Origin: Rubrivivax sp.
GTDB taxonomy: Bacteria > Pseudomonadota > Gammaproteobacteria > Burkholderiales > Burkholderiaceae_C
Direction of reading: 5' to 3'
DNA: 64,000 nucleotides
NCBI GenBank assembly: GCA_016789865.1
Contig: JAEUPC010000078.1
Location: 28,263-92,262 of the forward strand
The position numbers and the translations under genes are program-made. Shown here in pieces: positions 1 through 64,000 of this stretch (its first letter is position 1; each line of letters opens with the position of its first letter). Under the pieces are notes generated by a model, which saw only the letters and a list, made by a program, of their open reading frames with translations, was not told where the DNA came from and did no database searches.

Positions 1-534
1 GAAGCCGTAGAAGCGGTCGTAGCCGCGCCCGAGCGGCCAGCCGTCAAACGGGCCGGTGGGGCCGGTCTCCGACAGCGGCGTGACGTGCCACTTGCCGACC
101 ATGTAGTTCACGTAGCCGGCCGGGCGCAGCATCTCGGCCAGCGTGGCCGCCTCGGGCGCGATCTTGCCTCGGTAGCCCGGGTAGCCGCTGTCGAAGTTGG
201 CCAGGCAGCCCATGCCCACGCTGTGGTGGTTGCAGCCGGTCATCAGCGCGGCGCGCGTGGTGCTGCACATCGCCGTGGTGTGGAAGCCCGTGAGCCGCAC
301 GCCGCGCGCGGCCAGCGCGTCGATGGTGGGTGTGCGGATGGTCGAGCCGTAGCAGCCGAAGTCGGCGAAGCCGACATCGTCGAACAGCACAACGAGCACG
401 TTGGGCCGCTTCACCTCTTCGGACCGCCCGCCCGGCCCCGGCGGCCACCACGGGCGCGACTCGGCGACGGTGCGGCCGATGTGGCCAGCGAACGGGGCAT
501 GCGGCATGGCGGGCTCGGCGATGGGTGGCCCCAT
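1..534 (-). CDS. Arylsulfatase, N-terminal part (cut by window start)
   Basis: Reading the minus strand from an ATG at 534 gives 178 residues that run off the window. The fold start KRPNVLVVLFDD (residues 43-53) carries the paired metal-binding aspartates of alkaline-phosphatase-superfamily sulfatases. The modification motif is C-S-T-T-R, with Cys90 as the residue expected to be converted to formylglycine; it is followed by AALMTGCNHHSVGMG and, at 147-150, GKWH, all typical of arylsulfatases (sulfate monoester hydrolysis). The Pro usual at the third motif position is Thr here. There is no clear signal peptide; the first 40 residues are low in complexity, and a start at the second Met (507) is possible. 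The C-terminal metal ligands lie outside the window. It lies 60 nt downstream of the receiver-like gene on the same strand. Confidence 0.9.
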   Translation of the reverse strand, partial: MGPPIAEPAMPHAPFAGHIGRTVAESRPWWPPGPGGRSEEVKRPNVLVVLFDDVGFADFGCYGSTIRTPTIDALAARGVRLTGFHTTAMCSTTRAALMTGCNHHSVGMGCLANFDSGYPGYRGKIAPEAATLAEMLRPAGYVNYMVGKWHVTPLSETGPTGPFDGWPLGRGYDRFYGF

Positions 535-594
535 CGTAGGCGCGCCGCCCTGGCGCGGCCATCCGCAATGGCCCGACGCGCCGCGGGCCGCCGT

Positions 595-1968
595 TCAGGC
601 GTAGGTCGATTGCGGCGACGTGGGCGCGAAGCCCTGGCGCTGCAGGGTGCGGCCACCGACCAGGTCGAGCAACTCGTCGCGTTGCAGCGGCAGCGTCAGG
701 AACGCATCGACCTCGGCCAGCCCCAGCGACGATGCCGAGGCCATGCCCACCAGCGCCTGCGGTGCGCCCACCATCACCACGGCCGGCGGCTCGCGCCCGC
801 GGTCACCGGCCGCCAGGCGCAACTGCAGCGCCAGGCGTGCCGCGCCCTCCTGCCCGCTGCCTGCGTGCAGGAAAGCAAAGCGGAAGCCGCGGGTATTGAC
901 GCGGTCCAGCGCCTCGGCCGCATCGCGCGCACGGTGCACGGCAAAGCCGAAAGGCCCCACCTCGGCGACGAGGAAGCGGAACACCTCCTCGCCGGCGTCG
1001 ACCACCAGCACATGCTCGACGCGCGCTGGGGCCGGCCGCGGCGGCAGACGCGGGCGCGGCGCGCCGGCGGGGGCCGTCGCCCGTTGGGGCGGCAGCTCCT
1101 GGAGATCGATGGCCTGCGTGTCCCCCAGCCCGACCAGCGTGATGCGTTCATGCGCGGGCATCAGCGGCGGGCCGGGCGGCGCGGTAGGAGCCTGCATGAC
1201 CGCCGCGTCCGCCCGGCCAGGCAGGTCGGGCGCGGGACGGCGCTTCGCCCGGGCCGCCACGGGCCGTGCTGGAGGCTCGCCCGCCTCTTGGCACGGCGGG
1301 CCAGGCGCTGCGCTCACCGCCTGGGCAGGGGGTTGCAGCAGCGGGGGCGCGGGGCATGGGGTGGGTGTCGGACCGGCGTAGGCCGCCGGGGCCGCCACGG
1401 CGGCTGCGCTGGCGGCCGCGGTGGCCGTTGCCTCGTGATCAGGATCACGTTCGCACTCGCGATCACGCTTGCGCGCCGGCGCCGGCACGGGGGCCGGTGC
1501 AGGCGCGACGATGGGCACGGGTGCGCAGCCCAGGTTCGGCGCCACCTCGACAGCGGGCCGGGGTTCCGTGGCCTGCGCCCGCTGCGCCGGGCTCGGGGGC
1601 GCCGCACCTTCGCACACGGCTTCCACCCCGCCCGCCGGCCGGCCCAGCCGGTCGATGCGCGAGAACAGCCGCAGCACGTTCAGCGGGCGCGGCCAGTGCA
1701 GCAGCGCGCCCGGCAGCGTGCGGCTGCCTACGGCGACGATGCACAGGCTGCCCGGCGCATCGTCCGCGCGGGCCTGCAGTGCCTCGATGGCCAGCACCGC
1801 CTCGTCACCTTCGGCATCGGTATCGACCAGCAACAGCTCGGCCTTCTCGGGCCGCGAAACCTGGGCGTACGCAGGCTCGCGCTTGGGCGCGAGCCGGAGA
1901 AAGGCCTCCAGGGCGGCACGCTCCTGGGGCTTGAATCCCAGCAGCGCGATGCGCGTGGGCAGGCTCAT
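595..1968 (-). CDS. Degenerate double receiver-domain (CheY-like) protein
   Basis: 457 residues. The N-terminal about 110 residues have a receiver-like layout: a strand ending in LLLVDTD (Asp49) and a late RPLN segment at 94-97. A Pro/Ala-rich linker of about 200 residues follows. The last about 140 residues form a second receiver-like domain that begins HVLVVDAGEE. In this C-terminal domain the expected phospho-acceptor position reads FAFLHAG (His in place of Asp) and the usual TKP motif reads TLPL, so the conserved Lys is missing. It therefore probably does not accept phosphate in the classical way and may act as a protein-binding pseudo-receiver. No output domain is recognisable. It is separated from phoD by about 110 nt that contain two short hairpins. 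The family is inferred from fold pattern only. Confidence 0.6.
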   Translation of the reverse strand: MSLPTRIALLGFKPQERAALEAFLRLAPKREPAYAQVSRPEKAELLLVDTDAEGDEAVLAIEALQARADDAPGSLCIVAVGSRTLPGALLHWPRPLNVLRLFSRIDRLGRPAGGVEAVCEGAAPPSPAQRAQATEPRPAVEVAPNLGCAPVPIVAPAPAPVPAPARKRDRECERDPDHEATATAAASAAAVAAPAAYAGPTPTPCPAPPLLQPPAQAVSAAPGPPCQEAGEPPARPVAARAKRRPAPDLPGRADAAVMQAPTAPPGPPLMPAHERITLVGLGDTQAIDLQELPPQRATAPAGAPRPRLPPRPAPARVEHVLVVDAGEEVFRFLVAEVGPFGFAVHRARDAAEALDRVNTRGFRFAFLHAGSGQEGAARLALQLRLAAGDRGREPPAVVMVGAPQALVGMASASSLGLAEVDAFLTLPLQRDELLDLVGGRTLQRQGFAPTSPQSTYA

Positions 1969-1985
1969 CGCGAGACGGTCCTTGT

Positions 1986-2054
1986 GCGAGACGGCGGTGT
2001 CTCGCTATCGGCCGCCGCGCGCCGAACCTGAGCCCGCCGCCAGTGGTGCGGCGG
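1986..2054 (-). other. Two short hairpins after the PhoD-like gene
   Basis: GCGAGAC at 1986-1992 pairs with GTCTCGC at 1999-2005, and CCGCCGC at 2034-2040 pairs with GCGGCGG at 2048-2054. They lie between the stop of the PhoD-like gene and the start of the receiver-like gene. No T-tract follows in the direction of transcription, so an intrinsic terminator is not supported; they may affect mRNA stability. Confidence 0.3.
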
Positions 2055-2075
2055 AACTACGGCGCGGCGGGGTGC

Positions 2076-3698
2076 TCAGCGGGGCGTCAATGGCAGCCGC
2101 GCCGCGGGCCGCTCGCGGCCGGCCACGTCGTGGAACTGCAGCACCAATGCGCCGGTGTCGCCCTCGATGCGCAGCACGCCATAGGTGTGCTCGACCTGAC
2201 CGTCGTCGGTGTACAGGCGCTGGGGCTTCAGTGCCGCATCGACCTTTCCGCTGCCGGGGCCGGCGCGCAGCGCGCCGATATTGGCCTCGTGCACGTCGGG
2301 CTCGCCGTCGCCGTCCAGGTCGTAGGCGAAGAGGTTGCTGAAATGCTGGTCGCCGGTGAGGAAGACGACGTTGCGGATGCGCCGCTCGCGGATGTGGGCC
2401 ATCAACTCGTTCAGCTCGCGCCGGTAGCCGTAGGGGTTGCCGTCGTCGACTGCAGGCCACGAGTCGCGGTAGATGCGGCCTTGCGGGTCACGCTCGTTGC
2501 CGCCCTCGATCGACAGCGGCACCGTGCTGACCACGATCTTCCACGTCGCGCTGCTGCGGGCGAGCGCGTCCTTGAACCAGGCCTTTTGTGCCGCGCCGAG
2601 CATCGTCTTCGGCGCTGCATCGCTGTCGACGCGGTAGCGCGGGTCGCGGTGGCTGCGCGTGTCGAGCATGAACACTTCGGCGTGCGCGCCCCAGCGCCAG
2701 CTCCGCCACAGGCGCCGCGCCTCGGGGCTGCCGGAAGGCACGGTGGGAGCGGCGGCCGCGGCCGCAGCGGGCTCGGCCAGCACCGGGATCGGGTTCCACT
2801 CGAACATCGCCTGCCGCCCGGCGGCGTAGAGCGCGGGGCTGAAGAACACCGACTGGCGCCGGCCGCCCACGCGCGGGCGCGCCGGGTCGGACTGGCTGCG
2901 CAGCCTCGCGTCGCGCGCCGCTTCTTCGTCGGTGGGGCCGCGCGTGAGTTCGGGGCCGCCACTGTCGTTGACGAGTTCGTGGTCGTCCCAGGTGGCGATG
3001 ATCGGCGTCGTACGCAGGAAGCGGTCGAAGTGCGCATCGCTGCGGTGGTAGTGCCAGTCGCGCCGGAAGTCGTCGAGACTGCTCACGTAGCCGGCGCCCG
3101 GCTTGGGGATCTGGAACGCGTTGCCCTTGGCGAAGGTCCTGTCGGGCGCCTCGGCGGTGACGGGGCGGTCGGAGTACAGCATGTCGCCGAGTGCGATGAA
3201 GGCATCGGCGCTTTCGCCGCGCATCGGCTCGAAGATCGGCCAGCCGGCGCGGCCGCTCGGGTTGCCGGGCGCCAGCCGGCCGTAGCCCTGGCCGCCGAGA
3301 TCGGCGCCGAAAAGCAGCTTGACGCCGCGCCTGTCCGCCGGCGCCGGCGCCGTGACGAACGACGCACGCGCAGGCAGCGCCGTGCCGTCGCCGCGCACCA
3401 GCCGCCAGTGGTAGCGTGTATCGGCTGCGAGACCGCCGACTTCGGCCTGTGCGGTGAGCGCCCCGGCATCGATGCGCACCGGCAGTCGCGCGCGCACCTG
3501 CTCGAAGTGCGCGTCTTCGGCGACCTCGAAGCGGTGGTCGCCGGGCGCCTCGGCGCGGGCCCAGAGCACCGCGCCGTCGGGCCGTGGGTCGCCGGTGGCG
3601 AGCAACTGCGCGGCCGCAGGGGAGGCGCTGGCCAGCGCGGCCAGGGCCAGCGGGACGAGCCGGGCGGCGAGCTTCATGACGGGTGTCAACTCACGCAT
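2076..3698 (-). CDS. phoD: PhoD-like alkaline phosphatase/phosphodiesterase, exported
   Basis: 540 residues. A signal peptide with a hydrophobic stretch (about residues 9-30, ending SPAAAQ) points to export. A PhoD N-terminal beta domain with a DGAVLWAR motif is followed by the metallophosphatase core: FGADLGG (Asp132), ALGDMLYSD (Asp172, Tyr175), TWDDHELVND (Asp238, Asp239, His240) and LTGDQHFSN (Asp450, His452). The family uses iron and calcium to cleave phosphate mono- and diesters in the periplasm. The ATG at 3698 has a GAGG 8 nt upstream and overlaps the phosphonate monoester hydrolase stop by 8 nt, so the two are translationally coupled. A second ATG at 3677 would start closer to the hydrophobic core. 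With the upstream hydrolase it probably releases phosphate from organophosphorus esters. Confidence 0.88.
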   Translation of the reverse strand: MRELTPVMKLAARLVPLALAALASASPAAAQLLATGDPRPDGAVLWARAEAPGDHRFEVAEDAHFEQVRARLPVRIDAGALTAQAEVGGLAADTRYHWRLVRGDGTALPARASFVTAPAPADRRGVKLLFGADLGGQGYGRLAPGNPSGRAGWPIFEPMRGESADAFIALGDMLYSDRPVTAEAPDRTFAKGNAFQIPKPGAGYVSSLDDFRRDWHYHRSDAHFDRFLRTTPIIATWDDHELVNDSGGPELTRGPTDEEAARDARLRSQSDPARPRVGGRRQSVFFSPALYAAGRQAMFEWNPIPVLAEPAAAAAAAPTVPSGSPEARRLWRSWRWGAHAEVFMLDTRSHRDPRYRVDSDAAPKTMLGAAQKAWFKDALARSSATWKIVVSTVPLSIEGGNERDPQGRIYRDSWPAVDDGNPYGYRRELNELMAHIRERRIRNVVFLTGDQHFSNLFAYDLDGDGEPDVHEANIGALRAGPGSGKVDAALKPQRLYTDDGQVEHTYGVLRIEGDTGALVLQFHDVAGRERPAARLPLTPR

Positions 3699-5223
3699 CG
3701 AATTGCCTCAGCCCCTGCTTGCTGATCGCGTAGCCGGTAAGCGTGCGGTCGGCCTGCGACAGCCGCCAGTCGAGCATGCGGCGCGTGCAATGCAGTGCGG
3801 CTTCGCGGTGCGCCGGGTCATCGGCGACGTTGACGAGCCAGTGCGGGTCGCTGGGCAGGTGGAACATCAGCGGCGGCAGCGCCGCGCAGTGCACATAGGC
3901 AAATCGTTCGTCCAGCTGCACCGCGAGCGAGCAGTCGTCGCGCGGAATGCCCAGCCGCTCGTGCGCCGCGCCGCCGGCGAGATCGCGGAAGTCGTATTCC
4001 CAGTGCGCCTCGCGCCGCCACTGTGAAGGGCCCGGCGATCGGGTGAAGGGCAGCAGCGAGCGGCCGTTGCACTGCCGCGGCACCGGCGCGCCCAGCCACT
4101 GCATGATGGTCGGCAGCACGTCGACGTTCTCGGTGAACGCCTGCACCTGCTTGCCGCGCGTGGCGTCGGCCTCGGGCCGCGGGTCGACCACGATGCACGG
4201 CACGTGGTAGCTCTGCGGGAAGTAGCCGCGCTTGGCCACCAGGTGGTGGTCGCCGAGCTGCTCGCCGTGGTCGGAGGTGAGCACGATGAGCGTGCGCTCC
4301 AGTTGGCCGGTGTCTTGCAGCAGCTGCATCACGCGGCCGACATGGTGGTCCACCTCGGCCAGCAGGCCGAAGTAGGCGGCACGCATGCGCCCCACGTCGG
4401 CCAGGCTCAGGTCGCGCGCCAGGCCCGGCATCCAGTGCATCGCGCTGCTGACCTTCATCGTGTCGAGGATGAGCTTGGTGAGCGGGTGCACCGCGGCCTC
4501 GGCCTCGGCGCTGGCGGCGCGCACCGGCGGCAGCGTGTCCTTGGGGTGCACCCGCTGGTGCCACGGTGCCGAGGGCATGAGCGGCGGATGCGGGCGGAAG
4601 AAGCCCAGGTGCATGAACCAGGGTTTCTTCGCGCGGATGCGCAGGTAGTCGAGCGCACCCTCGGCGCACCACGCGGTGTCGGTGTGCTGCTCGGCGATGG
4701 GGCTGGGCGCGAACCAGGTCGGGTCGTGCTCGCCGGGCGGCGGGCGGAACAGCTGCTCGTAGGTGTCGGGGATGGTGTAGCCCTGCCCCGACAGCCAGGC
4801 CAGGTAGTGCGCGCGCGGCTCTTCGAAATCGCGCACGATGTTCCAGCCGCCGGCGATGGAGTTGGTGGTGAAGCGCGGGTCGTTGGCATGCGCGTGCCGC
4901 GGGTCGGGCACGGTGGTGGTGTAGCCCACCAGCGCGGGCTCGTAGCCCAGTTCGCGCGCGAACATCGGCAGCGTCTTCAGGTGCTGCGCGGTCGGCGCGT
5001 CGTTGGTGATGACGCGGTGGTTCATCACGTACATGCCGGTGGCGATGGAGGCGCGGCTGGGGCCGCAGGGCGAGCCCTGCGCGTAGTGGCGGCGGAAGGT
5101 GACGCCGCGCGCGGCCAGGCGGTCGATGTGGGGCGTGACGGCGTTGGGGTGGCCGACGCAGCGCAGCGCGTCGCCGCGCAGCTGGTCGATGATGAGCAGC
5201 AGGACGTTGGGTTGGTCAGGCAT
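3691..5223 (-). CDS. pehA: Phosphonate monoester hydrolase / phosphodiesterase (sulfatase superfamily)
   Basis: 510 residues with the layout of the Rhizobium/Burkholderia phosphonate monoester hydrolases. Metal-binding Asp13 lies in LLLIIDQ. The formylglycine motif is C-G-P-S-R at 53-57, followed by MNHRVITND and GYTTTVPDPRH. The second metal site is in TSDHGEQLGDHH (Asp318, His319). The conserved C-terminal end is WRLSQADRTLTGY. These segments match the family as I remember it. The enzymes hydrolyse phosphonate monoesters and phosphate diesters, releasing an alcohol and a free phosphonate. No signal peptide is seen, so it is probably cytoplasmic and acts on imported esters. The gene sits between a peptide-type ABC importer and phoD, downstream of the phosphonate importer genes, which supports a role in phosphonate ester use. 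Confidence 0.88.
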   Translation of the reverse strand: MPDQPNVLLLIIDQLRGDALRCVGHPNAVTPHIDRLAARGVTFRRHYAQGSPCGPSRASIATGMYVMNHRVITNDAPTAQHLKTLPMFARELGYEPALVGYTTTVPDPRHAHANDPRFTTNSIAGGWNIVRDFEEPRAHYLAWLSGQGYTIPDTYEQLFRPPPGEHDPTWFAPSPIAEQHTDTAWCAEGALDYLRIRAKKPWFMHLGFFRPHPPLMPSAPWHQRVHPKDTLPPVRAASAEAEAAVHPLTKLILDTMKVSSAMHWMPGLARDLSLADVGRMRAAYFGLLAEVDHHVGRVMQLLQDTGQLERTLIVLTSDHGEQLGDHHLVAKRGYFPQSYHVPCIVVDPRPEADATRGKQVQAFTENVDVLPTIMQWLGAPVPRQCNGRSLLPFTRSPGPSQWRREAHWEYDFRDLAGGAAHERLGIPRDDCSLAVQLDERFAYVHCAALPPLMFHLPSDPHWLVNVADDPAHREAALHCTRRMLDWRLSQADRTLTGYAISKQGLRQFDA

Positions 5224-5256
5224 GGCGGTCGGGCACGGTGGTCAGGCGTTCAGCTC

Positions 5257-5417
5257 AGAGCCTGTGACTTATTCGGGCGTGCCCGAGCAGCGCGCCAGAA
5301 GGCGTCCGATCGAGGCGCAAATGCGAGCCATAGCCCGGGCTATGGCGAGCATTTGCAACGAAGAGCGGGCGTCTTCTGGCGTGATGAGCGGGCATGCGCG
5401 AATAAGTCACAGGCTCT
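5257..5417. repeat. 161-bp imperfect palindrome (MITE-like or RNA hairpin)
   Basis: The outer 19 bp AGAGCCTGTGACTTATTCG at 5257-5275 return exactly inverted at 5399-5417. Both arms then stay alignable across about 80 bp with scattered mismatches, meeting at a perfect 20-bp palindrome at 5327-5346. It fills the gap between the ABC ATPase gene and the phosphonate monoester hydrolase gene, and its right end touches the ATPase stop codon. It codes for nothing recognisable. It may be a non-autonomous mobile element or a long transcribed hairpin. Confidence 0.75.
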
Positions 5418-6570
5418 CAGGCGCGCGTGTCGGCGCGCGCCAGATCGTGCAGACGCAAACAGGCGGCGCGGTGCGAGGGTCCGGTCGCGATCGATGAGAC
5501 CGACCCGCCCGTCACCTCGATCAGCGCCGGAATCTCGCCGGCGCAGGCCGGCACGGCATGCGGGCAGCGCGTGCGGAACACGCAGCCGCTCGGGCGGTCG
5601 ATGCCGCTGGGCGGCTCGCCGGCCAGCGGCTCGAGCTTGGGTCGCACGGTGGGGTCGGGCACCGGCACCGCAGCCAGCAGCGCGCGCGTGTACGGGTGCG
5701 CGGGGTGCGCGAAGACCTCGGCCGTGGGGCCGACCTCGACCAGCCGGCCGAGGTACATCACCGCCACGCGGTCGGCCACCATGCGCACGACACCGAGGTT
5801 GTGCGTGATGAAGAGCATCGTCAGGCCCAGCCGCCTGCGCAACTCGGCCAGCATGCGCAGGATCTGCGCCTGCACCGAGACATCGAGCGACGACACGGCC
5901 TCGTCGGCGACGATGAAGCGCGGCTGCAACGCCAGCGCCCGCGCGATGCCCACGCGCTGGCGCTGCCCGCCGGAAAGCGCGTGCGGGAAGCGCCGCGCCA
6001 ACGAGGCATCGAGCCCGACCAGCGCCAGCACTTCGGCCACGCGCGCCGCACGTTCGGCGCGTGTGCCGACCTTGTGCACCGCCAGCCCCTCGGCGACGAT
6101 CTCGCCCACCGACTGCCGCGGGTCGAGCGAGGCGAACGGGTCCTGGAACACGATCTGCATCTGCCGGCGCAGCGCGCGCAGCTCGGGCGGCGGCAGGCCG
6201 ATGAGGCTTTGGCCGTCGAAGCGGATGTCGCCGGCGGTCGGCTCGATCAGGCGCAGCAGCGTGCGGCCCAGCGTCGTCTTGCCCGAGCCCGACTCGCCCA
6301 CCAGCGCCAGCACTTCGCCTTCGCGCACGCTGAGGTCGACACCGTCCACGGCCTTCAGCGTGCGCGCGCGCCACCAGCGGCGGCCGAGCGGAAACCAGGT
6401 GGAGACACGCTCGGCGACGAGCAGGTCGCGGGCGGGGCCGGTTGGAACGGAAGGCACCGCCGCTGAATCACCCGCGGACCCGCGGGCCTGGCGATCGGGG
6501 GCGCCGCTCGTCATGCCGATCGTCGCGCCGCTCGTCATGCCGGTCGTCGTGCCGGTCGTCCTGCCGCTGG

Positions 6571-6574
<4 letters not shown>
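5417..6574 (-). CDS. Peptide/nickel-type ABC transporter ATPase, DppF/OppF-like
   Basis: 385 residues from the ATG at 6574, which overlaps the upstream ATPase stop as ATGA. After a Thr/Ser/Gly-rich head made by a 12-nt tandem repeat, the ATPase shows Walker [11 protein letters not shown]-loop QDPFASLD, signature LSGGQRQR, Walker B with ADEAVSSLD and H-loop THN. The C-terminal oligopeptide-ATPase tail carries the Cys-rich [14 protein letters not shown] segment. It powers import through the DppB/DppC-like permeases encoded upstream. Later ATGs at 6538 and 6514, one in each of two further repeat units, are possible alternative starts. Its place between the phosphonate importer genes and the phosphonate ester hydrolase suggests an organophosphonate ester or phosphonopeptide as the substrate (inference). 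Confidence 0.9.

Positions 6575-6598
<24 letters not shown>
6503..6598. repeat. 12-nt tandem repeat, 8 units, over the junction of two ABC ATPase genes
   Basis: Eight units related to GCCGCTCGTCAT (plus strand), starting at 6503. They encode the last residues of the upstream ATPase and the first about 24 residues of the downstream ATPase in another frame. The unit length is a multiple of three, so copy-number changes keep both frames open. Units 1, 3 and 6 end in CAT and so supply three possible in-frame ATG starts (6514, 6538, 6574). Confidence 0.85.
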
Positions 6599-7648
<1,050 letters not shown>

Positions 7649-7656
<8 letters not shown>

Positions 7657-8578
7657 CTACTTTCACGTCCAGCACGTCGCGCAGCCAGTCGCCCAGCATC
7701 TGCACGATGAAGGTGATGGTGACGATCACCAGCGCCGGCGCCACCGCCACCCACCAGGCGAAGATGAGGTGGTCGCGGCCGTCGCCGACCATGCGGCCGA
7801 GCGACGCGGTGGGCGGCTGCACGCCGATGCCGAGGAACGACAGCGAAGACTCCAGCAGCAGGATCGACGGGAAGTTCAGCGTCAGCAGCACGATCAGCGG
7901 GCTGGCGATGTTGGGCAGCACATGCTTCACGGCGATCCACGTCGTGCTGGCGCCCAATGCCCGGCTGGCTTCGATGAACGGCATCTCGCGCACCTGCAGC
8001 ACCTGGCCGCGCACGATGCGGGCGTAGGTCTCCCAGCGCGCCAGGCCGACGAGCAGGATCAGCACCGGAATGTCGGAACCGAAGGCCGCGATGCCCACCA
8101 GCACCAGCAACAAGAAGGGCACGGTGATGAAGACATCCACCACCATCATCACCACCCGGTCGACCCAGCCGCCGACCAGCCCGCTGACCAGGCCGGCCAG
8201 CGTGCCCACCACCGCGCTGACGATGAGACCCAGCAACGCAATGCCCACGCTGACGCGGATGCCGTGGATGCAGCGCGAGAGCAGGTCGCGGCCGAGCTGG
8301 TCGGTGCCCAGCCAATGCCCGGTCTCGTAGCCTTCCATGCCGAGCGGCGCCTTGAGCTTGAGCAGGATCTGCGTCTGCACCGGGTCGTGCGGCGCCACCC
8401 ACGGCGCGAACAGCGCGGCCAGCGCCAGCACCACACCGATGCAGATGCAGCCCTTGATGACGCCGGGCATGCGCCGCCAGGCCAGGCGGCGGCGCAGCGT
8501 GAAGCCGGCATCGGCCTCATCGGTGCCGACCGCTGTTGCGACGGCGGTCGCGGCGGTGGCTGCGCTGGCGTCGTTCAT
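7649..8578 (-). CDS. Peptide/nickel-type ABC transporter permease, DppC-like
   Basis: 309 residues. An N-terminal cytoplasmic tail and one membrane segment ([15 protein letters not shown]) are followed by the periplasmic stretch [16 protein letters not shown], a hallmark of DppC/OppC permeases. Five further membrane segments contain the coupling (EAA) loop [21 protein letters not shown]. It forms the translocation path with the DppB-like subunit. Its start is 7 nt after the DppB-like stop and its end overlaps the DppD-like start by 8 nt. Confidence 0.92.
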
Positions 8579-8585
8579 GCCGCGC

Positions 8586-9506
8586 TCACGATTCCACCCG
8601 CACGCGCGGGTCCGCCACGGCGTACAGCAGGTCGACGACGAGGTTCACGCCCACCACCACCAGCGCGTAGGCGATGACGCCGAACTGCAGGATGGGGAAG
8701 TCGCGCCGCGACACCGAGCCGGTGAGCACCTTGCCCACGCCCGGCCACGAAAACACGGTCTCGACGATCAACGAGCCGTTGACCAGCCCCGCCACCTCGA
8801 GCCCGAAGACGGTGATCAGCGGCAGCACCGCGTTGCGCAGCGCGTGCAGGCCGATGACGCGCGGCTCCATCAGACCCTTGGCGCGCGCGGTGCGCACGTA
8901 GTCCTGGTTCAGCACATCGAGCAGTGTGCTGCGCATGTAGCGCGCGTTCACGGCCATCAGCGGAAGCGCCAGCGTCACCGCCGGCAGCACGTAATGCGCG
9001 GGTGTGCTGGCGCCGGTGCTGGGCAGCCAGTTCAGGTGGTAGCCGAAGACGAGGATCAGCAGGATGGCGATGATGAAAGACGGCACCGCGTAGCCGACGA
9101 AGGTGAAGGCCACCGCCGCGCGCGCCCCGGCCTTGCCGCGCCACAACGCACTGGCCATGCCCAGCGGCAGACCCACCACCGTGCCCAGCAGCAGCGCCAG
9201 GCCGGCAAGCTGCAGCGTCGGGCCCATGCGCTCGGCATACACGGTGGTGACCGGCCGGCGCTCGACGATGCTGACGCCGAACTCGCCGCGCGCGATGTTG
9301 CGCAGGTACAGCGCGAACTGCTGCGGCAGCGGCTGGTCCAGGCCCCACTCGCGCTCCAGCTCGACGGTCTGCTCGGGCGTGGCACCGTCGCCGTACAGCA
9401 GGTCGACCGGTGAGCCGGTCATGCGTACCGCGGCAAAGCACCCGGCCAGCACCAAGAGGACGGTCAGCAGCGCGCGAGCGACGCGCCAGGCGAGGAAGTG
9501 CAACAT
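8586..9506 (-). CDS. Peptide/nickel-type ABC transporter permease, DppB-like
   Basis: 306 residues. It starts with the typical DppB head (one membrane helix, then a periplasmic region ending in [10 protein letters not shown]) and has the coupling loop [24 protein letters not shown]. Six membrane segments are expected and readable. It partners the DppC-like permease immediately downstream. 46 nt separate it from the stop of the binding-protein gene. Confidence 0.92.
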
Positions 9507-9552
9507 CGCCCTGGGGCGCGCGGGCTGCGTCTTCTTTCAGCGATCCGGCAAT

Positions 9553-11130
9553 TCAGCGCTTCAGGCTCACCTGGCCGGCGCGGAAGGTCAGCTCGTAGGG
9601 GCGCTGCGCGATCGGCACCTTCCACTCGATGTCTTCGCGCATTGCATAACCTTCATACGGCTGATACAGCACGATCCAGCCGCTCTCGGCATCGGCGATT
9701 TCCTGCAGCTTGCGGTAGGCGGCCACGCGCTCCTTGGTGTCGGTGGTGAAGCGCGCCTTCTCGTAGGTGGCCTTCCACTCCGGGTGCGCGGGCTTCCACA
9801 AGCCCCGCTGCGTGACCCAGCTCTTCTCCGACCAATGTGTGTCGAAGGCGCCCATCGGGTCGGGGTAGTACATCGGGTTGGACCATGGGCGCATGTGCAC
9901 GTTCGTGTGGTCGCCGCTGCCGAAGAAGGCTTCGCTCTGCTTGAGCTTGACGTTGATGCCGGCCTTCTTCCACATGTCGGCCACGGCCTGCGCACCCAGG
10001 TCGCCGTACAGGTAGTACTCGGGGAAGAAGACGATCTCGATCGGCTCGCCCTTGTAGTTGGCCTTCTTCAAGAGGGCCTTGGCGCCTTCGAGGTCGTACT
10101 TGTAGTAGTTCAGGTCGGGCATGAACAGCGGCTCGCCGTACTCGGCGAACTGGTGTGCCTTGGGCGCCTTGCCCTTGCCGGCCCACAGCGCCTTCACCAG
10201 CAGCTCGCGGTCGATGGCGAGATTCAGCGCGCGGCGCAGGTCGGGGTTGGCCATCTGCGGGTGGCTCATGTTGATCACCCAGACGTGAAAGAGCGGCAGC
10301 GCTGCGCCGACGATGCGATAACCCTTCACGCGGCGCACCGCCGCCTCCTGGTCGGGCGGCACGTTGGTGATGAAGTCGACCTCCTTGTTCACCAGCGCCG
10401 TGATGCGCGCGGCCACCTCCGGGATGCGCAGGTAGGTAAGCTTGTCGAACGGCGCGCGCTCGCCCCAGAACTTGTCGTGCCGCACCAGCACGGCCTGCTC
10501 GTTGGGCTTGAGCAGCTCCACCATGTAGGGCCCGCTGCCCACGGGCTTCAGCGCCGAGGCATCGAGGCCCACCCGCTCCACGTACTCCTTGCTCGTGATG
10601 CCGGCGTTGCGCGCCGACAGCAGCGTCTCCATCAGCGGGTCGGGCCGGTGCGTGTGGATGCGCACCGTGAGCCGGTCGACCGCGTCCACCGACTTGAAGT
10701 TGTAGAAGAAGCGGCCGTTGCTGGCCCGGAAACGCGGATCCTTGGGCGCGAACACGCGCTCCAGCGAATACTTCACGTCCTCCGCATCCATCGTGGTGCC
10801 GTCGTGCATCACCACGCCGTCGCGCAGCTTCAGCTCCATCGTCGTCGGCGCCACCATCTTCCAGCTTGTCGCCAGGCCGGGCACGAACTTCAGCGGGCTG
10901 GCGTAGTTGTCGCGCTCGATCAGCGTGTCGAACAGGTTGTGCAGGAACTGCGCCTCGTTGTTGCCGGTGGCCTCGTTCACGTCGAGCGAACGCGCGTGCG
11001 AGGCGACGCCGATGCGCAGCTCGCGCGGCTGCGCGAACGCCGTGCCGGCCGCCACCAGGCCCAGCAGCGCTGCGCCGACCCAGCCACCCAGGCGGCCGAC
11101 CGCCTGCTTCCACCGACCCGATGTATGCAT
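9553..11130 (-). CDS. Extracellular solute-binding protein family 5 (DppA/OppA-like)
   Basis: 525 residues from the ATG at 11130, chosen because AGGAGG lies 7 nt upstream and a clear signal peptide follows (hydrophobic segment about 15-32, cleavage near AFAQ). The family 5 layout is complete: an early EPRSLD-like segment (SHARSLDVNEATGN), SLERVFAPKDPRF, the GSGPYMVELLKPN motif and a RRALNLAIDRELLV segment. It binds the substrate in the periplasm for the DppBCDF-like importer. The specificity cannot be read from sequence. Its neighbours, a phosphonate importer upstream and a phosphonate ester hydrolase downstream, suggest organophosphorus compounds (inference). It starts 55 nt downstream of the second phnE. 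Confidence 0.9.
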   Translation of the reverse strand: MHTSGRWKQAVGRLGGWVGAALLGLVAAGTAFAQPRELRIGVASHARSLDVNEATGNNEAQFLHNLFDTLIERDNYASPLKFVPGLATSWKMVAPTTMELKLRDGVVMHDGTTMDAEDVKYSLERVFAPKDPRFRASNGRFFYNFKSVDAVDRLTVRIHTHRPDPLMETLLSARNAGITSKEYVERVGLDASALKPVGSGPYMVELLKPNEQAVLVRHDKFWGERAPFDKLTYLRIPEVAARITALVNKEVDFITNVPPDQEAAVRRVKGYRIVGAALPLFHVWVINMSHPQMANPDLRRALNLAIDRELLVKALWAGKGKAPKAHQFAEYGEPLFMPDLNYYKYDLEGAKALLKKANYKGEPIEIVFFPEYYLYGDLGAQAVADMWKKAGINVKLKQSEAFFGSGDHTNVHMRPWSNPMYYPDPMGAFDTHWSEKSWVTQRGLWKPAHPEWKATYEKARFTTDTKERVAAYRKLQEIADAESGWIVLYQPYEGYAMREDIEWKVPIAQRPYELTFRAGQVSLKR

Positions 11131-11185
11131 CACAACCTCCTGCTGGTTCTGCTGACGAGGCCGCGGCCGGCCGCGAGCGCCTCTC

Positions 11186-12037
11186 TCACGCCACCGCGCG
11201 CGCGATGCGCCCGCGCACCCAGGCCGAGAACAGCTCGGCGACGATGACGATGCCGACGATGGTGAGGATGATCGCGGCGACCTGGCGGCTTTCCACGCGC
11301 TGCACGCTCTCGCGCAGGTAGTGGCCCATGCCGCCGGCACCGAAGAAGCCCACCACCGTGCTGGCGCGGAACACCACGTCCCAGGTGTAGATGGCGATGC
11401 CGGCCCAGGCCACGCGCACCTGCGGCAGCACCGCGTAGATGAAGGTCTGCAGGTGCCCGGCGCCGGTGGCGCGGATGGCTTCCACCGGCCCTTTGCGGAC
11501 GGCCTCGATGGCCTCGGCCATCAGCTTGCCGCCGAAGCCGATGCAGAACAGCGTCATCGCCAGCGTGCCCGGCAGCATGCCGAAGCCGACGATGGCCACC
11601 AGCACGATGGTCCAGATCATCTCGTGCACCGAGCGGCAGCTCATCACGACGAGCCGGCACACCGGGTACAGGAAGCGGCGGCTGGGCGTCATGTTGAACG
11701 ACGCGAACCACGCCAGCGGAATGGCGATGAGCAACCCCACCACGGTGGCCACGTAGCTCATCTGGAAGGTGTCGATGATCGCGTCGACGAAGTCGGGCTT
11801 GACGACATGCGACCATTCGGGCGGCCAGTAGCGGTTGGCCAGCACGCTGCCGATGCGCTGGAAGAGGCCGGGCAGGCGCTCGGCGTCGATGCGCAGCACG
11901 TCCATCGACCACCACACGAAGGCCAGCGCACCCAGCAGCGCGCCGTACTTGTACAGGCTGTGGGGGAAGCGGAAGCGCTTCCACTCGGGCAGCGGCTTGG
12001 CGGCGGCGGCGGCGGATGTGGCAGAGGTGCTGCTCAT
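11186..12037 (-). CDS. phnE: Phosphonate ABC transporter permease PhnE (second copy)
   Basis: 283 residues. After a polar head there are about six membrane segments. The phosphonate permease signature reads CRSVHEMIWTIVLV, and the coupling loop is AIEAVRKGPVEAIRATGAG, ending in STVVGFFGAGGMG. These are typical of PhnE inner-membrane proteins. It follows another phnE with a 1-nt gap, so the importer probably uses a heterodimer of two permeases, as in several proteobacterial phnCDEE sets. Confidence 0.93.
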   Translation of the reverse strand: MSSTSATSAAAAAKPLPEWKRFRFPHSLYKYGALLGALAFVWWSMDVLRIDAERLPGLFQRIGSVLANRYWPPEWSHVVKPDFVDAIIDTFQMSYVATVVGLLIAIPLAWFASFNMTPSRRFLYPVCRLVVMSCRSVHEMIWTIVLVAIVGFGMLPGTLAMTLFCIGFGGKLMAEAIEAVRKGPVEAIRATGAGHLQTFIYAVLPQVRVAWAGIAIYTWDVVFRASTVVGFFGAGGMGHYLRESVQRVESRQVAAIILTIVGIVIVAELFSAWVRGRIARAVA

Positions 12038-12038
12038 G

Positions 12039-12908
12039 TCAGATCACCTTCTTTCGTGCCCATGCGGAGAACAGCTCACCGAAGATGATGAGCAGCAGGA
12101 TCACGAAGATCACCGTGGCGATGCCGCCGTAGTTGTAGCTGGCCATCTGCCGGTGCAGCGCGAGCCCCAGGCCGCCGGCGCCCACCAGCCCCATGATGGT
12201 GGAGCGGCGAATGTTCACGTCCCACTCGAAGATGCAGTTGCCGATGATGGTGGGCAGCACCTGCGGCACGATGCCGAACATCAGCACCTGGAATCGGTTG
12301 GCGCCCACTGCGCGCATCGCCTCCACCGGGCCCTGGTTGACGTCTTCGATCGCCTCGGCCACCGTCTTGCTGATGAAGCCGATCGAGCGCACCGCCATCG
12401 CCAGCACGCCGGCCAGCGCGCCCAGGCCCACGGCGGCGACGAACACCAGCCCCCACACCACCTCGTGCACCGATCGCGAAACGGTCATCAGCGTGCGGCC
12501 CAGCAGATAGGTGCCGCGGCCCAGCGGCGAGATGTTGGCCGCACCGAGCCAGGCCACGGGAATGGCCATCAGCATGCCCAGCAGCGTGGCGAGCGTGGCC
12601 ATCAGCACCGTTTCCAGCGCCGGCTCCCACAGCGACAGCAGGATCGAGGCGTCGAAGTCGATGAAGCGCAGCGCAGCGCTCCAGATGCCTTGCGCGCTGA
12701 TGCGGCTCCAGTCGGTGTCGCCGACGACGATGGCCTCCACGCTCCACAGCACCAGCGCGGCGATGGCGGCGTAGCGCGCATAGCGCCAGGTGCGTGCGCG
12801 CCGGCGGCTGGCGGCCAGTTCGGCAATGCGCGCGGCGTGGTGCGGCGCCGGCATGCCGGGCATCGCGGCCGGGCCGCGTGGCGTGGTCGCCTCGGCAGCA
12901 GCGGCCAT
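12039..12908 (-). CDS. phnE: Phosphonate ABC transporter permease PhnE (first copy)
   Basis: 289 residues from the ATG at 12908, 2 nt after the phnC stop; a longer in-frame reading would run back into phnC. It carries SRSVHEVVWGLVFV and AIEDVNQGPVEAMRAVGANRF and ends in STIMGLVGAGGLG. The membrane layout is the same as in the downstream phnE, but identity is limited, so the duplication is old. It forms the inner-membrane channel of the phosphonate importer. Confidence 0.93.
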   Translation of the reverse strand: MAAAAEATTPRGPAAMPGMPAPHHAARIAELAASRRRARTWRYARYAAIAALVLWSVEAIVVGDTDWSRISAQGIWSAALRFIDFDASILLSLWEPALETVLMATLATLLGMLMAIPVAWLGAANISPLGRGTYLLGRTLMTVSRSVHEVVWGLVFVAAVGLGALAGVLAMAVRSIGFISKTVAEAIEDVNQGPVEAMRAVGANRFQVLMFGIVPQVLPTIIGNCIFEWDVNIRRSTIMGLVGAGGLGLALHRQMASYNYGGIATVIFVILLLIIFGELFSAWARKKVI

Positions 12909-12910
12909 GG

Positions 12911-13663
12911 CTACAGCACCTCCATCGCGTAGATGTCGGCCAGCGCGTGCTTGTCCACGCTGCCCGGCGGGCCGTCGAACTTCTTGATGCCGTCCTGCAG
13001 GCCGATGACGCGGTCGCAGAACTCCAGCGCCAGGTCCACGTCGTGGATGTTGCACAGCACCGGCACCTGGAACTCGCGCGCGATGCCGCGGATCATGCCC
13101 ATCACCTCGCGCGAGATCTTCGGGTCCAGCGCCGAGGTCGGCTCGTCCACCAGCAGCAGCTTGGGCTCCTGGATCAGCGCGCGCGCGATGCCCACGCGCT
13201 GGCGCTGCCCGCCACTGAGCGCATCGGCGCGCTTGTCCAGGTGGTCGATGAGGCCCACGCGGTCCAGCAGCGCCACCGCCTTGGCGATGTCTTCCTTGCC
13301 GTACAGGCGAAACAGGCTCGTCAGGCTGCCCATGTAGCCCAGCCGCCCGGTGAGCACGTTGTCCATCACCGACAGCCGGTCGATGAGGTTGAACTCCTGG
13401 AAGATCATGCCGATGTTGCGCCGCTGCCGGCGCATTGCGCCTTCGTCGAGCTTCAGCAGGTCCTGCCCTTCGAACAGCACCTGCCCGCCGGTGGGCTCCA
13501 CCAGGCGGTTGACGCAGCGGATCAGCGTGCTCTTGCCGGCGCCGCTGGGGCCGATGATGGCCACGAACTCCTCGGCGCCGACATCGAAGCTGATGCCCTT
13601 GAGGATCTGCTTGCCCGCGGTGTAGCTGACTTGCAGATCCTTGACTTGCAGGACCGCGGCCAT
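12911..13663 (-). CDS. phnC: Phosphonate ABC transporter ATPase PhnC
   Basis: 250 residues from the ATG at 13663, with GGAGA 8 nt upstream. Walker A GPSGAGKST, Q-loop FQEFNLIDRLSVMDNVL (the PhnC-type sequence), signature LSGGQRQR, Walker B LLLVDEPTSALDP and H-loop IHDVDLA are all present. The length is normal for PhnC. It sits between phnD and the two phnE genes. Confidence 0.95.
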   Translation of the reverse strand: MAAVLQVKDLQVSYTAGKQILKGISFDVGAEEFVAIIGPSGAGKSTLIRCVNRLVEPTGGQVLFEGQDLLKLDEGAMRRQRRNIGMIFQEFNLIDRLSVMDNVLTGRLGYMGSLTSLFRLYGKEDIAKAVALLDRVGLIDHLDKRADALSGGQRQRVGIARALIQEPKLLLVDEPTSALDPKISREVMGMIRGIAREFQVPVLCNIHDVDLALEFCDRVIGLQDGIKKFDGPPGSVDKHALADIYAMEVL

Positions 13664-13748
13664 GCAGTTGTCTCCTGTTCTTGCGGCGCGCTGTCCGCGC
13701 GCCGGCGTCACCGCACCTGGCGCGAAGGCCGGTGCGGCGGGTCCCGCG

Positions 13749-14633
13749 TCACTTCTTCTGCACGTCACGGATGACGTTGTAGTCGGCGTCCTTCATGGCC
13801 ACCACCTTCTCCGACTTCACGTTGGCCAGGTACTTGCGGCCGTCTTCGTTCTGGTCCACCAGCAAGAAGGTGTCGGCGATCTTCTTCTTCAGGTCATCGC
13901 ACAGCGTGTTGCGGTAGACGAACGGGTCCTGCGGCAGCAGCGGCGAGTACCACAGGTAGTTGAAATCGTCCTGCTTCACCTTGCCTGCGTTCACCGTCTC
14001 CATGAAGCGGTGCGTGGCGACGAAGGCCGCATCCACCTTGCCCTCGGCCACGGCAATGGCACCCAGATCGTGGCCGCCTGAGTAGACGACCTTGGAGAAG
14101 TAGTCCTTCAGCGGCGGCAGGCCGGCCTGCTTGGGGAACACGTGCTCGGGCACCAGCCCGCCGCTGGTGCTGGCCGGGTCCACCAGCGCCACCACGCTGC
14201 CCTTGAGCGACGCGTAGTCGGTGAACTTGCTGCCCTTCTTGGTGATGAGCACGGCCTTGTAGCCGGGGCCGGGTTCCTGGATGCCGTTCTTCAGCCGCGA
14301 GTAGGTGCCGAACACCTCGACCGAGGGGTCCTTGCTGCGTGCGATGACGTAGCTCTCGGGGCCGAGCACGGCCACGTCGACCCACTTGCCCAGCAGCGCC
14401 TCGACCACCGAGCTGTACGAAGTGGGCATGTAGAACTCGATCTTCTTGCCGGTGTTCTTGGCCAGCTGGTCGAGGATGGGCTTGTAGTAGCCCAGCTCGC
14501 GCAGGCTGTCCTGCGTAGGCACCAGCGAGAACTTCAGCACGCGCGGGTTCTCGCACTGTTGCGCGAAGGCGGGCAGCGGCAGCGCAGCGGCCGCGGCCAT
14601 GGCCGCAGCGATGAACGAACGACGGATGTACAT
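13749..14633 (-). CDS. phnD: Phosphonate-binding periplasmic protein PhnD
   Basis: 294 residues from the ATG at 14633, with GGAG shortly upstream. The signal peptide ends near PAFAQQ (about 24). The mature protein has the PhnD layout: VPTQDSLRELGYYKPILDQLAKNTG, the VDVAVLGPESYV segment and DPASTSGGLVPEHVF. It captures phosphonates in the periplasm and delivers them to the PhnE permeases. It heads the phnDCEE transporter genes, 49 nt after the alcohol dehydrogenase stop. Confidence 0.94.
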   Translation of the reverse strand: MYIRRSFIAAAMAAAAALPLPAFAQQCENPRVLKFSLVPTQDSLRELGYYKPILDQLAKNTGKKIEFYMPTSYSSVVEALLGKWVDVAVLGPESYVIARSKDPSVEVFGTYSRLKNGIQEPGPGYKAVLITKKGSKFTDYASLKGSVVALVDPASTSGGLVPEHVFPKQAGLPPLKDYFSKVVYSGGHDLGAIAVAEGKVDAAFVATHRFMETVNAGKVKQDDFNYLWYSPLLPQDPFVYRNTLCDDLKKKIADTFLLVDQNEDGRKYLANVKSEKVVAMKDADYNVIRDVQKK

Positions 14634-14682
14634 GGCAGTCTCCTCGGGGGTGTTTGCGGGTGGGGCGGAAGTCGATCGGCAG

Positions 14683-15780
14683 TCAGGGCACGATGGCGGC
14701 GCGAAGCACCTTGCGGTCCTCGGCATCTTTCATCGCCTGGCCCACTTCGTTCAGTCCGTACTTGCCATCGACCAGGTCCTTGAACGGGAAGCGCTGGCGA
14801 TTCACGGTGACGAAGTCCAGCGCCTCGATCAGGTGCCGCGGGTGATAGTTGTGCACCCCGCGCAGCGTGATGAGCTTGCGCAGGATCTGGTTGACGTCGA
14901 TGTTGACGAAGCTGTCGGGGTTGACCACCCCGCCCAGCACGTAGTGGCCGCCGGTGCGCAGCATCTGGATACCGGCGGGGATGACGCTGGGGTAGCCGCA
15001 AACCTCGATCACCGCGTCGGCCCCTTCGGGCCTGCACAGCGCCTTGACCTTCTTGACCATCTCGGCTTCGCTCGTCGCGGCGGGGTCGATGACCTCGTCG
15101 CAGCCGAAGCGCTTGCCCAGTTCGCGCCGAGCGGCCACGGTGTCGATGCCGATCACCAGCCGCGCACCGCGCGCCTTGGCGATGGCGCTGGCGTACAGCC
15201 CCAGCAGCCCCAGGCCCTGCACCACCACCGCGTCACCCATGCGGATCTCGGCCTGCTCGGTGACGCAGATCACCGTGGCCACACCGCAATTCACCGGGGT
15301 CGCTTCTTCGTCGCTCAACACGTCGGGCAGCCGCAGGATCCACGAGCGCGGCAAGATGTAGCAGTACTGGCCGAATCCGCCGTGATGGTGCGGCTCGGTC
15401 GTGACAGCCATGTGACCGTACTTGTCCACGCCCGGGCTCTTCTGCGGCAGATCGAGCACCTCGGTGTAGTAGTTATCGCCGGGGATGAAGTACTCGCTCC
15501 AGGTGATGCGGTCACCTTCGCGCAGCGCATCACCGCGCATGTCCTTCGTGACCCCGGCACCCAGCGCGACGATGGTGCCGATGATCTCGTGGCCCAGCAC
15601 GCCGGGCGTGGGGTTCGGGCGATGGCCGAGGTAGCTGTGGATGTCCGAGCGGCAGATGGTGCACATGCGCACCTTGACCAGCACTTCGCCCGGCCGCGGC
15701 TCGCGAATGGGGAACAGGCGCAGCTCGAAGGGCGCGTTCGGCTGGTCGTACACGGCCACCTGGCCGGCTTCAGGAAACAT
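14683..15780 (-). CDS. Zinc-type alcohol dehydrogenase associated with phosphonate use
   Basis: 365 residues of the medium-chain dehydrogenase family. Catalytic zinc ligands are visible: Cys43 with Asp46 in CRSDIH, and His64-Glu65 in LGHEIIG. The NAD(P) site reads GLGLLG. The lobe that normally holds a second, structural zinc contains no cysteine cluster; the region after GDRITWSEYF has only Tyr, Asp and Lys. The family resembles the putative phosphonate-catabolism alcohol dehydrogenases found beside phn genes. It could oxidise the alcohol released from a phosphonate ester, or interconvert a hydroxyphosphonate and its carbonyl form. The substrate is unproven. It lies between phnA and phnD on the same strand. 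Confidence 0.85.
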   Translation of the reverse strand: MFPEAGQVAVYDQPNAPFELRLFPIREPRPGEVLVKVRMCTICRSDIHSYLGHRPNPTPGVLGHEIIGTIVALGAGVTKDMRGDALREGDRITWSEYFIPGDNYYTEVLDLPQKSPGVDKYGHMAVTTEPHHHGGFGQYCYILPRSWILRLPDVLSDEEATPVNCGVATVICVTEQAEIRMGDAVVVQGLGLLGLYASAIAKARGARLVIGIDTVAARRELGKRFGCDEVIDPAATSEAEMVKKVKALCRPEGADAVIEVCGYPSVIPAGIQMLRTGGHYVLGGVVNPDSFVNIDVNQILRKLITLRGVHNYHPRHLIEALDFVTVNRQRFPFKDLVDGKYGLNEVGQAMKDAEDRKVLRAAIVP

Positions 15781-15826
15781 GAAGACCTCCGTCGAACGCA
15801 GACGCGGCCCAGCGGCCGCCGCGCAA

Positions 15827-15891
15827 CCGGCTCTGCCGGGCCGCTGGCGGTGCCCCCTGGGGGGAGGCGGCCGAAGGCCGCTTCGGGGGGG
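15827..15891 (-). repeat. Intercistronic hairpin repeat, copy 1 (after phnA stop)
   Basis: In the sense of transcription it starts 6 nt after the phnA stop codon: a C-run, GAAGCGGCC, then TTC, GGCCGC (stem-loop), CTCCCCCCAGGGGG (palindrome), GCCAGCGGCCCGGC. The same module, in the same orientation to the preceding gene, occurs at 20590-20655 and 41165-41230. Confidence 0.85.
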
Positions 15892-15897
15892 TCGAAC

Positions 15898-17157
15898 TCA
15901 TGCCGTGCCGTTGATCGCGTAGTCGAAGATCTGGTACGACTTGAGCGGGGCGCCCGCTGCCTTCACCTTGTAGGCATCGTTCAGCGGCCGACTCAGGATG
16001 AACGGCACCTTGGCCTCGCTCACGCCACCGTGCGTGCGCAGGCGGTGGCCCTTCAGACCGGCGAGGTCGTGGTTCTTCGCCGAGGCGCCGATGCACACGT
16101 CTTCGCGCGACACCACCGCCACGTCGGCCTCGCGGTCGGGCGGCATGTCGAACATGCGGCACGCGGTGGCCTTGTCCAGCGCCAGCTCGATGCCGTCGAT
16201 GCCCGAGATGTGGTCGATGATCTGGCGCGCCGTCACCTTGCCGCGCGACCACACGCGCACGAACCCGCCCAGCGCCCCGTGGTGCGCGACGAAGGCGTCG
16301 GTGATCGGGCAGATGACGATCGTTTCGTCCTTGCCGAACTTCGCGTCGAGGATGTCCTGCAGCCAGATCACGTTGGGCTCGCCCGCGGCATTGCTCTTGT
16401 CGCTCATGCCGTGGTCGGCGGTCAGTGCCAGCGTGATGTCCTCGGCCGCCAGGCGCCCGAACACATCGTCCAGCCGCTCGTAGAAGCGCAGCGCGTCGGC
16501 CTCGTCGGGCGACCACTTGTGCTGCACCCAGTCGGTGAGGCTCAGGAACAGCAGGTCGGGGCGGCGCTCCTTCAGCAGCTTCAGCCCCGCTTCCAGCACG
16601 AACAGCGACAGCTCCATCGAGTACATGCCGGGCTTGTCCATGCCCAGCCACGGCAGCACGTTCTCGATGCCGTTCTCGGCCAGCGTGCACTTCTCGACGA
16701 ACTCGGTGGAGAACGACACATGGCCCTGGCTCACGTCCAGGCCCTTGGCCAGTTGCTTGCGCAGCTTGTCCTTGGCGGTGATCGAGACCACCTTGGCGCC
16801 GGCGGCGGCGAAGCGCGCGATGATGGTGTCGCCGCGCAGCAGCTCGGGGCCGGTCATGACCACCGGCTGCCAGGTGGCGGTGTCGAGGTAGAAGTTGCCG
16901 GAGATGCCGTGCCGTGCGGTCGGCGTGCCGGTGATCAGCGACATGTTGTTCGGGCAGGTGAACGAGGGCATCGAGCCGTCGGCCACGCCGGCGAAGCCCT
17001 GGCTCACGAAGCGGCGGAAGTTCGGCAGCTTGCCGTCGGCCAGGAAGCGCTGCAGGTAGCGCGGGTCGCCGCCGTCGATGCAGACGACGACGACGGGGCG
17101 CAGCGGCCAGCGGTAGGTGGTGCCGTTGGCTTGAACGGTGGGCTTGGTGGGGCTCAT
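15898..17157 (-). CDS. phnA: Phosphonoacetate hydrolase PhnA
   Basis: 419 residues from the ATG at 17157 (a longer reading would need TTG at 17196). It belongs to the alkaline phosphatase superfamily. VVVVCIDGG gives metal ligand Asp28, PSFTCPNNMSLITG gives the Thr67 nucleophile, and TADHGMSDK carries the second metal site. The family hydrolyses phosphonoacetate to acetate and phosphate with two zinc ions. The PhnA-specific NNMSLITGTPTARHGISGN segment is present. It lies directly downstream of phnR. It would complete the route 2-aminoethylphosphonate to phosphonoacetaldehyde to phosphonoacetate begun by PhnW at 23737-24855. Confidence 0.93.
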   Translation of the reverse strand: MSPTKPTVQANGTTYRWPLRPVVVVCIDGGDPRYLQRFLADGKLPNFRRFVSQGFAGVADGSMPSFTCPNNMSLITGTPTARHGISGNFYLDTATWQPVVMTGPELLRGDTIIARFAAAGAKVVSITAKDKLRKQLAKGLDVSQGHVSFSTEFVEKCTLAENGIENVLPWLGMDKPGMYSMELSLFVLEAGLKLLKERRPDLLFLSLTDWVQHKWSPDEADALRFYERLDDVFGRLAAEDITLALTADHGMSDKSNAAGEPNVIWLQDILDAKFGKDETIVICPITDAFVAHHGALGGFVRVWSRGKVTARQIIDHISGIDGIELALDKATACRMFDMPPDREADVAVVSREDVCIGASAKNHDLAGLKGHRLRTHGGVSEAKVPFILSRPLNDAYKVKAAGAPLKSYQIFDYAINGTA

Positions 17158-17291
17158 GGGTCGGGAAGGGCTTTCGCGGTGCAGGGAGCGGTTCAAGAAG
17201 CTCGTGGGTTCGTGAAGGGGTGCCAGGGCCTGGGCGCGGTAGGCTTGCGGTATCGGCGCGATGCAGGCGCAGTGGGCGCAGCAGCGGCGCG

Positions 17292-18011
17292 TCAGCGCCC
17301 ACCGCCCGGCGTGAGCGCGGCGTGCAGCCGCGCGCGGCTGACCAGCACGTGTTCGGTGAGCAACTGCTCGGCGCGCGCTTCGTCGCGCGCGGCCACCGCC
17401 TCGACGATGGCCTCGTGCTCCTGCGTCGACAGCGGAATGTTGTCGACACTGCGCGAGATGGTGGCGCGGCGGTACAGGTCGAGCTGGTTGACGACGCCGC
17501 GGTAGTGCGCCAGCAGCGCGTTGTTGCGGGCGGCGCGTGCCAGCAGGTCATGGAAGTCGACGTTGAGCACGAAGTAGTCCTCGGCACGCCGACCCTTCTG
17601 CACCTGGTGCATGCGGCGCACGATGGCGCGCAGCTGCTCCACCTCGTCGGGCGCGACGCGGCGCGCCGCCAGCCGGCCGATGAGGCCTTCGAGCGCGGCA
17701 CGCACCTCGTAGAACTCGTTGGCCTCTTCCAGCGACACCTGGCGCACGAAGACGCCGCGGTTCTTCTCCACGCGCACCAGGCCCGCCTGGCTGAGGGCGC
17801 GAAAGGCCTCGCGCACCGGCCCGCGCGAGACGCCCAGCGCGGTAGCCACATCCACTTCGTTGAGCTTGCTGCCGGCGGCGATTTCGCCGCTGATGATGCG
17901 GCGCTCCAGTTCCTGCTGCGCCAGAGTCGCCAGCGAGTGCTCGCGCAACAGGCCGATGGCATCGGCGGCCATCGGCGGGCGCGCAGTGCGGTCGGCGGGT
18001 GTTGCGGGCAT
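17292..18011 (-). CDS. phnR: GntR-family (FCD) regulator of phosphonate use
   Basis: 239 residues. The N-terminal winged helix-turn-helix of the GntR type is at about 25-95 (LNEVDVATALGVSRGPVREAFRALSQAGLV). The C-terminal FCD ligand domain follows, with the metal-type residues of NVDFHDLLARAARN and a later QEHEAIVEAV. This is the size and layout of the Burkholderiales phosphonate-utilisation regulators. It is the first gene of the minus-strand phosphonate operon. Its own promoter overlaps a palindromic operator at 18055-18080, so autoregulation is likely. The inducer is probably a phosphonate or a breakdown product (inference). Confidence 0.88.
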   Translation of the reverse strand: MPATPADRTARPPMAADAIGLLREHSLATLAQQELERRIISGEIAAGSKLNEVDVATALGVSRGPVREAFRALSQAGLVRVEKNRGVFVRQVSLEEANEFYEVRAALEGLIGRLAARRVAPDEVEQLRAIVRRMHQVQKGRRAEDYFVLNVDFHDLLARAARNNALLAHYRGVVNQLDLYRRATISRSVDNIPLSTQEHEAIVEAVAARDEARAEQLLTEHVLVSRARLHAALTPGGGR

Positions 18012-18039
18012 GAGGGGGTCTGCGGCAAGGGTTGTCGCG

Positions 18040-18080
18040 ATGCTAAGGGCTTGGTTTGCAGATTGTCAACAAAATGCAAA
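18040..18080 (-). promoter_or_regulatory. phnR promoter with overlapping palindromic operator
   Basis: Minus strand: -35 TTGACA at 18069-18064, an 18-nt spacer, then -10 TAGCAT at 18045-18040, 29 nt upstream of the phnR ATG. The -35 sits in the centre of an inverted repeat at 18055-18080 with arms TTTGCA and TGCAAA around a TTGT/ACAA core. This is the spacing expected for an FCD-type GntR dimer. Binding there would block polymerase. Confidence 0.7.
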
Positions 18081-18193
18081 GTGGCAGGGCCGGGTGGGGC
18101 GGCCACAGGCCGGCGGCCGAGACGCCGACGCCGGCTCTGCCAACTCGACCCTGCCCAGCGGCGCCCCAGTCCGGCCTCGACGACCGGCAACGC

Positions 18194-19219
18194 TCAGCCG
18201 ACGAAGCGCACCCCGCGCTCCTGCGCGCGCAGCCGCGGATCGTGCGAAAGCACGGTGAGCGGCCGACCCTCCAGCGCCTCCATGCACCGATCGAGCGTCT
18301 CGTCCTCCAACCGGCGCATCGCCTCGGCCGTGTAGAAGGTGAGGTGCGGCCACAGCAGCACGTTGGGCAGCGCAAACAGCGGCGACATCGGGTGCCCGGT
18401 GTGCGCCAGCGGCTCGCGGCCATACACATCCAGCGCCGCGCCCGCCAGCCGCCCGGCCGCCAGGGCCTGGACCAATGCCGCCTCGTCGACGATCTCGCCA
18501 CGCGAGACATTGACCAGGTACGCGCTGGGCTTCATGCACGCCAGCTCGGCTGCACCCAGCAGGTGGCGGGTGCCGGCGTCGAGCACGCAATGGATCGAAA
18601 CCGCATCGCAGCGCGGCAGCATCGCGCGCAGGTCGGCGCAGCGCTGCACGCCCGGGGGCACGGCATCCTCGGCCAAGCGGGGGTCGTAGGCCAGCACCGG
18701 CATGCGAAAGGCCGCCGCCATGCGCGCCACGCTGCGCCCGATGCGCCCCAGGCCCACCAGGCCCAGGGTCCGGCCCGAAAGATCGGCGGCCATCCAGCGA
18801 GGCTCGGGCCAGGCCCAGCCTTCGCGCTGCATCTGCGCCTGGATCGGCTTGAAACGCTTGAACAGGCCCATCAGCAGCGCGAACGCGCCCTCGGCCACCG
18901 TCTCCTCGGCATAGGCCGGCACGTTGGCCACCGGCAGGCCGTGCCGGCGCGCCGCATCGATGTCGATGGCGTCGATGCCCACGCCGTACTTGACGATGGC
19001 GCGCAATCGCGGCGCCGCGGCGATGGCCCGCGCACCGATGCGCGCGTAGCACATCAGCAGCAGGTCGGCATCGGCCAGTTCGCGCACCAGGTCGTCCTCG
19101 CTCGCGCCGTCGGGCAGCACGACGAGCCGCACGCCCAGTTCGCGCAGCCGGGCATCGACGCGCCCCATCTCCAGTTCGCGGTCGGTGCGCACGACCTTCA
19201 GGGCAGCGAAGTCCGTCAT
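18194..19219 (-). CDS. D-2-hydroxyacid dehydrogenase (phosphoglycerate dehydrogenase-like)
   Basis: 341 residues from the ATG at 19219. The NAD-binding motif is GLVGLGRIG. The family catalytic set is readable: Arg in NVSRGEIVDE, Glu in YGREPLA and His in LLWPHLTFYT. The N-terminal part carries KYGVGIDAIDIDAARRHGLPVANVP, typical of the family. It reduces a 2-oxoacid or oxidises a D-2-hydroxyacid with NAD(H); the substrate is unknown. Its promoter carries the same operator as phnR, so it belongs to the phosphonate regulon. The inferred -10 box lies only about 7 nt from the ATG, so the mRNA may be leaderless or the true start may lie further in. Confidence 0.85.
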   Translation of the reverse strand: MTDFAALKVVRTDRELEMGRVDARLRELGVRLVVLPDGASEDDLVRELADADLLLMCYARIGARAIAAAPRLRAIVKYGVGIDAIDIDAARRHGLPVANVPAYAEETVAEGAFALLMGLFKRFKPIQAQMQREGWAWPEPRWMAADLSGRTLGLVGLGRIGRSVARMAAAFRMPVLAYDPRLAEDAVPPGVQRCADLRAMLPRCDAVSIHCVLDAGTRHLLGAAELACMKPSAYLVNVSRGEIVDEAALVQALAAGRLAGAALDVYGREPLAHTGHPMSPLFALPNVLLWPHLTFYTAEAMRRLEDETLDRCMEALEGRPLTVLSHDPRLRAQERGVRFVG

Positions 19220-19538
19220 GCGCGGATTGCAGCCACCCGAACCCCAGTTGTCAACAATCTGCAAACTGCTCGTTTGTGCCGATGCCCGGCCGCCGCGGTG
19301 CGGGCACCATCGCTTCCTTCCAGAAGCGGGCCCGGCCCCGGTCATCGCGTCACGAGCCTGTCGCAGTTCGCGGGCATGCTGGGCGATTCGCTCCGGACTG
19401 TTTTCCTGATGCGCGTTCCTGGTGCGAGTTTCCTGGTGCGATTGCGCCGCGCCTGCAATGTTCACGGCAGCCGCCACCGCTCTCTGTTCTGTTCGACAGC
19501 CCTGAGTCCCCTTCCCCACCCTCACCGGAGATTGCCCG
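19220..19538. other. Divergent intergenic region of the phosphonate locus
   Basis: 319 bp without a credible gene between the dehydrogenase (minus) and the transporter binding protein (plus). Apart from the operator at 19248-19265 I see no clear plus-strand promoter or hairpin. The plus-strand transcript probably starts in its right half. Confidence 0.6.
19226..19265 (-). promoter_or_regulatory. Second phosphonate-regulon promoter/operator
   Basis: Minus strand: -35 TTGACA at 19254-19249, a 17-nt spacer, then -10 TGCAAT at 19231-19226. The half-site TTTGCAGATTGTTGACAA (19265-19248) matches one arm and the core of the phnR operator; the other arm is degenerate. The site lies in the divergent region between the dehydrogenase gene and the 2-aminoethylphosphonate transporter genes, and could serve both. 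Confidence 0.6.
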
Positions 19539-20588
19539 ATGCGCAGTACCGCCCTTCACCTGCTGGCCACGCTGGCCGTGGCCGTGCCGGCCGCCTTCAT
19601 CGCCGCGCCTGCGGCCGCCCAGAAGACCACGCTGCTGGTCTACACCGCGCTGGAGACCGACCAGCTCAAGGCCTACCAGGAGGGCTTCGCCCGGGCCCAC
19701 CCCGACATCGACATCAAGTGGGTGCGCGACAGCACCGGCGTGATCACCGCCAAGCTGCTGGCCGAGAAGGCCAACCCGCAGGCCGACGTGGTGATGGGCG
19801 TGGCCGCCTCCAGCCTGGCGCTGATGGACCAGCAGGGCATGCTGGAACCCTACGCGCCGCTGAATCTGGACGGCATCATGGCCCAGTACCGCGCGAAGAA
19901 GAACCCGCCGGCCTGGTTCGGCATGGACGTGTGGGGCGCCACCATCTGCTTCAACACGGTCGAAGCGCAGAAGAAGGGCATCCCCAAGCCCGAGAGCTGG
20001 AAGGACCTCACCAAGCCGGCCTACAAGGGTCAGGTGGTGATGCCCAACCCGGCCAGTTCGGGCACCGGCTTCTTCGACGTGACGGCGTGGCTCACGCTGT
20101 TCGGCGACGACGCCGGCAAGGGCGGCGGCTGGAAGTTCATGGACGGCCTGCACGAGAACATCGCCCAGTACACGCACAGCGGCAGCAAGCCCTGCAACAT
20201 GGCCGCCGCGGGCGAGTTTGTCGTCGGCATCAGCTTCGAGTACCGCGCCAACACCAACAAGGCCAAGGGCGCGCCGATCGACCTGGTGTTCCCTAAGGAA
20301 GGCCTGGGCTGGGACCTCGAGGCCTTCGGCATCCACAAGGGCACGAAGAACCTGGCCGCAGCCAAGAAGCTCGCCGACTGGGCCAGCAGCAAGGACGCGA
20401 TGAAGCTGTATGGCAAGAACTTCGCCATCACCGCGATGCCCGGCGTCGCCGACCCGCTGCCCAACGTGCCCAAGGACTACGAGAGCCGGCTGGTCAAGAA
20501 GGACTTCTACTGGGAAGCCGGCAACCGCGAACGCATCCTGGCGGAGTGGAACAAGCGCTACAACGCCAAGAGCGAACCGAGGAAGTAG
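19539..20588 (+). CDS. phnS2: 2-aminoethylphosphonate ABC transporter substrate-binding protein
   Basis: 349 residues with a signal peptide ending near APAAAQ (about 28). It is a family 1-type binding protein related to ferric-iron binders: [30 protein letters not shown] and GSGTGFF-like [13 protein letters not shown]. This is the form annotated for 2-aminoethylphosphonate uptake, and the following genes give the matching ATPase, double permease and PhnW. It binds the substrate in the periplasm. A hairpin repeat immediately follows its stop codon, which may protect this part of the mRNA so that more binding protein than membrane protein is made (inference). Confidence 0.9.
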
Positions 20589-20589
20589 G

Positions 20590-20655
20590 CTCCCCCCGAA
20601 GCGGCCTTCGGCCGCCTCCCCCCAGGGGGCAATGCCAGCGGGCCGGCCAAGCCGG
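20590..20655 (+). repeat. Intercistronic hairpin repeat, copy 2 (after the binding-protein stop)
   Basis: It begins 3 nt after the TAG of the binding-protein gene. It has the C-run, the GCGGCC-TTC-GGCCGC stem-loop, then CTCCCCCCAGGGGG and a GCCAGCGGGCC tail. The stem is identical to copy 1; the tail has a few substitutions. It lies between the binding-protein gene and its ATPase gene. Confidence 0.85.
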
Positions 20656-20700
20656 ACCCGCGGCAACCGCTGGCCTGGGTGCCACCCATCCCCCGCGACC

Positions 20701-21930
<1,230 letters not shown>

Positions 21931-21938
21931 GCAAGGCG

Positions 21939-23666
21939 ATGAGCACGCTGGCCGCACCCGCCGGGCCACCACCGGTCACGCCGGCCAGGCAGCCTCGCCT
22001 GGCCGCCACCGCGAGCGACCGCGTCGCCACGGCCGCGCTGGTGGCGGTGGCGCTGCTGCTGGTGGCCTTCCTCGCCGCGCCGCTGGCGGCCATCGGCCTG
22101 CAGTCGCTGGAAGACAACCAGGGGCGCTTCATCGGCATCGCCAACTTCGTCAGCTACGCGCAGACGCCGGCGCTGCTGACCTCGCTGTGGAACAGCCTGT
22201 GGGTGAGCGCCGTGGTCACGCTGGTCACCGTGCCGGCGGCGTTCCTGTCGGCCTACGCACTTACCCGCAGCCGCATGCCGGGCAAGGCGTTGTTCCGCGG
22301 CATCACGCTCATCCCGCTGCTGGCCCCGTCGCTGCTGTCGGCCATCTCGCTCATCTACTGGTTCGGCAACCAGGGTGCGCTCAAGGGTGCGCTGGCCACC
22401 TTCGGGCTCGCCGAGATCTACGGCGCGCCCGGCATCGTCATCGCCGAGGCCTTCGCCGTGTTCCCGCACGCGCTGATGATCCTCGTCACTGCACTCACCG
22501 CCGCCGACGCGCGCCTGTACGAGGCGGCCGATTCGATGGGCACGCGCGCCGCGCGCAAGTTCTTCACCATCACGCTGCCGGGCGCCAAGTACGGCCTCAT
22601 CAGCGCCAGCCTCGTGGTCTTCACGCTGGTCATCACCGATTTCGGCATCCCGAAGGTGATCGGGGGCAACTTCAACGTGCTGGCCACCAACGTGTTCAAG
22701 CTCGTCATCGGCCAGCAGGATTTCCAGCGCGGCGCCGTCGTCGCGCTCTTGCTGCTGGCGCCGGCGGTGCTCACCTTCTCGGTGGACCACCTCGTGCAGC
22801 GCAAGCAGACCGCCATGCTCACCGCCCGCGCCGTGCCCTACCGCCCCAAGCGCGCACCGCTGTTCGACGCCGCGATGGGCGCGTGGTGCCTGCTGGTGGC
22901 GGTGCTGATGCTGGCGATGCTCGGCATGGCGGTGTTCGCCAGTTTCGCCAGCTTCTGGCCCTACAACCTGGCGCCGAGCCTGCGCCACTACAAGATGGGC
23001 CTGTTCGATGCCGAGTTCGGCGAAGGCTTCGTCAACAGCCTCATCATGAGCGCCGGCACCGCGGTGTTCGGCACGATGCTCGTCTTCGTCGGCGCCTACC
23101 TGCTGGAGAAGACGCTGGCGCCGCGTGCGCTGCGCGGCGGCGTGCGGCTGCTGGCCACGCTGCCGATGGCCGTGCCCGGCCTCGTGCTGGGCCTGGGGTA
23201 CATCTTCTTCTTCAACAAGCCCACCAATCCGCTGAATGGCCTCTACCACACGATGGCGCTGCTGACGCTGTGCACCATCGTCCACTTCTACACCACCGGG
23301 CACCTCACGGCGGTGACGGCGCTGAAGGCGCTGGATGCCGAGTTCGAGAGCGTCAGCGCGAGCCTCAAGGTGCCGCAATGGGTGACCTTCTGGCGCGTGA
23401 CGCTGCCCATCTGCACGCCGGCGATGGTGGACATCGCGCGCTACTTCTTCGTCAACGCCATGACCACCATCTCGGCGGTGGTGTTCCTCTACTCGCCCGA
23501 GACCAAGGTGGCCAGCATCGCCATCCTCAACCTCGACGAAGCCGGCGACATGGGGGCCGCGGCCGCCTGCGCGGTGCTGATCGTCGCCGCCTCGGCGGTG
23601 GCCACCCTGCTGTTCTGGGTGCTGGCGCGCATCGTCGAGCGGCGCACGCAGGCGTGGAAGGCCTGA
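21939..23666 (+). CDS. phnU2: 2-aminoethylphosphonate ABC transporter permease, fused double-domain
   Basis: 575 residues from the ATG at 21939. Two permease halves, each with about six membrane segments, are joined in one chain. Coupling loops are visible in both: EAADSMGTRAARKFFTITLPG in the first half and SVSASLKVPQWVTFWRVTLPI in the second. A double permease is usual for this 2-aminoethylphosphonate transporter family and for ferric-iron (FbpB-type) systems. It forms the inner-membrane channel. It starts 8 nt after the ATPase stop. Confidence 0.9.
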   Translation: MSTLAAPAGPPPVTPARQPRLAATASDRVATAALVAVALLLVAFLAAPLAAIGLQSLEDNQGRFIGIANFVSYAQTPALLTSLWNSLWVSAVVTLVTVPAAFLSAYALTRSRMPGKALFRGITLIPLLAPSLLSAISLIYWFGNQGALKGALATFGLAEIYGAPGIVIAEAFAVFPHALMILVTALTAADARLYEAADSMGTRAARKFFTITLPGAKYGLISASLVVFTLVITDFGIPKVIGGNFNVLATNVFKLVIGQQDFQRGAVVALLLLAPAVLTFSVDHLVQRKQTAMLTARAVPYRPKRAPLFDAAMGAWCLLVAVLMLAMLGMAVFASFASFWPYNLAPSLRHYKMGLFDAEFGEGFVNSLIMSAGTAVFGTMLVFVGAYLLEKTLAPRALRGGVRLLATLPMAVPGLVLGLGYIFFFNKPTNPLNGLYHTMALLTLCTIVHFYTTGHLTAVTALKALDAEFESVSASLKVPQWVTFWRVTLPICTPAMVDIARYFFVNAMTTISAVVFLYSPETKVASIAILNLDEAGDMGAAAACAVLIVAASAVATLLFWVLARIVERRTQAWKA

Positions 23667-23736
23667 CCCACTGACCCCGTGACCGCTGAACCCCCGGATC
23701 ACCTCCTCCTCATCGTCCTGCACTCCGCCCATCACC

Positions 23737-24855
23737 ATGGACCGCGACGCCATCCTGCTCACCCCCGGCCCGCTGACAACCACGCTGCGCACCAAGCTGG
23801 CGATGCTCAAGGACTGGGGCAGCTGGGACGCCGACTTCAACGCCGTCACCGCCGGGCTGCGCGAGCGGCTGCTGGACATCGTGCACGGGCGCGAGACGCA
23901 CGTGGTGGTGCCTTTGCAGGGCAGCGGCACCTTCAGCGTGGAGGCCGCGGTGGCCACGCTCGTGCCGCGCACCGGCCATGTGCTGGTGCCCGACAACGGC
24001 GCGTACTGCAAGCGCGCCGCCAGGCTCACGCAGATGATGGACCGCAAGGCCACCGTGATGCCGGTGGCCGAAGACGCGCCGATCAGCGCCGCGGCAGTCG
24101 AGGCGCAGTTGAAGGCCGACCCGTCGATCACCCACGTGATCCTCATCCACTGCGAAACCGGCACCGGCGTCGAGAACCCGCTGGCCGAAGTGGCCGCGGT
24201 GTGCGAGCGGCACGGCAAGGGCCTCATCGTCGACGCGATGTCCAGCTTCGCCGCGCTGCCCATCGATGCGCGCACGGTGCGCTTCGACGCGCTGGTGGCC
24301 GCCAGCGGCAAGTGCCTGGAAGGCGTGCCGGGCATGGGCTTCGTCTTCATCCGCAAGGCGGTGCTCGAGACCTGCGCCGGCAACAGCCAGAGCCTGGCCA
24401 TGGACCTGCACGACCAGTGCGTCTACATGGGCAAGACGGGGCAGTGGCGCTTCACGCCGCCCACGCACGTGGTGGCGGCGCTGTCGGAGGCGGTGGCGCA
24501 GTTTGTCGAAGAAGGCGGGCAGCCGGCGCGGCTGGCGCGCTACATGTCGAACTACCGCACGCTGGTGGACGGCATGGCGCGGCTGGGCTTCAGGCCGTTC
24601 CTGCGGCCGGAAGTCCAGGCGCCGATCATCGTGACCTTTCATGCGCCGGGGCATCCGGCCTACGACTTCAGGAAGTTCTACGCCGCCGCCAAGGCCCGCG
24701 GGTTCATCCTCTATCCGGGCAAGCTGACGCAGGTGGAGACGTTTCGCGTGGGGTGCATCGGAGCCATCGGCGCCAACGAAATGCGCCAGGCGGTCGAGGC
24801 GGTGGCGGATGTGCTGCGGGAGATGGGCATTCCGAGCGGCGCGCCGGGGGTGTGA
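23737..24855 (+). CDS. phnW: 2-aminoethylphosphonate:pyruvate transaminase PhnW
   Basis: 372 residues of the class V aminotransferase fold. The head [10 protein letters not shown] is typical of PhnW, the PLP-pocket acidic residue is Asp166 in LIVDAMSSF, and the Schiff-base lysine is Lys192 in AASGKCLEG. It converts 2-aminoethylphosphonate and pyruvate to phosphonoacetaldehyde and alanine in the cytoplasm. It is the last gene of the importer operon, so uptake and first breakdown step are co-expressed. Its length and motifs are complete. Confidence 0.95.
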
Positions 24856-25293
24856 TGGTTCGGGCGGTGCGGCGGTGAAGGCTTCCCTCGAAGGCTGTGG
24901 CGGCAAGGCAGCAGGCCCGATGGGCGCCCGCGCGTCGCGGCGCCCTCCGCTTCGCGGAGGGTTCGCTGCGCTGCTCGCCGAGCAGGGCCGCTCGCGCAAA
25001 GCAAGCATGCTGCGCGGTGCCGCTTGCGCGGCCGACCCTGCCCGGCTGCGCTGCTCGGCGCTCGCTCCTGATTGCGCGGGCGCCCTTCGGGCCTGCTGCC
25101 CTGCGAGACCCGCTGCGGTTTTCCAAGCGCTCGACCACCTCGTGCGTGCCCGCTCAGGCGCGGGTGGGCCACCCTCGCCTGAGCCGCGCCGTCCATCGAA
25201 CGCCCTCCTTCGAACGCCGCCCTCCAAGCGCCAACCACGAACGAGTCGCCAAACGCCCACTCCGCTCACACTGCAGATACCTGGAGACCCCAC
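24856..25293. other. Gene-free gap between phnW and the glutamine-synthetase-like gene
   Basis: 438 bp with no credible gene. The left half is the long palindrome at 24907-25100. The right half has a short direct repeat (CGAACGCCC/CGAACGCCG near 25198-25217), and a CTGGAG ribosome binding site (25281-25286) 7 nt before the next ATG. No clear terminator with a T-tract was found. Confidence 0.6.
24907..25100. repeat. 194-bp imperfect palindrome
   Basis: A 27-bp end at 24907-24933 (starting GGCAGCAGGCCCGATGGGCG) returns inverted at 25074-25100 with one mismatch. Inside, the arms align again around GCAGGG...CGCGCAA...GC toward a centre near 25003, with gaps. A small extra hairpin (CCCTCCGC/GCGGAGGG) lies at 24943-24961. 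It looks like a second long-palindrome element of the type at 5257-5417, but its ends differ. Confidence 0.7.
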
Positions 25294-26667
25294 ATGCCCA
25301 AGAAGAACAACAACGCCAAAGAACACCCGGCGCTAGCCGCCATCCGCGCCAGCGGCACCGGCAAGGTCAAGGTCGCCGTCAGCGACATCGACGGCATCCT
25401 GCGCGGCAAGTACCTGCACCGAGACAAGTTCTTCGGCGCCGCCGAAGGCGGCTTCGGCTTCTGCGACGTGGTGTTCGGCTGGGACAGCCACGACCAGTGC
25501 TACGACAACACGCAGGTCACCGGCTGGCAGCACGGCTTTCCGGATGCGCTGGCGCGCATCGACCTCGGCACCGCGCGCCGCGTGCCCTGGGACCACGGCG
25601 TGCCCTTCTTCCTCGGCGAGTTCGTCAACGCCGACGGCTCACCTTTCCCCGTGTGCCCGCGGCAGACCCTCAAGCGTGTGCTGAAGCGTGCCGAGAAGCT
25701 GGGCTTCGCGCCGATGGCCGGCGTCGAGTTCGAGTGGTTCAACTTCACCGAGACGCCGCAGAGCTGGACCGCCAAGCGCGGCGTGGGCCCCGAGCCCATC
25801 ACACCGGGCATGTTCGGCTACTCGTTGCTGCGCATGGCCGACCAGCGCGGTTTCTTCAACGCGCTGATGGACGAGATGCTCGCCTTCGGCGTGCCCATCG
25901 AAGGCCTGCACACCGAGACCGGCCCCGGCGTGTACGAAGTGGCCATCACCTTCAGCGGCGCCCTCGAGGCGGCCGACCGCGCCATCCTGTTCAAGACCGG
26001 CGCCAAGGAGATCGGCAAGCGCTTCGGCGTGATGCCCAGCTTCATGGCCAAGTGGAGCCAGCAGTACCCGGGCTGCAGCGGCCACATCCATCAAAGCCTG
26101 AGTGACGGCCAAAGCAACCTCTTCTACGACGCGAAGAGCAAACGTTCGATGAGCAAGCTCTTCGAGAGCTACTTGGCCGGACAGATCGCCTGCCTGATGG
26201 AGTTCGCGCCGATGTTCTGGCCCACCGTCAACAGCTACAAGCGGCTGGTCGACGGCTTCTGGGCACCGGTCAAGCCGACCTGGGGCCTGGACAACCGCAC
26301 CGCGAGCTTCCGCGTCATCGCCGGTTCGCCCAAGAGCACGCGGCTCGAGACCCGTTGCCCCGGCGCCGACATCAACCCGTACCTGGCGATGGCCGCCGTC
26401 GTTGCCGCCGGCCTGCATGGCGTGGAGAAGGGGTTGAAGCTCACGGCGCCGCCGATCACCGGCACCAACGTCGGCGGCGAGAACATCCCGCGCGCGCCGC
26501 GCTCGCTGGCCGAAACGACGCGCATCTTCAAGGCCAGCTCGATCGCCCGCGACTGGCTCGGCGACACCTTCGTCGACCACTTCGCCGCCACGCGCGAGTG
26601 GGAGTGGCGGCAGTGGCAGGACGGCGTCACCGACTGGGAGCTCAAGCGCTACTTCGAGATCATCTGA
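25294..26667 (+). CDS. Glutamine-synthetase-like ligase (gamma-glutamyl amine synthetase type)
   Basis: 457 residues, complete at both ends. Metal/glutamate motifs of the fold are readable: GVEFEWFNF, TGPGVYEVAIT, the ammonia/ATP-site SGHIHQSL, RLVDGFWAPVKPTWG and TRLETRCPGADINPY. The N-terminal domain is shorter than in classical GlnA and the sequence is of the PuuA/GlnT-like group, which attaches glutamate to amines using ATP. It follows phnW on the same strand after 438 bp and lies near a PuuD-type hydrolase and an aldehyde dehydrogenase, so it may activate an amine for catabolism. The substrate (polyamine, ethanolamine, or possibly 2-aminoethylphosphonate) is not determined. Confidence 0.85.
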   Translation: MPKKNNNAKEHPALAAIRASGTGKVKVAVSDIDGILRGKYLHRDKFFGAAEGGFGFCDVVFGWDSHDQCYDNTQVTGWQHGFPDALARIDLGTARRVPWDHGVPFFLGEFVNADGSPFPVCPRQTLKRVLKRAEKLGFAPMAGVEFEWFNFTETPQSWTAKRGVGPEPITPGMFGYSLLRMADQRGFFNALMDEMLAFGVPIEGLHTETGPGVYEVAITFSGALEAADRAILFKTGAKEIGKRFGVMPSFMAKWSQQYPGCSGHIHQSLSDGQSNLFYDAKSKRSMSKLFESYLAGQIACLMEFAPMFWPTVNSYKRLVDGFWAPVKPTWGLDNRTASFRVIAGSPKSTRLETRCPGADINPYLAMAAVVAAGLHGVEKGLKLTAPPITGTNVGGENIPRAPRSLAETTRIFKASSIARDWLGDTFVDHFAATREWEWRQWQDGVTDWELKRYFEII

Positions 26668-26761
26668 TCGAACCGGTGGCGCTGTCCTGCCGGAAGAACA
26701 CGGAGAACGGTGTAGAGTAAGTCGTTCTTTGACTTTGCCTTACCGACGCACGAGAGCAACG

Positions 26762-27025
26762 ATGGCCGAGACCGCGACCCTGACCAGCAAGAGCCAGCTG
26801 ACTTTGCCGAAAGCCGTGCGCGATGCGATGGGTGTCGGGCCAGGCGATCTGATCCACTTCGTGCCCAGCCTGAACGGCTTCCGCATCGTCGCCACCAAGG
26901 GCGACATCACGCGCCTGCGTGGCGTCTTCAAGGGCCGGACCACCAAGCCGGTGCGCATCGAAGACATGGATCGCGGCATCGTCGAGGCTGTGGCGGCACG
27001 CGACAAACGATCGCGCTCGCGATGA
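26762..27025 (+). CDS. AbrB/SpoVT-type antitoxin (VapB-like)
   Basis: 87 residues from the ATG at 26762. The N-terminal swapped-hairpin DNA-binding motif reads ATLTSKSQLTLPKAVRDAMGVGPGD, as in AbrB-type antitoxins. The C-terminal arm would cover the toxin site. The stop overlaps the toxin start as ATGA. It probably represses its own operon. A slightly AT-richer stretch at 26715-26750 is the likely promoter region. Confidence 0.85.
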   Translation: MAETATLTSKSQLTLPKAVRDAMGVGPGDLIHFVPSLNGFRIVATKGDITRLRGVFKGRTTKPVRIEDMDRGIVEAVAARDKRSRSR

Positions 27026-27420
27026 TCGGCGTCGATACGAACATCCTGGTTCGATATCTCGTCCAGGACGATCCCCGGCAAGGCGCCATCGCGGCGCGGT
27101 TTGTCGAAAAGGACCTCAGCTCCGAGCGGCCCGGCCATGTCTCCCTCGTCGTCCTGGCCGAGACCGTGTGGGTACTGCAGGCGCGCTACGGCATCGACAA
27201 GACCGACCTGATCCCGATCATCGCGACGCTCGCGGCCGATGCGCGCTTCGTGGTGCAGGACGCCGACGCGCTCTGGCTCGCGCTGGAGAGTTGCGAGGAG
27301 ACCGACGCGGACCTGGCCGACGCGCTGATCCGTCAGGTCGACTCTCTCCACGGCTGCTCGCACACGGTGACCTTCGACAAGCGCGCCGCGAGGCTGCCCG
27401 GCATGGTGTTGTTGCAGTAG
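27022..27420 (+). CDS. PIN-domain ribonuclease toxin (VapC-like)
   Basis: 132 residues. The four PIN acidic positions are visible: Asp5 in GVDTNILVRY, Glu47 in LAETVWVL, an Asp around 97-100 in DADLADALI, and Asp119 in TFDKRAARL. These residues bind magnesium for RNA cleavage. It is coupled to the antitoxin by a 4-nt overlap. The pair is inserted between metabolic genes of the same direction, a common place for a mobile toxin-antitoxin module. Confidence 0.87.
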   Translation: MIGVDTNILVRYLVQDDPRQGAIAARFVEKDLSSERPGHVSLVVLAETVWVLQARYGIDKTDLIPIIATLAADARFVVQDADALWLALESCEETDADLADALIRQVDSLHGCSHTVTFDKRAARLPGMVLLQ

Positions 27421-27462
27421 CCATGGCACAGGCGCGAACCGCTTCGCCATCGTGAGCAAACC

Positions 27463-28596
27463 ATGACCATCACCCGCTTCGCCTTCCCCACCCCCATCCA
27501 CTTCGGCGTCGGCGCGCGCAAGCTCGTCGGCCCGCACCTGCTGGAGCAGGGGCTGAAGCGCCCGCTCATCGTCACCGACAAGGCGCTCGCGAAGCTGCCG
27601 GTGCTGGCCGAGTTCCGCACGCACCTCGATGGGCTGGAAGTGGCCGTCTTCGACGGCGTGCAAGGCAACCCCACCTGCGCGCAGGTGATGGCCGGTGCGG
27701 CGGCATACCGGGCGCACGGTGCCGACTGCGTCATCGGCTTCGGCGGCGGCGCGGCGCTGGACGTGAGCAAGGTCGTGGGCCTGATGGCCGTGCACGCGGG
27801 CGACGTGCTCGAGTACGTGTGGGACCACCCGCAGGTGCGGCCCATCACCAACGAGCTGCCGCACTTCGTGGCCCTGCCCACCACCAGCGGCACCGGCAGC
27901 GAGGTGGGGCGCAGCTCGGTGGTGAGCGAAAACGACACCCACGTCAAGCGCACCGTCTTCAGCCCGAAGATCCTCGCCAAGGCGGTGTTTGCCGACCCGG
28001 CGCTCACCGTGGCGCTGCCGGCGCCGGTCACCGCCGCCACCGGCATGGACGCGCTCACGCACAACATCGAGAGCTATCTTTCGCCGGCGTTCCACCCGCT
28101 GTGCGACGGCATCGCGCTCGAAGGTCTGCGCATCGGCGCGCGTGCGCTGACGCAGGCCGTGGCCGAGCCCGGCAACATCGCCGCGCGCGCCGACATGATG
28201 ATGAGCTCGATGATGGGCGCCATCGCGTTCCAGAAGGACCTGGGCTCGGTGCACGCCTGCGCGCACGCGCTGGGCGCGGTATGCGACATGCACCACGGCC
28301 TGGCCAACGCGCTGATGATCGACACGGTGCTCACCTGGAACCACGAGGTGGTACCGCAGAAATTCGACGAACTTGCGCACGTGGCCGGCGTGGCCGGCGG
28401 CGGCTTTGCGTTCATCGGCTGGCTCAAGCATCTGAAGCAGCGCATCGGCATCACCGGCGGGCTGGCGCAGCGCGGCGTCACGCCGCAACACCTGCCGCGG
28501 CTGGTGCCGCTGGCCGCGAAGGATTTCACCGGCGCGACAAATCCGCGCCCGGCCACCGAGGCCGACTACGAGCGCCTCTTCCTGCAGGCGATGTAA
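27463..28596 (+). CDS. Iron-containing alcohol dehydrogenase
   Basis: 377 residues. The Rossmann-type NAD site is in GFGGGAALDVSK, followed by the PTTSGTGSEV motif. The metal site has Asp/His residues in GMDALTHNIESYLS and HACAHALGAVCDMHHGLANA. The family oxidises primary alcohols or reduces aldehydes, often hydroxy-aldehydes. It lies 42 nt after the toxin gene and 31 nt before the PuuD-type hydrolase. A role in handling an aldehyde from amine catabolism is possible. Confidence 0.9.
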   Translation: MTITRFAFPTPIHFGVGARKLVGPHLLEQGLKRPLIVTDKALAKLPVLAEFRTHLDGLEVAVFDGVQGNPTCAQVMAGAAAYRAHGADCVIGFGGGAALDVSKVVGLMAVHAGDVLEYVWDHPQVRPITNELPHFVALPTTSGTGSEVGRSSVVSENDTHVKRTVFSPKILAKAVFADPALTVALPAPVTAATGMDALTHNIESYLSPAFHPLCDGIALEGLRIGARALTQAVAEPGNIAARADMMMSSMMGAIAFQKDLGSVHACAHALGAVCDMHHGLANALMIDTVLTWNHEVVPQKFDELAHVAGVAGGGFAFIGWLKHLKQRIGITGGLAQRGVTPQHLPRLVPLAAKDFTGATNPRPATEADYERLFLQAM

Positions 28597-28627
28597 TCCG
28601 CGCTCCGCCGCTCTTCCCCTTCGTGGC

Positions 28628-29443
28628 ATGGCTTCGAACTCACCGCTGCTCATCGGCGTCTCGGCGCGCATCTACTACCCCGGCTCGCAGGGGCCGCTGC
28701 CCGGCGTGTTCACCAAGACGCTGCACTACCTGGAGCAAAGCGTCGCGCACTGGGTGCTCTCGGGCCACGCGATGGCCGTGATGATCCCGGCCGTCACCAA
28801 GGACAGCATCGTGCTGCGCAGCGACCTCGACCTGCACGACTACGCGCAGGCGCTCGATGGCCTGGTGCTGCAAGGCGGCAACGACGTTGCGCCCGAATGC
28901 TACGGCGAGCAGCCGCTGCACCCCGACTGGGCCGGCGACGTGGTGCGCGACCGCTACGAGATCGAGCTCATCGACGCTTTCGTGAAGGCCGGCAAGCCGG
29001 TGTTCGGCATCTGCCGCGGCCTGCAGCTCATCAACGTGATGTTCGGCGGCACGCTGTGGCAGGACATCGCCACGCAGGTGAGCGGCTCGCGCGCGCATCG
29101 CGAGATCGGCAAGTACGAGCGCCACTTCCACGAGGTGGCGCTGGAGCCGGGCTCGCGGCTGGCTGCGCTGTACCCGGGCGTGGCTCGCGCCGTCACCAAC
29201 AGCATCCACCACCAGGCCATCAAGGCGCTGGCGCCGGGCTTCGAGGTCGAGGCGCGCTGCCCCGAAGACGGCACCGTCGAGGCCATCCGCCGGGTGCCCG
29301 CCGGCGGGGCACCAGGCGGCTTCGTCGCCGCCGTGCAATGGCACCCCGAGTTCCACGAACCCGGCAGCGCCGACACCTTCGACGACAGCCCCATGCTCGA
29401 GGACTTCCTGGCCGAGTGCCGGCGCGTCAAGGCCGCAGGCTGA
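28628..29443 (+). CDS. Gamma-glutamyl hydrolase, class I glutamine amidotransferase fold (PuuD-like)
   Basis: 271 residues. The nucleophile elbow is GICRGLQLIN with Cys129, and the catalytic pair is His239 and Glu241 in VQWHPEFHE. The substrate-side motif VLQGGNDVAPECYGEQP is typical of PuuD-type peptidases, which release glutamate from gamma-glutamyl-aminobutyrate-like compounds. With the GS-like ligase at 25294-26667 it would complete a glutamylation/deglutamylation cycle. Its 3' end overlaps the convergent sensor kinase gene by 17 nt. Confidence 0.88.
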   Translation: MASNSPLLIGVSARIYYPGSQGPLPGVFTKTLHYLEQSVAHWVLSGHAMAVMIPAVTKDSIVLRSDLDLHDYAQALDGLVLQGGNDVAPECYGEQPLHPDWAGDVVRDRYEIELIDAFVKAGKPVFGICRGLQLINVMFGGTLWQDIATQVSGSRAHREIGKYERHFHEVALEPGSRLAALYPGVARAVTNSIHHQAIKALAPGFEVEARCPEDGTVEAIRRVPAGGAPGGFVAAVQWHPEFHEPGSADTFDDSPMLEDFLAECRRVKAAG

Positions 29444-31658
29444 CCGCCGCGGCGGCCGGCTGGCCCGCCGCGGGCGCGCGCCGATGCAGGCAGCGCCACA
29501 GCACGTCGCGCAGGTGCGCGGCCTCCACCGGCTTGGCCAGGAAGGCGTCCATGCCGGCGGCTTCGGCCTCCTGGCGCTCACCCTCCAGCACGGCGGCCGT
29601 CAGCGCAACGATCGGCAGCGCCTCGCGCGGCCAGCGCTGCCGCAGCGCGCGCGTGGCCGCCAGGCCGTCGAGCTCGGGCATGTGGATGTCCATCAGCACC
29701 AGTTCGAACGGCTGCCCGCGCGCGGCCGCCGCCTCCACCTCGGCCACTGCCGCACGGCCATCGGGCACGGCGGTGGACTCGATCGACCACTGCGCCAGCA
29801 GCGCCTGGCCGATCAGGCGGTTGACCTCGTTGTCTTCGGCCAGCAGCACGCGTGCGCCGGCCAGGCGGCCGTCGTCGGCCACTGTCGACGCTGGCGCCGC
29901 CGTCGCCGCCGGCGCCGCACCGGCCTGCGGCGCAGCCGCCGGCAGCGGCAGCTCGATCCAGAAGCGGGCGCCCGCCCCCGGCACGCTGGTCACGCCGACA
30001 TCGCCTTGCATCAGGCCGGCGAGCTCACGGCAGATGGCCAGCCCCAGGCCCGTGCCGCCGGTGCGCCGGGCGCGCTCGGCGTCGAGCTGGGTGAACGGCT
30101 GAAAGAGCCGCGCCTGCTCGGACAGCGGAATGCCCGGCCCCTCGTCGGCCACCTCGAAGCGCAGCCGGTCCGCGCCGCCCCGGCGGACCCCGAGCGTCAC
30201 CGAGCCCCGCGCGCCGAACTTCAGCGCGTTGTTCAGGTAGTTGGTGAGCACCTGGCGCAGCCGCGCACCGTCGCCATGCACGCGCGCGGGCAGGTCCGCC
30301 GCGGCGTCGAACACCAGCCGCAGGCCCTGGGCTTCGCACAGCGCTGCGTAGGCGCGCTGCAGCGAGCGCAGCAGCTCACCGAGGTCGAAGTCCGACAGCC
30401 GCACCTGCAGGTGGCCGGCCTCGATCTTGGCCAGGTCGAGGATGTCGGAGATGACCGCGGTCAGCGCCGCGGCGCTGTCGCCCAACAGGTCGAGGTACTC
30501 ATTGCGCCGGGTGTCGTCGAGGCCGGGCTGGCGCGCCAGCTGGGCCAGCCCGACCAGGCCGTTCAGCGGCGTGCGGATCTCGTGGCTCACGTTGGCCAGG
30601 AACGCGCTCTTGGTGCGGCTGGCCGCCTCGGCAGCGTCGCGCGCCGCGGCCAGCGCGGCGCGGCGCTCGTGTTCGGCGGTCACGTCACGCCCGACGCCCC
30701 AGTACCCGATGAAGCGCCCGTCCTGGTCGAAGCGCGGCCGGCCGCTGATGGCCAGCTGCTCGCTGCGGCCGTCGGCGTCGGGCTGCGAATGCACCACCAG
30801 CTCGAAGGGCTGGTGGGCGCGCAGCGCCGCGACATGCGCGTCGCGTTCGGCCGGGGGCAGCCCGAGCCCCGGCGTCTCCCAGGGGTGGCAGCCGATGAAA
30901 GCCGGCGGCAGCTCGCCCGCGCTGAGCGGCACGTGCACCGTGGGCCGGGAAAAACGCAACTCGGCGTCCAGCTCCCAGTAGCGGTCGGCCGCAAAGCCCA
31001 GCAGCTCAGTGAGCGCCTGCTCGCGGCGCCGCATGGCCTGTTGCCAGCGTTGCACAGCATGGGCGATCAGCAGGCCCCAGACCAGCGCACCCAGCAGCAG
31101 CACGAGGTGGGCGATGAGATCGTCGACCAGCGGCGTGGCCGCCAGCCCCTGGCGGCTGTCGATCCAGCCGGCCGACTCCACGAGGTACAAGGCCACCACG
31201 CAGGCCAGCGCAGCCACACAGGCGACAACCGCTTCGCGCCGCCCGGCCAGCAGGGCCAGCAGGCACACCATCACCGGCGTCGCCCCCAGCGCGATCGTGC
31301 GCAGGCCCTGGCCGACGCCCAGGGCGATGCCATGCACGAGGACCATGCCCAGCAGCACCGCGGGAAGCATGCGCCGCTCGGGCAACGCGCCGCCGCGCCA
31401 GCGGCCAAGGATCGCGTAGCAGGTGCCCACCGCCAGGCAAGCGGCCACCAGCACGTTGCGCACATCGGGGGTGAGCGGCATCGGGCACCAGGCCAGGACC
31501 CCCGCCGCCACCGCGCTCAACGCGGCGCCGATGAAGAGGAACCACTGCGCGGGCGCCATGCCGCCCGGCGGTTCGCCGTCGTCGCCTTGCCCTGCCACCG
31601 CGGTTGTTGTTGGTATCACGCCCGCACCCTCAGCTCGCCTGCCGGCTCGCGGGGGCAT
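29427..31658 (-). CDS. Hybrid sensor histidine kinase with membrane head and receiver domain
   Basis: 743 residues. About six membrane segments span residues 36-205. A PAS-like region (about 215-330, ending YWGVGRDVTAEHE) follows. The dimerisation/phospho domain carries FLANVSHEIRTPLNGL with His359. The ATPase domain has the N-box at Asn477, DEGPGI and TGGTGLGL. A C-terminal receiver has Asp657 in LVLMDIHMPELDG and a KP motif in FLAKPVE. The architecture is that of phosphorelay kinases; no histidine phosphotransferase domain or partner regulator is encoded nearby. An alternative start at 31559 would remove 33 polar residues. The signal sensed is unknown. Confidence 0.92.
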   Translation of the reverse strand: MPPRAGRRAEGAGVIPTTTAVAGQGDDGEPPGGMAPAQWFLFIGAALSAVAAGVLAWCPMPLTPDVRNVLVAACLAVGTCYAILGRWRGGALPERRMLPAVLLGMVLVHGIALGVGQGLRTIALGATPVMVCLLALLAGRREAVVACVAALACVVALYLVESAGWIDSRQGLAATPLVDDLIAHLVLLLGALVWGLLIAHAVQRWQQAMRRREQALTELLGFAADRYWELDAELRFSRPTVHVPLSAGELPPAFIGCHPWETPGLGLPPAERDAHVAALRAHQPFELVVHSQPDADGRSEQLAISGRPRFDQDGRFIGYWGVGRDVTAEHERRAALAAARDAAEAASRTKSAFLANVSHEIRTPLNGLVGLAQLARQPGLDDTRRNEYLDLLGDSAAALTAVISDILDLAKIEAGHLQVRLSDFDLGELLRSLQRAYAALCEAQGLRLVFDAAADLPARVHGDGARLRQVLTNYLNNALKFGARGSVTLGVRRGGADRLRFEVADEGPGIPLSEQARLFQPFTQLDAERARRTGGTGLGLAICRELAGLMQGDVGVTSVPGAGARFWIELPLPAAAPQAGAAPAATAAPASTVADDGRLAGARVLLAEDNEVNRLIGQALLAQWSIESTAVPDGRAAVAEVEAAAARGQPFELVLMDIHMPELDGLAATRALRQRWPREALPIVALTAAVLEGERQEAEAAGMDAFLAKPVEAAHLRDVLWRCLHRRAPAAGQPAAAAVSLRP

Positions 31659-31851
31659 TCTGGATCATCGGCACCCGGCCTGGCCGGCTGGCCCGCACGC
31701 CGGGCCGCGGCCACGCGCCCGGCCGCGCAGGACTGCCGGGGCGCGCAGGCTCGCTGCGGGTGCTGCCTCACTGGCTATCATCCCCCGGCCCTGCCCGCTG
31801 CCGGCCCTGCGCGCTTGCCATGCCCCCTTCAGCGGCCCCCTTCGCACCCTC

Positions 31852-32739
31852 ATGACCCACCCTGGCGCCCTGCTGCTGGCCTTCATCGGTGCGCTCGGCC
31901 TGCCCGGCGGCGCCCGCGCTGCCGTGGATCTGGCCGCGCTGTGGGACTTCTCCAACCCGGCGGCCAGCGAGCAGCGTTTCCGCGACGCGCTGGCAGGCGC
32001 AGGTGGCGACGATGCGGTGATCCTCACGACGCAGATCGCGCGCACCCACGGCCTGCGGCGCGACCTTGCGCGAGCCAAGGAGGTGCTTGCCTCGCTGGAG
32101 CCGCGGCTGGCCGCGGCCGGCCCCGAGGCGCGCGTGCGCCACGCGCTGGAGTGGGGCCGCGCCCACATCTCGGCCGTGACGCGGCCCGACGAACGCACGC
32201 CCGAGGCTCTGGCCACCGCCCGCTCAGCCTACCAGCGCGCGCTGGCCGTGGCCACGGAAGGGCGGCTCGATGGGCTGGCCATCGACGCCGTGCACATGAT
32301 GGCCTTCGTCGACACCGCGCCGGCCGATCAGCTCAAGTGGAACCAGCAGGCGCTGGCGTTGGTCGTGGCGTCGGCGCAGCCCGAGGCCAAGGCCTGGGAA
32401 GCGTCGATCCGCAACAACCTCGCGCACTCGCTGCACCTGCTGGGGCGCCACGCCGAGTCGCTGCCGCACTACGAGCGCGCCCTGGCGCTGCGCCGGGCCA
32501 AGGGCAGCGCCCGCCAGGTGTACGTGGGCCGCTGGCTGGTGGCGCGTGCCCTGCGGCTCACCGGCCGGCTGGACGAGGCACTGGCGCTGCAGACGCGCCT
32601 CGAGGGCGAAATGCACGTCGTCGGCGGACCTGACCCCTTCGTCTTCGAAGAGATCGAACTCATTCATCGCGCCAGGGGCGATGCGGCCCGGGCCGCGGCC
32701 TACGCCGACAAGCTGGCCGCGGCGCGCCGCAAGTCCTGA
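31852..32739 (+). CDS. Exported TPR-repeat protein
   Basis: 295 residues from the ATG at 31852. A hydrophobic head (residues 5-23, ending ARAAVD) looks like a signal peptide. The rest is helical with tetratricopeptide-like pairs, for example SIRNNLAHSLHLLGRHAESLPHYERALALRR and VARALRLTGRLDEALALQ. It is likely a periplasmic scaffold or interaction protein; no catalytic motif is seen. It is divergent from the sensor kinase across about 190 bp and lies 36 nt before the aldehyde dehydrogenase gene. Confidence 0.75.
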   Translation: MTHPGALLLAFIGALGLPGGARAAVDLAALWDFSNPAASEQRFRDALAGAGGDDAVILTTQIARTHGLRRDLARAKEVLASLEPRLAAAGPEARVRHALEWGRAHISAVTRPDERTPEALATARSAYQRALAVATEGRLDGLAIDAVHMMAFVDTAPADQLKWNQQALALVVASAQPEAKAWEASIRNNLAHSLHLLGRHAESLPHYERALALRRAKGSARQVYVGRWLVARALRLTGRLDEALALQTRLEGEMHVVGGPDPFVFEEIELIHRARGDAARAAAYADKLAAARRKS

Positions 32740-32775
32740 TCCGCCCCGCCTTCGCTCCTGCCCATCGAGCACCTC

Positions 32776-34140
32776 ATGAAGATCTTCAACCCGGCCAACG
32801 GCGAGCTCATCGCCGAAGTCGCCGATGACGACGCGACCTCGGTCGCCGCCAAGGCCGCCGCTGCGCGCGCCGCGCAACCGGCCTGGGCCGCGGTGCCGAT
32901 GGCCCAACGGCTGGCCGCCGTGCAGCGCTTTCGCGCCAGTGTCGTGCGCGAGCTGGACACGCTGGCCGCCACGCTGACGCGCGAGGTCGGCAAGCCCATC
33001 GCGCAAGCCAGGAACGAGCTGAACGGCCTCTTGCCGCGGCTGGACTTCTTCCTCGAACAGGCCGAGGCCGCGGTGCGCGAAGAGCAGGTCTTCAGCGGCG
33101 GCGGCATGCAAGAGCAGATCACGCATGTGCCGCTGGGCGTGGTGGCCAACATCTCGGCGTGGAACTACCCGTGGTTCGTCGGCTGCAACGTCATCGTGCC
33201 GGCGCTGCTGACCGGCAACGCCGTGCTGTACAAACCCAGCGAGTGCGCCACGCTCACCGGTCAGGCCATCACCCGGCTCTTGCACGAGGCCGGCGTCCCG
33301 CGCGAAGTGATGCAGTGCCTGGTGGGCGGCGGCGAGGTCGGCGCGGCGCTGCTGGCACAGCGCATCGACGGCTTGTTCTTCACCGGCAGCCACGCCACCG
33401 GGCGGCGCATCGCGCACGCGCTGGCCGGCCGGCTCGTGAAGCTGCAGCTCGAACTCGGCGGCAAGGACCCCACCTACGTACGCGCCGACGCCGACCCGAA
33501 AGTCGCTGCCGAATCGCTGGCCGATGGCGCCATGTACAACACCGGCCAGAGCTGCTGCTCGGTGGAGCGCATCTACGTGCACGAGGCCGTGCATGACGAT
33601 TTCGTGCGGCACTTCCTGGCCACCGTGGCCACCTTCAAGGTCGGCGACCCGGCGGACCCCGGCACCTACATCGGGGCCATCACGCGCGCGCCACAGCTCG
33701 AGGTGCTGGAAGACCAGGTGCAGGACGCCGTGGCCAAGGGCGCCACGCTGCACGGCGGCGGCACCCGGCTGCCGGGCCCCGGCAACCACTTCCCGCCCAC
33801 GGTGCTGACCCACGTCGACCACCGCATGGAGGTGATGCGCGAAGAGAGCTTCGGCCCCGTCATCGGCATCCAGAAGGTGAAGGGCGACGACGAGGCCGTG
33901 GCGCTGATGAACGACACGCGCTACGGCCTCACGGCCGGCGTCTACACGAAGGACGAGGCGGCGGCGCGCGCACTCCTGGCGCGCGTGAACGCCGGCACGG
34001 TGTACTGGAACTGCTGCGACCGCGTGAGCCCGCGCCTGCCCTGGAGCGGCGTGGGCGACTCGGGCATCGGCCTGACGCTGGGCGTGGCCGGCATCCAGAC
34101 GTTCACGCGGCCGAAGGCGTGGCACTTGCGATCACCTTGA
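32776..34140 (+). CDS. NAD(P)-dependent aldehyde dehydrogenase
   Basis: 454 residues with the full aldehyde dehydrogenase core: SAWNYPWFVGCN, KPSE, the NAD-site FFTGSHATG, the general-base glutamate in LELGGKDP and the catalytic cysteine in NTGQSCCSVERIYV. It resembles betaine/amino-aldehyde and succinate-semialdehyde enzymes. The segment before the KPSE motif reads WNYP; as I recall, phosphonoacetaldehyde dehydrogenases have a histidine (NHP) there, so PhnY identity is doubtful. It could still oxidise phosphonoacetaldehyde or an aminoaldehyde. It overlaps the following HAD gene by 22 nt. Confidence 0.87.
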   Translation: MKIFNPANGELIAEVADDDATSVAAKAAAARAAQPAWAAVPMAQRLAAVQRFRASVVRELDTLAATLTREVGKPIAQARNELNGLLPRLDFFLEQAEAAVREEQVFSGGGMQEQITHVPLGVVANISAWNYPWFVGCNVIVPALLTGNAVLYKPSECATLTGQAITRLLHEAGVPREVMQCLVGGGEVGAALLAQRIDGLFFTGSHATGRRIAHALAGRLVKLQLELGGKDPTYVRADADPKVAAESLADGAMYNTGQSCCSVERIYVHEAVHDDFVRHFLATVATFKVGDPADPGTYIGAITRAPQLEVLEDQVQDAVAKGATLHGGGTRLPGPGNHFPPTVLTHVDHRMEVMREESFGPVIGIQKVKGDDEAVALMNDTRYGLTAGVYTKDEAAARALLARVNAGTVYWNCCDRVSPRLPWSGVGDSGIGLTLGVAGIQTFTRPKAWHLRSP

Positions 34141-34844
34141 AACCCCGCCTCACGCTCTTCGACCTCGACCACACGCTGCTCGAAGGCGACAGCGACGTGC
34201 TGTGGTGCGATTTCCTGATGCAGCGCGGCATGCTTGACCGGGTGCAGTTCGCCGCGCGCAACGCCGCGATGGAGCGCGACTACCGCGCGGGCACCGTCAG
34301 CACGCAGGCGTTCAGCGAGTTCTACGTCGCCACGCTGGCCGGCCGCGGGCCCGCGGCGTGGCACCCGTTGCGCGTGGCGTTCCTGCACGAAGTGGTGGCA
34401 CCCCGGCTGGGCGCCGCCGCCCGCGAACTGGTGCGCCAGCGTCAGCGTGACAGCGAGCTCGTCGTGCTCACCACCGCCACCAACCGCTACATCACCGAGC
34501 TCACCGCGGCCGAGCTCGGCATCGACCACCTCATCGCCACCGAGTGCGAACTCGGCGCCGACGGCGCCTTCACCGGGCGCACGCGCGGCACGCTGAACAT
34601 GCGCGAGGGCAAGCCCGTGCGCCTGCAGGCCTGGCTGGCCGAGCGCGGCCGGCGGCTGGCCGACTTCGAGTGCCTGGCCTACAGCGACTCGATGAACGAC
34701 ATCGCCTTGCTCGAGATGGCCGACCGCCCGCATGCGGTGCACCCCGACGAGCGCCTGGCCGCCATCGCCGCGCAGCGCGGCTGGCCGGTGCTGCACCTGC
34801 ACGGCCCCAAGGCGCGCTCCGCGCCTGCCCGCCCGCCTGAGTGA
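34119..34844 (+). CDS. HAD-superfamily phosphatase, family IB (SerB-like)
   Basis: 241 residues from a GTG at 34119; a TTG at 34137 overlapping the upstream stop as TTGA is an alternative start. The nucleophile motif is LFDLDHTLLEGDS, motif II is VVLTTATN, and the last motif reads AYSDSMNDIALL. Members of this group hydrolyse small phosphomonoesters such as phosphoserine. It lacks the features of phosphonoacetaldehyde hydrolase (PhnX). It is coupled to the aldehyde dehydrogenase gene. Confidence 0.83.
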   Translation: MALAITLKPRLTLFDLDHTLLEGDSDVLWCDFLMQRGMLDRVQFAARNAAMERDYRAGTVSTQAFSEFYVATLAGRGPAAWHPLRVAFLHEVVAPRLGAAARELVRQRQRDSELVVLTTATNRYITELTAAELGIDHLIATECELGADGAFTGRTRGTLNMREGKPVRLQAWLAERGRRLADFECLAYSDSMNDIALLEMADRPHAVHPDERLAAIAAQRGWPVLHLHGPKARSAPARPPE

Positions 34845-34875
34845 GCGCAGCGCGCCGCACCGCACCGCGACGGCC

Positions 34876-36318
34876 ATGAACAACACGCAGCACGGCCCCG
34901 GCCAGAGCGAGGGCGACGTCAACAGTTCGCCGCGCCGCGCCGCCTGGCAGCACGAACACCTGGACGAACCAAGCCGCGCGCTGCTGGCGCGCGACAGCGC
35001 CGCCTTCCTGCACCAGTCGGTGTCCACGCCGTGCCTGGCCGCCATCCGCAAGGCCGAGGGCATCTACATCGAAGACCTGGCCGGCCGCCGCTACCTCGAC
35101 TTCCACGGCAACAACGTGCACCACGTGGGCTACGCCCACCCGCACGTCATCGGCGCGATCAAGGCCCAGCTCGACGAACTGAGCTTCGCGCCGCGGCGCT
35201 TTGCCAGCGAGCGCGCGGTGCAGCTTGCCGAGGCGTTGTCGGCACGCTTTCGGGCCCTCACCGGCCGTGCCGGCCGCGTGCTCTTCACCACCGGCGGCAG
35301 CGATGCGGTGGAGGTGGCCCTCAAGCTCGCGCGCGTGGCCACCGGCCGCTTCAAGACGCTGAGCTTCTGGGACAGCTTCCATGGCGCGGGCTTCGGTGCG
35401 AGCAGCGTGGGCGGCGAGTCGCTGTTCCGCCACGGCCGCGCGGTGGGCCCGCTGTTGCCCGGCACCGAGCACGTGGCGCCGTTCGGCTGCTACCGCTGCG
35501 CCTACGGCCATGAGGTGAACGCCGAAGGCGAGCCCGACCTCGCGCGGTGCCGCCTGGCCTGCGCGGCGATGGTGAAGTACGTGCTCGAACGCGAAGGCGA
35601 CGTGGCCGCGGTGGTGGCCGAGCCGGCGCGCGCGGTACCGTTCATTCCGCCGCCAGGCTACTGGGCCGCCGTGCGCGAGGCCTGCCACGCGCACGGCACG
35701 CTGCTCATCTTCGACGAGATTCCCACGGGCCTGGGCAAGACCGGCCGCTTCTTCGCCGCCGAGCACGACGGCGCTGCGCCCGACATCGTGGTGCTGGGCA
35801 AGGCGCTCGGCGGCGGCGTGCTGCCGATCGCCGCGTGCATCGCGCGTGCCGATCTCAACGTGGCCGGCGACTACGCCTTCGGCCACTACACGCACGAGAA
35901 GAACCCGGTCACGTCGGCAGCGGCCTTGGCCACGCTGGAGGTGATCGACCGCGAAGGTCTCGTCGAACACGCGGCCAAGCTCGGCGCGCATGCGCTGGCA
36001 CGGCTGCAGGAAATGAAGCGGCGCCACGCGCTCATCGGCGATGTGCGCGGCCGTGGGCTGCTGCTGGGCCTGGACCTGGTGACCGACCGCGCGAGCAAGG
36101 CGCCGGCCGCCGACGCGGCCGACCGCATCCTCTACCGGGCGCTGGCCCAGGGGCTTTCCTTCAAGACGACGATGGGGAACGTGTTGACGCTGACACCGCC
36201 GCTGGTGACCACCTTCGCGCAGATGGACCAGGCGCTGGACATCCTCGAGGCCTGCATCGCCGAACAAGCGCCACACGGGGCTGCGGGTGCGGCGACGGCC
36301 ACCGGGTCCGCACGATGA
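34876..36318 (+). CDS. Class III PLP-dependent enzyme (aminotransferase or PbfA-like lyase)
   Basis: 480 residues from the ATG at 34876. The fold is complete: FTTGGSDAVEVALKLAR, EPARAVPFIPPPGYW, the PLP-binding LLIFDEIPTGLGKTG and the lysine in VVLGKALGGGVLP. A distinctive GHYTHEKNPVTSAA segment replaces the usual phosphate-binding loop of common aminotransferases. A sequence of this kind recalls PbfA, a lyase that turns (R)-1-hydroxy-2-aminoethylphosphonate into phosphonoacetaldehyde and often accompanies phnW. I cannot verify this without an alignment. The stop overlaps the next gene start as ATGA. Confidence 0.8.
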   Translation: MNNTQHGPGQSEGDVNSSPRRAAWQHEHLDEPSRALLARDSAAFLHQSVSTPCLAAIRKAEGIYIEDLAGRRYLDFHGNNVHHVGYAHPHVIGAIKAQLDELSFAPRRFASERAVQLAEALSARFRALTGRAGRVLFTTGGSDAVEVALKLARVATGRFKTLSFWDSFHGAGFGASSVGGESLFRHGRAVGPLLPGTEHVAPFGCYRCAYGHEVNAEGEPDLARCRLACAAMVKYVLEREGDVAAVVAEPARAVPFIPPPGYWAAVREACHAHGTLLIFDEIPTGLGKTGRFFAAEHDGAAPDIVVLGKALGGGVLPIAACIARADLNVAGDYAFGHYTHEKNPVTSAAALATLEVIDREGLVEHAAKLGAHALARLQEMKRRHALIGDVRGRGLLLGLDLVTDRASKAPAADAADRILYRALAQGLSFKTTMGNVLTLTPPLVTTFAQMDQALDILEACIAEQAPHGAAGAATATGSAR

Positions 36319-38750
36319 AGGGCCGCGCCAGCTGGCAAGCCCGCCTCGCCGCGCTGGGGGTGCGGCTGCGGATCAAGCCCAAGCTCGCCGACATGAGCGA
36401 CATCGCGCGCGTGCGCCAGGCGTTCGACACGCCGCTGCCCTCGCCGCGCGGCGTGCGCTACACGCCGGACACGCTGGGCGGCGTGCCTGGAGAGTGGGTG
36501 GAGTCCCTCGCCCCCACGGAGGGCCAAGCGGCCCAAGAAGGGGCCCGTGACACGCTGCTCTATCTGCACGGCGGCGGTTTTGTCGGCTGCTCGCCGCACA
36601 CGCACCGGCCGATCACGGCGGCGCTGGCGCGCCGCGGCTTTCGCGTCTACGTGCCCGACTACCGGCTCGCGCCCGAGCATCCGTTTCCGGCCGCGCCGCA
36701 AGATGCGCTGGCCGTCTGCCGCGCGTTGCGCGCGCAGTGGAACGAACAGCGCAAGGATGAGCCCGCCGCCGCGCCTGGCCGCTTCGTGGTGGCCGGCGAC
36801 AGCGCCGGCGGCAACCTGGCGCTCGGCCTGATGCTCACGCTGCGCGACGCCGGCGAGGCGCTGCCCGATGCCGCGGCGCTGTTCTCACCTTCCACCGACA
36901 TGGTGGGCGACGCGCCGTCGCTGGAGCTGAACACGCCGCACGACGCGATGTTCAACGGCCCGGCGCTCGAAGACCTGCTGCATGCGTATCTGCATGGCGC
37001 CGATGCGGCGCAGCCGCTGGCCTCGCCGCTGCGCGGCGATCTCACGGGGCTGCCACCGCTGCTCATCCACGTCGGCCAAAGCGAAGTGCTGCGCGACGAC
37101 TCGTTGCGCCTGGCCAGCAAGGCGCGCGAGGCCGGCGTGCATGTGCAGTTGCGTGTCTTTCACGCCGTGCCGCACGTGTGGCAGATGTTGGGGCTGGTGC
37201 CCGAGGCGCGCCAATCGCTCGACGAGGCCGCGCGCTTCCTGCACCAAGCGGTGGCGCCGCCCGGCCCCGAAGAACTGGACGTGGCCATCGTCGGCGCGGG
37301 CCTGTCGGGCATCGGCGTGGGCGTGCGGTTGCGGCACGAGTTGCCCCAACTGAGCTTCGCGCTGCTTGAAGCACGGCAGGCCATCGGCGGCACCTGGGAT
37401 CTCTTCCGCTACCCCGGCGTGCGCTCGGACTCCGACATGTACACGCTCGGCTACGACTTCAAGCCGTGGGTCGATGCGCAGGCCATCGCCGGCGGCCCGG
37501 CCATCCGCAGCTACATCGAACAGACCGGCGCCGAACACGGCGTGGCGCCCCTGGTGCGCCATGGCCACCGCGTGCTCGCTGCCGACTGGAGCGAGCGCGA
37601 CGCGCGCTGGACACTGACCGTGCAGCGTGAAGGCCAGGCCGAGCCGATGCCCGAGCCGCTGAAGATTCGCGCCCGCTTCCTGCTCTTCTGCGGCGGCTAC
37701 TACAGCTATGCCCACGGCCACCGGCCGCGCTTCGAAGGCGAAGAGCAGTTCGGCGGCACCCTCGTGCACCCCCAGTCCTGGCCCGAGGGGCTGGAAGTGC
37801 GCGGCAAGCGCGTCGTCGTCATCGGCAGCGGCGCCACCGCGGTGACGCTGGTGCCGGCGCTGGCCGAGCAGGGCGCCGCGCAGGTGACGATGCTGCAACG
37901 CTCGCCGAGCTACCTGTTCGCGCGCCCGGCGGTCGATGCCATGGCCGAGCGGCTGAAGCGCTGGCTGCCGCTGGCCTGGGCCTACCGGCTGACGCGGCTG
38001 AAGTACGTCGCGCTGCAGCTGTACTTCTTCCGCCTCGCTCGCAAGTACCCGCAGGCGGCAGGCCGGCGCCTCATCGGCATGGTGCGCGAGGTGCTGCCGG
38101 CCGGCTTCGACATCGAACGGCACTTCACGCCGCGCTACAACGTGTGGGACCAGCGCGTGTGCCTGGTCCCCGATGCCGACCTGCTCGAAACGCTGAAGTC
38201 CGGGCGGGCCGAGGTGGTGACCGACACCATCGAACGCTTCACCGAGGGCGGCATCCGCCTGCAATCGGGCAGCGAACTTCCCGCCGACATCGTCGTCACC
38301 GCCACCGGCCTCACGCTCAACGTGCTGGGCGACATCCGGCTGAGCAAGGACGGCACGCCGGTCGACCTGGCGAAGGTCTTCATCTACAAGGGCCTCATGT
38401 ACAGCGGCGTGCCCAACCTGATCAGCACCTTCGGCTACACCAACGCCAGCTGGACGCTGAAGTCCGATCTCGTGGCGCGCTACACCTGCCGGCTGCTCGC
38501 GCACATGGAGCAGCACGGCCACCGCACTTGCGTGCCCACGCCGGCCGCGCCGCTTTCGGCCGTGCCGATGCTCGACTTCACCTCGGGTTACGTGCAGCGA
38601 GCGCTCGAACATCTGCCCAAGCAAGGCCCCGCCGCGCCGTGGCGGCTGAACCAGAACTACCTGCGCGATCTCGCGGCGCTGCGCTTCGGGCGCATCGACG
38701 ACGGGGTGCTGGCGTTCGACCGGGCGCCCAGCGGGCAGCGGGCCGCGTAG
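36315..38750 (+). CDS. Esterase + Baeyer-Villiger monooxygenase fusion protein
   Basis: 811 residues with two enzymes in one chain. Residues about 30-312 are an alpha/beta hydrolase of the hormone-sensitive-lipase type: the oxyanion motif HGGGF (85-89), the nucleophile GDSAGG (Ser163), a likely Asp261 and His287. Residues about 320-811 are a flavin monooxygenase: FAD site GAGLSG (328-333), GGTWDLFRYPGVRSDSDM, the Baeyer-Villiger fingerprint FGGTLVHPQSWP (479-490, F-x-G-x3-H-x3-W-P) and the NADPH site IGSGATA. The monooxygenase would convert a ketone into an ester and the esterase would hydrolyse it. The ATG overlaps the upstream stop (ATGA), so it is translated with the PLP enzyme gene. The substrate is unknown. 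Confidence 0.9.
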   Translation: MKGRASWQARLAALGVRLRIKPKLADMSDIARVRQAFDTPLPSPRGVRYTPDTLGGVPGEWVESLAPTEGQAAQEGARDTLLYLHGGGFVGCSPHTHRPITAALARRGFRVYVPDYRLAPEHPFPAAPQDALAVCRALRAQWNEQRKDEPAAAPGRFVVAGDSAGGNLALGLMLTLRDAGEALPDAAALFSPSTDMVGDAPSLELNTPHDAMFNGPALEDLLHAYLHGADAAQPLASPLRGDLTGLPPLLIHVGQSEVLRDDSLRLASKAREAGVHVQLRVFHAVPHVWQMLGLVPEARQSLDEAARFLHQAVAPPGPEELDVAIVGAGLSGIGVGVRLRHELPQLSFALLEARQAIGGTWDLFRYPGVRSDSDMYTLGYDFKPWVDAQAIAGGPAIRSYIEQTGAEHGVAPLVRHGHRVLAADWSERDARWTLTVQREGQAEPMPEPLKIRARFLLFCGGYYSYAHGHRPRFEGEEQFGGTLVHPQSWPEGLEVRGKRVVVIGSGATAVTLVPALAEQGAAQVTMLQRSPSYLFARPAVDAMAERLKRWLPLAWAYRLTRLKYVALQLYFFRLARKYPQAAGRRLIGMVREVLPAGFDIERHFTPRYNVWDQRVCLVPDADLLETLKSGRAEVVTDTIERFTEGGIRLQSGSELPADIVVTATGLTLNVLGDIRLSKDGTPVDLAKVFIYKGLMYSGVPNLISTFGYTNASWTLKSDLVARYTCRLLAHMEQHGHRTCVPTPAAPLSAVPMLDFTSGYVQRALEHLPKQGPAAPWRLNQNYLRDLAALRFGRIDDGVLAFDRAPSGQRAA

Positions 38751-38825
38751 ACGCCGGCCGCGCCACGCCACTGATCGGGTTGTTTCGGTCCTTGCCGCGG
38801 GCGCACGCGCCACCCGGGCGTGGTC

Positions 38826-39404
38826 TCAACGCGCCGGCTTCGCCACCGGCACCAGCTCACGCAGCGCCTGCGCGAGCTCCGCGGCCTGCCACACGGCGAT
38901 GCGGTGCTCGGTCGCGAAGGCGCGCGCCTGATCGGTGAATTCGCCGAGCCCGATGTACAGCGCATCGGGTGCCTCGGCCGCGTCGCGTGCCTGCGGCAGC
39001 GGGCGCAGCGCATCGAGGCCGGTACGCGCCGTCTTCCAGCGCCGCGCACTCACCACCATCTTGCGGCCCGCACGTTCCAGCTCGAAGTCGGCCGCCCCCT
39101 TGCCACGCTGCACCGTGTAGCCGTCGCGCACGAAGGCCTGTTCGAGCAAGCCGGAGAACACGGGCCAGGTCATCGCCGCCACGGCCGCCTCGGTGGCGGC
39201 GACACGCGCGGCGCCGGGAAGCTGCCACTGGCGCCGCGCGGCAAGCGCGCCGATGACGACAAACGGCAGGCCCGACAGCGCGCCGACGAGGCGGTAGTCC
39301 GCCGGCAGCAGCGCCCCGCTCAGCAGCGCCAGCACGAGAGCGATGGCCACGCTCACCCACCACGGCGACCGCAGCAGGATCGCGAACAGCGAGTTCTTCG
39401 CCAT
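38826..39404 (-). CDS. Membrane protein with Mrr-like restriction endonuclease fold
   Basis: 192 residues from the ATG at 39404. Two membrane segments (about 15-55) are followed by a cytoplasmic domain: EQAFVRDGYTVQRGKGAADFELERAGRKMVVSARRWK. This resembles the Mrr-type nuclease core (G-x-D...V-x-x-K), with the active-site pattern partly changed (ADFELE, then VVSARR). It may be a nuclease-fold protein without cleavage activity. It lies downstream of the second peptide-type importer on the same strand, 111 nt after the ATPase stop, and converges with the fusion gene. Confidence 0.65.
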   Translation of the reverse strand: MAKNSLFAILLRSPWWVSVAIALVLALLSGALLPADYRLVGALSGLPFVVIGALAARRQWQLPGAARVAATEAAVAAMTWPVFSGLLEQAFVRDGYTVQRGKGAADFELERAGRKMVVSARRWKTARTGLDALRPLPQARDAAEAPDALYIGLGEFTDQARAFATEHRIAVWQAAELAQALRELVPVAKPAR

Positions 39405-39515
39405 CTGCAGTTTCAAGCGGCTTCTCCGGCTGGCAAGGATGTGCAGGCACCCACGTCGGCATTGGCGTCGCACGGCGCCCGCGCCGCTTCAGGCGCGCCA
39501 AGACGCCTGTGCAGC

Positions 39516-41129
39516 TCAGGCCCCGAACGCGAAGTCTCGCCCCGGCGCCGCGGCGAACAGCGCCTTCGTGTACGCGTGCTCGGGCGCGCCGAACACGCGG
39601 TGCGCCGGGCCGTACTCGACCACCTCGCCCTTGCTCATCACCGCGAGCATGTCGCACACCTGCGAGGCCACGCGCAGGTCGTGGGTGATGAACAGCATCG
39701 CGATGTGCAGGCGCGAGCGGATTTCCTCGAACAGCTTGAGCACCTGCGCCTGCACCGAGACATCGAGCGCGCTCACGGCTTCGTCGGCGATGAGCAGTTC
39801 GGGCTCCATCATCAGCGCGCGCGCAATGCAGATGCGCTGGCGCTGGCCGCCGCTGAACTGGTGCGGGAAGCGCTGCATCGCGCTGTCGTCCATGCGCACC
39901 AGTTGCAACAGCTCACGCGCCTTGGCCAGCGCCGGCTCGCGTGCGAGGCCGTAGTTCATCGGCCCTTCGATCATCGCCTCGCCCACGGTGCGGCGCGGGT
40001 TGAGCGAGCGGTACGGGTCCTGAAACACGATCTGCACGCGCTTGCGCAGCGGGCGCAGCGCGCCGGCGCTCGCCGTGGCGATCTCGTCGCTGCCCAGCCT
40101 CACACTGCCGCCGCTGGGGTCGATGAGGCGCACGACGCAGCGCGCCACCGTGCTCTTGCCCGAGCCCGATTCGCCCACGATGCCCAGCGTCTGGCCGCGG
40201 CGGATCTCGAAGTTCACGCCCTTGGCCGCGTGCACGGTGCGGCGCTTGCCGAACCAGCTCTTGTCGTCGTAGGTCTTGGCCAGCGCCTTCACGCTCAGCA
40301 CCACGGGTGCGGCGGCATCGACCGGCCGTTCCTGGGTGTTCAGCTTGGGCACCGACACCATCAGCATCTTGGTGTAGTCGTGCCGCGGGCGCTTGAGCAC
40401 CTCGTCCTTCGGACCAAGTTCCACCAGGTCGCCCAGGCGCAGCACCGCCACGCGGTGCGCGATTTCGGCCACCACGCCGAAGTCGTGGGTGATGAAGAGC
40501 ACGCCGGTGCCGTGGCGCTTCTGCAGGTCGAGCACGAGCTTCAGGATCTGCGCCTGCGTGGTCACATCGAGCGCGGTGGTCGGCTCGTCGGCAATGAGAA
40601 GCACCGGGTCGAGCACCAGCGCCATCGCGATCATGATGCGCTGGCGCTGGCCGCCGGAAAGCTGGTGCGGGTAGCTGGCCACCATGCGCTCGGGGTCGGG
40701 CAGCAGCACTTCCTTGACGATGGCCAGCACCTTCTCGCGGCGCTGCTCGGCACTGAGCTGCGTGTGCTCGCGCAGCACCTCGTCGATCTGGTCGCCGCAG
40801 GTCATCACCGGGTTCAGCGCCGTCATCGGCTCCTGGAAGATCATGCTCATGCGCGTGGCGCGCAGCTCGCGCAGGCGCGACAGCGGCGCATGCGTGATGT
40901 CTTCACCTTGCAGCACGACGCGGCCGGCGGTGACGGGCAGCTGCTTGGGCAACAGGCCCATCACGCCCTGCGCGATGACGCTCTTGCCGCTGCCCGATTC
41001 GCCCACCAGGCAGACGATCTCGCCGCGGCCGACTTCGAAGCTGACGTTGCGCACAGCCGTCGTACGGTCGCCACCCGAGGGCAGCGCGATCGTCAGGCCC
41101 GAGACTTCGAGGATCGTGTCACCGGTCAT
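39516..41129 (-). CDS. Peptide/nickel-type ABC transporter ATPase, tandem (DppD+DppF) fusion
   Basis: 537 residues from the ATG at 41129. Two complete ATPase domains are present. The first has Walker [27 protein letters not shown] and THDFGVV. The second, from about residue 285, has GESGSGKST, FQDPYRSLNP, FSGGQRQR, ADEAVSALD and THDLRVA. Fusion of the two ATPases is common in glutathione/peptide-type (GsiA-like) importers. It serves the permeases encoded just upstream. The hairpin repeat at 41165-41230 lies between it and the permease stop. Confidence 0.92.
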   Translation of the reverse strand: MTGDTILEVSGLTIALPSGGDRTTAVRNVSFEVGRGEIVCLVGESGSGKSVIAQGVMGLLPKQLPVTAGRVVLQGEDITHAPLSRLRELRATRMSMIFQEPMTALNPVMTCGDQIDEVLREHTQLSAEQRREKVLAIVKEVLLPDPERMVASYPHQLSGGQRQRIMIAMALVLDPVLLIADEPTTALDVTTQAQILKLVLDLQKRHGTGVLFITHDFGVVAEIAHRVAVLRLGDLVELGPKDEVLKRPRHDYTKMLMVSVPKLNTQERPVDAAAPVVLSVKALAKTYDDKSWFGKRRTVHAAKGVNFEIRRGQTLGIVGESGSGKSTVARCVVRLIDPSGGSVRLGSDEIATASAGALRPLRKRVQIVFQDPYRSLNPRRTVGEAMIEGPMNYGLAREPALAKARELLQLVRMDDSAMQRFPHQFSGGQRQRICIARALMMEPELLIADEAVSALDVSVQAQVLKLFEEIRSRLHIAMLFITHDLRVASQVCDMLAVMSKGEVVEYGPAHRVFGAPEHAYTKALFAAAPGRDFAFGA

Positions 41130-41164
41130 GAAACAAACCACCAAGCCAAGCGGCCGCCGCAAAG

Positions 41165-41230
41165 CCGGCTTTGCCGGGCCGCTGGCGGCGCCCCCCTGGG
41201 GGGAGGCGAGCGAAGCTCGCTTCGGGGGGG
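41165..41230 (-). repeat. Intercistronic hairpin repeat, copy 3 (after the DppC-like stop)
   Basis: In the direction of transcription it begins 1 nt after the DppC-like permease stop: a C-run, then GCGAGC-TTC-GCTCGC stem-loop, CTCCCCCCAGGGGGG and a GCCAGCGGCCCGGC tail. Compared with copies 1 and 2, two stem positions differ on both sides so that pairing is kept. An additional 16-bp palindrome GCAAAGCCGGCTTTGC overlaps its far end. Confidence 0.85.
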
Positions 41231-41231
41231 A

Positions 41232-42158
41232 TCATCGTCTTGCCATCTTCGGGTCGAGCGTGTCACGCAACCCGTCGCCCAGAATGTTCACCGCCAGCAC
41301 CGTGACCGCGAGGAACAGCCCCGGGAAGAAGATGTTGTGCGGGTATTCGTTGAACTGCGCGCGGCCCTCGGCCATCACGTTGCCCCAGGTCGGGATGTCC
41401 GGCGGCAGGCCGACACCCAGGAACGACAGGATGGCCTCGGTGAGGATGCCCGCGGCGCAGATGAAGGTGCCCTGCACGATCAGCGGCGCCATCGTGTTGG
41501 GCAGGATGTGCCGCCCCATGATCAGCCAGGTGGGGGTGCCCAGCGAGACCGCGGCCTCGACGTAGGGTTCCTCGCGGATCGTCAGCACCAGCGAGCGCAC
41601 GAGCCGCGTGACACGCGGGATTTCAGGGATCGCGATGGCGACGATCACCGTCAGCAGGCTGCCGCGCCACAGCGCCACCAGCGCAATGGCGATCAGGATG
41701 GCGGGAATGGCCATCACGCCATCCATCACGCGCATCAGGATGCCGTCCACGCGCCGCAGGTAGCCGGCGACGAGGCCGAGCACGATGCCCACCGCCAGCG
41801 CCACCACGGCCGTGGCCACGCCGACGATCAACGAGACCCGCGTGCCGTAGATGACCCGGCTGTGAATGTCGCGGCCGAAACTGTCCGATCCCATCAGGAA
41901 GCGGTGCTTGAGCTGCTCGCCTTCCAGCGTGGTGATCTCGCCCGTTTCACCGGGCGTGAGGTCGCGGCTGGCGGGGTCGAACAGCGACGGGTCCACCGTG
42001 CCCAGCCACGGCGCGGCCACGGCCACCAGCAGCAGGAGCGCCAGCACCGCACCGCCGATGCGCACCGACGCGTTGCGCCGCACGCGCTGCCAGGCGCTTT
42101 GCTGGCGCACGACCGAGGCCGCTTCGACCGAGAGCGCTTCGACGTTGAGTTCAGCCAT
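41232..42158 (-). CDS. Peptide/nickel-type ABC transporter permease, DppC-like (second importer)
   Basis: 308 residues. The segments HRFLMGSDSFGRDIHSRVIYGTR and EAAVSLGTPTWLIMGRHILPNTMAPL are typical of DppC-type permeases, with about six membrane segments. An acidic loop (GTVDPSLFDPASRDLTPGET) follows the first helix. It starts 12 nt after the DppB-like stop. Partner of the DppB-like permease; energised by the tandem ATPase. Confidence 0.92.
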   Translation of the reverse strand: MAELNVEALSVEAASVVRQQSAWQRVRRNASVRIGGAVLALLLLVAVAAPWLGTVDPSLFDPASRDLTPGETGEITTLEGEQLKHRFLMGSDSFGRDIHSRVIYGTRVSLIVGVATAVVALAVGIVLGLVAGYLRRVDGILMRVMDGVMAIPAILIAIALVALWRGSLLTVIVAIAIPEIPRVTRLVRSLVLTIREEPYVEAAVSLGTPTWLIMGRHILPNTMAPLIVQGTFICAAGILTEAILSFLGVGLPPDIPTWGNVMAEGRAQFNEYPHNIFFPGLFLAVTVLAVNILGDGLRDTLDPKMARR

Positions 42159-42170
42159 CGGAAGGATTCG

Positions 42171-43112
42171 TCAGTACCGGATGCGCGGGTCGAAGAACAC
42201 GTAGCTCAGGTCCACGAGCAGGTTGACCAGCACGTAGACGAACGAGAACAGCAGGATCACGCCCTGGATGGTGGGAAAGTCGCGCGCCAGCACCGCGTCC
42301 ACCGTCAAGCGGCCTAACCCGGGAATGGCATAGACCGATTCGGTGACGACCACGCCGCCGATCAGCAGCGCGATGCCGATGCCGATGACGGTGGCGATCG
42401 GCACCGCCGCATTGGCCAGCGCGTGCCGCATCAGCACCTTCTTCTCGGGCAGGCCCTTGGCGCGCGCGGTGCGGATGTAGTCTTCGCCCAGCGTTTCCAG
42501 CACGCTGGCGCGCGTCACTCGCGCAATCAGCGCGATGTAGATCACCGACAGCGTGCACGCCGGCAACACCAGTTGATAAAGCCACGGCCCCAGACCTTCG
42601 GCAATCCGCTTGTAGCCCTGAACCGGCATCCAGCCGAGTTTCAGACTGAAGAGCCAGATCAGCACGTAGGCCAGCACGAACACCGGGATCGAGAAGCCCA
42701 GCACCGAGAAGCCCATCAGCGCGCGGTCGAGCCAGCCGCCATGCCGCCACGCCGCCAGCACCCCCAGCGGCACCGACACCAGCACGGCGATCGTGATGGT
42801 GACCAGCGCCAGGCTCAGCGTGGGCTCCAGCCGCTGCCCGATGAGCGCCGTGACCTCGGTCTTGTAGTAGTAGCTCTGGCCGAGGTCGCCGGTGAGCAGG
42901 TGGCCGAACCAGATGAGGAACTGCTCGGGGATGCTGCGATTCAAGCCCAGGGTCTCGCGAATCTGCGCGATCTGCTCGGTGCTGGCCTGGTCGCCGGCCA
43001 GCACCGCCGCCGGGTCGCCCGGCGTGAGCCGCAGCATCAGGAACACGAGCACGGCCACGATCAGCAGCACGGGCAACGTGGCCAGAAGGCGGCGGGTGAG
43101 GAAGGCGAGCAT
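42171..43112 (-). CDS. Peptide/nickel-type ABC transporter permease, DppB-like (second importer)
   Basis: 313 residues from the ATG at 43112, where the classical DppB head starts (MLAFLTRRLLATLPVLLIV). The GLNRSIPEQFLIWFGHLLTGDLGQS motif and the coupling loop [22 protein letters not shown] are present. It is the first gene of the permease-ATPase operon. A duplicated upstream box lies about 80-120 nt before the start. Confidence 0.92.
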   Translation of the reverse strand: MLAFLTRRLLATLPVLLIVAVLVFLMLRLTPGDPAAVLAGDQASTEQIAQIRETLGLNRSIPEQFLIWFGHLLTGDLGQSYYYKTEVTALIGQRLEPTLSLALVTITIAVLVSVPLGVLAAWRHGGWLDRALMGFSVLGFSIPVFVLAYVLIWLFSLKLGWMPVQGYKRIAEGLGPWLYQLVLPACTLSVIYIALIARVTRASVLETLGEDYIRTARAKGLPEKKVLMRHALANAAVPIATVIGIGIALLIGGVVVTESVYAIPGLGRLTVDAVLARDFPTIQGVILLFSFVYVLVNLLVDLSYVFFDPRIRY

Positions 43113-43190
43113 CGAGGGCGGCAGGGCGTGGTTCGAACCGATGCCGCACGCCGCGGCGGCCGGTGGAACTTCGGGTTCGGGTTGGTCCGC

Positions 43191-43233
43191 GATTCTCGAC
43201 GGCCGGTTCGGCCCCGCGATCAGGGCAAACACT
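43191..43233 (-). promoter_or_regulatory. Upstream box A of the second importer (permease operon)
   Basis: GATTCTCGAC at 43191-43200 and CGATCAGGGCAAACAC at 43217-43232, 79 nt before the DppB-like ATG. The same two blocks, with almost the same spacing, are found at 45461-45503, 83 nt before the start of the binding-protein gene of the same importer. This suggests a common promoter/operator. The sequence between the blocks is not conserved. Confidence 0.55.
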
Positions 43234-43256
43234 CCCGGGCCCTGCGCCCGCAGAGA

Positions 43257-43724
43257 TCAGCCGGGCTCGGTCTCCACACCCGGCCCTGGCGGCAGCACGA
43301 ACCCCTTCTGATTCGGCAGCGACAGGGCGCCACCGGCCTCGCCCGGCAGCTTGGGGGTGCGCCCCGAGGCCAGGCGGCGCAATGCCTGCAGCAGCGCACC
43401 ACGATCCGTGGGAGGCGATTTTCCGCAAAGCGCGAGAGCGGCCGCCGTGCCGGTGACCAATGCTGCCGCGACCGACGTTCCGGCCAGTTGCTTGCGCGAA
43501 CCCGTGAGGAACCCCGCGCCGTCGAGCTTGCCGAAAGCGAAGCCATCGACGCGGCGCCCGGTCGACGAGTACTCGCCCATGACATGACGCTGCCGATCGT
43601 GCTCGTCGCGCTCCACCGCGCCGACCACGATCGTGTGCCGCCCATTGGCCATGCTGCCCATGGTGCTGGCAATGGAGTCGCCGTCGGAGGCCGGCGAACG
43701 GCACCTCACGCGAAACTCCCGCAC
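43257..43724 (-). pseudogene. Truncated subtilisin-like (S8) serine protease, C-terminal remnant
   Basis: 155 residues readable from a GTG at 43724. The C-terminal part of an S8 protease is recognisable: HTIVVGAVERDEHDRQ, then GEYSSTGRRVDGFAFG, and AGTSVAAALVTGTAAALA, which corresponds to the catalytic-serine motif G-T-S-x-A. The catalytic Asp and His regions are missing: upstream is only a terminator and the end of the binding-protein gene. The frame is otherwise open. It is probably a decayed remnant between two importer transcription units; a short expressed protein cannot be excluded. Confidence 0.65.
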
Positions 43725-43734
43725 CGAAAGAAGA

Positions 43735-43757
43735 GAACCCGCCTCGAGGGCGGGTTC
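43735..43757 (-). terminator. Rho-independent terminator after the binding-protein gene
   Basis: Minus strand: GAACCCGCC pairs with GGCGGGTTC, followed by TCTCTTCTTTC. A GC-rich stem with a T-rich tail, 29 nt after the stop of the binding-protein gene at 43786. Confidence 0.75.
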
Positions 43758-43785
43758 GTCACGGCATGCGGCGTGAGCCGCGCGC

Positions 43786-45378
43786 TCAGTCCTTCTTCAA
43801 GTTCCAGTACAGGTTCCCGTTGGTCACGAAGAACCCGCTGATGCCCTTGCGCGCAGCCATCGGCTGCTGGTACTCGCCGAGGACGACGTGCGTGCCGACC
43901 TCGAACATGCGCGCGTGCATCTGGTCGGCGAGCTTCTTCTTCACGCCGTCGTCGGTGGCGCGCATGAACTCGTTGCGGATGCCGACCATCTTCTCGTCGG
44001 TGGCCCAGCCGAACCAGGTACTTTTCTCGCCACGCGTGTCGGTCGTCGGGTTGGCGATCGGGCTCCACACGTCGAAGGCCTGCCAGGCGGTGAGGAACAT
44101 GTGCCACCCGCCCTTGTCGATCGGGTCCTTCTTGGCGCGGCGGCCGACGAGCGTCTGCCAGTCCATCGCCTGCAGGTCCACCTTGAAGCCGGCCTGGCGC
44201 AGCAGCTGCGCGGCCACGTCGGGCAGCTTCTGGATGCTGGCCAGGTCGGTGGGCTTCATCACGACGATCGGCGTGCCGTCGTAGCCGCTGGCCTTGAGCA
44301 GATCCTGCGCCTTCTTCATGTTGCTCTTCATCTGCAGTTCACTGCCGGCCAGGCTGCCGTAGGGGCTGCCGCAGATGAAGATGGAACCGCAGGGCTTGTA
44401 CAGGTCCTTCACGCCGACCTGTGCGCGCAGGAAGGCATCCTGGCTGAACGCCGCGATGACCGCCTGGCGCACCTTCGGGTTGTCGAAGGGCTTGTGCAGG
44501 TGGTTGAAGCGCGCCATGTACTGCAAGCCGTAGTTGGCGTACTTCGGCAGCTGCAGCCTGGCGTCGCCCTTCACGGTTTCGAAGTGGTCGAAGCCCAGCG
44601 CCTCGATGATGTCGACCTCGCCCTTTTGCAGCGCGCTGACCTGCGCCTGCGCGTCGCGCAGCGCCAGGTTCCACTCGACGCGGTCGACGAACACGCGCTT
44701 GCCGCCGGTGCTGCCGCTGGGCGGCTCGGCGCGCGGCACGTACTTGGTGTTCTTCAGGTAGACGGCCTTGTCGCCGGGCTTGAACTCGTCGCGCTTGAAG
44801 ACGTAGGGGCCCGAGCCGATGTGTTCTTCGATCTGCTTGAAGGCATCGGTGTCGGCGATGCGCTTGGGCATGATGAACGGCACGTTGCTGCTGGGCTTGC
44901 CCAGCGCTTCGAGCATGAAGCCGTTGGCTTCGCCCAGGAAGATGCGGAAGGTGTCGGGCGCGGGCGAGTCCATGCGCTGCACGAACTGCATCAGCGCGCT
45001 GCCCATCGCGTCGCGCTTGCCCCAGCGCTGCAGGCTGGCGATCACGTCTTCGCCGGTGACCGGCTTGCCGTCGTGGAACTCCAGGCCTTTGCGCAGCTTG
45101 AAGGTCCACAGCCGCTTGTCGGGGCTTTCGCTCCAGCTGTCCACCATCTGCGGCTTGACCTTGCCGTTCTCGTCGGTGCCGAACAGGGTGTCGTAGATCA
45201 TGTAGCCGTGGTTGCGGCTCATGTAGGCGGTGGTCCAGATGGGGTCGAGCACCGCGAGGTTGCTGTGCGGCACGACGCGCAGCACCTTGTCCTGCGCAAA
45301 TGCACTGGAAGCTCCGAGCGCGCCAAACACGGCAGCGGCGGCGGCGAGGGCGGCGAGGGAACGACGGGGCAGTTTCAT
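43786..45378 (-). CDS. Extracellular solute-binding protein family 5 (second importer)
   Basis: 530 residues from the ATG at 45378. The signal peptide ends near SSAFAQ (about 30). Family 5 features: VPHSNLAVLDPIWTTAYMSRNHGYMIYDTL, LRKGLEFHDGKPVTGEDV, GSGPYVFKRDEFKPGD and NHLHKPFDNPKVRQAVIAAF. It binds the substrate for the DppB/DppC-like permeases at 41232-43112. It has its own terminator (43735-43757) and its own copy of the upstream box, so it is transcribed separately from the permeases, which allows higher production. The substrate is unknown. Confidence 0.92.
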   Translation of the reverse strand: MKLPRRSLAALAAAAAVFGALGASSAFAQDKVLRVVPHSNLAVLDPIWTTAYMSRNHGYMIYDTLFGTDENGKVKPQMVDSWSESPDKRLWTFKLRKGLEFHDGKPVTGEDVIASLQRWGKRDAMGSALMQFVQRMDSPAPDTFRIFLGEANGFMLEALGKPSSNVPFIMPKRIADTDAFKQIEEHIGSGPYVFKRDEFKPGDKAVYLKNTKYVPRAEPPSGSTGGKRVFVDRVEWNLALRDAQAQVSALQKGEVDIIEALGFDHFETVKGDARLQLPKYANYGLQYMARFNHLHKPFDNPKVRQAVIAAFSQDAFLRAQVGVKDLYKPCGSIFICGSPYGSLAGSELQMKSNMKKAQDLLKASGYDGTPIVVMKPTDLASIQKLPDVAAQLLRQAGFKVDLQAMDWQTLVGRRAKKDPIDKGGWHMFLTAWQAFDVWSPIANPTTDTRGEKSTWFGWATDEKMVGIRNEFMRATDDGVKKKLADQMHARMFEVGTHVVLGEYQQPMAARKGISGFFVTNGNLYWNLKKD

Positions 45379-45701
45379 CCGGAAGGCCTTTCGAAGGGGG
45401 CGATGGCCAGCCGCCGCGGCGGAGCACGGGCGCCGCCGGGCCGCGAGACCTTGACCCGCGGATTCTCGACCGCCGCCGGTGGCCGGCCGATCAGGGCAAA
45501 CACGGCCACCTGGCCGCCACGCCGAGCGGTCCGGCGGCTGCCCCGGGCACGAACGGAGTGCCCGGCACCACCGGAATGCACGGCCCGCCCGCGCCGTACA
45601 CCCCCCGTGCACCGGGACCGGTGCGCACCGCGGGGCGCGCCCCTGTCCCTCATGGGCTCGGGGCCACCACCTCGTCGGCCACCTTGAATGGAGACATCCC
45701 C
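45379..45701. other. Divergent intergenic region with upstream box B
   Basis: 323 bp between the binding-protein gene (minus) and the CHRD gene (plus). It contains GATTCTCGAC (45461-45470) and CGATCAGGGCAAACAC (45488-45503), the same pair as box A at 43191. A GGAG ribosome binding site lies 9 nt before the CHRD ATG. Very GC-rich; nothing else stands out. Confidence 0.6.
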
Positions 45702-46274
45702 ATGAGACCCCGACTTCCCGTGTCGCTGTTGCCGCTGGCCTGCGCACTGGCCTGGACGCTGGCCGCCGCGCCGGCGGCGGCCACCGGCAACGAGGCCCGC
45801 GCGGTGCAGGCCAGGCTGTCCGGCTACGAGGAGGTGCCTGCCGTCTCCAGCGCGGGCAACGGCACCTTCAAGGCCTTCATCGACAAGGCCACCGGCGAGA
45901 TCGACTACGAGTTCAGCTACGCCGGCATGCAAGGCACGGTGACGCAGGCCCACATCCACTTCGGCCAGCGCGGCGTGAACGGCGGCATCGCCGTGTGGCT
46001 GTGCCAGTCGGGCACCAACCCGGCACCCGCGGCGGTGGCCGCGACGACGCCGGTGTGCGCGAGCCCCGCCGCGGTGTTCACCGGCCGCATCACGGCCAAC
46101 AGCGTCCTCGGCCCCGGCGGCACGCAGCAGCTGGCAGCCGGCGAGCTGGCCGAGTTCGCCGCGGCGCTGCGCGCCGGCGTGGCCTACGTCAACGTGCACA
46201 CCAACCTGTCGCCCGGCGGCGAGGTGCGCGGGCAGATCCGCCCGGGGCACCACCACCACCACCACCACCACTGA
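45702..46274 (+). CDS. Secreted CHRD-domain protein with C-terminal octahistidine
   Basis: 190 residues. The signal peptide is about residues 1-27 (ending APAAATG). The CHRD domain has the motifs LSGYEEVPAVSSAGNG, IDYEFSYAG, VTQAHIHFGQRGVNGG and the closing VAYVNVHTNLSPGGEVRGQI. CHRD proteins are periplasmic or extracellular and of unknown biochemical role in bacteria. The chain ends in GQIRPG followed by eight His codons (all CAC) directly before TGA, which could bind metal. The start is supported by GGAG 9 nt upstream. Confidence 0.88.
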   Translation: MRPRLPVSLLPLACALAWTLAAAPAAATGNEARAVQARLSGYEEVPAVSSAGNGTFKAFIDKATGEIDYEFSYAGMQGTVTQAHIHFGQRGVNGGIAVWLCQSGTNPAPAAVAATTPVCASPAAVFTGRITANSVLGPGGTQQLAAGELAEFAAALRAGVAYVNVHTNLSPGGEVRGQIRPGHHHHHHHH

Positions 46275-46283
46275 CCCGCCAAC

Positions 46284-46313
46284 CTGCGGCGCGGCCGCGG
46301 GCCGCCGCCGCAG
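46284..46313. terminator. Hairpin between convergent genes
   Basis: CTGCGGCGCGGCC pairs with GGCCGCCGCCGCAG over 30 nt, with a bulge, in the 40-bp gap between the CHRD gene and the convergent serine hydrolase gene. There is no T-tract on either strand, so it may be a weak or factor-assisted bidirectional terminator. Confidence 0.45.
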
Positions 46314-46314
46314 C

Positions 46315-47631
46315 TCAGCCGCCGCCCAGGTGGCACGCCAGCGCGTCAAACGCCGGCAGCGACGTCGGGTCGAAATGGACGTTCGCCGCCAGCGGGTGCG
46401 AGCCGAAACGCGCAATCACCATCTCCGCGGCGGGGTCGATGTAGATCGCCTGCCCATGGACGCCGCGCGCGGCGTAGGCGCCGTGCTCGTTGTTCGTCAC
46501 CCACCACATGTTGCGGTAGGCACCGCCGGGCAGCGTGGGCGGGCCGCCGGACTTGAAGGCCTCGGCGCTGCCTTGGCGGCAGATGTCTTGCACCACCGCC
46601 TCGGGCACCACCTGGCGGCCGGCCAGCGCCCCGGCGCAGCGCAGCGCCTCGCCCAGGCGCGCCATGTCGCGAAGGCACGGGTTGAGCCCACCGCCGGCGA
46701 ACTCGGTGCCTTCGGCGTCGACCAGCATCGCGGCGTCCTGCTCGCAGGCCAGCGGCTGCCACAGGCGCTCGCTGAGGTGTTCGCCGAAAGTCTGGCCGGT
46801 GACGCGGCGGATGACCCAGCCGAGCACGTCGCTGTTCACCGTCTTGTAGTAGAAGCCCGCGCCATGCGGGCCTTCCTGGCGCAGCTTGACGAGATAGCGG
46901 TAGAAGCTCGTCGCGCCGTCATCGCCCGGCGGCCGCGGGAAGAGGCCGCCGGCCCGTGCGTGTTCCCAGATGTGCGCGGCCGGGTCAGCATAGTCTTCGC
47001 TGTAGGCCACGCCGATGCGCATGTCCATCACGTCGCGCACGGTGGCCTCGGCCCAGGCGCCGCCGGAGCCGGCACCGAGTTCGGGCACGTAGTGCGGCAC
47101 CCGCTTGGTCTCGTCGAGCGCGCCGTCGTGCACCAGCCACTGCGCCAGCAGTCCGGTGTAGCTCTTGGTGACCGACATCGACATGTGCAGCCCGTGCGGC
47201 GTCATCACGCCCAGGTAGCGCTCGTAGACCCGGCGCCCGCGGTGCAGCACGCAGATGGCGTCGGTGTAGTTGGCCTGCAGCGACTCGGCCCAGTTCATGC
47301 GTGCGCCGGCCGCGGCGTTCAGCGGCGTGAACGCGAGGTCGTCGATCTCGCGCTGCAGCCGTTCGATGTGCGCGGCCGCCGGCAGTGCGCTCGGCGGCCC
47401 TTCGCCGCGCCAGATGCCGGTGGTGGGCAGCAGCTGGCGCATGTTCGCGAACGACCAGCGTGTGCGCGGGAAGGCGAAGTGGCTGTTGTCGTCCTTGCGC
47501 ACCAGGCGGTCGGCCGGCGGCGGTGCGCCCTGCATCCAGCCAAGGAGCCGCGGGTCGCTGTCACCGGCACTCGGAAAGCCGGGCTTGGCGGGTGAGTTGG
47601 GGGGCTGGCTGGTGGATGGGTCGGCAGACAT
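46315..47631 (-). CDS. Serine hydrolase, beta-lactamase/NylB (6-aminohexanoate-dimer hydrolase) type
   Basis: 438 residues. The serine/lysine pair is in SMSVTKSYTG (Ser153, Lys156), and the second catalytic motif is a Tyr in FYYKTVNSDVLGWV. The C-terminal WWVTNNEHGAYAARGVHGQAIYI region resembles class C-type hydrolases of the EstB/NylB group. No signal peptide is seen, so it is likely cytoplasmic. It probably hydrolyses amides or esters of unknown identity. It is divergent from the aminotransferase gene across 130 bp. Confidence 0.85.
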   Translation of the reverse strand: MSADPSTSQPPNSPAKPGFPSAGDSDPRLLGWMQGAPPPADRLVRKDDNSHFAFPRTRWSFANMRQLLPTTGIWRGEGPPSALPAAAHIERLQREIDDLAFTPLNAAAGARMNWAESLQANYTDAICVLHRGRRVYERYLGVMTPHGLHMSMSVTKSYTGLLAQWLVHDGALDETKRVPHYVPELGAGSGGAWAEATVRDVMDMRIGVAYSEDYADPAAHIWEHARAGGLFPRPPGDDGATSFYRYLVKLRQEGPHGAGFYYKTVNSDVLGWVIRRVTGQTFGEHLSERLWQPLACEQDAAMLVDAEGTEFAGGGLNPCLRDMARLGEALRCAGALAGRQVVPEAVVQDICRQGSAEAFKSGGPPTLPGGAYRNMWWVTNNEHGAYAARGVHGQAIYIDPAAEMVIARFGSHPLAANVHFDPTSLPAFDALACHLGGG

Positions 47632-47761
47632 GGCGCGCGAGGCTCATCGCAACCCGGCCCGACGGGGATCCGGACAAACCCGCGCGCGCGGCATGTGAGC
47701 GCGCCGCGTGCGCCTACGATCACGCCGCCTGCCGCACCCCGCTCCATTGACGAGCCCAGCG

Positions 47762-49153
47762 ATGAACCGACCTGCCGACCCCGCCGCCGACCCGGTGACC
47801 GCGCTCAAGCGCGACAACGCGCAGTTCCTGTGGCACCCGATGGCCCACCCCAAGGCAATGAAGACCGAAGGCCAGCGCCCGGACATCATCGCCCGCGGCG
47901 AGGGCTGCTGGGTCTGGGACATCGACGGCCACAAGCTGCTCGATGGCGTGGCCGGCCTGTGGAGCAGCAACCTCGGCCACAGCTGCCGGCCGGTGCGCGA
48001 CGCCATCATGGCGCAGCTGGACGAGCTGCCCTTCTTCAACACCTTCCGCGGCACCACACACCCGCGCGCCATCGAACTGAGCCGCGCGATCGTCGAGCTG
48101 ATGCGCGACGACGGCGTCGCCGCGGTGATGTTCAGCAACGGCGGCAGCGACGCGGTGGAAGGCGCGCTGAAGCTCGCGCGCCAGTTCCACAAGCTGCGCG
48201 GCGACAACGACCGCCACAAGTTCATCGCCATGCGCCAGGGCTACCACGGCGTGCACTTCGGCGGCATGAGCGTCAACGGCAACAGCAACTTCCGCCGGCC
48301 CTACGAGCCACTGCTGCCGGGCGTGTTCCACATCGATTCGCCTTGGCTGTACCGCAACGCCTACACCGACGACGAGACGAAGCTCGGCGAGATCGTCGCG
48401 GCGCAGCTGGAGCGCGAGATCGTCTTCCAGGGCCCCGACACGGTGGCCGCGTTCATCGCCGAACCGATCCAGGGCGCCGGCGGCGTGATCGTGCCGCCGC
48501 CCAACTTCTGGCCGCGGGTGCGCGAGGTGTGCAGCCGCCACGGCGTGCTGCTGATCGCCGACGAGGTGGTCACCGGCTTCGGCCGCGGCGGCGCGATGTT
48601 CGGCACGCGGCTGTGGGGCGTGCAGGCCGACCTGTGGTGTCTGGCCAAGGGCATCAGCAGCGGCTACGTGCCGCTGGGCGCCACGGCCATCTCGCACAAT
48701 GTGGCCGATGTGTTCGAGGCCGACACCTCGGGCGCGGCCTCGGTGGCCCACGGCTACACCTACAGCGCGCACCCGGTGGCGGCCGCCGCGGCGATCGCGA
48801 CGCTGAAGATCCTGGTCGCCGACGACATCCCCGGCCTCGTGGCGCGCCGCAGCCCGGCGTTCCAGCAGCGCCTGCGCGGGCTGGAGCAGCGCGTGCCGTT
48901 CGTCGGCAACGTGCGCGGCAAGGGCTACATGCTGGGCGTGGAGATGGTGGCCGACCGGGCCAGGAAGACGCCGCTGCCCAAGACCAGCGACATCCCCGCG
49001 CGCGTGGCGCGCGCCGCCTACCGGCGCGGGCTGATGGTGCGCGTGTCGGGGCCGAACCTGATCCTCAGCCCGCCATTGGTCATCAGCGAAGCCGAGCTCG
49101 ACTTCTTGTGCAGCACGCTCGAAGCGGCGTTCGACGAGGTGGCGGCCGCATGA
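47762..49153 (+). CDS. Class III aminotransferase (omega-amino acid:pyruvate type)
   Basis: 463 residues from the ATG at 47762. [62 protein letters not shown] and the PLP lysine in [16 protein letters not shown] are all present. It is of the beta-alanine/putrescine:pyruvate type and transfers terminal amino groups. Unlike the enzyme at 34876-36318 it keeps a conventional [15 protein letters not shown] loop. The stop overlaps the next start (ATGA). Confidence 0.92.
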
Positions 49154-50412
49154 ACACCGTGGCCCGCTCACCCCTCATCCTGCTGGCCGGCACGGCCGAC
49201 ACCAAGAGCGACGAGATCGTCTTCCTGCAAGAGCGCCTGCGCGCGCTGGGCGCACAGCCGCTGACGATGGACGTCGGCGTGCTGGCCGCGGGGCATGCGC
49301 CGGTGGACATCGCCAACCGCGCCGTGGCCGCAGCGGCCGGCACCACGCTCGAGGCGGTGATCGCCAGCGGCGACGAAAACTCCGCGATGACGCTGATGGC
49401 GCAAGGCGCCGCCACACTGGCCGCGCAGCTGCATGCCGACGGCCGCATCCACGGCCTGCTGGCGCTGGGCGGCAGCATGGGCACCGACCTCGCGTTCGAT
49501 GTCGCCGCGGCGCTTCCGCTGGGTGTGCCCAAGGTGGTGGTCTCCACCATCGCCTACTCGCATCTGATTCCGCCCGAGCGCATCACGCCCGACCTCATCA
49601 TGGTGCTGTGGGCCGGCGGGCTGTATGGCCTGAACAGCCTGTGCAAGAGCGCGCTGGCGCAGGCCGCGGGCGCCGCGGTGGGTGCGGCGCTGGCCGCCGA
49701 GCCGCCGCGCATCGGCGGCACGCAGCGGCCGCTGGTGGGCATGACTTCGCTGGGCAAGAGCTGCCTCGCCTACATGGTGCGGTTGAAGCCGGCGCTGGAA
49801 GCGCGCGGCTACGAAGTTGCGGTGTTCCACACCACCGGCATGGGCGGGCGCGCGTTCGAGGCGCTGGCGCGTGCCGGGCGCTTCTGTGCGGTGATGGACT
49901 TCAGCCTGCAGGAGCTGGCCAACCACCTCGGCGGCTCGGTCGTCACCTCGGGGCCCGACCGCCTCACCGGCGCCGGCGCCAGCGGCACGCCGCAGCTCGT
50001 GGCACCGGGCGCGGTGGACATGGTGGACTTCCCGGCCTGGCAGCCGGTGCCCGCAGCGCTGGAAGGGCGCGCCGTGCACGTGCACAACCGGCTCATCGCC
50101 AGCGCCACCAGCGCGCCGCCGCTGCGGCGGCATGTCGCCCACGAGATCGGCGCGCGGCTGGCCGCGGCGACGGGGCCGGTGACGCTGCTGCTGCCCACGC
50201 GCGGCATCGAGCAATGGGACCAGCCCGGCCAGCCGCTGCACGACCCCGAAGGGCTTGCTGCCTTTCTTGGCGCGATGCGCAGCGCGGTCACCGGCCGCAC
50301 GGTGCTGGTCGAGCTGGACGCGCACATCAACGACGAGGCGTTCTGCACCGCGGCACTGGCGCAGTTCGACCGCTGGGTGGCCGAGGGCGCGGTGCCGCCC
50401 GGGCGGCCGTGA
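49150..50412 (+). CDS. Tm-1-like ATP-binding protein (UPF0261)
   Basis: 420 residues. The head ILLAGTADTKSDEIVFLQERL, the GLLALGGSMGTDLAFDVAAALPLGVPKVVVST segment and the C-terminal VTLLLPTRGIEQWDQPGQPLHDPEG are typical of the UPF0261 family related to tomato Tm-1. The biochemical role in bacteria is not established; the fold binds ATP. It is coupled to the aminotransferase gene by a 4-nt overlap, so the two probably act together. Confidence 0.9.
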   Translation: MNTVARSPLILLAGTADTKSDEIVFLQERLRALGAQPLTMDVGVLAAGHAPVDIANRAVAAAAGTTLEAVIASGDENSAMTLMAQGAATLAAQLHADGRIHGLLALGGSMGTDLAFDVAAALPLGVPKVVVSTIAYSHLIPPERITPDLIMVLWAGGLYGLNSLCKSALAQAAGAAVGAALAAEPPRIGGTQRPLVGMTSLGKSCLAYMVRLKPALEARGYEVAVFHTTGMGGRAFEALARAGRFCAVMDFSLQELANHLGGSVVTSGPDRLTGAGASGTPQLVAPGAVDMVDFPAWQPVPAALEGRAVHVHNRLIASATSAPPLRRHVAHEIGARLAAATGPVTLLLPTRGIEQWDQPGQPLHDPEGLAAFLGAMRSAVTGRTVLVELDAHINDEAFCTAALAQFDRWVAEGAVPPGRP

Positions 50413-50460
50413 TCCCGCATCGCCTCGCCCGCCCACGTCATCCACCATCTCCCGCGCCAC

Positions 50461-51114
50461 ATGCCCGCGCAAGCCCTCGTGCTCGACTTCGGCGGCGTCA
50501 TCAGCCGCACGCTGTTCGAGACGCACGAGCTCACCGAGCGGGCGCTGGGTCTCGCGCCGGGTACGCTCACCTGGCGCGGGCCCTTGCACCCCGCCGGCGA
50601 CGCGCTGTGGCAGCGCATGCAGGCCGGCGAGATCAGCGAGCGCGACTACTGGCACACGCGCACCCGCGAGGTGGGGCGCATGGTCGGCGAGGACTGGTCG
50701 CGCATGGAGCAGTTCGTGGTGCGCGCACGCGGCGCCGACCCGGCCGCGGTCATCCGCCCCGAGGCGATCGAGGCCATCGACGCGGCCGCCCGCGCCGGCC
50801 GGCGCCTGGCCATCCTCAGCAACGAGCTCGACCTGTTCTACGGCGCCGATTTCCGCCGCAAGCTGCCGCTGCTGGCACGCTTCGAGCTCATCGTCGACGC
50901 CACCTACAGCGGCGTGCTCAAGCCCGACCCTCGGGCCTATGCCGCCGTGACCGCAGGCCTCGGTGTCGATGCCAGCGAATGCGTGTTCGTCGACGACCAG
51001 CCGCGCAACGTGGAAGGCGCGCGGCGCGTGGGGATGCAGCCGGTGGCGTTCGACGTGCGCGCGCCGGGTGAGTCGTATGCGCAGGCGCTGCGGCTGCTGG
51101 GCCTCGACGGCTGA
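50461..51114 (+). CDS. HAD-superfamily hydrolase (subfamily IA-like)
   Basis: 217 residues. Motif I LVLDFGGVISR, motif II LAILSNELD, a lysine in GVLKPDPRAY and motif IV FVDDQPRNVEGA are complete. The small helical cap and the length fit phosphatases or dehalogenases of the YihX type. Start ATG at 50461, 48 nt after the Tm-1-like gene, so probably the same transcript. The substrate is unknown. Confidence 0.88.
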   Translation: MPAQALVLDFGGVISRTLFETHELTERALGLAPGTLTWRGPLHPAGDALWQRMQAGEISERDYWHTRTREVGRMVGEDWSRMEQFVVRARGADPAAVIRPEAIEAIDAAARAGRRLAILSNELDLFYGADFRRKLPLLARFELIVDATYSGVLKPDPRAYAAVTAGLGVDASECVFVDDQPRNVEGARRVGMQPVAFDVRAPGESYAQALRLLGLDG

Positions 51115-51617
51115 TACGGCTTCGCGATCGATCGAAGAGGTCAGGGCAACAGACCGCGGCGGGATCGGGCCGCCGGGGCGCCCTGCTCCGCGAATGTCCT
51201 CTTGCGGCGGCCCAGCTTCGCCGGTCCCCCGCATGCCCCCTTGATTTCGCTGCGCAGGGCACCCCATCGACCCGATCCGGCACCCGCGTCGGGACCTGGC
51301 CCACGAAGACCCACCCAGGTGCCACCGAGGACGGCGGGGGGGGGTCGGCGCAGCGAAATGGAGGATGCATTCAGGGGTCCAGCGAAGCTGGGCCGCTGAA
51401 CAAGGACATTCGCGGTGCCGACCACCCCGCATCCTCGGCGCCACCACCTCGTCGAAGGCCTTTCCATGTCTTCGAACGCAAATGCGTGTGAGACGCTGCG
51501 CGCGCCGCATCCCCCCCACAAAGGGATGAGGACCGGGAGTCGCCGCCACGGCAACATCGCGCGGCCCCCGGGGCCGGCCGATGATTCCCGCTTGGCGGGG
51601 CAAGGAGATCGGCCCCG
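51115..51617. other. Gene-free gap with a long palindrome
   Basis: 503 bp between the HAD hydrolase and the DNA methyltransferase. The centre is the inverted repeat at 51188-51415. The right part (51416-51600) shows no gene. AAGGAGA at 51602-51608 is the ribosome binding site of the next gene. Confidence 0.6.
51188..51415. repeat. 228-bp inverted repeat (68-bp arms, 92-bp loop)
   Basis: The arm at 51188-51255 (CCGCGAATGTCCT at its outer end, ATTTCGCTGCGC at its inner end) returns inverted at 51348-51415. By eye, 56 of 68 positions match, without gaps. The loop holds GGCACC/GGTGCC as a possible further stem. The arrangement resembles the remnant of a small mobile element or a non-autonomous element. 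Confidence 0.75.
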
Positions 51618-52271
51618 GTGATACAAACCTGCATCGCGATGGACGACTCCTCCTTCGACCTCGGCGACGATGCCGTGCTGCCGCCGCCGCGGCACTGCGC
51701 CATGTTCGACACGCTCCTCGGGCCCTGCGGCATCGCCTGGCGCGGCGAGGCGGTAACGCTGCTTCTGCTGCCCACGGTCGACCGCGAGGCCACGTTCGAG
51801 CAGCTCACCTGGCAAAGCGGCAGCGAGGTCGCGCCGCCCCCGTGGCCGGGCTTCGTCACCGGCGCGATGAGCGAGGTGCAGGCCTTGCTGCGCGGCGAGC
51901 CGGCCGACCTGCGCGGCGTGCCGCTGGACTGGGCCGGCATCGGCCAGTTCGAGCGCAAGGTGTACGAGGCGGCGCGGCGCGTCCTGCCCGGCCACGTGTG
52001 CACCTACGAAGAACTGGCACAGGTCATGAACGCACCCGGCTCGGCGCGCGCGGTCGACCTGGCTCTGGCGCGCAACCCCTGGCCGCTGCTGGTGCCCTGC
52101 CATCGGGTGGTGGCCGGCGGCGGCAGGCTGGGCAGCTTCTCGTCTGCCGGGGGGCTGGGGCTGAAGAAGTGGCTCATCGAACGCGAAGCGGCGATGTTCA
52201 AGGGCCCGCCACGGGCGGCGGCACCTGATGCGCCGGCCGGCAACCCCGGCGCGGCGGGCGGTGGCACGTGA
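51618..52271 (+). CDS. ogt: O6-alkylguanine-DNA alkyltransferase (Ogt/Ada C-terminal type)
   Basis: 217 residues from the GTG at 51618, supported by AAGGAGA 9 nt upstream; an ATG at 51639 is the alternative. The C-terminal domain has IGQFERKVYEAARRV, CTYEELAQVMNAPGSARAVDLALARNPWP and the active-site PCHRV with Cys161. The enzyme moves alkyl groups from guanine O6 to this cysteine. A Pro/Ala/Gly-rich tail of about 25 residues follows. The stop overlaps the next GTG start (GTGA). Confidence 0.88.
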   Translation: MIQTCIAMDDSSFDLGDDAVLPPPRHCAMFDTLLGPCGIAWRGEAVTLLLLPTVDREATFEQLTWQSGSEVAPPPWPGFVTGAMSEVQALLRGEPADLRGVPLDWAGIGQFERKVYEAARRVLPGHVCTYEELAQVMNAPGSARAVDLALARNPWPLLVPCHRVVAGGGRLGSFSSAGGLGLKKWLIEREAAMFKGPPRAAAPDAPAGNPGAAGGGT

Positions 52272-53053
52272 CGACCGCACCGTCCACACCCTCGCCACCT
52301 TCACCGCTCTGGCCGCGCCCGCCAATCGCGGCACGCGGGCTGGCCCGCCACGGGCGCCTGGCACCGGGCAAGCCAGCCTGCCCAGTGAGCGTCGTGGTGC
52401 CGGTGCTCGACGAGGCCGCGGGTATGCGCGAATGCCTGCGGGCGCTGGCCCCGCTGCGCGCCGCGGGCGCCGAGATCATCGTCGTCGACGGGGGCAGCCA
52501 CGACGGCACCGCGGCGTTGTGCGACGGCCTGGCCGACCACGTGCTGCAGGGCCCGCGCGGCCGCGCGCGACAGATGAATGCCGGTGCCGCGCGAGCCCGC
52601 GGCGACGCATTGCTGTTCCTGCACGCCGACACGCGCCTGCCCGCTGCCGCGCTGGCCCACGTGGCCCACGCGCTCGGGCCGGGCGGCCGCGCCTGGGGCC
52701 GCTTCGACGTGCAGATCGAAGGCCGCAGCCGCTGGTTGCCGGTGGTGGCCGCGCTGATGAACCTGCGCTCGCGCCTGAGCGGCATCGCCACCGGCGACCA
52801 GGCGATCTTCATGCGCCGCAGTGCCTTCGCCGCGGTGGGCGGCTTCCCGGAGCAGCCGCTGATGGAAGACGTGGAGATGTCGCGGCGGCTGAAGCGCATC
52901 GGCGCACCGGCGTGCCTGCGTGCGCGCGTGGTCACTTCCGGCCGCCGCTGGGACCAGCGCGGCGCGCTCACCACCATCGTGCTGATGTGGCGCCTGCGCC
53001 TGCTGTACCGGCTGGGCGCCAGCCCCGAGCGGCTGGCGCGCGCCTACCGCTGA
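52268..53053 (+). CDS. Family 2 glycosyltransferase (TIGR04283-like)
   Basis: 261 residues from a GTG that overlaps the upstream stop (GTGA). After a polar head of about 38 residues, the GT-A core reads VSVVVPVLDEAAGMRECL, IIVVDGGSHDGT, ARQMNAGAARARGDALLFLHADTRLP and GDQAIFMRRSAFAAVGGFPEQPLMEDVEMSRRL. This small cytoplasmic glycosyltransferase type is usually found beside the DUF2064 protein, as here. The acceptor is unknown. Confidence 0.9.
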   Translation: MTTAPSTPSPPSPLWPRPPIAARGLARHGRLAPGKPACPVSVVVPVLDEAAGMRECLRALAPLRAAGAEIIVVDGGSHDGTAALCDGLADHVLQGPRGRARQMNAGAARARGDALLFLHADTRLPAAALAHVAHALGPGGRAWGRFDVQIEGRSRWLPVVAALMNLRSRLSGIATGDQAIFMRRSAFAAVGGFPEQPLMEDVEMSRRLKRIGAPACLRARVVTSGRRWDQRGALTTIVLMWRLRLLYRLGASPERLARAYR

Positions 53054-53057
53054 AGCG

Positions 53058-53699
53058 GTGAACGACGACGCGGCGGTCGCGCTGGTGGTGATGGCCAAGG
53101 CCCCGGTGCCGGGGCTGGCCAAGACCCGGCTCGTGCCGGCGCTCGGCGCCGAAGGTGCGGCGCGGCTGGCCGGGCGCTTTCTCGCGCACGCGCTGCGCGA
53201 GGCACTGGCCGCGGGCTGCGGCCCGGTGACGCTGAGCTGCGCCCCCGATGCCCGCCACCCGGCCTTCGCGCCCTGGGCTGGTGACCCGCGGCTGAGGCTG
53301 GAAGACCAGGCCGCCGGCGACCTCGGCGAGCGCATGGCTGCGGCGTTCGAGAACGCCTTCGCGCGCGCGCCGGCGGTGCTGCTGTTCGGCACCGACGCGC
53401 CGGCGCTCGACGCGGCACTGCTCGTGCGCGCGGCCGCGGCGCTGAAGGGGAAGGAGGCGCCCGACGCGGTGTTCGTACCCACGCCGGACGGCGGCTATGT
53501 GCTCGCGGGCCTGGCCCGCCGCGCCTTGCCGCGGGCCTGGGACGCGCTCTTTCGCGACATGCCGTGGAGCACCGCCGACGTGATGCGGCAAACCCGCCAG
53601 CGGCTGGCCGGCCTGGGCGCGCATGTGCTGGAGCTGCCGCCCCTGGCCGACGTGGACGAACCGGCCGACCTGGTGCACGTGCCTGCCGGCTGGGTGTAA
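53058..53699 (+). CDS. DUF2064 / TIGR04282 glycosyltransferase-like protein
   Basis: 213 residues from the GTG at 53058. The MAKAPVPGLAKTRLVPALG head resembles nucleotidyltransferases, LLFGTDAPALDAALL carries the metal-type Asp, and FVPTPDGGYVLAGL and PWSTADVMRQTRQRL are family signatures. It follows the family 2 glycosyltransferase by 4 nt; the pair is widespread and probably acts on one pathway that is not characterised. Confidence 0.88.
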   Translation: MNDDAAVALVVMAKAPVPGLAKTRLVPALGAEGAARLAGRFLAHALREALAAGCGPVTLSCAPDARHPAFAPWAGDPRLRLEDQAAGDLGERMAAAFENAFARAPAVLLFGTDAPALDAALLVRAAAALKGKEAPDAVFVPTPDGGYVLAGLARRALPRAWDALFRDMPWSTADVMRQTRQRLAGLGAHVLELPPLADVDEPADLVHVPAGWV

Positions 53700-53778
53700 G
53701 AACGGCGCGCCGCAGCGCGACGCATCGAATGGGCCGCCTCTCGCGTAGAGTGCGAGCCACACCGACCGGAGGATGCCC

Positions 53779-55038
53779 GTGACCGACCGACGCCACCTGC
53801 CGCGCAGGTTTGCGCTCGCTTTCTCTCTCGCGTCTCTGGCGTCGGCCACCAGCATCTTCCTCGGCGCGCCGCTGCCGGCCGCCGCCCAGCCGCTGCCGGC
53901 CACCTGGGAGCAGGTGCTCGAACGCGCCCGTGGCCAGACCGTGTACTTCAACGCCTGGGCCGGCGACGAGAAGACCAACGACTTCATCACCTGGGCCGGC
54001 CAGGAACTCAAGGCGCGCCACGGCGTCAACGTCGTTCACGTGCGGCTGAAGGACACCGCCGAAGCGGTGGCGCGCGTGGTGGCCGAGAAGACCGCCGGCC
54101 GCACCGAAGGCGGCAGCGTCGACCTCGTGTGGATCAACGGCCCCAACTTCCTGGCCATGAAGCAGCAGGGCCTGCTCTACGGACCGGTGGCGGCGCGGCT
54201 GCCGAACTACCGCTACGTGGACACCACGAACAAGCGCTCCAACGTCATCGACTTCACGACACCGGTGGAAGGCTTTGCCGTGCCCTGGCGCATGGCGCAG
54301 ATCGTCTTCGTCTACGACGGCGCGCGCATCAAGGCCGCGGCCGAGGTGCCCCGCAACGCCGCCGACCTGCTGGCGTGGGCCGAGCGCCACCCCGGGCGCC
54401 TGACGCACCCCAACGTCGGCAATTTCCTCGGCGCCACCTTCCTCAAGCAGGCGCTGGTCGACCTCGTGCCCGACGCCGCGCCGCTGCAGCAGCCGGCCAC
54501 TGACGAGAGCTTTGCTCGCCTTGCCGCGCCGCTGTGGGCGTGGTACGACCGGCTGCGCCCGCACCTGTGGCGCCAGGGCCGGCAGTTCCCCGAGAACGGC
54601 TCGGCGCAACGCCAGCTGCTCAACGACGGCGAAATCGACATCACCCTCTCATTCAGCCCGGCCGAGGCCGCGGTGTCCTCGCGCGCGGGCCTGCTTCCGG
54701 CCAGCGTGCGCACCTTCACCTTCGCCAAGGGCACGATCGGCAACACCAGCTTCGTGGCCATCCCGTTCAACGCCAGGGCGCGCGAAGGCGCGATGGTGCT
54801 GGCCAACTTCCTGCTGGAGCCGGCCACGCAGGCCAGCGCGCAGGACATCCAGAGCATCGGCGCCATCAATGTGCTCGACGGCGGCAAGCTCAGCGCCGCG
54901 CAGCGCGCCTTGTTCGACCAGCTCACCGACAGCCCGGCGCTGCCCACCGCGGCGCAGCTGGGCCGGCCGCAGCTGGAGCCGCACGCGAGCTGGATGACCC
55001 GCCTCACCGCCGAATGGCAGCGGCGCACGAGCCGCTAG
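53779..55038 (+). CDS. ynjB: YnjB-like ABC transporter substrate-binding protein
   Basis: 419 residues from the GTG at 53779. GGAGG at 53768-53772 is 6 nt before it, while the ATG at 53773 would touch the GGAGG. A signal peptide ends near PAAAQP. The mature part shows VYFNAWAGDEKTNDFITWAGQEL, VDLVWINGPNFLAMKQQGLLYGPVA and TFAKGTIGNTSFVAIPFNARAREGAMVLANFLL, as in E. coli YnjB. It is the periplasmic binder of the importer encoded downstream and overlaps the permease gene by 25 nt. Confidence 0.87.
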   Translation: MTDRRHLPRRFALAFSLASLASATSIFLGAPLPAAAQPLPATWEQVLERARGQTVYFNAWAGDEKTNDFITWAGQELKARHGVNVVHVRLKDTAEAVARVVAEKTAGRTEGGSVDLVWINGPNFLAMKQQGLLYGPVAARLPNYRYVDTTNKRSNVIDFTTPVEGFAVPWRMAQIVFVYDGARIKAAAEVPRNAADLLAWAERHPGRLTHPNVGNFLGATFLKQALVDLVPDAAPLQQPATDESFARLAAPLWAWYDRLRPHLWRQGRQFPENGSAQRQLLNDGEIDITLSFSPAEAAVSSRAGLLPASVRTFTFAKGTIGNTSFVAIPFNARAREGAMVLANFLLEPATQASAQDIQSIGAINVLDGGKLSAAQRALFDQLTDSPALPTAAQLGRPQLEPHASWMTRLTAEWQRRTSR

Positions 55039-56783
55039 CCACGCTGGCTCTGCCCGCCGCGCCGGCGGCGCCGCGGCGGCCACCGGCGCTGCTGCGCTGG
55101 GCGCCGGCGTTGACGCTGGCGGCCTTCGCCTTGCCGATTGCTGCCGGGCTGGCGGGCACGGCACTGCCGGCCTTCGGCTGGCTGCCTTCGATCGGCGGGC
55201 ACGATCTCGGCCTCGATGCGTGGCGGCGCCTCGTCACGCAGCCGGGGTTCGGCACGAGCCTGGCCACCACGCTGTTCACCGGCTGGGCCGCCACGCTGCT
55301 GGCGGTGTGGGCCGCACTCGGCTGGAGCCTGCTCGTGCACCACCGACCCTGGGCGCGGCAGCTGGCGCGCGGCGTGGCGCCGCTGCTGGCCACGCCGCAC
55401 TCGGCCATCGCCATCGGCCTGGCGTTTCTCGTTGCGCCTTCGGGCTGGCTGCTGCGCTGGGTGTCGCCGGGGCTCACCGGCTGGGAGCTGCCGCCCGATG
55501 TGAGCACCGTGGGCCACGCCAGCGGCTGGCCGCTGATCGCCGCGCTGCTGCTGAAAGAGGTGCCGTACCTGATGCTGATGACGCTGTCGGCGCTGAACCA
55601 GGTGGACGCGCGCGGCCAGCTCGCCGCGGCGCGCGCGCTCGGCTACGGGCCGGCCGCCGCCGCGCTGAAGGTGGTGCTGCCGCAGATCTACCCGCAGCTG
55701 CGGCTGCCGATCTACGCCGTGCTGGCCTTCTCGCTCACAGTGGTAGACGTGGCGCTGGTGCTCGGCCCCGACCACCCGCCCACGCTGGCGGTGCTGGCGG
55801 TGCGCTGGTTCAGCGACCCCGACGTGCGCCTGTACTTCCCGGCGGCGGCGGCGGCGATGCTGCTGCTGGCGGTGGTGGCCGCCAGCATCGCGCTGTGGCG
55901 CGGGGCCGAGTGGCTCGCCGGCCACTGGGGCAGCGCCTGGCTGCAGCGCGGCCAGCGCCGCAGCCGGCTGGCCACGCTGGGTGCCGCCGCCGGCCGCAGC
56001 GTGCCGTGGCTGATGGCGCTGGCCGCGTTGTCGCTGGCCGGCATGGCACTGTGGTCGCTGGCCGCTCAGTGGCGCTACCCCGACGCGCTGCCCACCGCCT
56101 GGACGCTGGCGCACTGGCGGCGGCAGGCGCACGCGCTGAGCGGGCCGCTGACGGCCACGCTGTCGATCGCCGGCGTCTCCACGCTGATCGCGCTGCTGCT
56201 CAGCGTGGCCTGCCTGGAGAACGAGGCGCACCGCCGCGGCGGCCCGCCGGGCGGCGGCAGCGGTGCGCACGCGCGCCTGTATTGGCCGCTGTACCTGCCG
56301 TTGCTGGTGCCGCAGGTGGCGTTCCTGTTCGGCGCACAGGTGCTGCTGGTGCGCGCCAGGCTCGACGCCACCTGGGCCGCGGTGGTGTGGGCACACCTGA
56401 TCTTCGTGCTGCCGTACCTCTTCCTCTCGCTGGCCGACCCCTGGCGCGCCTACGACGAGCGCTATACGCGCAGCGCGCTCAGCCTGGGGGCCTCGCGCTG
56501 GCGCGTGTTCTGGCGCGTGAAGCTGCCCATCCTGGCCAGGCCCGTGCTGGTGGCCGCGGCGGTGGCCTGCGCGGTGAGCGTGGGCCTGTACCTGCCCACA
56601 CTCTTTGCCGGCGCCGGCCGCGTGGCCACCCTCACCACCGAGGCGGTGACGCTGGCTGCCGGTGCCGACCGCCGCGTCATCGGCGTGTGGGCGGTGCTGC
56701 AGGCGCTGCTGCCGCTGGCCGCCTACGCGCTGGCGCTGGCGCTGCCGCGCCTCATGCAGCCGCACCGGCGGAGCTGGGCATGA
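55014..56783 (+). CDS. ynjC: YnjC-like ABC transporter double permease
   Basis: 589 residues from the ATG at 55014. Two permease halves are fused. Coupling loops read AARALGYGPAAAALKVVLPQIYPQ in the first half and SALSLGASRWRVFWRVKLPILARP in the second. About twelve membrane segments are expected. It matches the YnjC organisation, related to thiamine and iron importers. ATGA overlap with the ATPase gene. Confidence 0.88.
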   Translation: MAAAHEPLATLALPAAPAAPRRPPALLRWAPALTLAAFALPIAAGLAGTALPAFGWLPSIGGHDLGLDAWRRLVTQPGFGTSLATTLFTGWAATLLAVWAALGWSLLVHHRPWARQLARGVAPLLATPHSAIAIGLAFLVAPSGWLLRWVSPGLTGWELPPDVSTVGHASGWPLIAALLLKEVPYLMLMTLSALNQVDARGQLAAARALGYGPAAAALKVVLPQIYPQLRLPIYAVLAFSLTVVDVALVLGPDHPPTLAVLAVRWFSDPDVRLYFPAAAAAMLLLAVVAASIALWRGAEWLAGHWGSAWLQRGQRRSRLATLGAAAGRSVPWLMALAALSLAGMALWSLAAQWRYPDALPTAWTLAHWRRQAHALSGPLTATLSIAGVSTLIALLLSVACLENEAHRRGGPPGGGSGAHARLYWPLYLPLLVPQVAFLFGAQVLLVRARLDATWAAVVWAHLIFVLPYLFLSLADPWRAYDERYTRSALSLGASRWRVFWRVKLPILARPVLVAAAVACAVSVGLYLPTLFAGAGRVATLTTEAVTLAAGADRRVIGVWAVLQALLPLAAYALALALPRLMQPHRRSWA

Positions 56784-57535
56784 CGACGGCCCCCGCCGCG
56801 GCGCTGCGCCTGCAAGACGTGCACCTGGCCGTGGCCGGGCACGTGCTTGTCGATCGGCTGGATGCCGTGGTCGAGCCCGGGCAGTGCCTGGTGGTGATGG
56901 GCGCCAGCGGCAGCGGCAAATCCAGCCTGCTGGGGTGGCTGGCCGGCACGCTGGATGGCGCCTTCGCGGCCCACGGCCGCGCGTTCATCGGGGACAACGA
57001 ACTCACGGCGCTGGCGCCAGAGCACCGGCGGCTCGGGCTGCTGTTCCAGGACGACCTGCTGTTCCCGCACCTCACGGCCGGCGGCAACCTCGCCTTCGCG
57101 CTGCCGGCCACCGTGCGCGGCCGTGCCGAGCGCATGCGCCGTGTGCAGGCGGCGCTGGCCGAGGCGGGCCTGGCGGGCTTCGAACACCGCGACCCGGCCA
57201 CGCTGTCAGGCGGCCAGCGCGCGCGCGTCGCGCTGCTGCGCACGCTCCTGGCCGAACCGCGCGCGCTGCTGCTCGACGAGCCGTTCGGCAAGCTCGACGC
57301 GCACTTGCGCGAAGCCTTCCGCCGCAACGTCTTCGACCACGCGCGCCGGCGTGCGCTGCCGGTGGTGCTGGTCACGCACGACAGCGCCGATGCCGACGCG
57401 GCCGTGCAGGCCTGCGGCGGGCAGGTGGTGCGGCTGGCCGCGCCGCAGCCGCTGTCGGCCGAGGCCGGGCAGCCGCTGGCGCCGCTGCCGGTGCCCGGGG
57501 GCACACCGCCGGGCGCTGCGCATTCGCATGGCTGA
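56780..57535 (+). CDS. ynjD: YnjD-like ABC transporter ATPase
   Basis: 251 residues from the ATG at 56780. Walker A GASGSGKSS, Q-loop FQDDLLFPHLTAGGNL, signature LSGGQRARVALLR, Walker B LLLDEPFGKLD and H-loop THDSADAD are present. It is short, as expected for YnjD/ThiQ-type ATPases. Its 3' end overlaps the kinase gene by 8 nt, so transport and kinase are translated together. Confidence 0.9.
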   Translation: MTTAPAAALRLQDVHLAVAGHVLVDRLDAVVEPGQCLVVMGASGSGKSSLLGWLAGTLDGAFAAHGRAFIGDNELTALAPEHRRLGLLFQDDLLFPHLTAGGNLAFALPATVRGRAERMRRVQAALAEAGLAGFEHRDPATLSGGQRARVALLRTLLAEPRALLLDEPFGKLDAHLREAFRRNVFDHARRRALPVVLVTHDSADADAAVQACGGQVVRLAAPQPLSAEAGQPLAPLPVPGGTPPGAAHSHG

Positions 57536-58640
57536 GCACGCCGATGCGCTGCTGCGGGCGCTGAGCGCGGCGCTGGCAGATGCCGCGCCCGCACTCGGGC
57601 TGCCGAGCGCGCCGCCACGGCTGGAGCGGCTGCCCGACAAGGGCCTGGCGCACGACCACGTGCGGCTCGTCGGCTGCGGCCTGCTGGCACGCGTGCCCAA
57701 GCAAAGCCAGATGGGCCTGGCGGCCCACGCCAACCTGGCCTACCAATCGGCCTGCTTCGAACGCGCCGCCGCCAGCGGCCACGCGCCACGCCTGCACGGC
57801 CGCCTGGTGCCGGCGGCGGCCGGTTCGCCGCTCGAACGCGGTGCCTTGCTCGTGGAGGAAATCGAAGGCCGCCCCGCCGCTTTGCCCGAAGATCTGCCGG
57901 CGCTGGTGGACGCGCTGGCGGCCATACACCGCCTGCCGCTGCCGCCGGCCGGTGCGCGCGCGCCGCTGCAGGACGAGCCGGACGCGCTGGCCTCGCTGGC
58001 GCGCGAGATCGACGCGCAGGCCGTGCATCTCGATGCCGCCGCGCTGGCGCCCGGCGTGCGCCATGCCATCGAGCATGTGCGCCGGCGCTGGCTACGCGTG
58101 CTCGCGCAGCCGCCACGGCCGCCGCGCCGGCTGATCACCTTCGACGCGCATCCGGGCAACTTCCTCGTCACGCCGGCCGGTCGAGCAGTCATCGTCGACC
58201 TCGAGAAGGCGCGCTACAGCCACCCGCCGCTGGACCTGGCGCATGCCACGCTCTACACCTCCACCACCTGGGACGTGCAAAGCCGCGCCGAGCTGAGCCC
58301 GGCGCAGGTCATCGAGGCCTGCGAGCGCTGGCTGCGTGCGATGGCCGAGCCCGGCGCTGTGGCCGACCCCTGGCGGGCGTGGCTCGTGCCGCTGCGCGAG
58401 GCGATGTGGCTGTGGGCGGTGACCTGGTGCGCCAAGTGGCGCGTGCTGTCGGGCCAGGCGCCGCGCAGCGCGACCGCTGGCGAGGACTGGTCGGCCGAGC
58501 GCAGCGACGCCGCGCTGGTGGCGCATGTGCGCGGGCGCGTCGACGAGTACCTGTCGCCGCGCGGCGTGGCCTTCGTCGTCGACGAGTGCGAGGCGCTGCG
58601 GGCGCACTTCGGCGCGGTGGCGGCGCAGCGCGGCGACTGA
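57528..58640 (+). CDS. APH/choline-kinase-fold small-molecule kinase
   Basis: 370 residues from the ATG at 57528. The catalytic region reads LITFDAHPGNFLVTPAGRAVIVDLEKARYSHPPLDLAH, corresponding to the catalytic-loop Asp and Asn and the metal-binding Asp of aminoglycoside/choline/thiamine kinases. The N-terminal lobe (DHVRLVGCGLLARVPKQSQ) and a C-terminal WRVLSG segment fit the fold. Its overlap with a YnjBCD importer suggests phosphorylation of the imported compound, for example a thiamine-like or choline-like molecule (inference). The stop codon is the first unit of an 8-nt tandem repeat. Confidence 0.75.
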   Translation: MAEHADALLRALSAALADAAPALGLPSAPPRLERLPDKGLAHDHVRLVGCGLLARVPKQSQMGLAAHANLAYQSACFERAAASGHAPRLHGRLVPAAAGSPLERGALLVEEIEGRPAALPEDLPALVDALAAIHRLPLPPAGARAPLQDEPDALASLAREIDAQAVHLDAAALAPGVRHAIEHVRRRWLRVLAQPPRPPRRLITFDAHPGNFLVTPAGRAVIVDLEKARYSHPPLDLAHATLYTSTTWDVQSRAELSPAQVIEACERWLRAMAEPGAVADPWRAWLVPLREAMWLWAVTWCAKWRVLSGQAPRSATAGEDWSAERSDAALVAHVRGRVDEYLSPRGVAFVVDECEALRAHFGAVAAQRGD

Positions 58641-58701
58641 GCGGCTGAGCGGCTGAGCGGCTGAGCGGCTGAGCGGCTGAGCGGCTGAGTGGCTGAGCGG
58701 C
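58638..58701. repeat. 8-nt tandem repeat TGAGCGGC, 8 units
   Basis: Seven perfect units and one with a C-to-T change (58686-58693). The first unit contains the TGA stop of the kinase gene. It fills half of the gap before the convergent nucleoside hydrolase stop. Length changes here would not alter either protein. Confidence 0.92.
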
Positions 58702-58769
58702 AGCGCGGCGGCCGAGCGGCTTGCGCCGTCGCGACAGGTCGGCGGCCGCAGCACGGCGCGCCGGCGAAA

Positions 58770-59894
58770 TCAGGGCGCGCGCCCGAGGCAGGCGAAGAAG
58801 TCGCTGAAGATCGCATCGCGCTGCACCGCGTGGGCCTCGCGCATCCATGGCCGCGCGGCATCGGCGTGCCAGCGCAGGTCGGCGCCGATGCGCGGCGTGC
58901 GCACCAGTTCGCTCGGCACCGACTCGGGCGCGAGCATCCAGGCCACGTTGATGAGGTCCCAGATCACCCAGCTGCAGGCGCGCGACGGCGCCAGCGCCTG
59001 GGCGCCTTCGATGCCTACCAGCGGCCACAGCGGGTTGTGCGTGAAGAGCCCGTGCAGGTGCGCGCCGATGGCGCCGCAGCCGCGCACGTGGCGCTCCATC
59101 TCCGGCAGCGACAGCCGCAATTGCGCGCCGACGTGGTAGCCGGGCAGGTACACCAGCGGCACGCCGCAGTCGAACACCAGCTGCGTGGCGAGCAGGTCCT
59201 GCTCCAGGTTGAAGGCGCGGTTGACGTGCGGTGCGTGGCTCGGGTAGCCCGCGGTCCACACCACGACGAGGCGGCGCACGAGCTCCGGCTCGATCAGCAG
59301 CGCGTTGGCGATGTTGGTCAGGCAGCCGATGGCCAGCACGTACAGCGGTTCGTCGGCCGGCTGCGCGGCAGCCAGCTCGATCAGGCGTGCAGTGGCCGCG
59401 CTCGGCTCGGGTTCGTCGAACGACCGCAGGTAGCGCGTGGAGCCGGCGAATGCGCGGCCGGCGGGCGGCTGGCCGAGCAGTGCGTACACGTTGACGATCT
59501 CGTCGAAGCTGCGCCGCATGCCCTGTTCCGGCGTGCAGAACGAGGGCAGCGCCAGCGTGGCCGGGTCCCAGCCCTGGGCTTCCCAGAAGGCCAGCTTGTG
59601 CCCGTGCAGCCGCAGGAACTCATGGTCCTCGGCCGTGGCCACGCCAGGCGTGTCGCGCGCGATGCGCCCGCGCAGCGCCTCATGCCGGCGGTACTCGAAC
59701 GAAAACGGCGCGGCGAAACACGCCAGCACCCGCAGCCGCTGCGTCGCCAGCAACGCCCAGGCGATGGCAAACGGGTCGTCGATCTCGTTGGCGGCGTCGG
59801 TGTCGATCACCACCGCCGGCCGCGTGGGGTGCGCGGGCGGCGCGAGCCGCGCCAGGAGTTCGTCGTCTCGAAGCGATGGAAACCGGGTGGGCAT
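58770..59894 (-). CDS. Inosine/uridine-preferring nucleoside hydrolase family protein
   Basis: 374 residues from the ATG at 59894. The calcium-binding head reads VVIDTDAANEIDDPFAI (Asp31, Asp33, Asp39, Asp40), two residues longer between the aspartates than the classical DTDPGxDD. Other family parts are IGCLTNIANALLIEP, a base-side RAFNLEQD segment in place of the usual AEFN, and DLINVAWML near the end. It probably splits a ribonucleoside or related N-glycoside in the cytoplasm. It converges with the kinase gene and is divergent from the cyclase gene. Confidence 0.85.
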   Translation of the reverse strand: MPTRFPSLRDDELLARLAPPAHPTRPAVVIDTDAANEIDDPFAIAWALLATQRLRVLACFAAPFSFEYRRHEALRGRIARDTPGVATAEDHEFLRLHGHKLAFWEAQGWDPATLALPSFCTPEQGMRRSFDEIVNVYALLGQPPAGRAFAGSTRYLRSFDEPEPSAATARLIELAAAQPADEPLYVLAIGCLTNIANALLIEPELVRRLVVVWTAGYPSHAPHVNRAFNLEQDLLATQLVFDCGVPLVYLPGYHVGAQLRLSLPEMERHVRGCGAIGAHLHGLFTHNPLWPLVGIEGAQALAPSRACSWVIWDLINVAWMLAPESVPSELVRTPRIGADLRWHADAARPWMREAHAVQRDAIFSDFFACLGRAP

Positions 59895-60040
59895 GGGCGC
59901 AGCATACGGCGGCCCCGGGGCGCGCCTGCTCACCCACCAGGGCCCGCGCCCGCCGGCCCACTTTCAAGGCCGGCCCTGCACCGGCCGCACAATCCGGCCC
60001 ACGCGTCCCCGTGGATCCCTTGCCAGCCCCGAGACCAGGC

Positions 60041-62758
60041 GTGAGTGCCGAGCCATCGACCGCGAGCCTGTTCCGCACCTTCCTGTTCAGCGACATCGAA
60101 GGCAGCACGCGCCTTTGGGAGCACGAACCCGGGCGCATGCGCGTTGCGCTGGAGCGGCACGACCAGGCGAGCCGCGCCGCGGTGATCGACGCCGGCGGCC
60201 AGATCGTCAAGACCACCGGTGACGGCATCCACGCCGTCTTCGAGCACCCGCACCAGGCGATAGGCGCCGCGCTGGCGCTGCAGCAGGCGATGGCCGCGCC
60301 GGTGCCCGAGGGCGAACTGGCGCTGAAGGTGCGCTGCGGCGTGCACTGCGGCGAATGCGAAGCGCGCGACGGCGACTACTACGGCCCGGTGCTCAACCGC
60401 GCCGCGCGCGTGATGGGCGCCGCGCACGGCGGCCAGGCCCTGGTGACGCAGGCCGTGGCCGAGCGCGCCGCGCCGCGCTTGCCGGCCGACACGACGCTGC
60501 TCGACCTGGGCACCGTGCGGCTGCGCGACCTGGCCAGCCCCGAGCGGGTGTTGCAGCTCGTGCACCCGGCGCTGCGCGCGCAGTTCCCGCCGCTGCGTTC
60601 CCTCGAAGCCACGCCCAACAACCTGGCGCAGCAGCTGAACAGCTTCGTCGGCCGCGAACACGAGCTGGCCGAGGTGCGCGCCCTGCTCGGCAAGACCCGG
60701 CTGCTGACGCTGTTGGGCATGGGTGGCATCGGCAAGAGCCGGCTGTCGGTGCAACTTGGCGCCGAGCTGCTGGACGAGTATCCAGACGGCGTGTGGCTGG
60801 TCGAGCTCGCCCCGCTGGCCGACCCGCTGCTCGTGCCGCAGGCGCTGGCCAGCGTGCTCGGCGTGAAGGAAGAGCGCGGCGCCGGCGTCACCGAGGCGCT
60901 GCTGGCCTACGTGCGCGACAAGACGCTCCTGGTCATCCTGGACAACTGCGAGCACGTGGTGCATGCCTGCGCCGAACTCGCCAAGCGGCTGTTGCAGGCC
61001 GGCCCGGGCGTGCGCGTGCTGACCTCCAGCCGCGACGTGCTGCAGGTGGCGGGCGAAACCGTCTACCAGGTGCCCACGCTGGGTGTGCCCACAGCCGACG
61101 AGGAAGGCGCCGACACGGTGCCGCCGGTTCGCGACGGCCGCGAAGGCGTGGCCCGCCGCGCCCTGCGGCCCGGCCTCCTCAACGAACTGGGGCGCCACGC
61201 CGCCGTGCGCCTGTTCCTGGACCGCGCTGGCGCCGTGCAGCCGAGCTTCCGCCTGGACGCCGCCAACGCCGCGGCCGTGGCCTCCATCTGCCGAAGGCTG
61301 GACGGCATTCCGCTGGCGCTGGAGCTGGCCGCTGCGCGCACGCGCGCGCTGTCGGTGCAGACGATTGCCGAACGGCTGAAGGACCGCTTCAAGTTGCTGG
61401 TGACTGGCGACCAGACCGTGCTGCCGCGCCAGCGCACGCTGCGCGCGCTGATCGACTGGAGCTTCGAGCTGCTGAGCGAACCCGAGCGCACGCTGTTCCG
61501 GCGGCTGGCGGTGTTTGCCGGGGGGTGGGCGCTGGAGTCGGCGGAGAAGGTGTGTGCGGGCGGCGCGCTCGACGAGGCGGAGGTGCTCGACCTGCTGACG
61601 CAACTGGTGCAGAAGTCGCTGGTGGTGATGGAACGGGACGGCGGGCGCTACCGGATGCTCGAGACGGTGCGTGCTTATGCGGCTGAGAAGCTGGCCGAGG
61701 CGGGCGACGAGGCCGCAACGCGGCGTCGGCACGTCGGGCAATATGTCGAGTTCTCCGATCAGATGCGCGGCAGGCTCGCTGGGCCCGAGCAGGCCAGCGG
61801 TCTGGCCGAGCTGGATCTCGAACGCGACAACCTGCTCGCCGCGCACGCCTGGTGCGGGGCGGATGCCGAGTGCCTGGAACCTGGTCTGCGGCTGGTGTTT
61901 CTGCTCAAGATCTACTGGCACGTACGAGGGCTATTGAGCCTCGGCCTGCGAATCACCGAAGAAGCACTGTGTCGCACCAGCCCCGGTGAGCAGACCTTCA
62001 TCCGGTGTCGGGCGCTGTGTGATGCAGGCCAACTGGCGTACTACGTCGGGCGCTACGGGGTTAGCCGTCGATACCTCGAGGAGAGCCTCGAGATCGCACG
62101 CGCCACCATGAACCAGGAACGGCTCTCAGCAGTCTTGCCGCCGCTGGGCATGGCGCTTGTCGCGACAGGCGAGCTTGACACTGCAATGCAGGTCTATGAA
62201 GCGGCCGTCGGACTCGCCGCCGAACTCGGCCGCGAAAGGCAGCGCGCGGTCGCGATTACTTCGCTGGCTCAACTCCACCGCACGCGCGGCAACTTGGTGC
62301 GGGCGCACGAACTGTGCCAAGAGGCCGTTGACCGATTCACATCGCTGGGCGACCAGGAGAGCGAGGCCGTGGCGCGCCTGAACCTTGCCATGATCGCTGT
62401 GAACGCCGCACAGTTCGATGTTGCGGCGGCGTTGCTCGAACAGGTAAGGGCAGCAGCCAGCACCACCGGATCAAGGCCACTCATCAACGGGCTGTTGGAC
62501 GCCACCGCCGGGCTGCGCGCCGCGACCGGGGATGCCGAGGGTTGTGCAGCCCTCTATGGCGCCGCAGAAGCCGGCGCAGCCCTGATTGGTGCCCGTCGCG
62601 AACCCGACGACGAGGCGTTCATACGGCCCTGGGTCCAGGCAGCAGAGCGTCTACTGGGAGCCGATCGCTTCGAAGCCTCATTGGCAGTCGGGCGGCGGGC
62701 AGATCCTCAAGAAGTGGGGCAGATGCTCGCCCGCCACATTCGGACTCTGACGCGTTGA
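60041..62758 (+). CDS. Class III nucleotide cyclase + STAND ATPase + TPR protein
   Basis: 905 residues from the GTG at 60041 (GTG 60011 is an alternative). Cyclase domain about 10-175: metal ligands Asp18 in FLFSDIEGST and Asp61 in KTTGDG, base-contact Lys57, then DGDYYGPVLNRAARV with Asn119 and Arg123. All catalytic positions are present, so it can be active. The ATPase of the AAA/NB-ARC type follows, with GMGGIGKS (226-233), LLVILDNCEH and GIPLALELAAARTRAL. The last about 290 residues are TPR-like helices. The organisation resembles Rv0386-type proteins, but no C-terminal LuxR-type DNA-binding domain is seen. By eye the TPR part (about 61700-62750) is less GC-rich than its surroundings. The stop lies 1 nt from the convergent lipoprotein stop. 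Confidence 0.88.
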   Translation: MSAEPSTASLFRTFLFSDIEGSTRLWEHEPGRMRVALERHDQASRAAVIDAGGQIVKTTGDGIHAVFEHPHQAIGAALALQQAMAAPVPEGELALKVRCGVHCGECEARDGDYYGPVLNRAARVMGAAHGGQALVTQAVAERAAPRLPADTTLLDLGTVRLRDLASPERVLQLVHPALRAQFPPLRSLEATPNNLAQQLNSFVGREHELAEVRALLGKTRLLTLLGMGGIGKSRLSVQLGAELLDEYPDGVWLVELAPLADPLLVPQALASVLGVKEERGAGVTEALLAYVRDKTLLVILDNCEHVVHACAELAKRLLQAGPGVRVLTSSRDVLQVAGETVYQVPTLGVPTADEEGADTVPPVRDGREGVARRALRPGLLNELGRHAAVRLFLDRAGAVQPSFRLDAANAAAVASICRRLDGIPLALELAAARTRALSVQTIAERLKDRFKLLVTGDQTVLPRQRTLRALIDWSFELLSEPERTLFRRLAVFAGGWALESAEKVCAGGALDEAEVLDLLTQLVQKSLVVMERDGGRYRMLETVRAYAAEKLAEAGDEAATRRRHVGQYVEFSDQMRGRLAGPEQASGLAELDLERDNLLAAHAWCGADAECLEPGLRLVFLLKIYWHVRGLLSLGLRITEEALCRTSPGEQTFIRCRALCDAGQLAYYVGRYGVSRRYLEESLEIARATMNQERLSAVLPPLGMALVATGELDTAMQVYEAAVGLAAELGRERQRAVAITSLAQLHRTRGNLVRAHELCQEAVDRFTSLGDQESEAVARLNLAMIAVNAAQFDVAAALLEQVRAAASTTGSRPLINGLLDATAGLRAATGDAEGCAALYGAAEAGAALIGARREPDDEAFIRPWVQAAERLLGADRFEASLAVGRRADPQEVGQMLARHIRTLTR

Positions 62759-62759
62759 G

Positions 62760-63272
62760 TCAGTCCATCGCAAAGACGCTCGGGTCCGACTCGACCGGCT
62801 TGCCCGAAGGGTCCACCGCCCGGATGTTGTACCGGTAGATCCCCATCACTGCCTTGTCGGTGAAGCGGCAGCTGTACTGCGAGCGGTCCTTGTCGTTGAT
62901 CTGGCAGCTCAGCGCCGCACGCCCCTCGCGGCTGATGCGCGGGTTGGGGTCCTTGAGAACCTTCGGGTCAGGCTTGACGGGGTTGCCCTGGCCGTCGACC
63001 ACCACGCCGAGGATCTCGATGCCGTTGTCCGCGGCGAAACGGTGGCCCGCTGGCAGGCGCCAGGTCATCGGCTTGGCATTGGGGCCCTTGCCCAGTTCCT
63101 TCATGCTTACCACGATGGGCTCGGGCGCCACCGAGATGAAGCCGCTGCGCACGGTGAGCACCGGATTGGTGTGCAGTTCGTTGGCCAGCTGGTCGCTCAC
63201 GCGTTCACGCGCCTGCTGGCTGCAGGCCCCCAGCGCGGCGGCAGCCGTCAGGGCCAGGATGATCTTTTTCAT
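62760..63272 (-). CDS. Lipoprotein of unknown function
   Basis: 170 residues from the ATG at 63272, with AGGAGG 10 nt upstream. The lipobox LGAC at about 14-17 in a short signal sequence predicts lipid attachment and an envelope location. The mature part begins SQQARERVSDQLANELHTNPVL and contains SVAPEPIVVSMKELGKG and DKAVMGIYRYNIRAVDPSGKPV. Three cysteines occur in total, two of them close together (CQIND, CRFTD). I do not recognise the family. The C-terminal half looks like a beta-rich fold. Confidence 0.8.
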   Translation of the reverse strand: MKKIILALTAAAALGACSQQARERVSDQLANELHTNPVLTVRSGFISVAPEPIVVSMKELGKGPNAKPMTWRLPAGHRFAADNGIEILGVVVDGQGNPVKPDPKVLKDPNPRISREGRAALSCQINDKDRSQYSCRFTDKAVMGIYRYNIRAVDPSGKPVESDPSVFAMD

Positions 63273-63405
63273 GGTGGGGTGTCCTCCTGTTGCAACGGAG
63301 CCGATGATGCCCTGAGCGCGCCGGGTCCGGCAAATTGCCGTGCACGCGGCCGTCAGTCCCCGAGGGGGCTTGCGTCCCGAGCCCGTGGCCGGGGGGCGGC
63401 CACGG

Positions 63406-64000
63406 CTACACATACGCCGCCGCCAGCCCGCGCAAGTGCTCCCGCGACCCCTCATCGAGATGAGGCAGCAGCAGCGCCAGCGCGTGGTACGCACCGCGCC
63501 CCAGCGCCGCGGCCGAGTTCTCGGGTTCCAGCGCATGCCGCGGGTCGCGCACGTATTCGTAGCTCAGCCAGTACGTCAGCACCACCACCATCGCGGTGGC
63601 CATCGGGGCGGCGGCTTCGCCGGTGAGGTGCGCGGCGCCGCTGCGTGACAGGCCGTCCAGCAGCGCGCGCATCGCGCGGCCCTTGCGCTGCAGCACGTCC
63701 TGGAAGTGCGTTTCCAGGCGGCGGTTCTTGCTCAACAGGTCGTTGAGGTCGCGGTAGAGGAAGCGGTACTTCCAGATCAGCTCGAACAGCACGTGCATCA
63801 GCAGCCACGCGTCTTCGACGTTCTCCACGCCGTCGGCGCCTTCCAGCACCTCGGAAAGTGCGCGCTCGTAGCGGTCGAACAGGCCGTTGATCAGCTGGTC
63901 CTTGGCCGGGTAGTGGTAGTACAGGTTGCCCGGGCTGATGTTCATCTCGGCCGAGATGAGCGTGGTGCTGACGTTGGGCTCGCCGAAGCGGTTGAAGAGC
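63406..64000 (-). CDS. TetR/AcrR-family regulator (N-terminus beyond the window)
   Basis: About 198 residues are visible. The helix-turn-helix end reads LISAEMNISPGNLYYHYPAKDQLI, the usual TetR recognition segment, and is preceded by LFNRFGEPNVSTT. The ligand domain follows (ENVEDAWLLMHVLFELIWKYRFLYRDLNDLLSKN), as in regulators of the poorly characterised TetR group with a conserved C-terminal domain. The true start lies outside the window. The gap to the lipoprotein gene on the same strand is about 130 bp. Confidence 0.9.
   Translation of the reverse strand, partial: LFNRFGEPNVSTTLISAEMNISPGNLYYHYPAKDQLINGLFDRYERALSEVLEGADGVENVEDAWLLMHVLFELIWKYRFLYRDLNDLLSKNRRLETHFQDVLQRKGRAMRALLDGLSRSGAAHLTGEAAAPMATAMVVVLTYWLSYEYVRDPRHALEPENSAAALGRGAYHALALLLPHLDEGSREHLRGLAAAYV

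What the first reader, a model, noticed from the sequence alone, without database searches (positions are those of the whole stretch)
2076..18011. Candidate phosphonate-ester scavenging operon: PhnA + PhnDCEE + Opp-type importer + phosphonate monoester hydrolase + PhoD
The run from phnR to phoD is all on one strand with overlaps or short gaps, except for the palindrome at 5257-5417. A complete peptide-type importer is enclosed between phosphonate importer genes and a formylglycine-type phosphonate monoester hydrolase. Known families give hydrolysis of phosphonate esters and of phosphonoacetate. The inference is that the Opp-type system imports phosphonate esters or phosphonopeptides, the hydrolase frees the phosphonate, and PhnA (or PhnW) finishes it. 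I do not know of this combination as a described system.
Basis: partly seen in the sequence, partly recalled or inferred. Interest (0 to 1): 0.78.

Follow-up and report, generated by a model that had tools for sequence, protein, structure and literature searches.

The report
Operon for importing and degrading phosphonate esters
A conserved set of bacterial genes appears to import phosphonates that are still attached to another molecule, cut them free inside the cell and then break their carbon-phosphorus bond, which suggests a natural job for a known family of hydrolases.

Summary
In detail: fourteen co-oriented genes run from phnR (18011) to phoD (2076), and they are a conserved unit. Five other genomes carry phnA, an alcohol dehydrogenase (ADH), the whole peptide-type importer, the monoester hydrolase (PMH) and phoD together; phnDCEE moves or was not seen. 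Two further relatives break the pattern.

The importer is not an ordinary peptide importer. Its binding protein is nearest to AccA, the agrocinopine (sugar phosphodiester) binder, and keeps AccA's four phosphate contacts but not the sugar contacts compared. The type enzyme RlPMH also sits beside an AccA-like importer, and PMHs 63-65% identical sit beside C-P lyase genes.

A palindrome ahead of phnR recurs in the same genome upstream of PhnY, a Na/Pi carrier and a hydroxyacid-dehydrogenase-like gene; in one relative all of these lie together.

Best reading: PhnR-controlled import of an intact phosphonate monoester, cytoplasmic cleavage by PMH, then ADH, aldehyde dehydrogenase and PhnA to acetate and phosphate. 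The ADH, and a 97%-complete genome without PhnW, point to 2-hydroxyethylphosphonate esters, but no substrate is shown. Ordinary phosphodiesters remain the main rival.

The parts
18055..18080 (-). Operator-like palindrome just upstream of phnR, overlapping a sigma-70-like promoter match (18069-18040)
   Evidence: Near-copies upstream of phnR in L044, L046, L048, L049; promoter match is 1 found, 0.7 expected
17292..18011 (-). phnR, GntR/FCD regulator
   Evidence: TIGR03338 249.7 bits, under the 271.5 cut-off; PF07729 and PF00392
15898..17196 (-). phnA, phosphonoacetate hydrolase
   Evidence: TIGR02335 494.1 bits, over the 407.55 cut-off
14683..15780 (-). Zn-type alcohol dehydrogenase, proposed 2-hydroxyethylphosphonate dehydrogenase
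   Evidence: TIGR03366 (phosphonate catabolism associated ADH) 286.5 bits, under the 328.1 cut-off; kept in 7 of 9 close loci
13749..14726 (-). phnD, phosphonate binding protein
   Evidence: PF12974; TIGR01098 211.8 over cut-off, TIGR03431 under cut-off
12911..13768 (-). phnC, ATPase
   Evidence: TIGR02315 309.3 over 266.1
12039..13055 (-). phnE1, permease (true start probably later)
   Evidence: TIGR01097 242.8 over 216.7
11186..12037 (-). phnE2, permease
   Evidence: TIGR01097 237.9 over 216.7
9553..11130 (-). AccA-like family-5 binding protein, proposed phosphonate-ester binder; contacts N57, Y372, Y373, S417
   Evidence: PF00496; nearest solved relatives AccA; residues
8586..9506 (-). oppB-type permease
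   Evidence: PF00528; Opp/Nik-type NCBIfam models, all under cut-off
7649..8578 (-). oppC-type permease
   Evidence: PF00528
6571..7656 (-). oppD-type ATPase
   Evidence: PF00005 and PF08352
5417..6688 (-). oppF-type ATPase (longest ORF; true start probably downstream)
   Evidence: PF00005 and PF08352; possible starts
3691..5223 (-). Phosphonate monoester hydrolase (PMH, PehA-like), C53-G-P-S-R formylglycine-type motif
   Evidence: 2w8s E 8.3e-142 and 2vqr E 1.1e-138; motif
2076..3698 (-). phoD-type phosphatase with an apparent signal peptide (by eye)
   Evidence: PF09423 183.1 bits and PF16655; translation
19240..19265 (+). Second operator-like box, upstream of the gene at 18194-19219
18194..19219 (-). 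2-hydroxyacid-dehydrogenase-like gene, probably part of the regulon
   Evidence: PF02826; 76% copy beside phnR in L046; start chosen
19539..24855 (+). Divergent 2-aminoethylphosphonate importer (phnS2, phnT2, phnU2) and phnW; may share the box at 19240-19265 (inferred from position only)
   Evidence: over cut-offs for TIGR03261, TIGR03265, TIGR03262 and TIGR02326

Best explanation
A PhnR-regulated unit for using phosphonate monoesters. (1) The exported PhoD may trim larger phosphonate-bearing molecules outside (inferred, weak). (2) The AccA-like binding protein holds the charged P group of an intact monoester through N57, Y372, Y373 and S417, and OppBCDF imports it whole (the contacts are shown by conservation, the transport is inferred). 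(3) PMH, which has no export signal that I can see, cuts the P-O-C ester in the cytoplasm (family activity known from the literature, natural substrate inferred). (4) The ADH oxidises released 2-hydroxyethylphosphonate to phosphonoacetaldehyde (inferred); an aldehyde dehydrogenase, encoded in the operon in several relatives and as PhnY elsewhere in this genome, makes phosphonoacetate; PhnA yields acetate and phosphate (PhnA and PhnY by family match). (5) PhnDCEE takes up free phosphonate where present, and a Na/Pi carrier with a copy of the same box may handle surplus phosphate (inferred). I put about 0.7 on phosphonate monoester import and cleavage, and about 0.45 on 2-hydroxyethylphosphonate as the phosphonate released.
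For: Linkage: phnA+ADH in 7 of 9 loci with 53-93% identical binding proteins, PMH with phoD in 5 of 9 (three of the other four contigs end before that place), against 0 of 70 loci at about 25-30% identity. Gene order differs between them. Binding protein: AccA is the nearest solved kind, E about 1e-71 to 1e-76, next kind 2.4e-34; the four phosphate contacts named in PMC4526662 are kept in 9 of 9 of the clade and not in the five ordinary relatives tested. PMH: nearest to solved phosphonate monoester hydrolases; RlPMH itself lies beside an importer whose binding protein has the same contacts; PMHs 63-65% identical lie beside phnJ and phnM in three of five g20 genomes. Path: canonical PhnY fills the slot just before the binding protein in L046; the genomes of L047-L050, which have another aldehyde dehydrogenase in the operon, show no PhnY over cut-off, while G000 and the genomes of L044, L045 and L046 do. 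No PhnW over cut-off in the 97%-complete G403/G169. Regulon: four distinct operator-like sites in the window's genome, all beside phosphonate-pathway or Na/Pi genes, reversed control none; contiguous in L046 with L212.
Against: No substrate was tested. PMHs also cut phosphodiesters (PMC5649143 passage), and other AccA-like importers sit with metallophosphoesterase, HAD-hydrolase or glycerophosphodiesterase genes. None of 16 PMH regions phylum-wide has such an importer. L045 has other genes upstream of the binding protein and L051 departs after oppC. The ADH, PhnR, PhnD and PMH are under their NCBIfam equivalog cut-offs. The operon aldehyde dehydrogenase resembles betaine-aldehyde dehydrogenases more than PhnY, so ADH and ALDH might serve the alcohol half instead. 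G405 and G407 do have PhnW. One-mismatch operator matches also occur by chance (four in G407, control one). The formylglycine-generating enzyme family gave only a partial match in G000 and none at E 1e-20 in G407.
Confidence: 0.66

Rival explanations
1. The Opp-type importer and PMH serve ordinary phosphodiesters (sugar or glycerol phosphodiesters). They share an operon with phosphonate genes as a general organic-phosphorus unit.
For: AccA binds a sugar phosphodiester (PMC4526662); related importers sit with metallophosphoesterase, HAD-hydrolase or glycerophosphodiesterase genes; PMHs accept phosphodiesters (PMC5649143 passage); PhoD is in the unit.
Against: The unit keeps phnA, the ADH and often an aldehyde dehydrogenase, which phosphodiester use does not need; close PMHs in g20 sit with phnCDDEE and, in three of five, C-P lyase genes; the sugar-side residues of AccA that were compared are changed.
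Confidence: 0.22
2. PMH releases phosphonoacetate (or another phosphonate) directly, and ADH plus aldehyde dehydrogenase oxidise the alcohol half of the ester, for instance a choline- or ethanolamine-like alcohol.
For: The operon aldehyde dehydrogenase of L032 and L033 scores best with betaine-aldehyde dehydrogenase models; PhnA needs only phosphonoacetate.
Against: L046 has a canonical PhnY in the slot before the binding protein; PhnY is distributed in a complementary way to the operon enzyme in eight of the ten genomes searched; the ADH is nearest a phosphonate-associated ADH family, though under its cut-off.
Confidence: 0.2
3. An ordinary oligopeptide importer that happens to lie inside a phosphonate operon, or that carries phosphonopeptides.
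For: Permeases and ATPases match Opp/Dpp/Nik-type models.
Against: The binding protein is far nearer AccA than OppA or DppA, the phosphate contacts are kept, no peptidase is among the 14 genes, and the linkage is conserved.
Confidence: 0.07

Closest known systems
acc operon of Agrobacterium: AccA importer and AccF phosphodiesterase, agrocinopine uptake
   Same: Family-5 binding protein with Asn, Tyr, Tyr and Ser on the phosphate, Opp-type permeases and ATPases, whole ester imported and cut inside (PMC4526662 passages; AccF from the abstract in the listing).
   Different: About 35% identity; seven sugar-side or gate residues changed; PMH in place of a glycerophosphodiesterase-type gene; tied to phosphonate degradation.
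Phosphonate monoester hydrolases RlPMH (2vqr) and 2w8s, PehA
   Same: Sequence family over the full length, C-x-P-x-R motif; RlPMH too lies beside an AccA-like importer.
   Different: 45% identity to the RlPMH locus; here with phnA, ADH and phoD under PhnR.
PhnW-PhnY-PhnA path for 2-aminoethylphosphonate
   Same: PhnY and PhnA steps from phosphonoacetaldehyde on (PMC10590968 passage).
   Different: Entry by an ADH and an ester hydrolase is proposed in place of PhnW; the genome also has a PhnW path next door.
Use of phosphonate esters of dissolved polysaccharides by marine Sulfitobacter (PMC5649143, passages only)
   Same: The authors postulate that PhoD-like enzymes and a PMH (PEH) free the phosphonates, 2-hydroxyethylphosphonate among them.
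   Different: There the C-P bond is cut by C-P lyase, and no ester importer is named in the passages that I saw.

Membership tests
AccA (agrocinopine) binding proteins | Nearest solved relatives are AccA | tested here: met
   Six of the seven nearest distinct PDB sequences are named AccA or agrocinopine binder, the seventh has a generic name; next kind at E 2.4e-34
AccA (agrocinopine) binding proteins | Phosphate contacts Asn54, Tyr375, Tyr376, Ser419 | tested here: met
   N57, Y372, Y373, S417; 9 of 9 rows of the clade
AccA (agrocinopine) binding proteins | Sugar-side and gate residues Tyr145, Trp178, Asn284, Met372, Thr430, Glu434, Trp423 | tested here: not met
   F141, R174, L280, F369, A428, H432, Y421: works like AccA on the P group, not filed as an agrocinopine binder
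Phosphonate monoester hydrolase (PehA) | Full-length match to solved PMHs | tested here: met
   Residues 4-506, E 8.3e-142
Phosphonate monoester hydrolase (PehA) | C-x-P-x-R formylglycine-type motif | tested here: met
   C53-G-P-S-R; C-G-P-x-R in 16 of 16 PMHs examined
Phosphonate monoester hydrolase (PehA) | NF045661 equivalog cut-off | tested here: not met
   598.9 against 900 bits
Phosphonate monoester hydrolase (PehA) | Activity on phosphonate monoesters | not testable with these tools
   Needs an assay
PhnA phosphonoacetate hydrolase | TIGR02335 cut-off | tested here: met
   494.1 against 407.55 bits
Phosphonate importer PhnCDE | PhnC, PhnD and PhnE equivalog cut-offs | tested here: inconclusive
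   PhnC and both PhnE pass; PhnD 214.3 against 261.1, passing only the wider TIGR01098
PhnR regulator TIGR03338 | Equivalog cut-off | tested here: not met
   249.7 against 271.5 bits
Phosphonate-associated ADH TIGR03366 | Model cut-off | tested here: not met
   286.5 against 328.1 bits
2-Hydroxyethylphosphonate dehydrogenase (proposed) | Oxidises 2-hydroxyethylphosphonate | not testable with these tools
   Inferred from gene context only
C-P lyase pathway | phnJ in the genome | tested here: not met
   PhnJ in 1 of 10 genomes (G406), not in G000, which is 77% complete

The most novel reading that the evidence does not exclude
A complete route, without C-P lyase, for esters of 2-hydroxyethylphosphonate such as those carried by polysaccharides: a phosphonate-ester class of AccA-like importer, an intracellular PMH with its natural substrate, a first 2-hydroxyethylphosphonate dehydrogenase, then phosphonoacetaldehyde oxidation and PhnA, under one PhnR operator that also governs a phosphate carrier. 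It would turn 2-hydroxyethylphosphonate to acetate and phosphate where C-P lyase releases ethylene.
Probability: 0.38. Interest if true: 0.78.

Novelty: new variant of a known kind. Interest (0 to 1): 0.64.

Why it matters
[quoted passage not shown] A dedicated uptake route for the esterified form was not in the passages or listings that I saw. Here an importer, a hydrolase and a downstream path are tied together by conserved linkage and, in part, by a shared operator. The same kind of importer lies beside RlPMH, so the unit also suggests a natural role for that hydrolase family, whose physiological substrate is to my knowledge (recalled) unsettled. A few purified proteins would test it.

Tried and rejected
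In-frame TGA in PMHs: the genome search flagged '1 TGA' in several g20 PMHs; the alignments that I could see (its output was cut) end at the natural end of the gene, one running past the stop there, so recoding was dropped. Structure: AlphaFold2 of the binding protein gave mean pLDDT 52, too poor to search with; not used. Pho box (consensus recalled): 1 match in the window, 2.27 expected; dropped. Genes past phoD as part of the unit: the 457-aa ORF at 595-1968 has no Pfam match and found no relative in the fetched loci other than its own copy; the 457-aa ORF after phoD in the L044 genome (L179) is a beta-lactamase-family protein. A general PMH-importer link across the phylum: 0 of 16 regions. 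Terminator-like sites: 5 found, 5.8 expected, none on the minus strand. AccA's Glu504, named in PMC4526662, falls on a tryptophan by my numbering, and Glu510 lies beyond the printed alignment; both were left out of the comparison.

Literature: nine searches of the held library listed no paper that by title or abstract start describes this combination or a 2-hydroxyethylphosphonate dehydrogenase. I saw passages of six papers (PMC5649143, PMC4526662, PMC12366243, PMC10590968, PMC10574752, PMC9381506) and no whole text. Most subscription papers are not held, so absence from print is not shown.
Full report
What is there. Fourteen genes lie on the minus strand from phnR (18011) to phoD (2076): phnR, phnA, ADH, phnD, phnC, phnE1, phnE2, family-5 binding protein, oppB, oppC, oppD, oppF, PMH, phoD. 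Gaps are short or negative except at the palindrome. The window is part of a 4.6-Mb assembly in 247 contigs, 76.9% complete, so absences in it prove little.

The palindrome. The element at 5254-5420 is a strong inverted repeat beginning at the oppF stop. It has three partial copies elsewhere in the genome at 71-74% identity; the other match listed is its own opposite strand. The four relatives with the same order here (L044, L046, L048, L050) have 19, 59, 66 and 70 nt between the aligned ends of oppF and PMH, too little for it. It is best read as an inserted dispersed repeat, not as part of the system. A TCA on either side could be a target duplication, but one case cannot show that.

Is the unit conserved? 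One scan of genome contigs with an alignment of three binding proteins found 258 relatives and kept the best 80, 79 distinct loci. Nine have 53-93% identity (L044-L052); the other 70 have about 25-30%. Of the nine, seven carry phnA with the ADH (L044, L046, L047, L048, L049, L050, L052); L051 has no upstream sequence and L045 has other genes there, among them distant phnC, phnD and phnE relatives (27-37%). PMH with phoD is present in five (L044, L046, L048, L050, L052), all with oppB, oppC, oppD and oppF. Three contigs end before the PMH place (L045, L047, L049), and L051 departs after oppC, an enoyl-CoA hydratase gene following. In the 70 distant loci no PMH, phnA or phoD relative was found at E 1e-10 in what was held, at most 10 kb on each side. 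L048 and L050 are the same contigs as those of G169 and G005, found in a 300-genome sample of the order, and are not counted twice. Order differs: phnDCEE precedes the binding protein in the window, L044 and L046, follows PMH in L048, precedes phnA in L047, and was not seen in L050 or in the held parts of L049 and L052; L052, an alphaproteobacterial assembly, has phoD and PMH ahead of the binding protein. A set of genes that stays together while its order is shuffled points to shared function. Record titles suggest lake samples; I checked no sample data.

What the importer is. Six of the seven nearest distinct solved sequences are named AccA or agrocinopine binder (E 7.4e-76 to 7e-71); the seventh, within that range, has a generic name; the next is at 2.4e-34. 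PMC4526662 (passages) says that Asn54, Ser419, Tyr375 and Tyr376 contact the phosphate, and names further residues around the pyranose. By the alignment the four are N57, S417, Y372 and Y373 here, while Tyr145, Trp178, Asn284, Met372, Thr430, Glu434 and the gate residue Trp423 are F141, R174, L280, F369, A428, H432 and Y421. In the 31-row tree the four contacts are present in all 9 rows of the window clade and in 12 of the other 22. L016 has the last three and a gap at the first; L053, L056, L061, L093 and L117 (the distant group), L143 and L012 lack the tyrosines and the serine; L041 and L011 could not be read. The window clade is one side of a branch with support 100/100; L013-L016 lie next to it (fork 95/92), with the long-branch row L011 among them. 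L013, L015 and L016 sit with annotated metallophosphoesterase and HAD-hydrolase genes; L014 has no annotation. So the importer is of a kind that handles P-O-C esters, with a pocket changed on the other side.

What the hydrolase is. PMH is nearest the solved phosphonate monoester hydrolases (2w8s E 8.3e-142, 2vqr E 1.1e-138). All 16 PMHs checked have C-G-P-x-R. RlPMH of Rhizobium johnstonii 3841 is directly followed by a binding protein, two ATPases and two permeases, and that binding protein has the four contacts; so have those beside the PMHs of Pseudoroseomonas (L141) and, with a PhnF-named regulator, Roseibium (L142). Of seven plasmid loci examined out of 42 records these three have such an importer and four do not. 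In the order sample 12 of 399 genomes have a PMH at E 1e-120, own included, with 13 matches besides the window's; I fetched 12 of these 13 regions. Four have the AccA-like importer (G005, G169, one of three in G240, and G325), five, all of genus g20, have phnC-phnD-phnD-phnE-phnE, and three have neither. In three of the five g20 regions phnJ and phnM lie within the fetched stretch (L036-L038). In the phylum sample 16 other genomes match at E 1e-110 and none of the 16 regions has the importer; two regions are cut short by contig ends. PMHs are therefore used in several settings, and my claim is for these clades only.

The downstream path. PhnA passes its cut-off. In L047-L050 and L052 an aldehyde dehydrogenase follows the ADH; the ones tested resemble betaine-aldehyde dehydrogenase models more than PhnY. 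In L046 the slot just before the binding protein holds a canonical PhnY (854.4 bits against 635.65). PhnY over cut-off is present in G000 (contig C62) and in the genomes of L044, L045, L046 and L052, and not in those of L047, L048, L049, L050 and L051. So the four betaproteobacterial genomes with the operon enzyme lack PhnY and the four with PhnY lack the operon enzyme as far as their loci show; L052's genome has both and L051's showed neither. In the L044 contig PhnY lies 3.8 kb past phoD beside a Na/Pi carrier. PhnW over cut-off is in 5 of 10 genomes: G000 and those of L045, L046, L050 and L052. It is not in G403, by contig number and length the same assembly as the 97%-complete G169, nor in the genomes of L044, L047, L049 and L051, whose completeness is not told. 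An ADH ahead of phosphonoacetaldehyde oxidation in a genome without PhnW suggests 2-hydroxyethylphosphonate as the entry compound. This is inference. PhnX and the Pbf enzymes, which also make or use phosphonoacetaldehyde, were not searched for, and the ADH is under its family cut-off.

Regulation. TTTGCATTTTGTTGACAATCTGCAAA (18080-18055, minus strand) and near-copies stand just upstream of phnR in the window, L044, L046, L048 and L049. A scan with ATTGTNNACAATNTNCA, one mismatch allowed, gave four distinct places in the window's genome: before phnR, before the hydroxyacid-dehydrogenase-like gene (start 19219), before PhnY and before the Na/Pi carrier on C62; the reversed control gave none there. 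One-mismatch matches also occur by chance (four in G407, control one), and the extra sites in G402, G403, G404 and G407 were not examined. In L046 with L212 the hydroxyacid-dehydrogenase-like gene, the Na/Pi carrier and the start of the 2-aminoethylphosphonate importer follow phnR on one contig, with sites before phnR and before the Na/Pi carrier. L050 and L052 showed no such site of note, so control may differ there. Inside the operon no second site was found, and the one promoter-like match lies before phnR, against 0.7 expected by chance.

How sure. That the unit is real and conserved: high. That PhnR controls it with PhnY: likely, from sequence only. That it imports a P-O-C ester: fairly high. 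That the ester is a phosphonate rather than a phosphate: about 0.7. That the phosphonate is 2-hydroxyethylphosphonate: about 0.45. That PMH and PhoD free phosphonates from polysaccharides was already proposed in PMC5649143 (passages); the importer, the link to PhnA and the regulon were not in any passage I saw.

Noticed in passing
window 5254-5420: Near-perfect 160-nt palindrome at the oppF stop, MITE-like, with three partial copies elsewhere in the genome.
   Followed up: partly
window 18194-19219: 2-hydroxyacid-dehydrogenase-like gene (PF02826, the Pfam family of the racemase PbfF in PMC12366243, passage) with its own operator-like box; 76% copy beside phnR in L046. Its reaction is open.
   Followed up: partly
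L036, L037, L038: PMH 63-65% identical to the window's lies next to phnC-phnD-phnD-phnE-phnE and C-P lyase genes (phnJ, phnM) in three g20 genomes.
   Followed up: partly
L140 8995-16207: The type enzyme RlPMH of Rhizobium johnstonii 3841 is directly followed by an AccA-like importer.
   Followed up: yes
L180 4876-10031 (G000 contig C62): PhnY, an amidohydrolase and a Na/Pi carrier with PhoU domains, with operator-like boxes before PhnY and before the carrier.
   Followed up: partly
L179 4952-7854: A class-III aminotransferase gene overlaps the start of PhnY in a genome without PhnW over cut-off; it could be another way into phosphonoacetaldehyde.
   Followed up: no
L013, L015, L016: AccA-like importers with metallophosphoesterase and HAD-hydrolase genes on plasmids: a related, differently equipped organophosphate importer.
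   Followed up: partly
L052 3652-6797: A TRAP-type transporter (DctP, DctM) lies between the aldehyde dehydrogenase and phoD in the alphaproteobacterial version.
   Followed up: no
L181 6469-8796 (reaches into the window start): A second sulfatase-family protein (PF00884) on the same strand beyond the 457-aa ORF at 595-1968; not part of the unit as far as seen.
   Followed up: no
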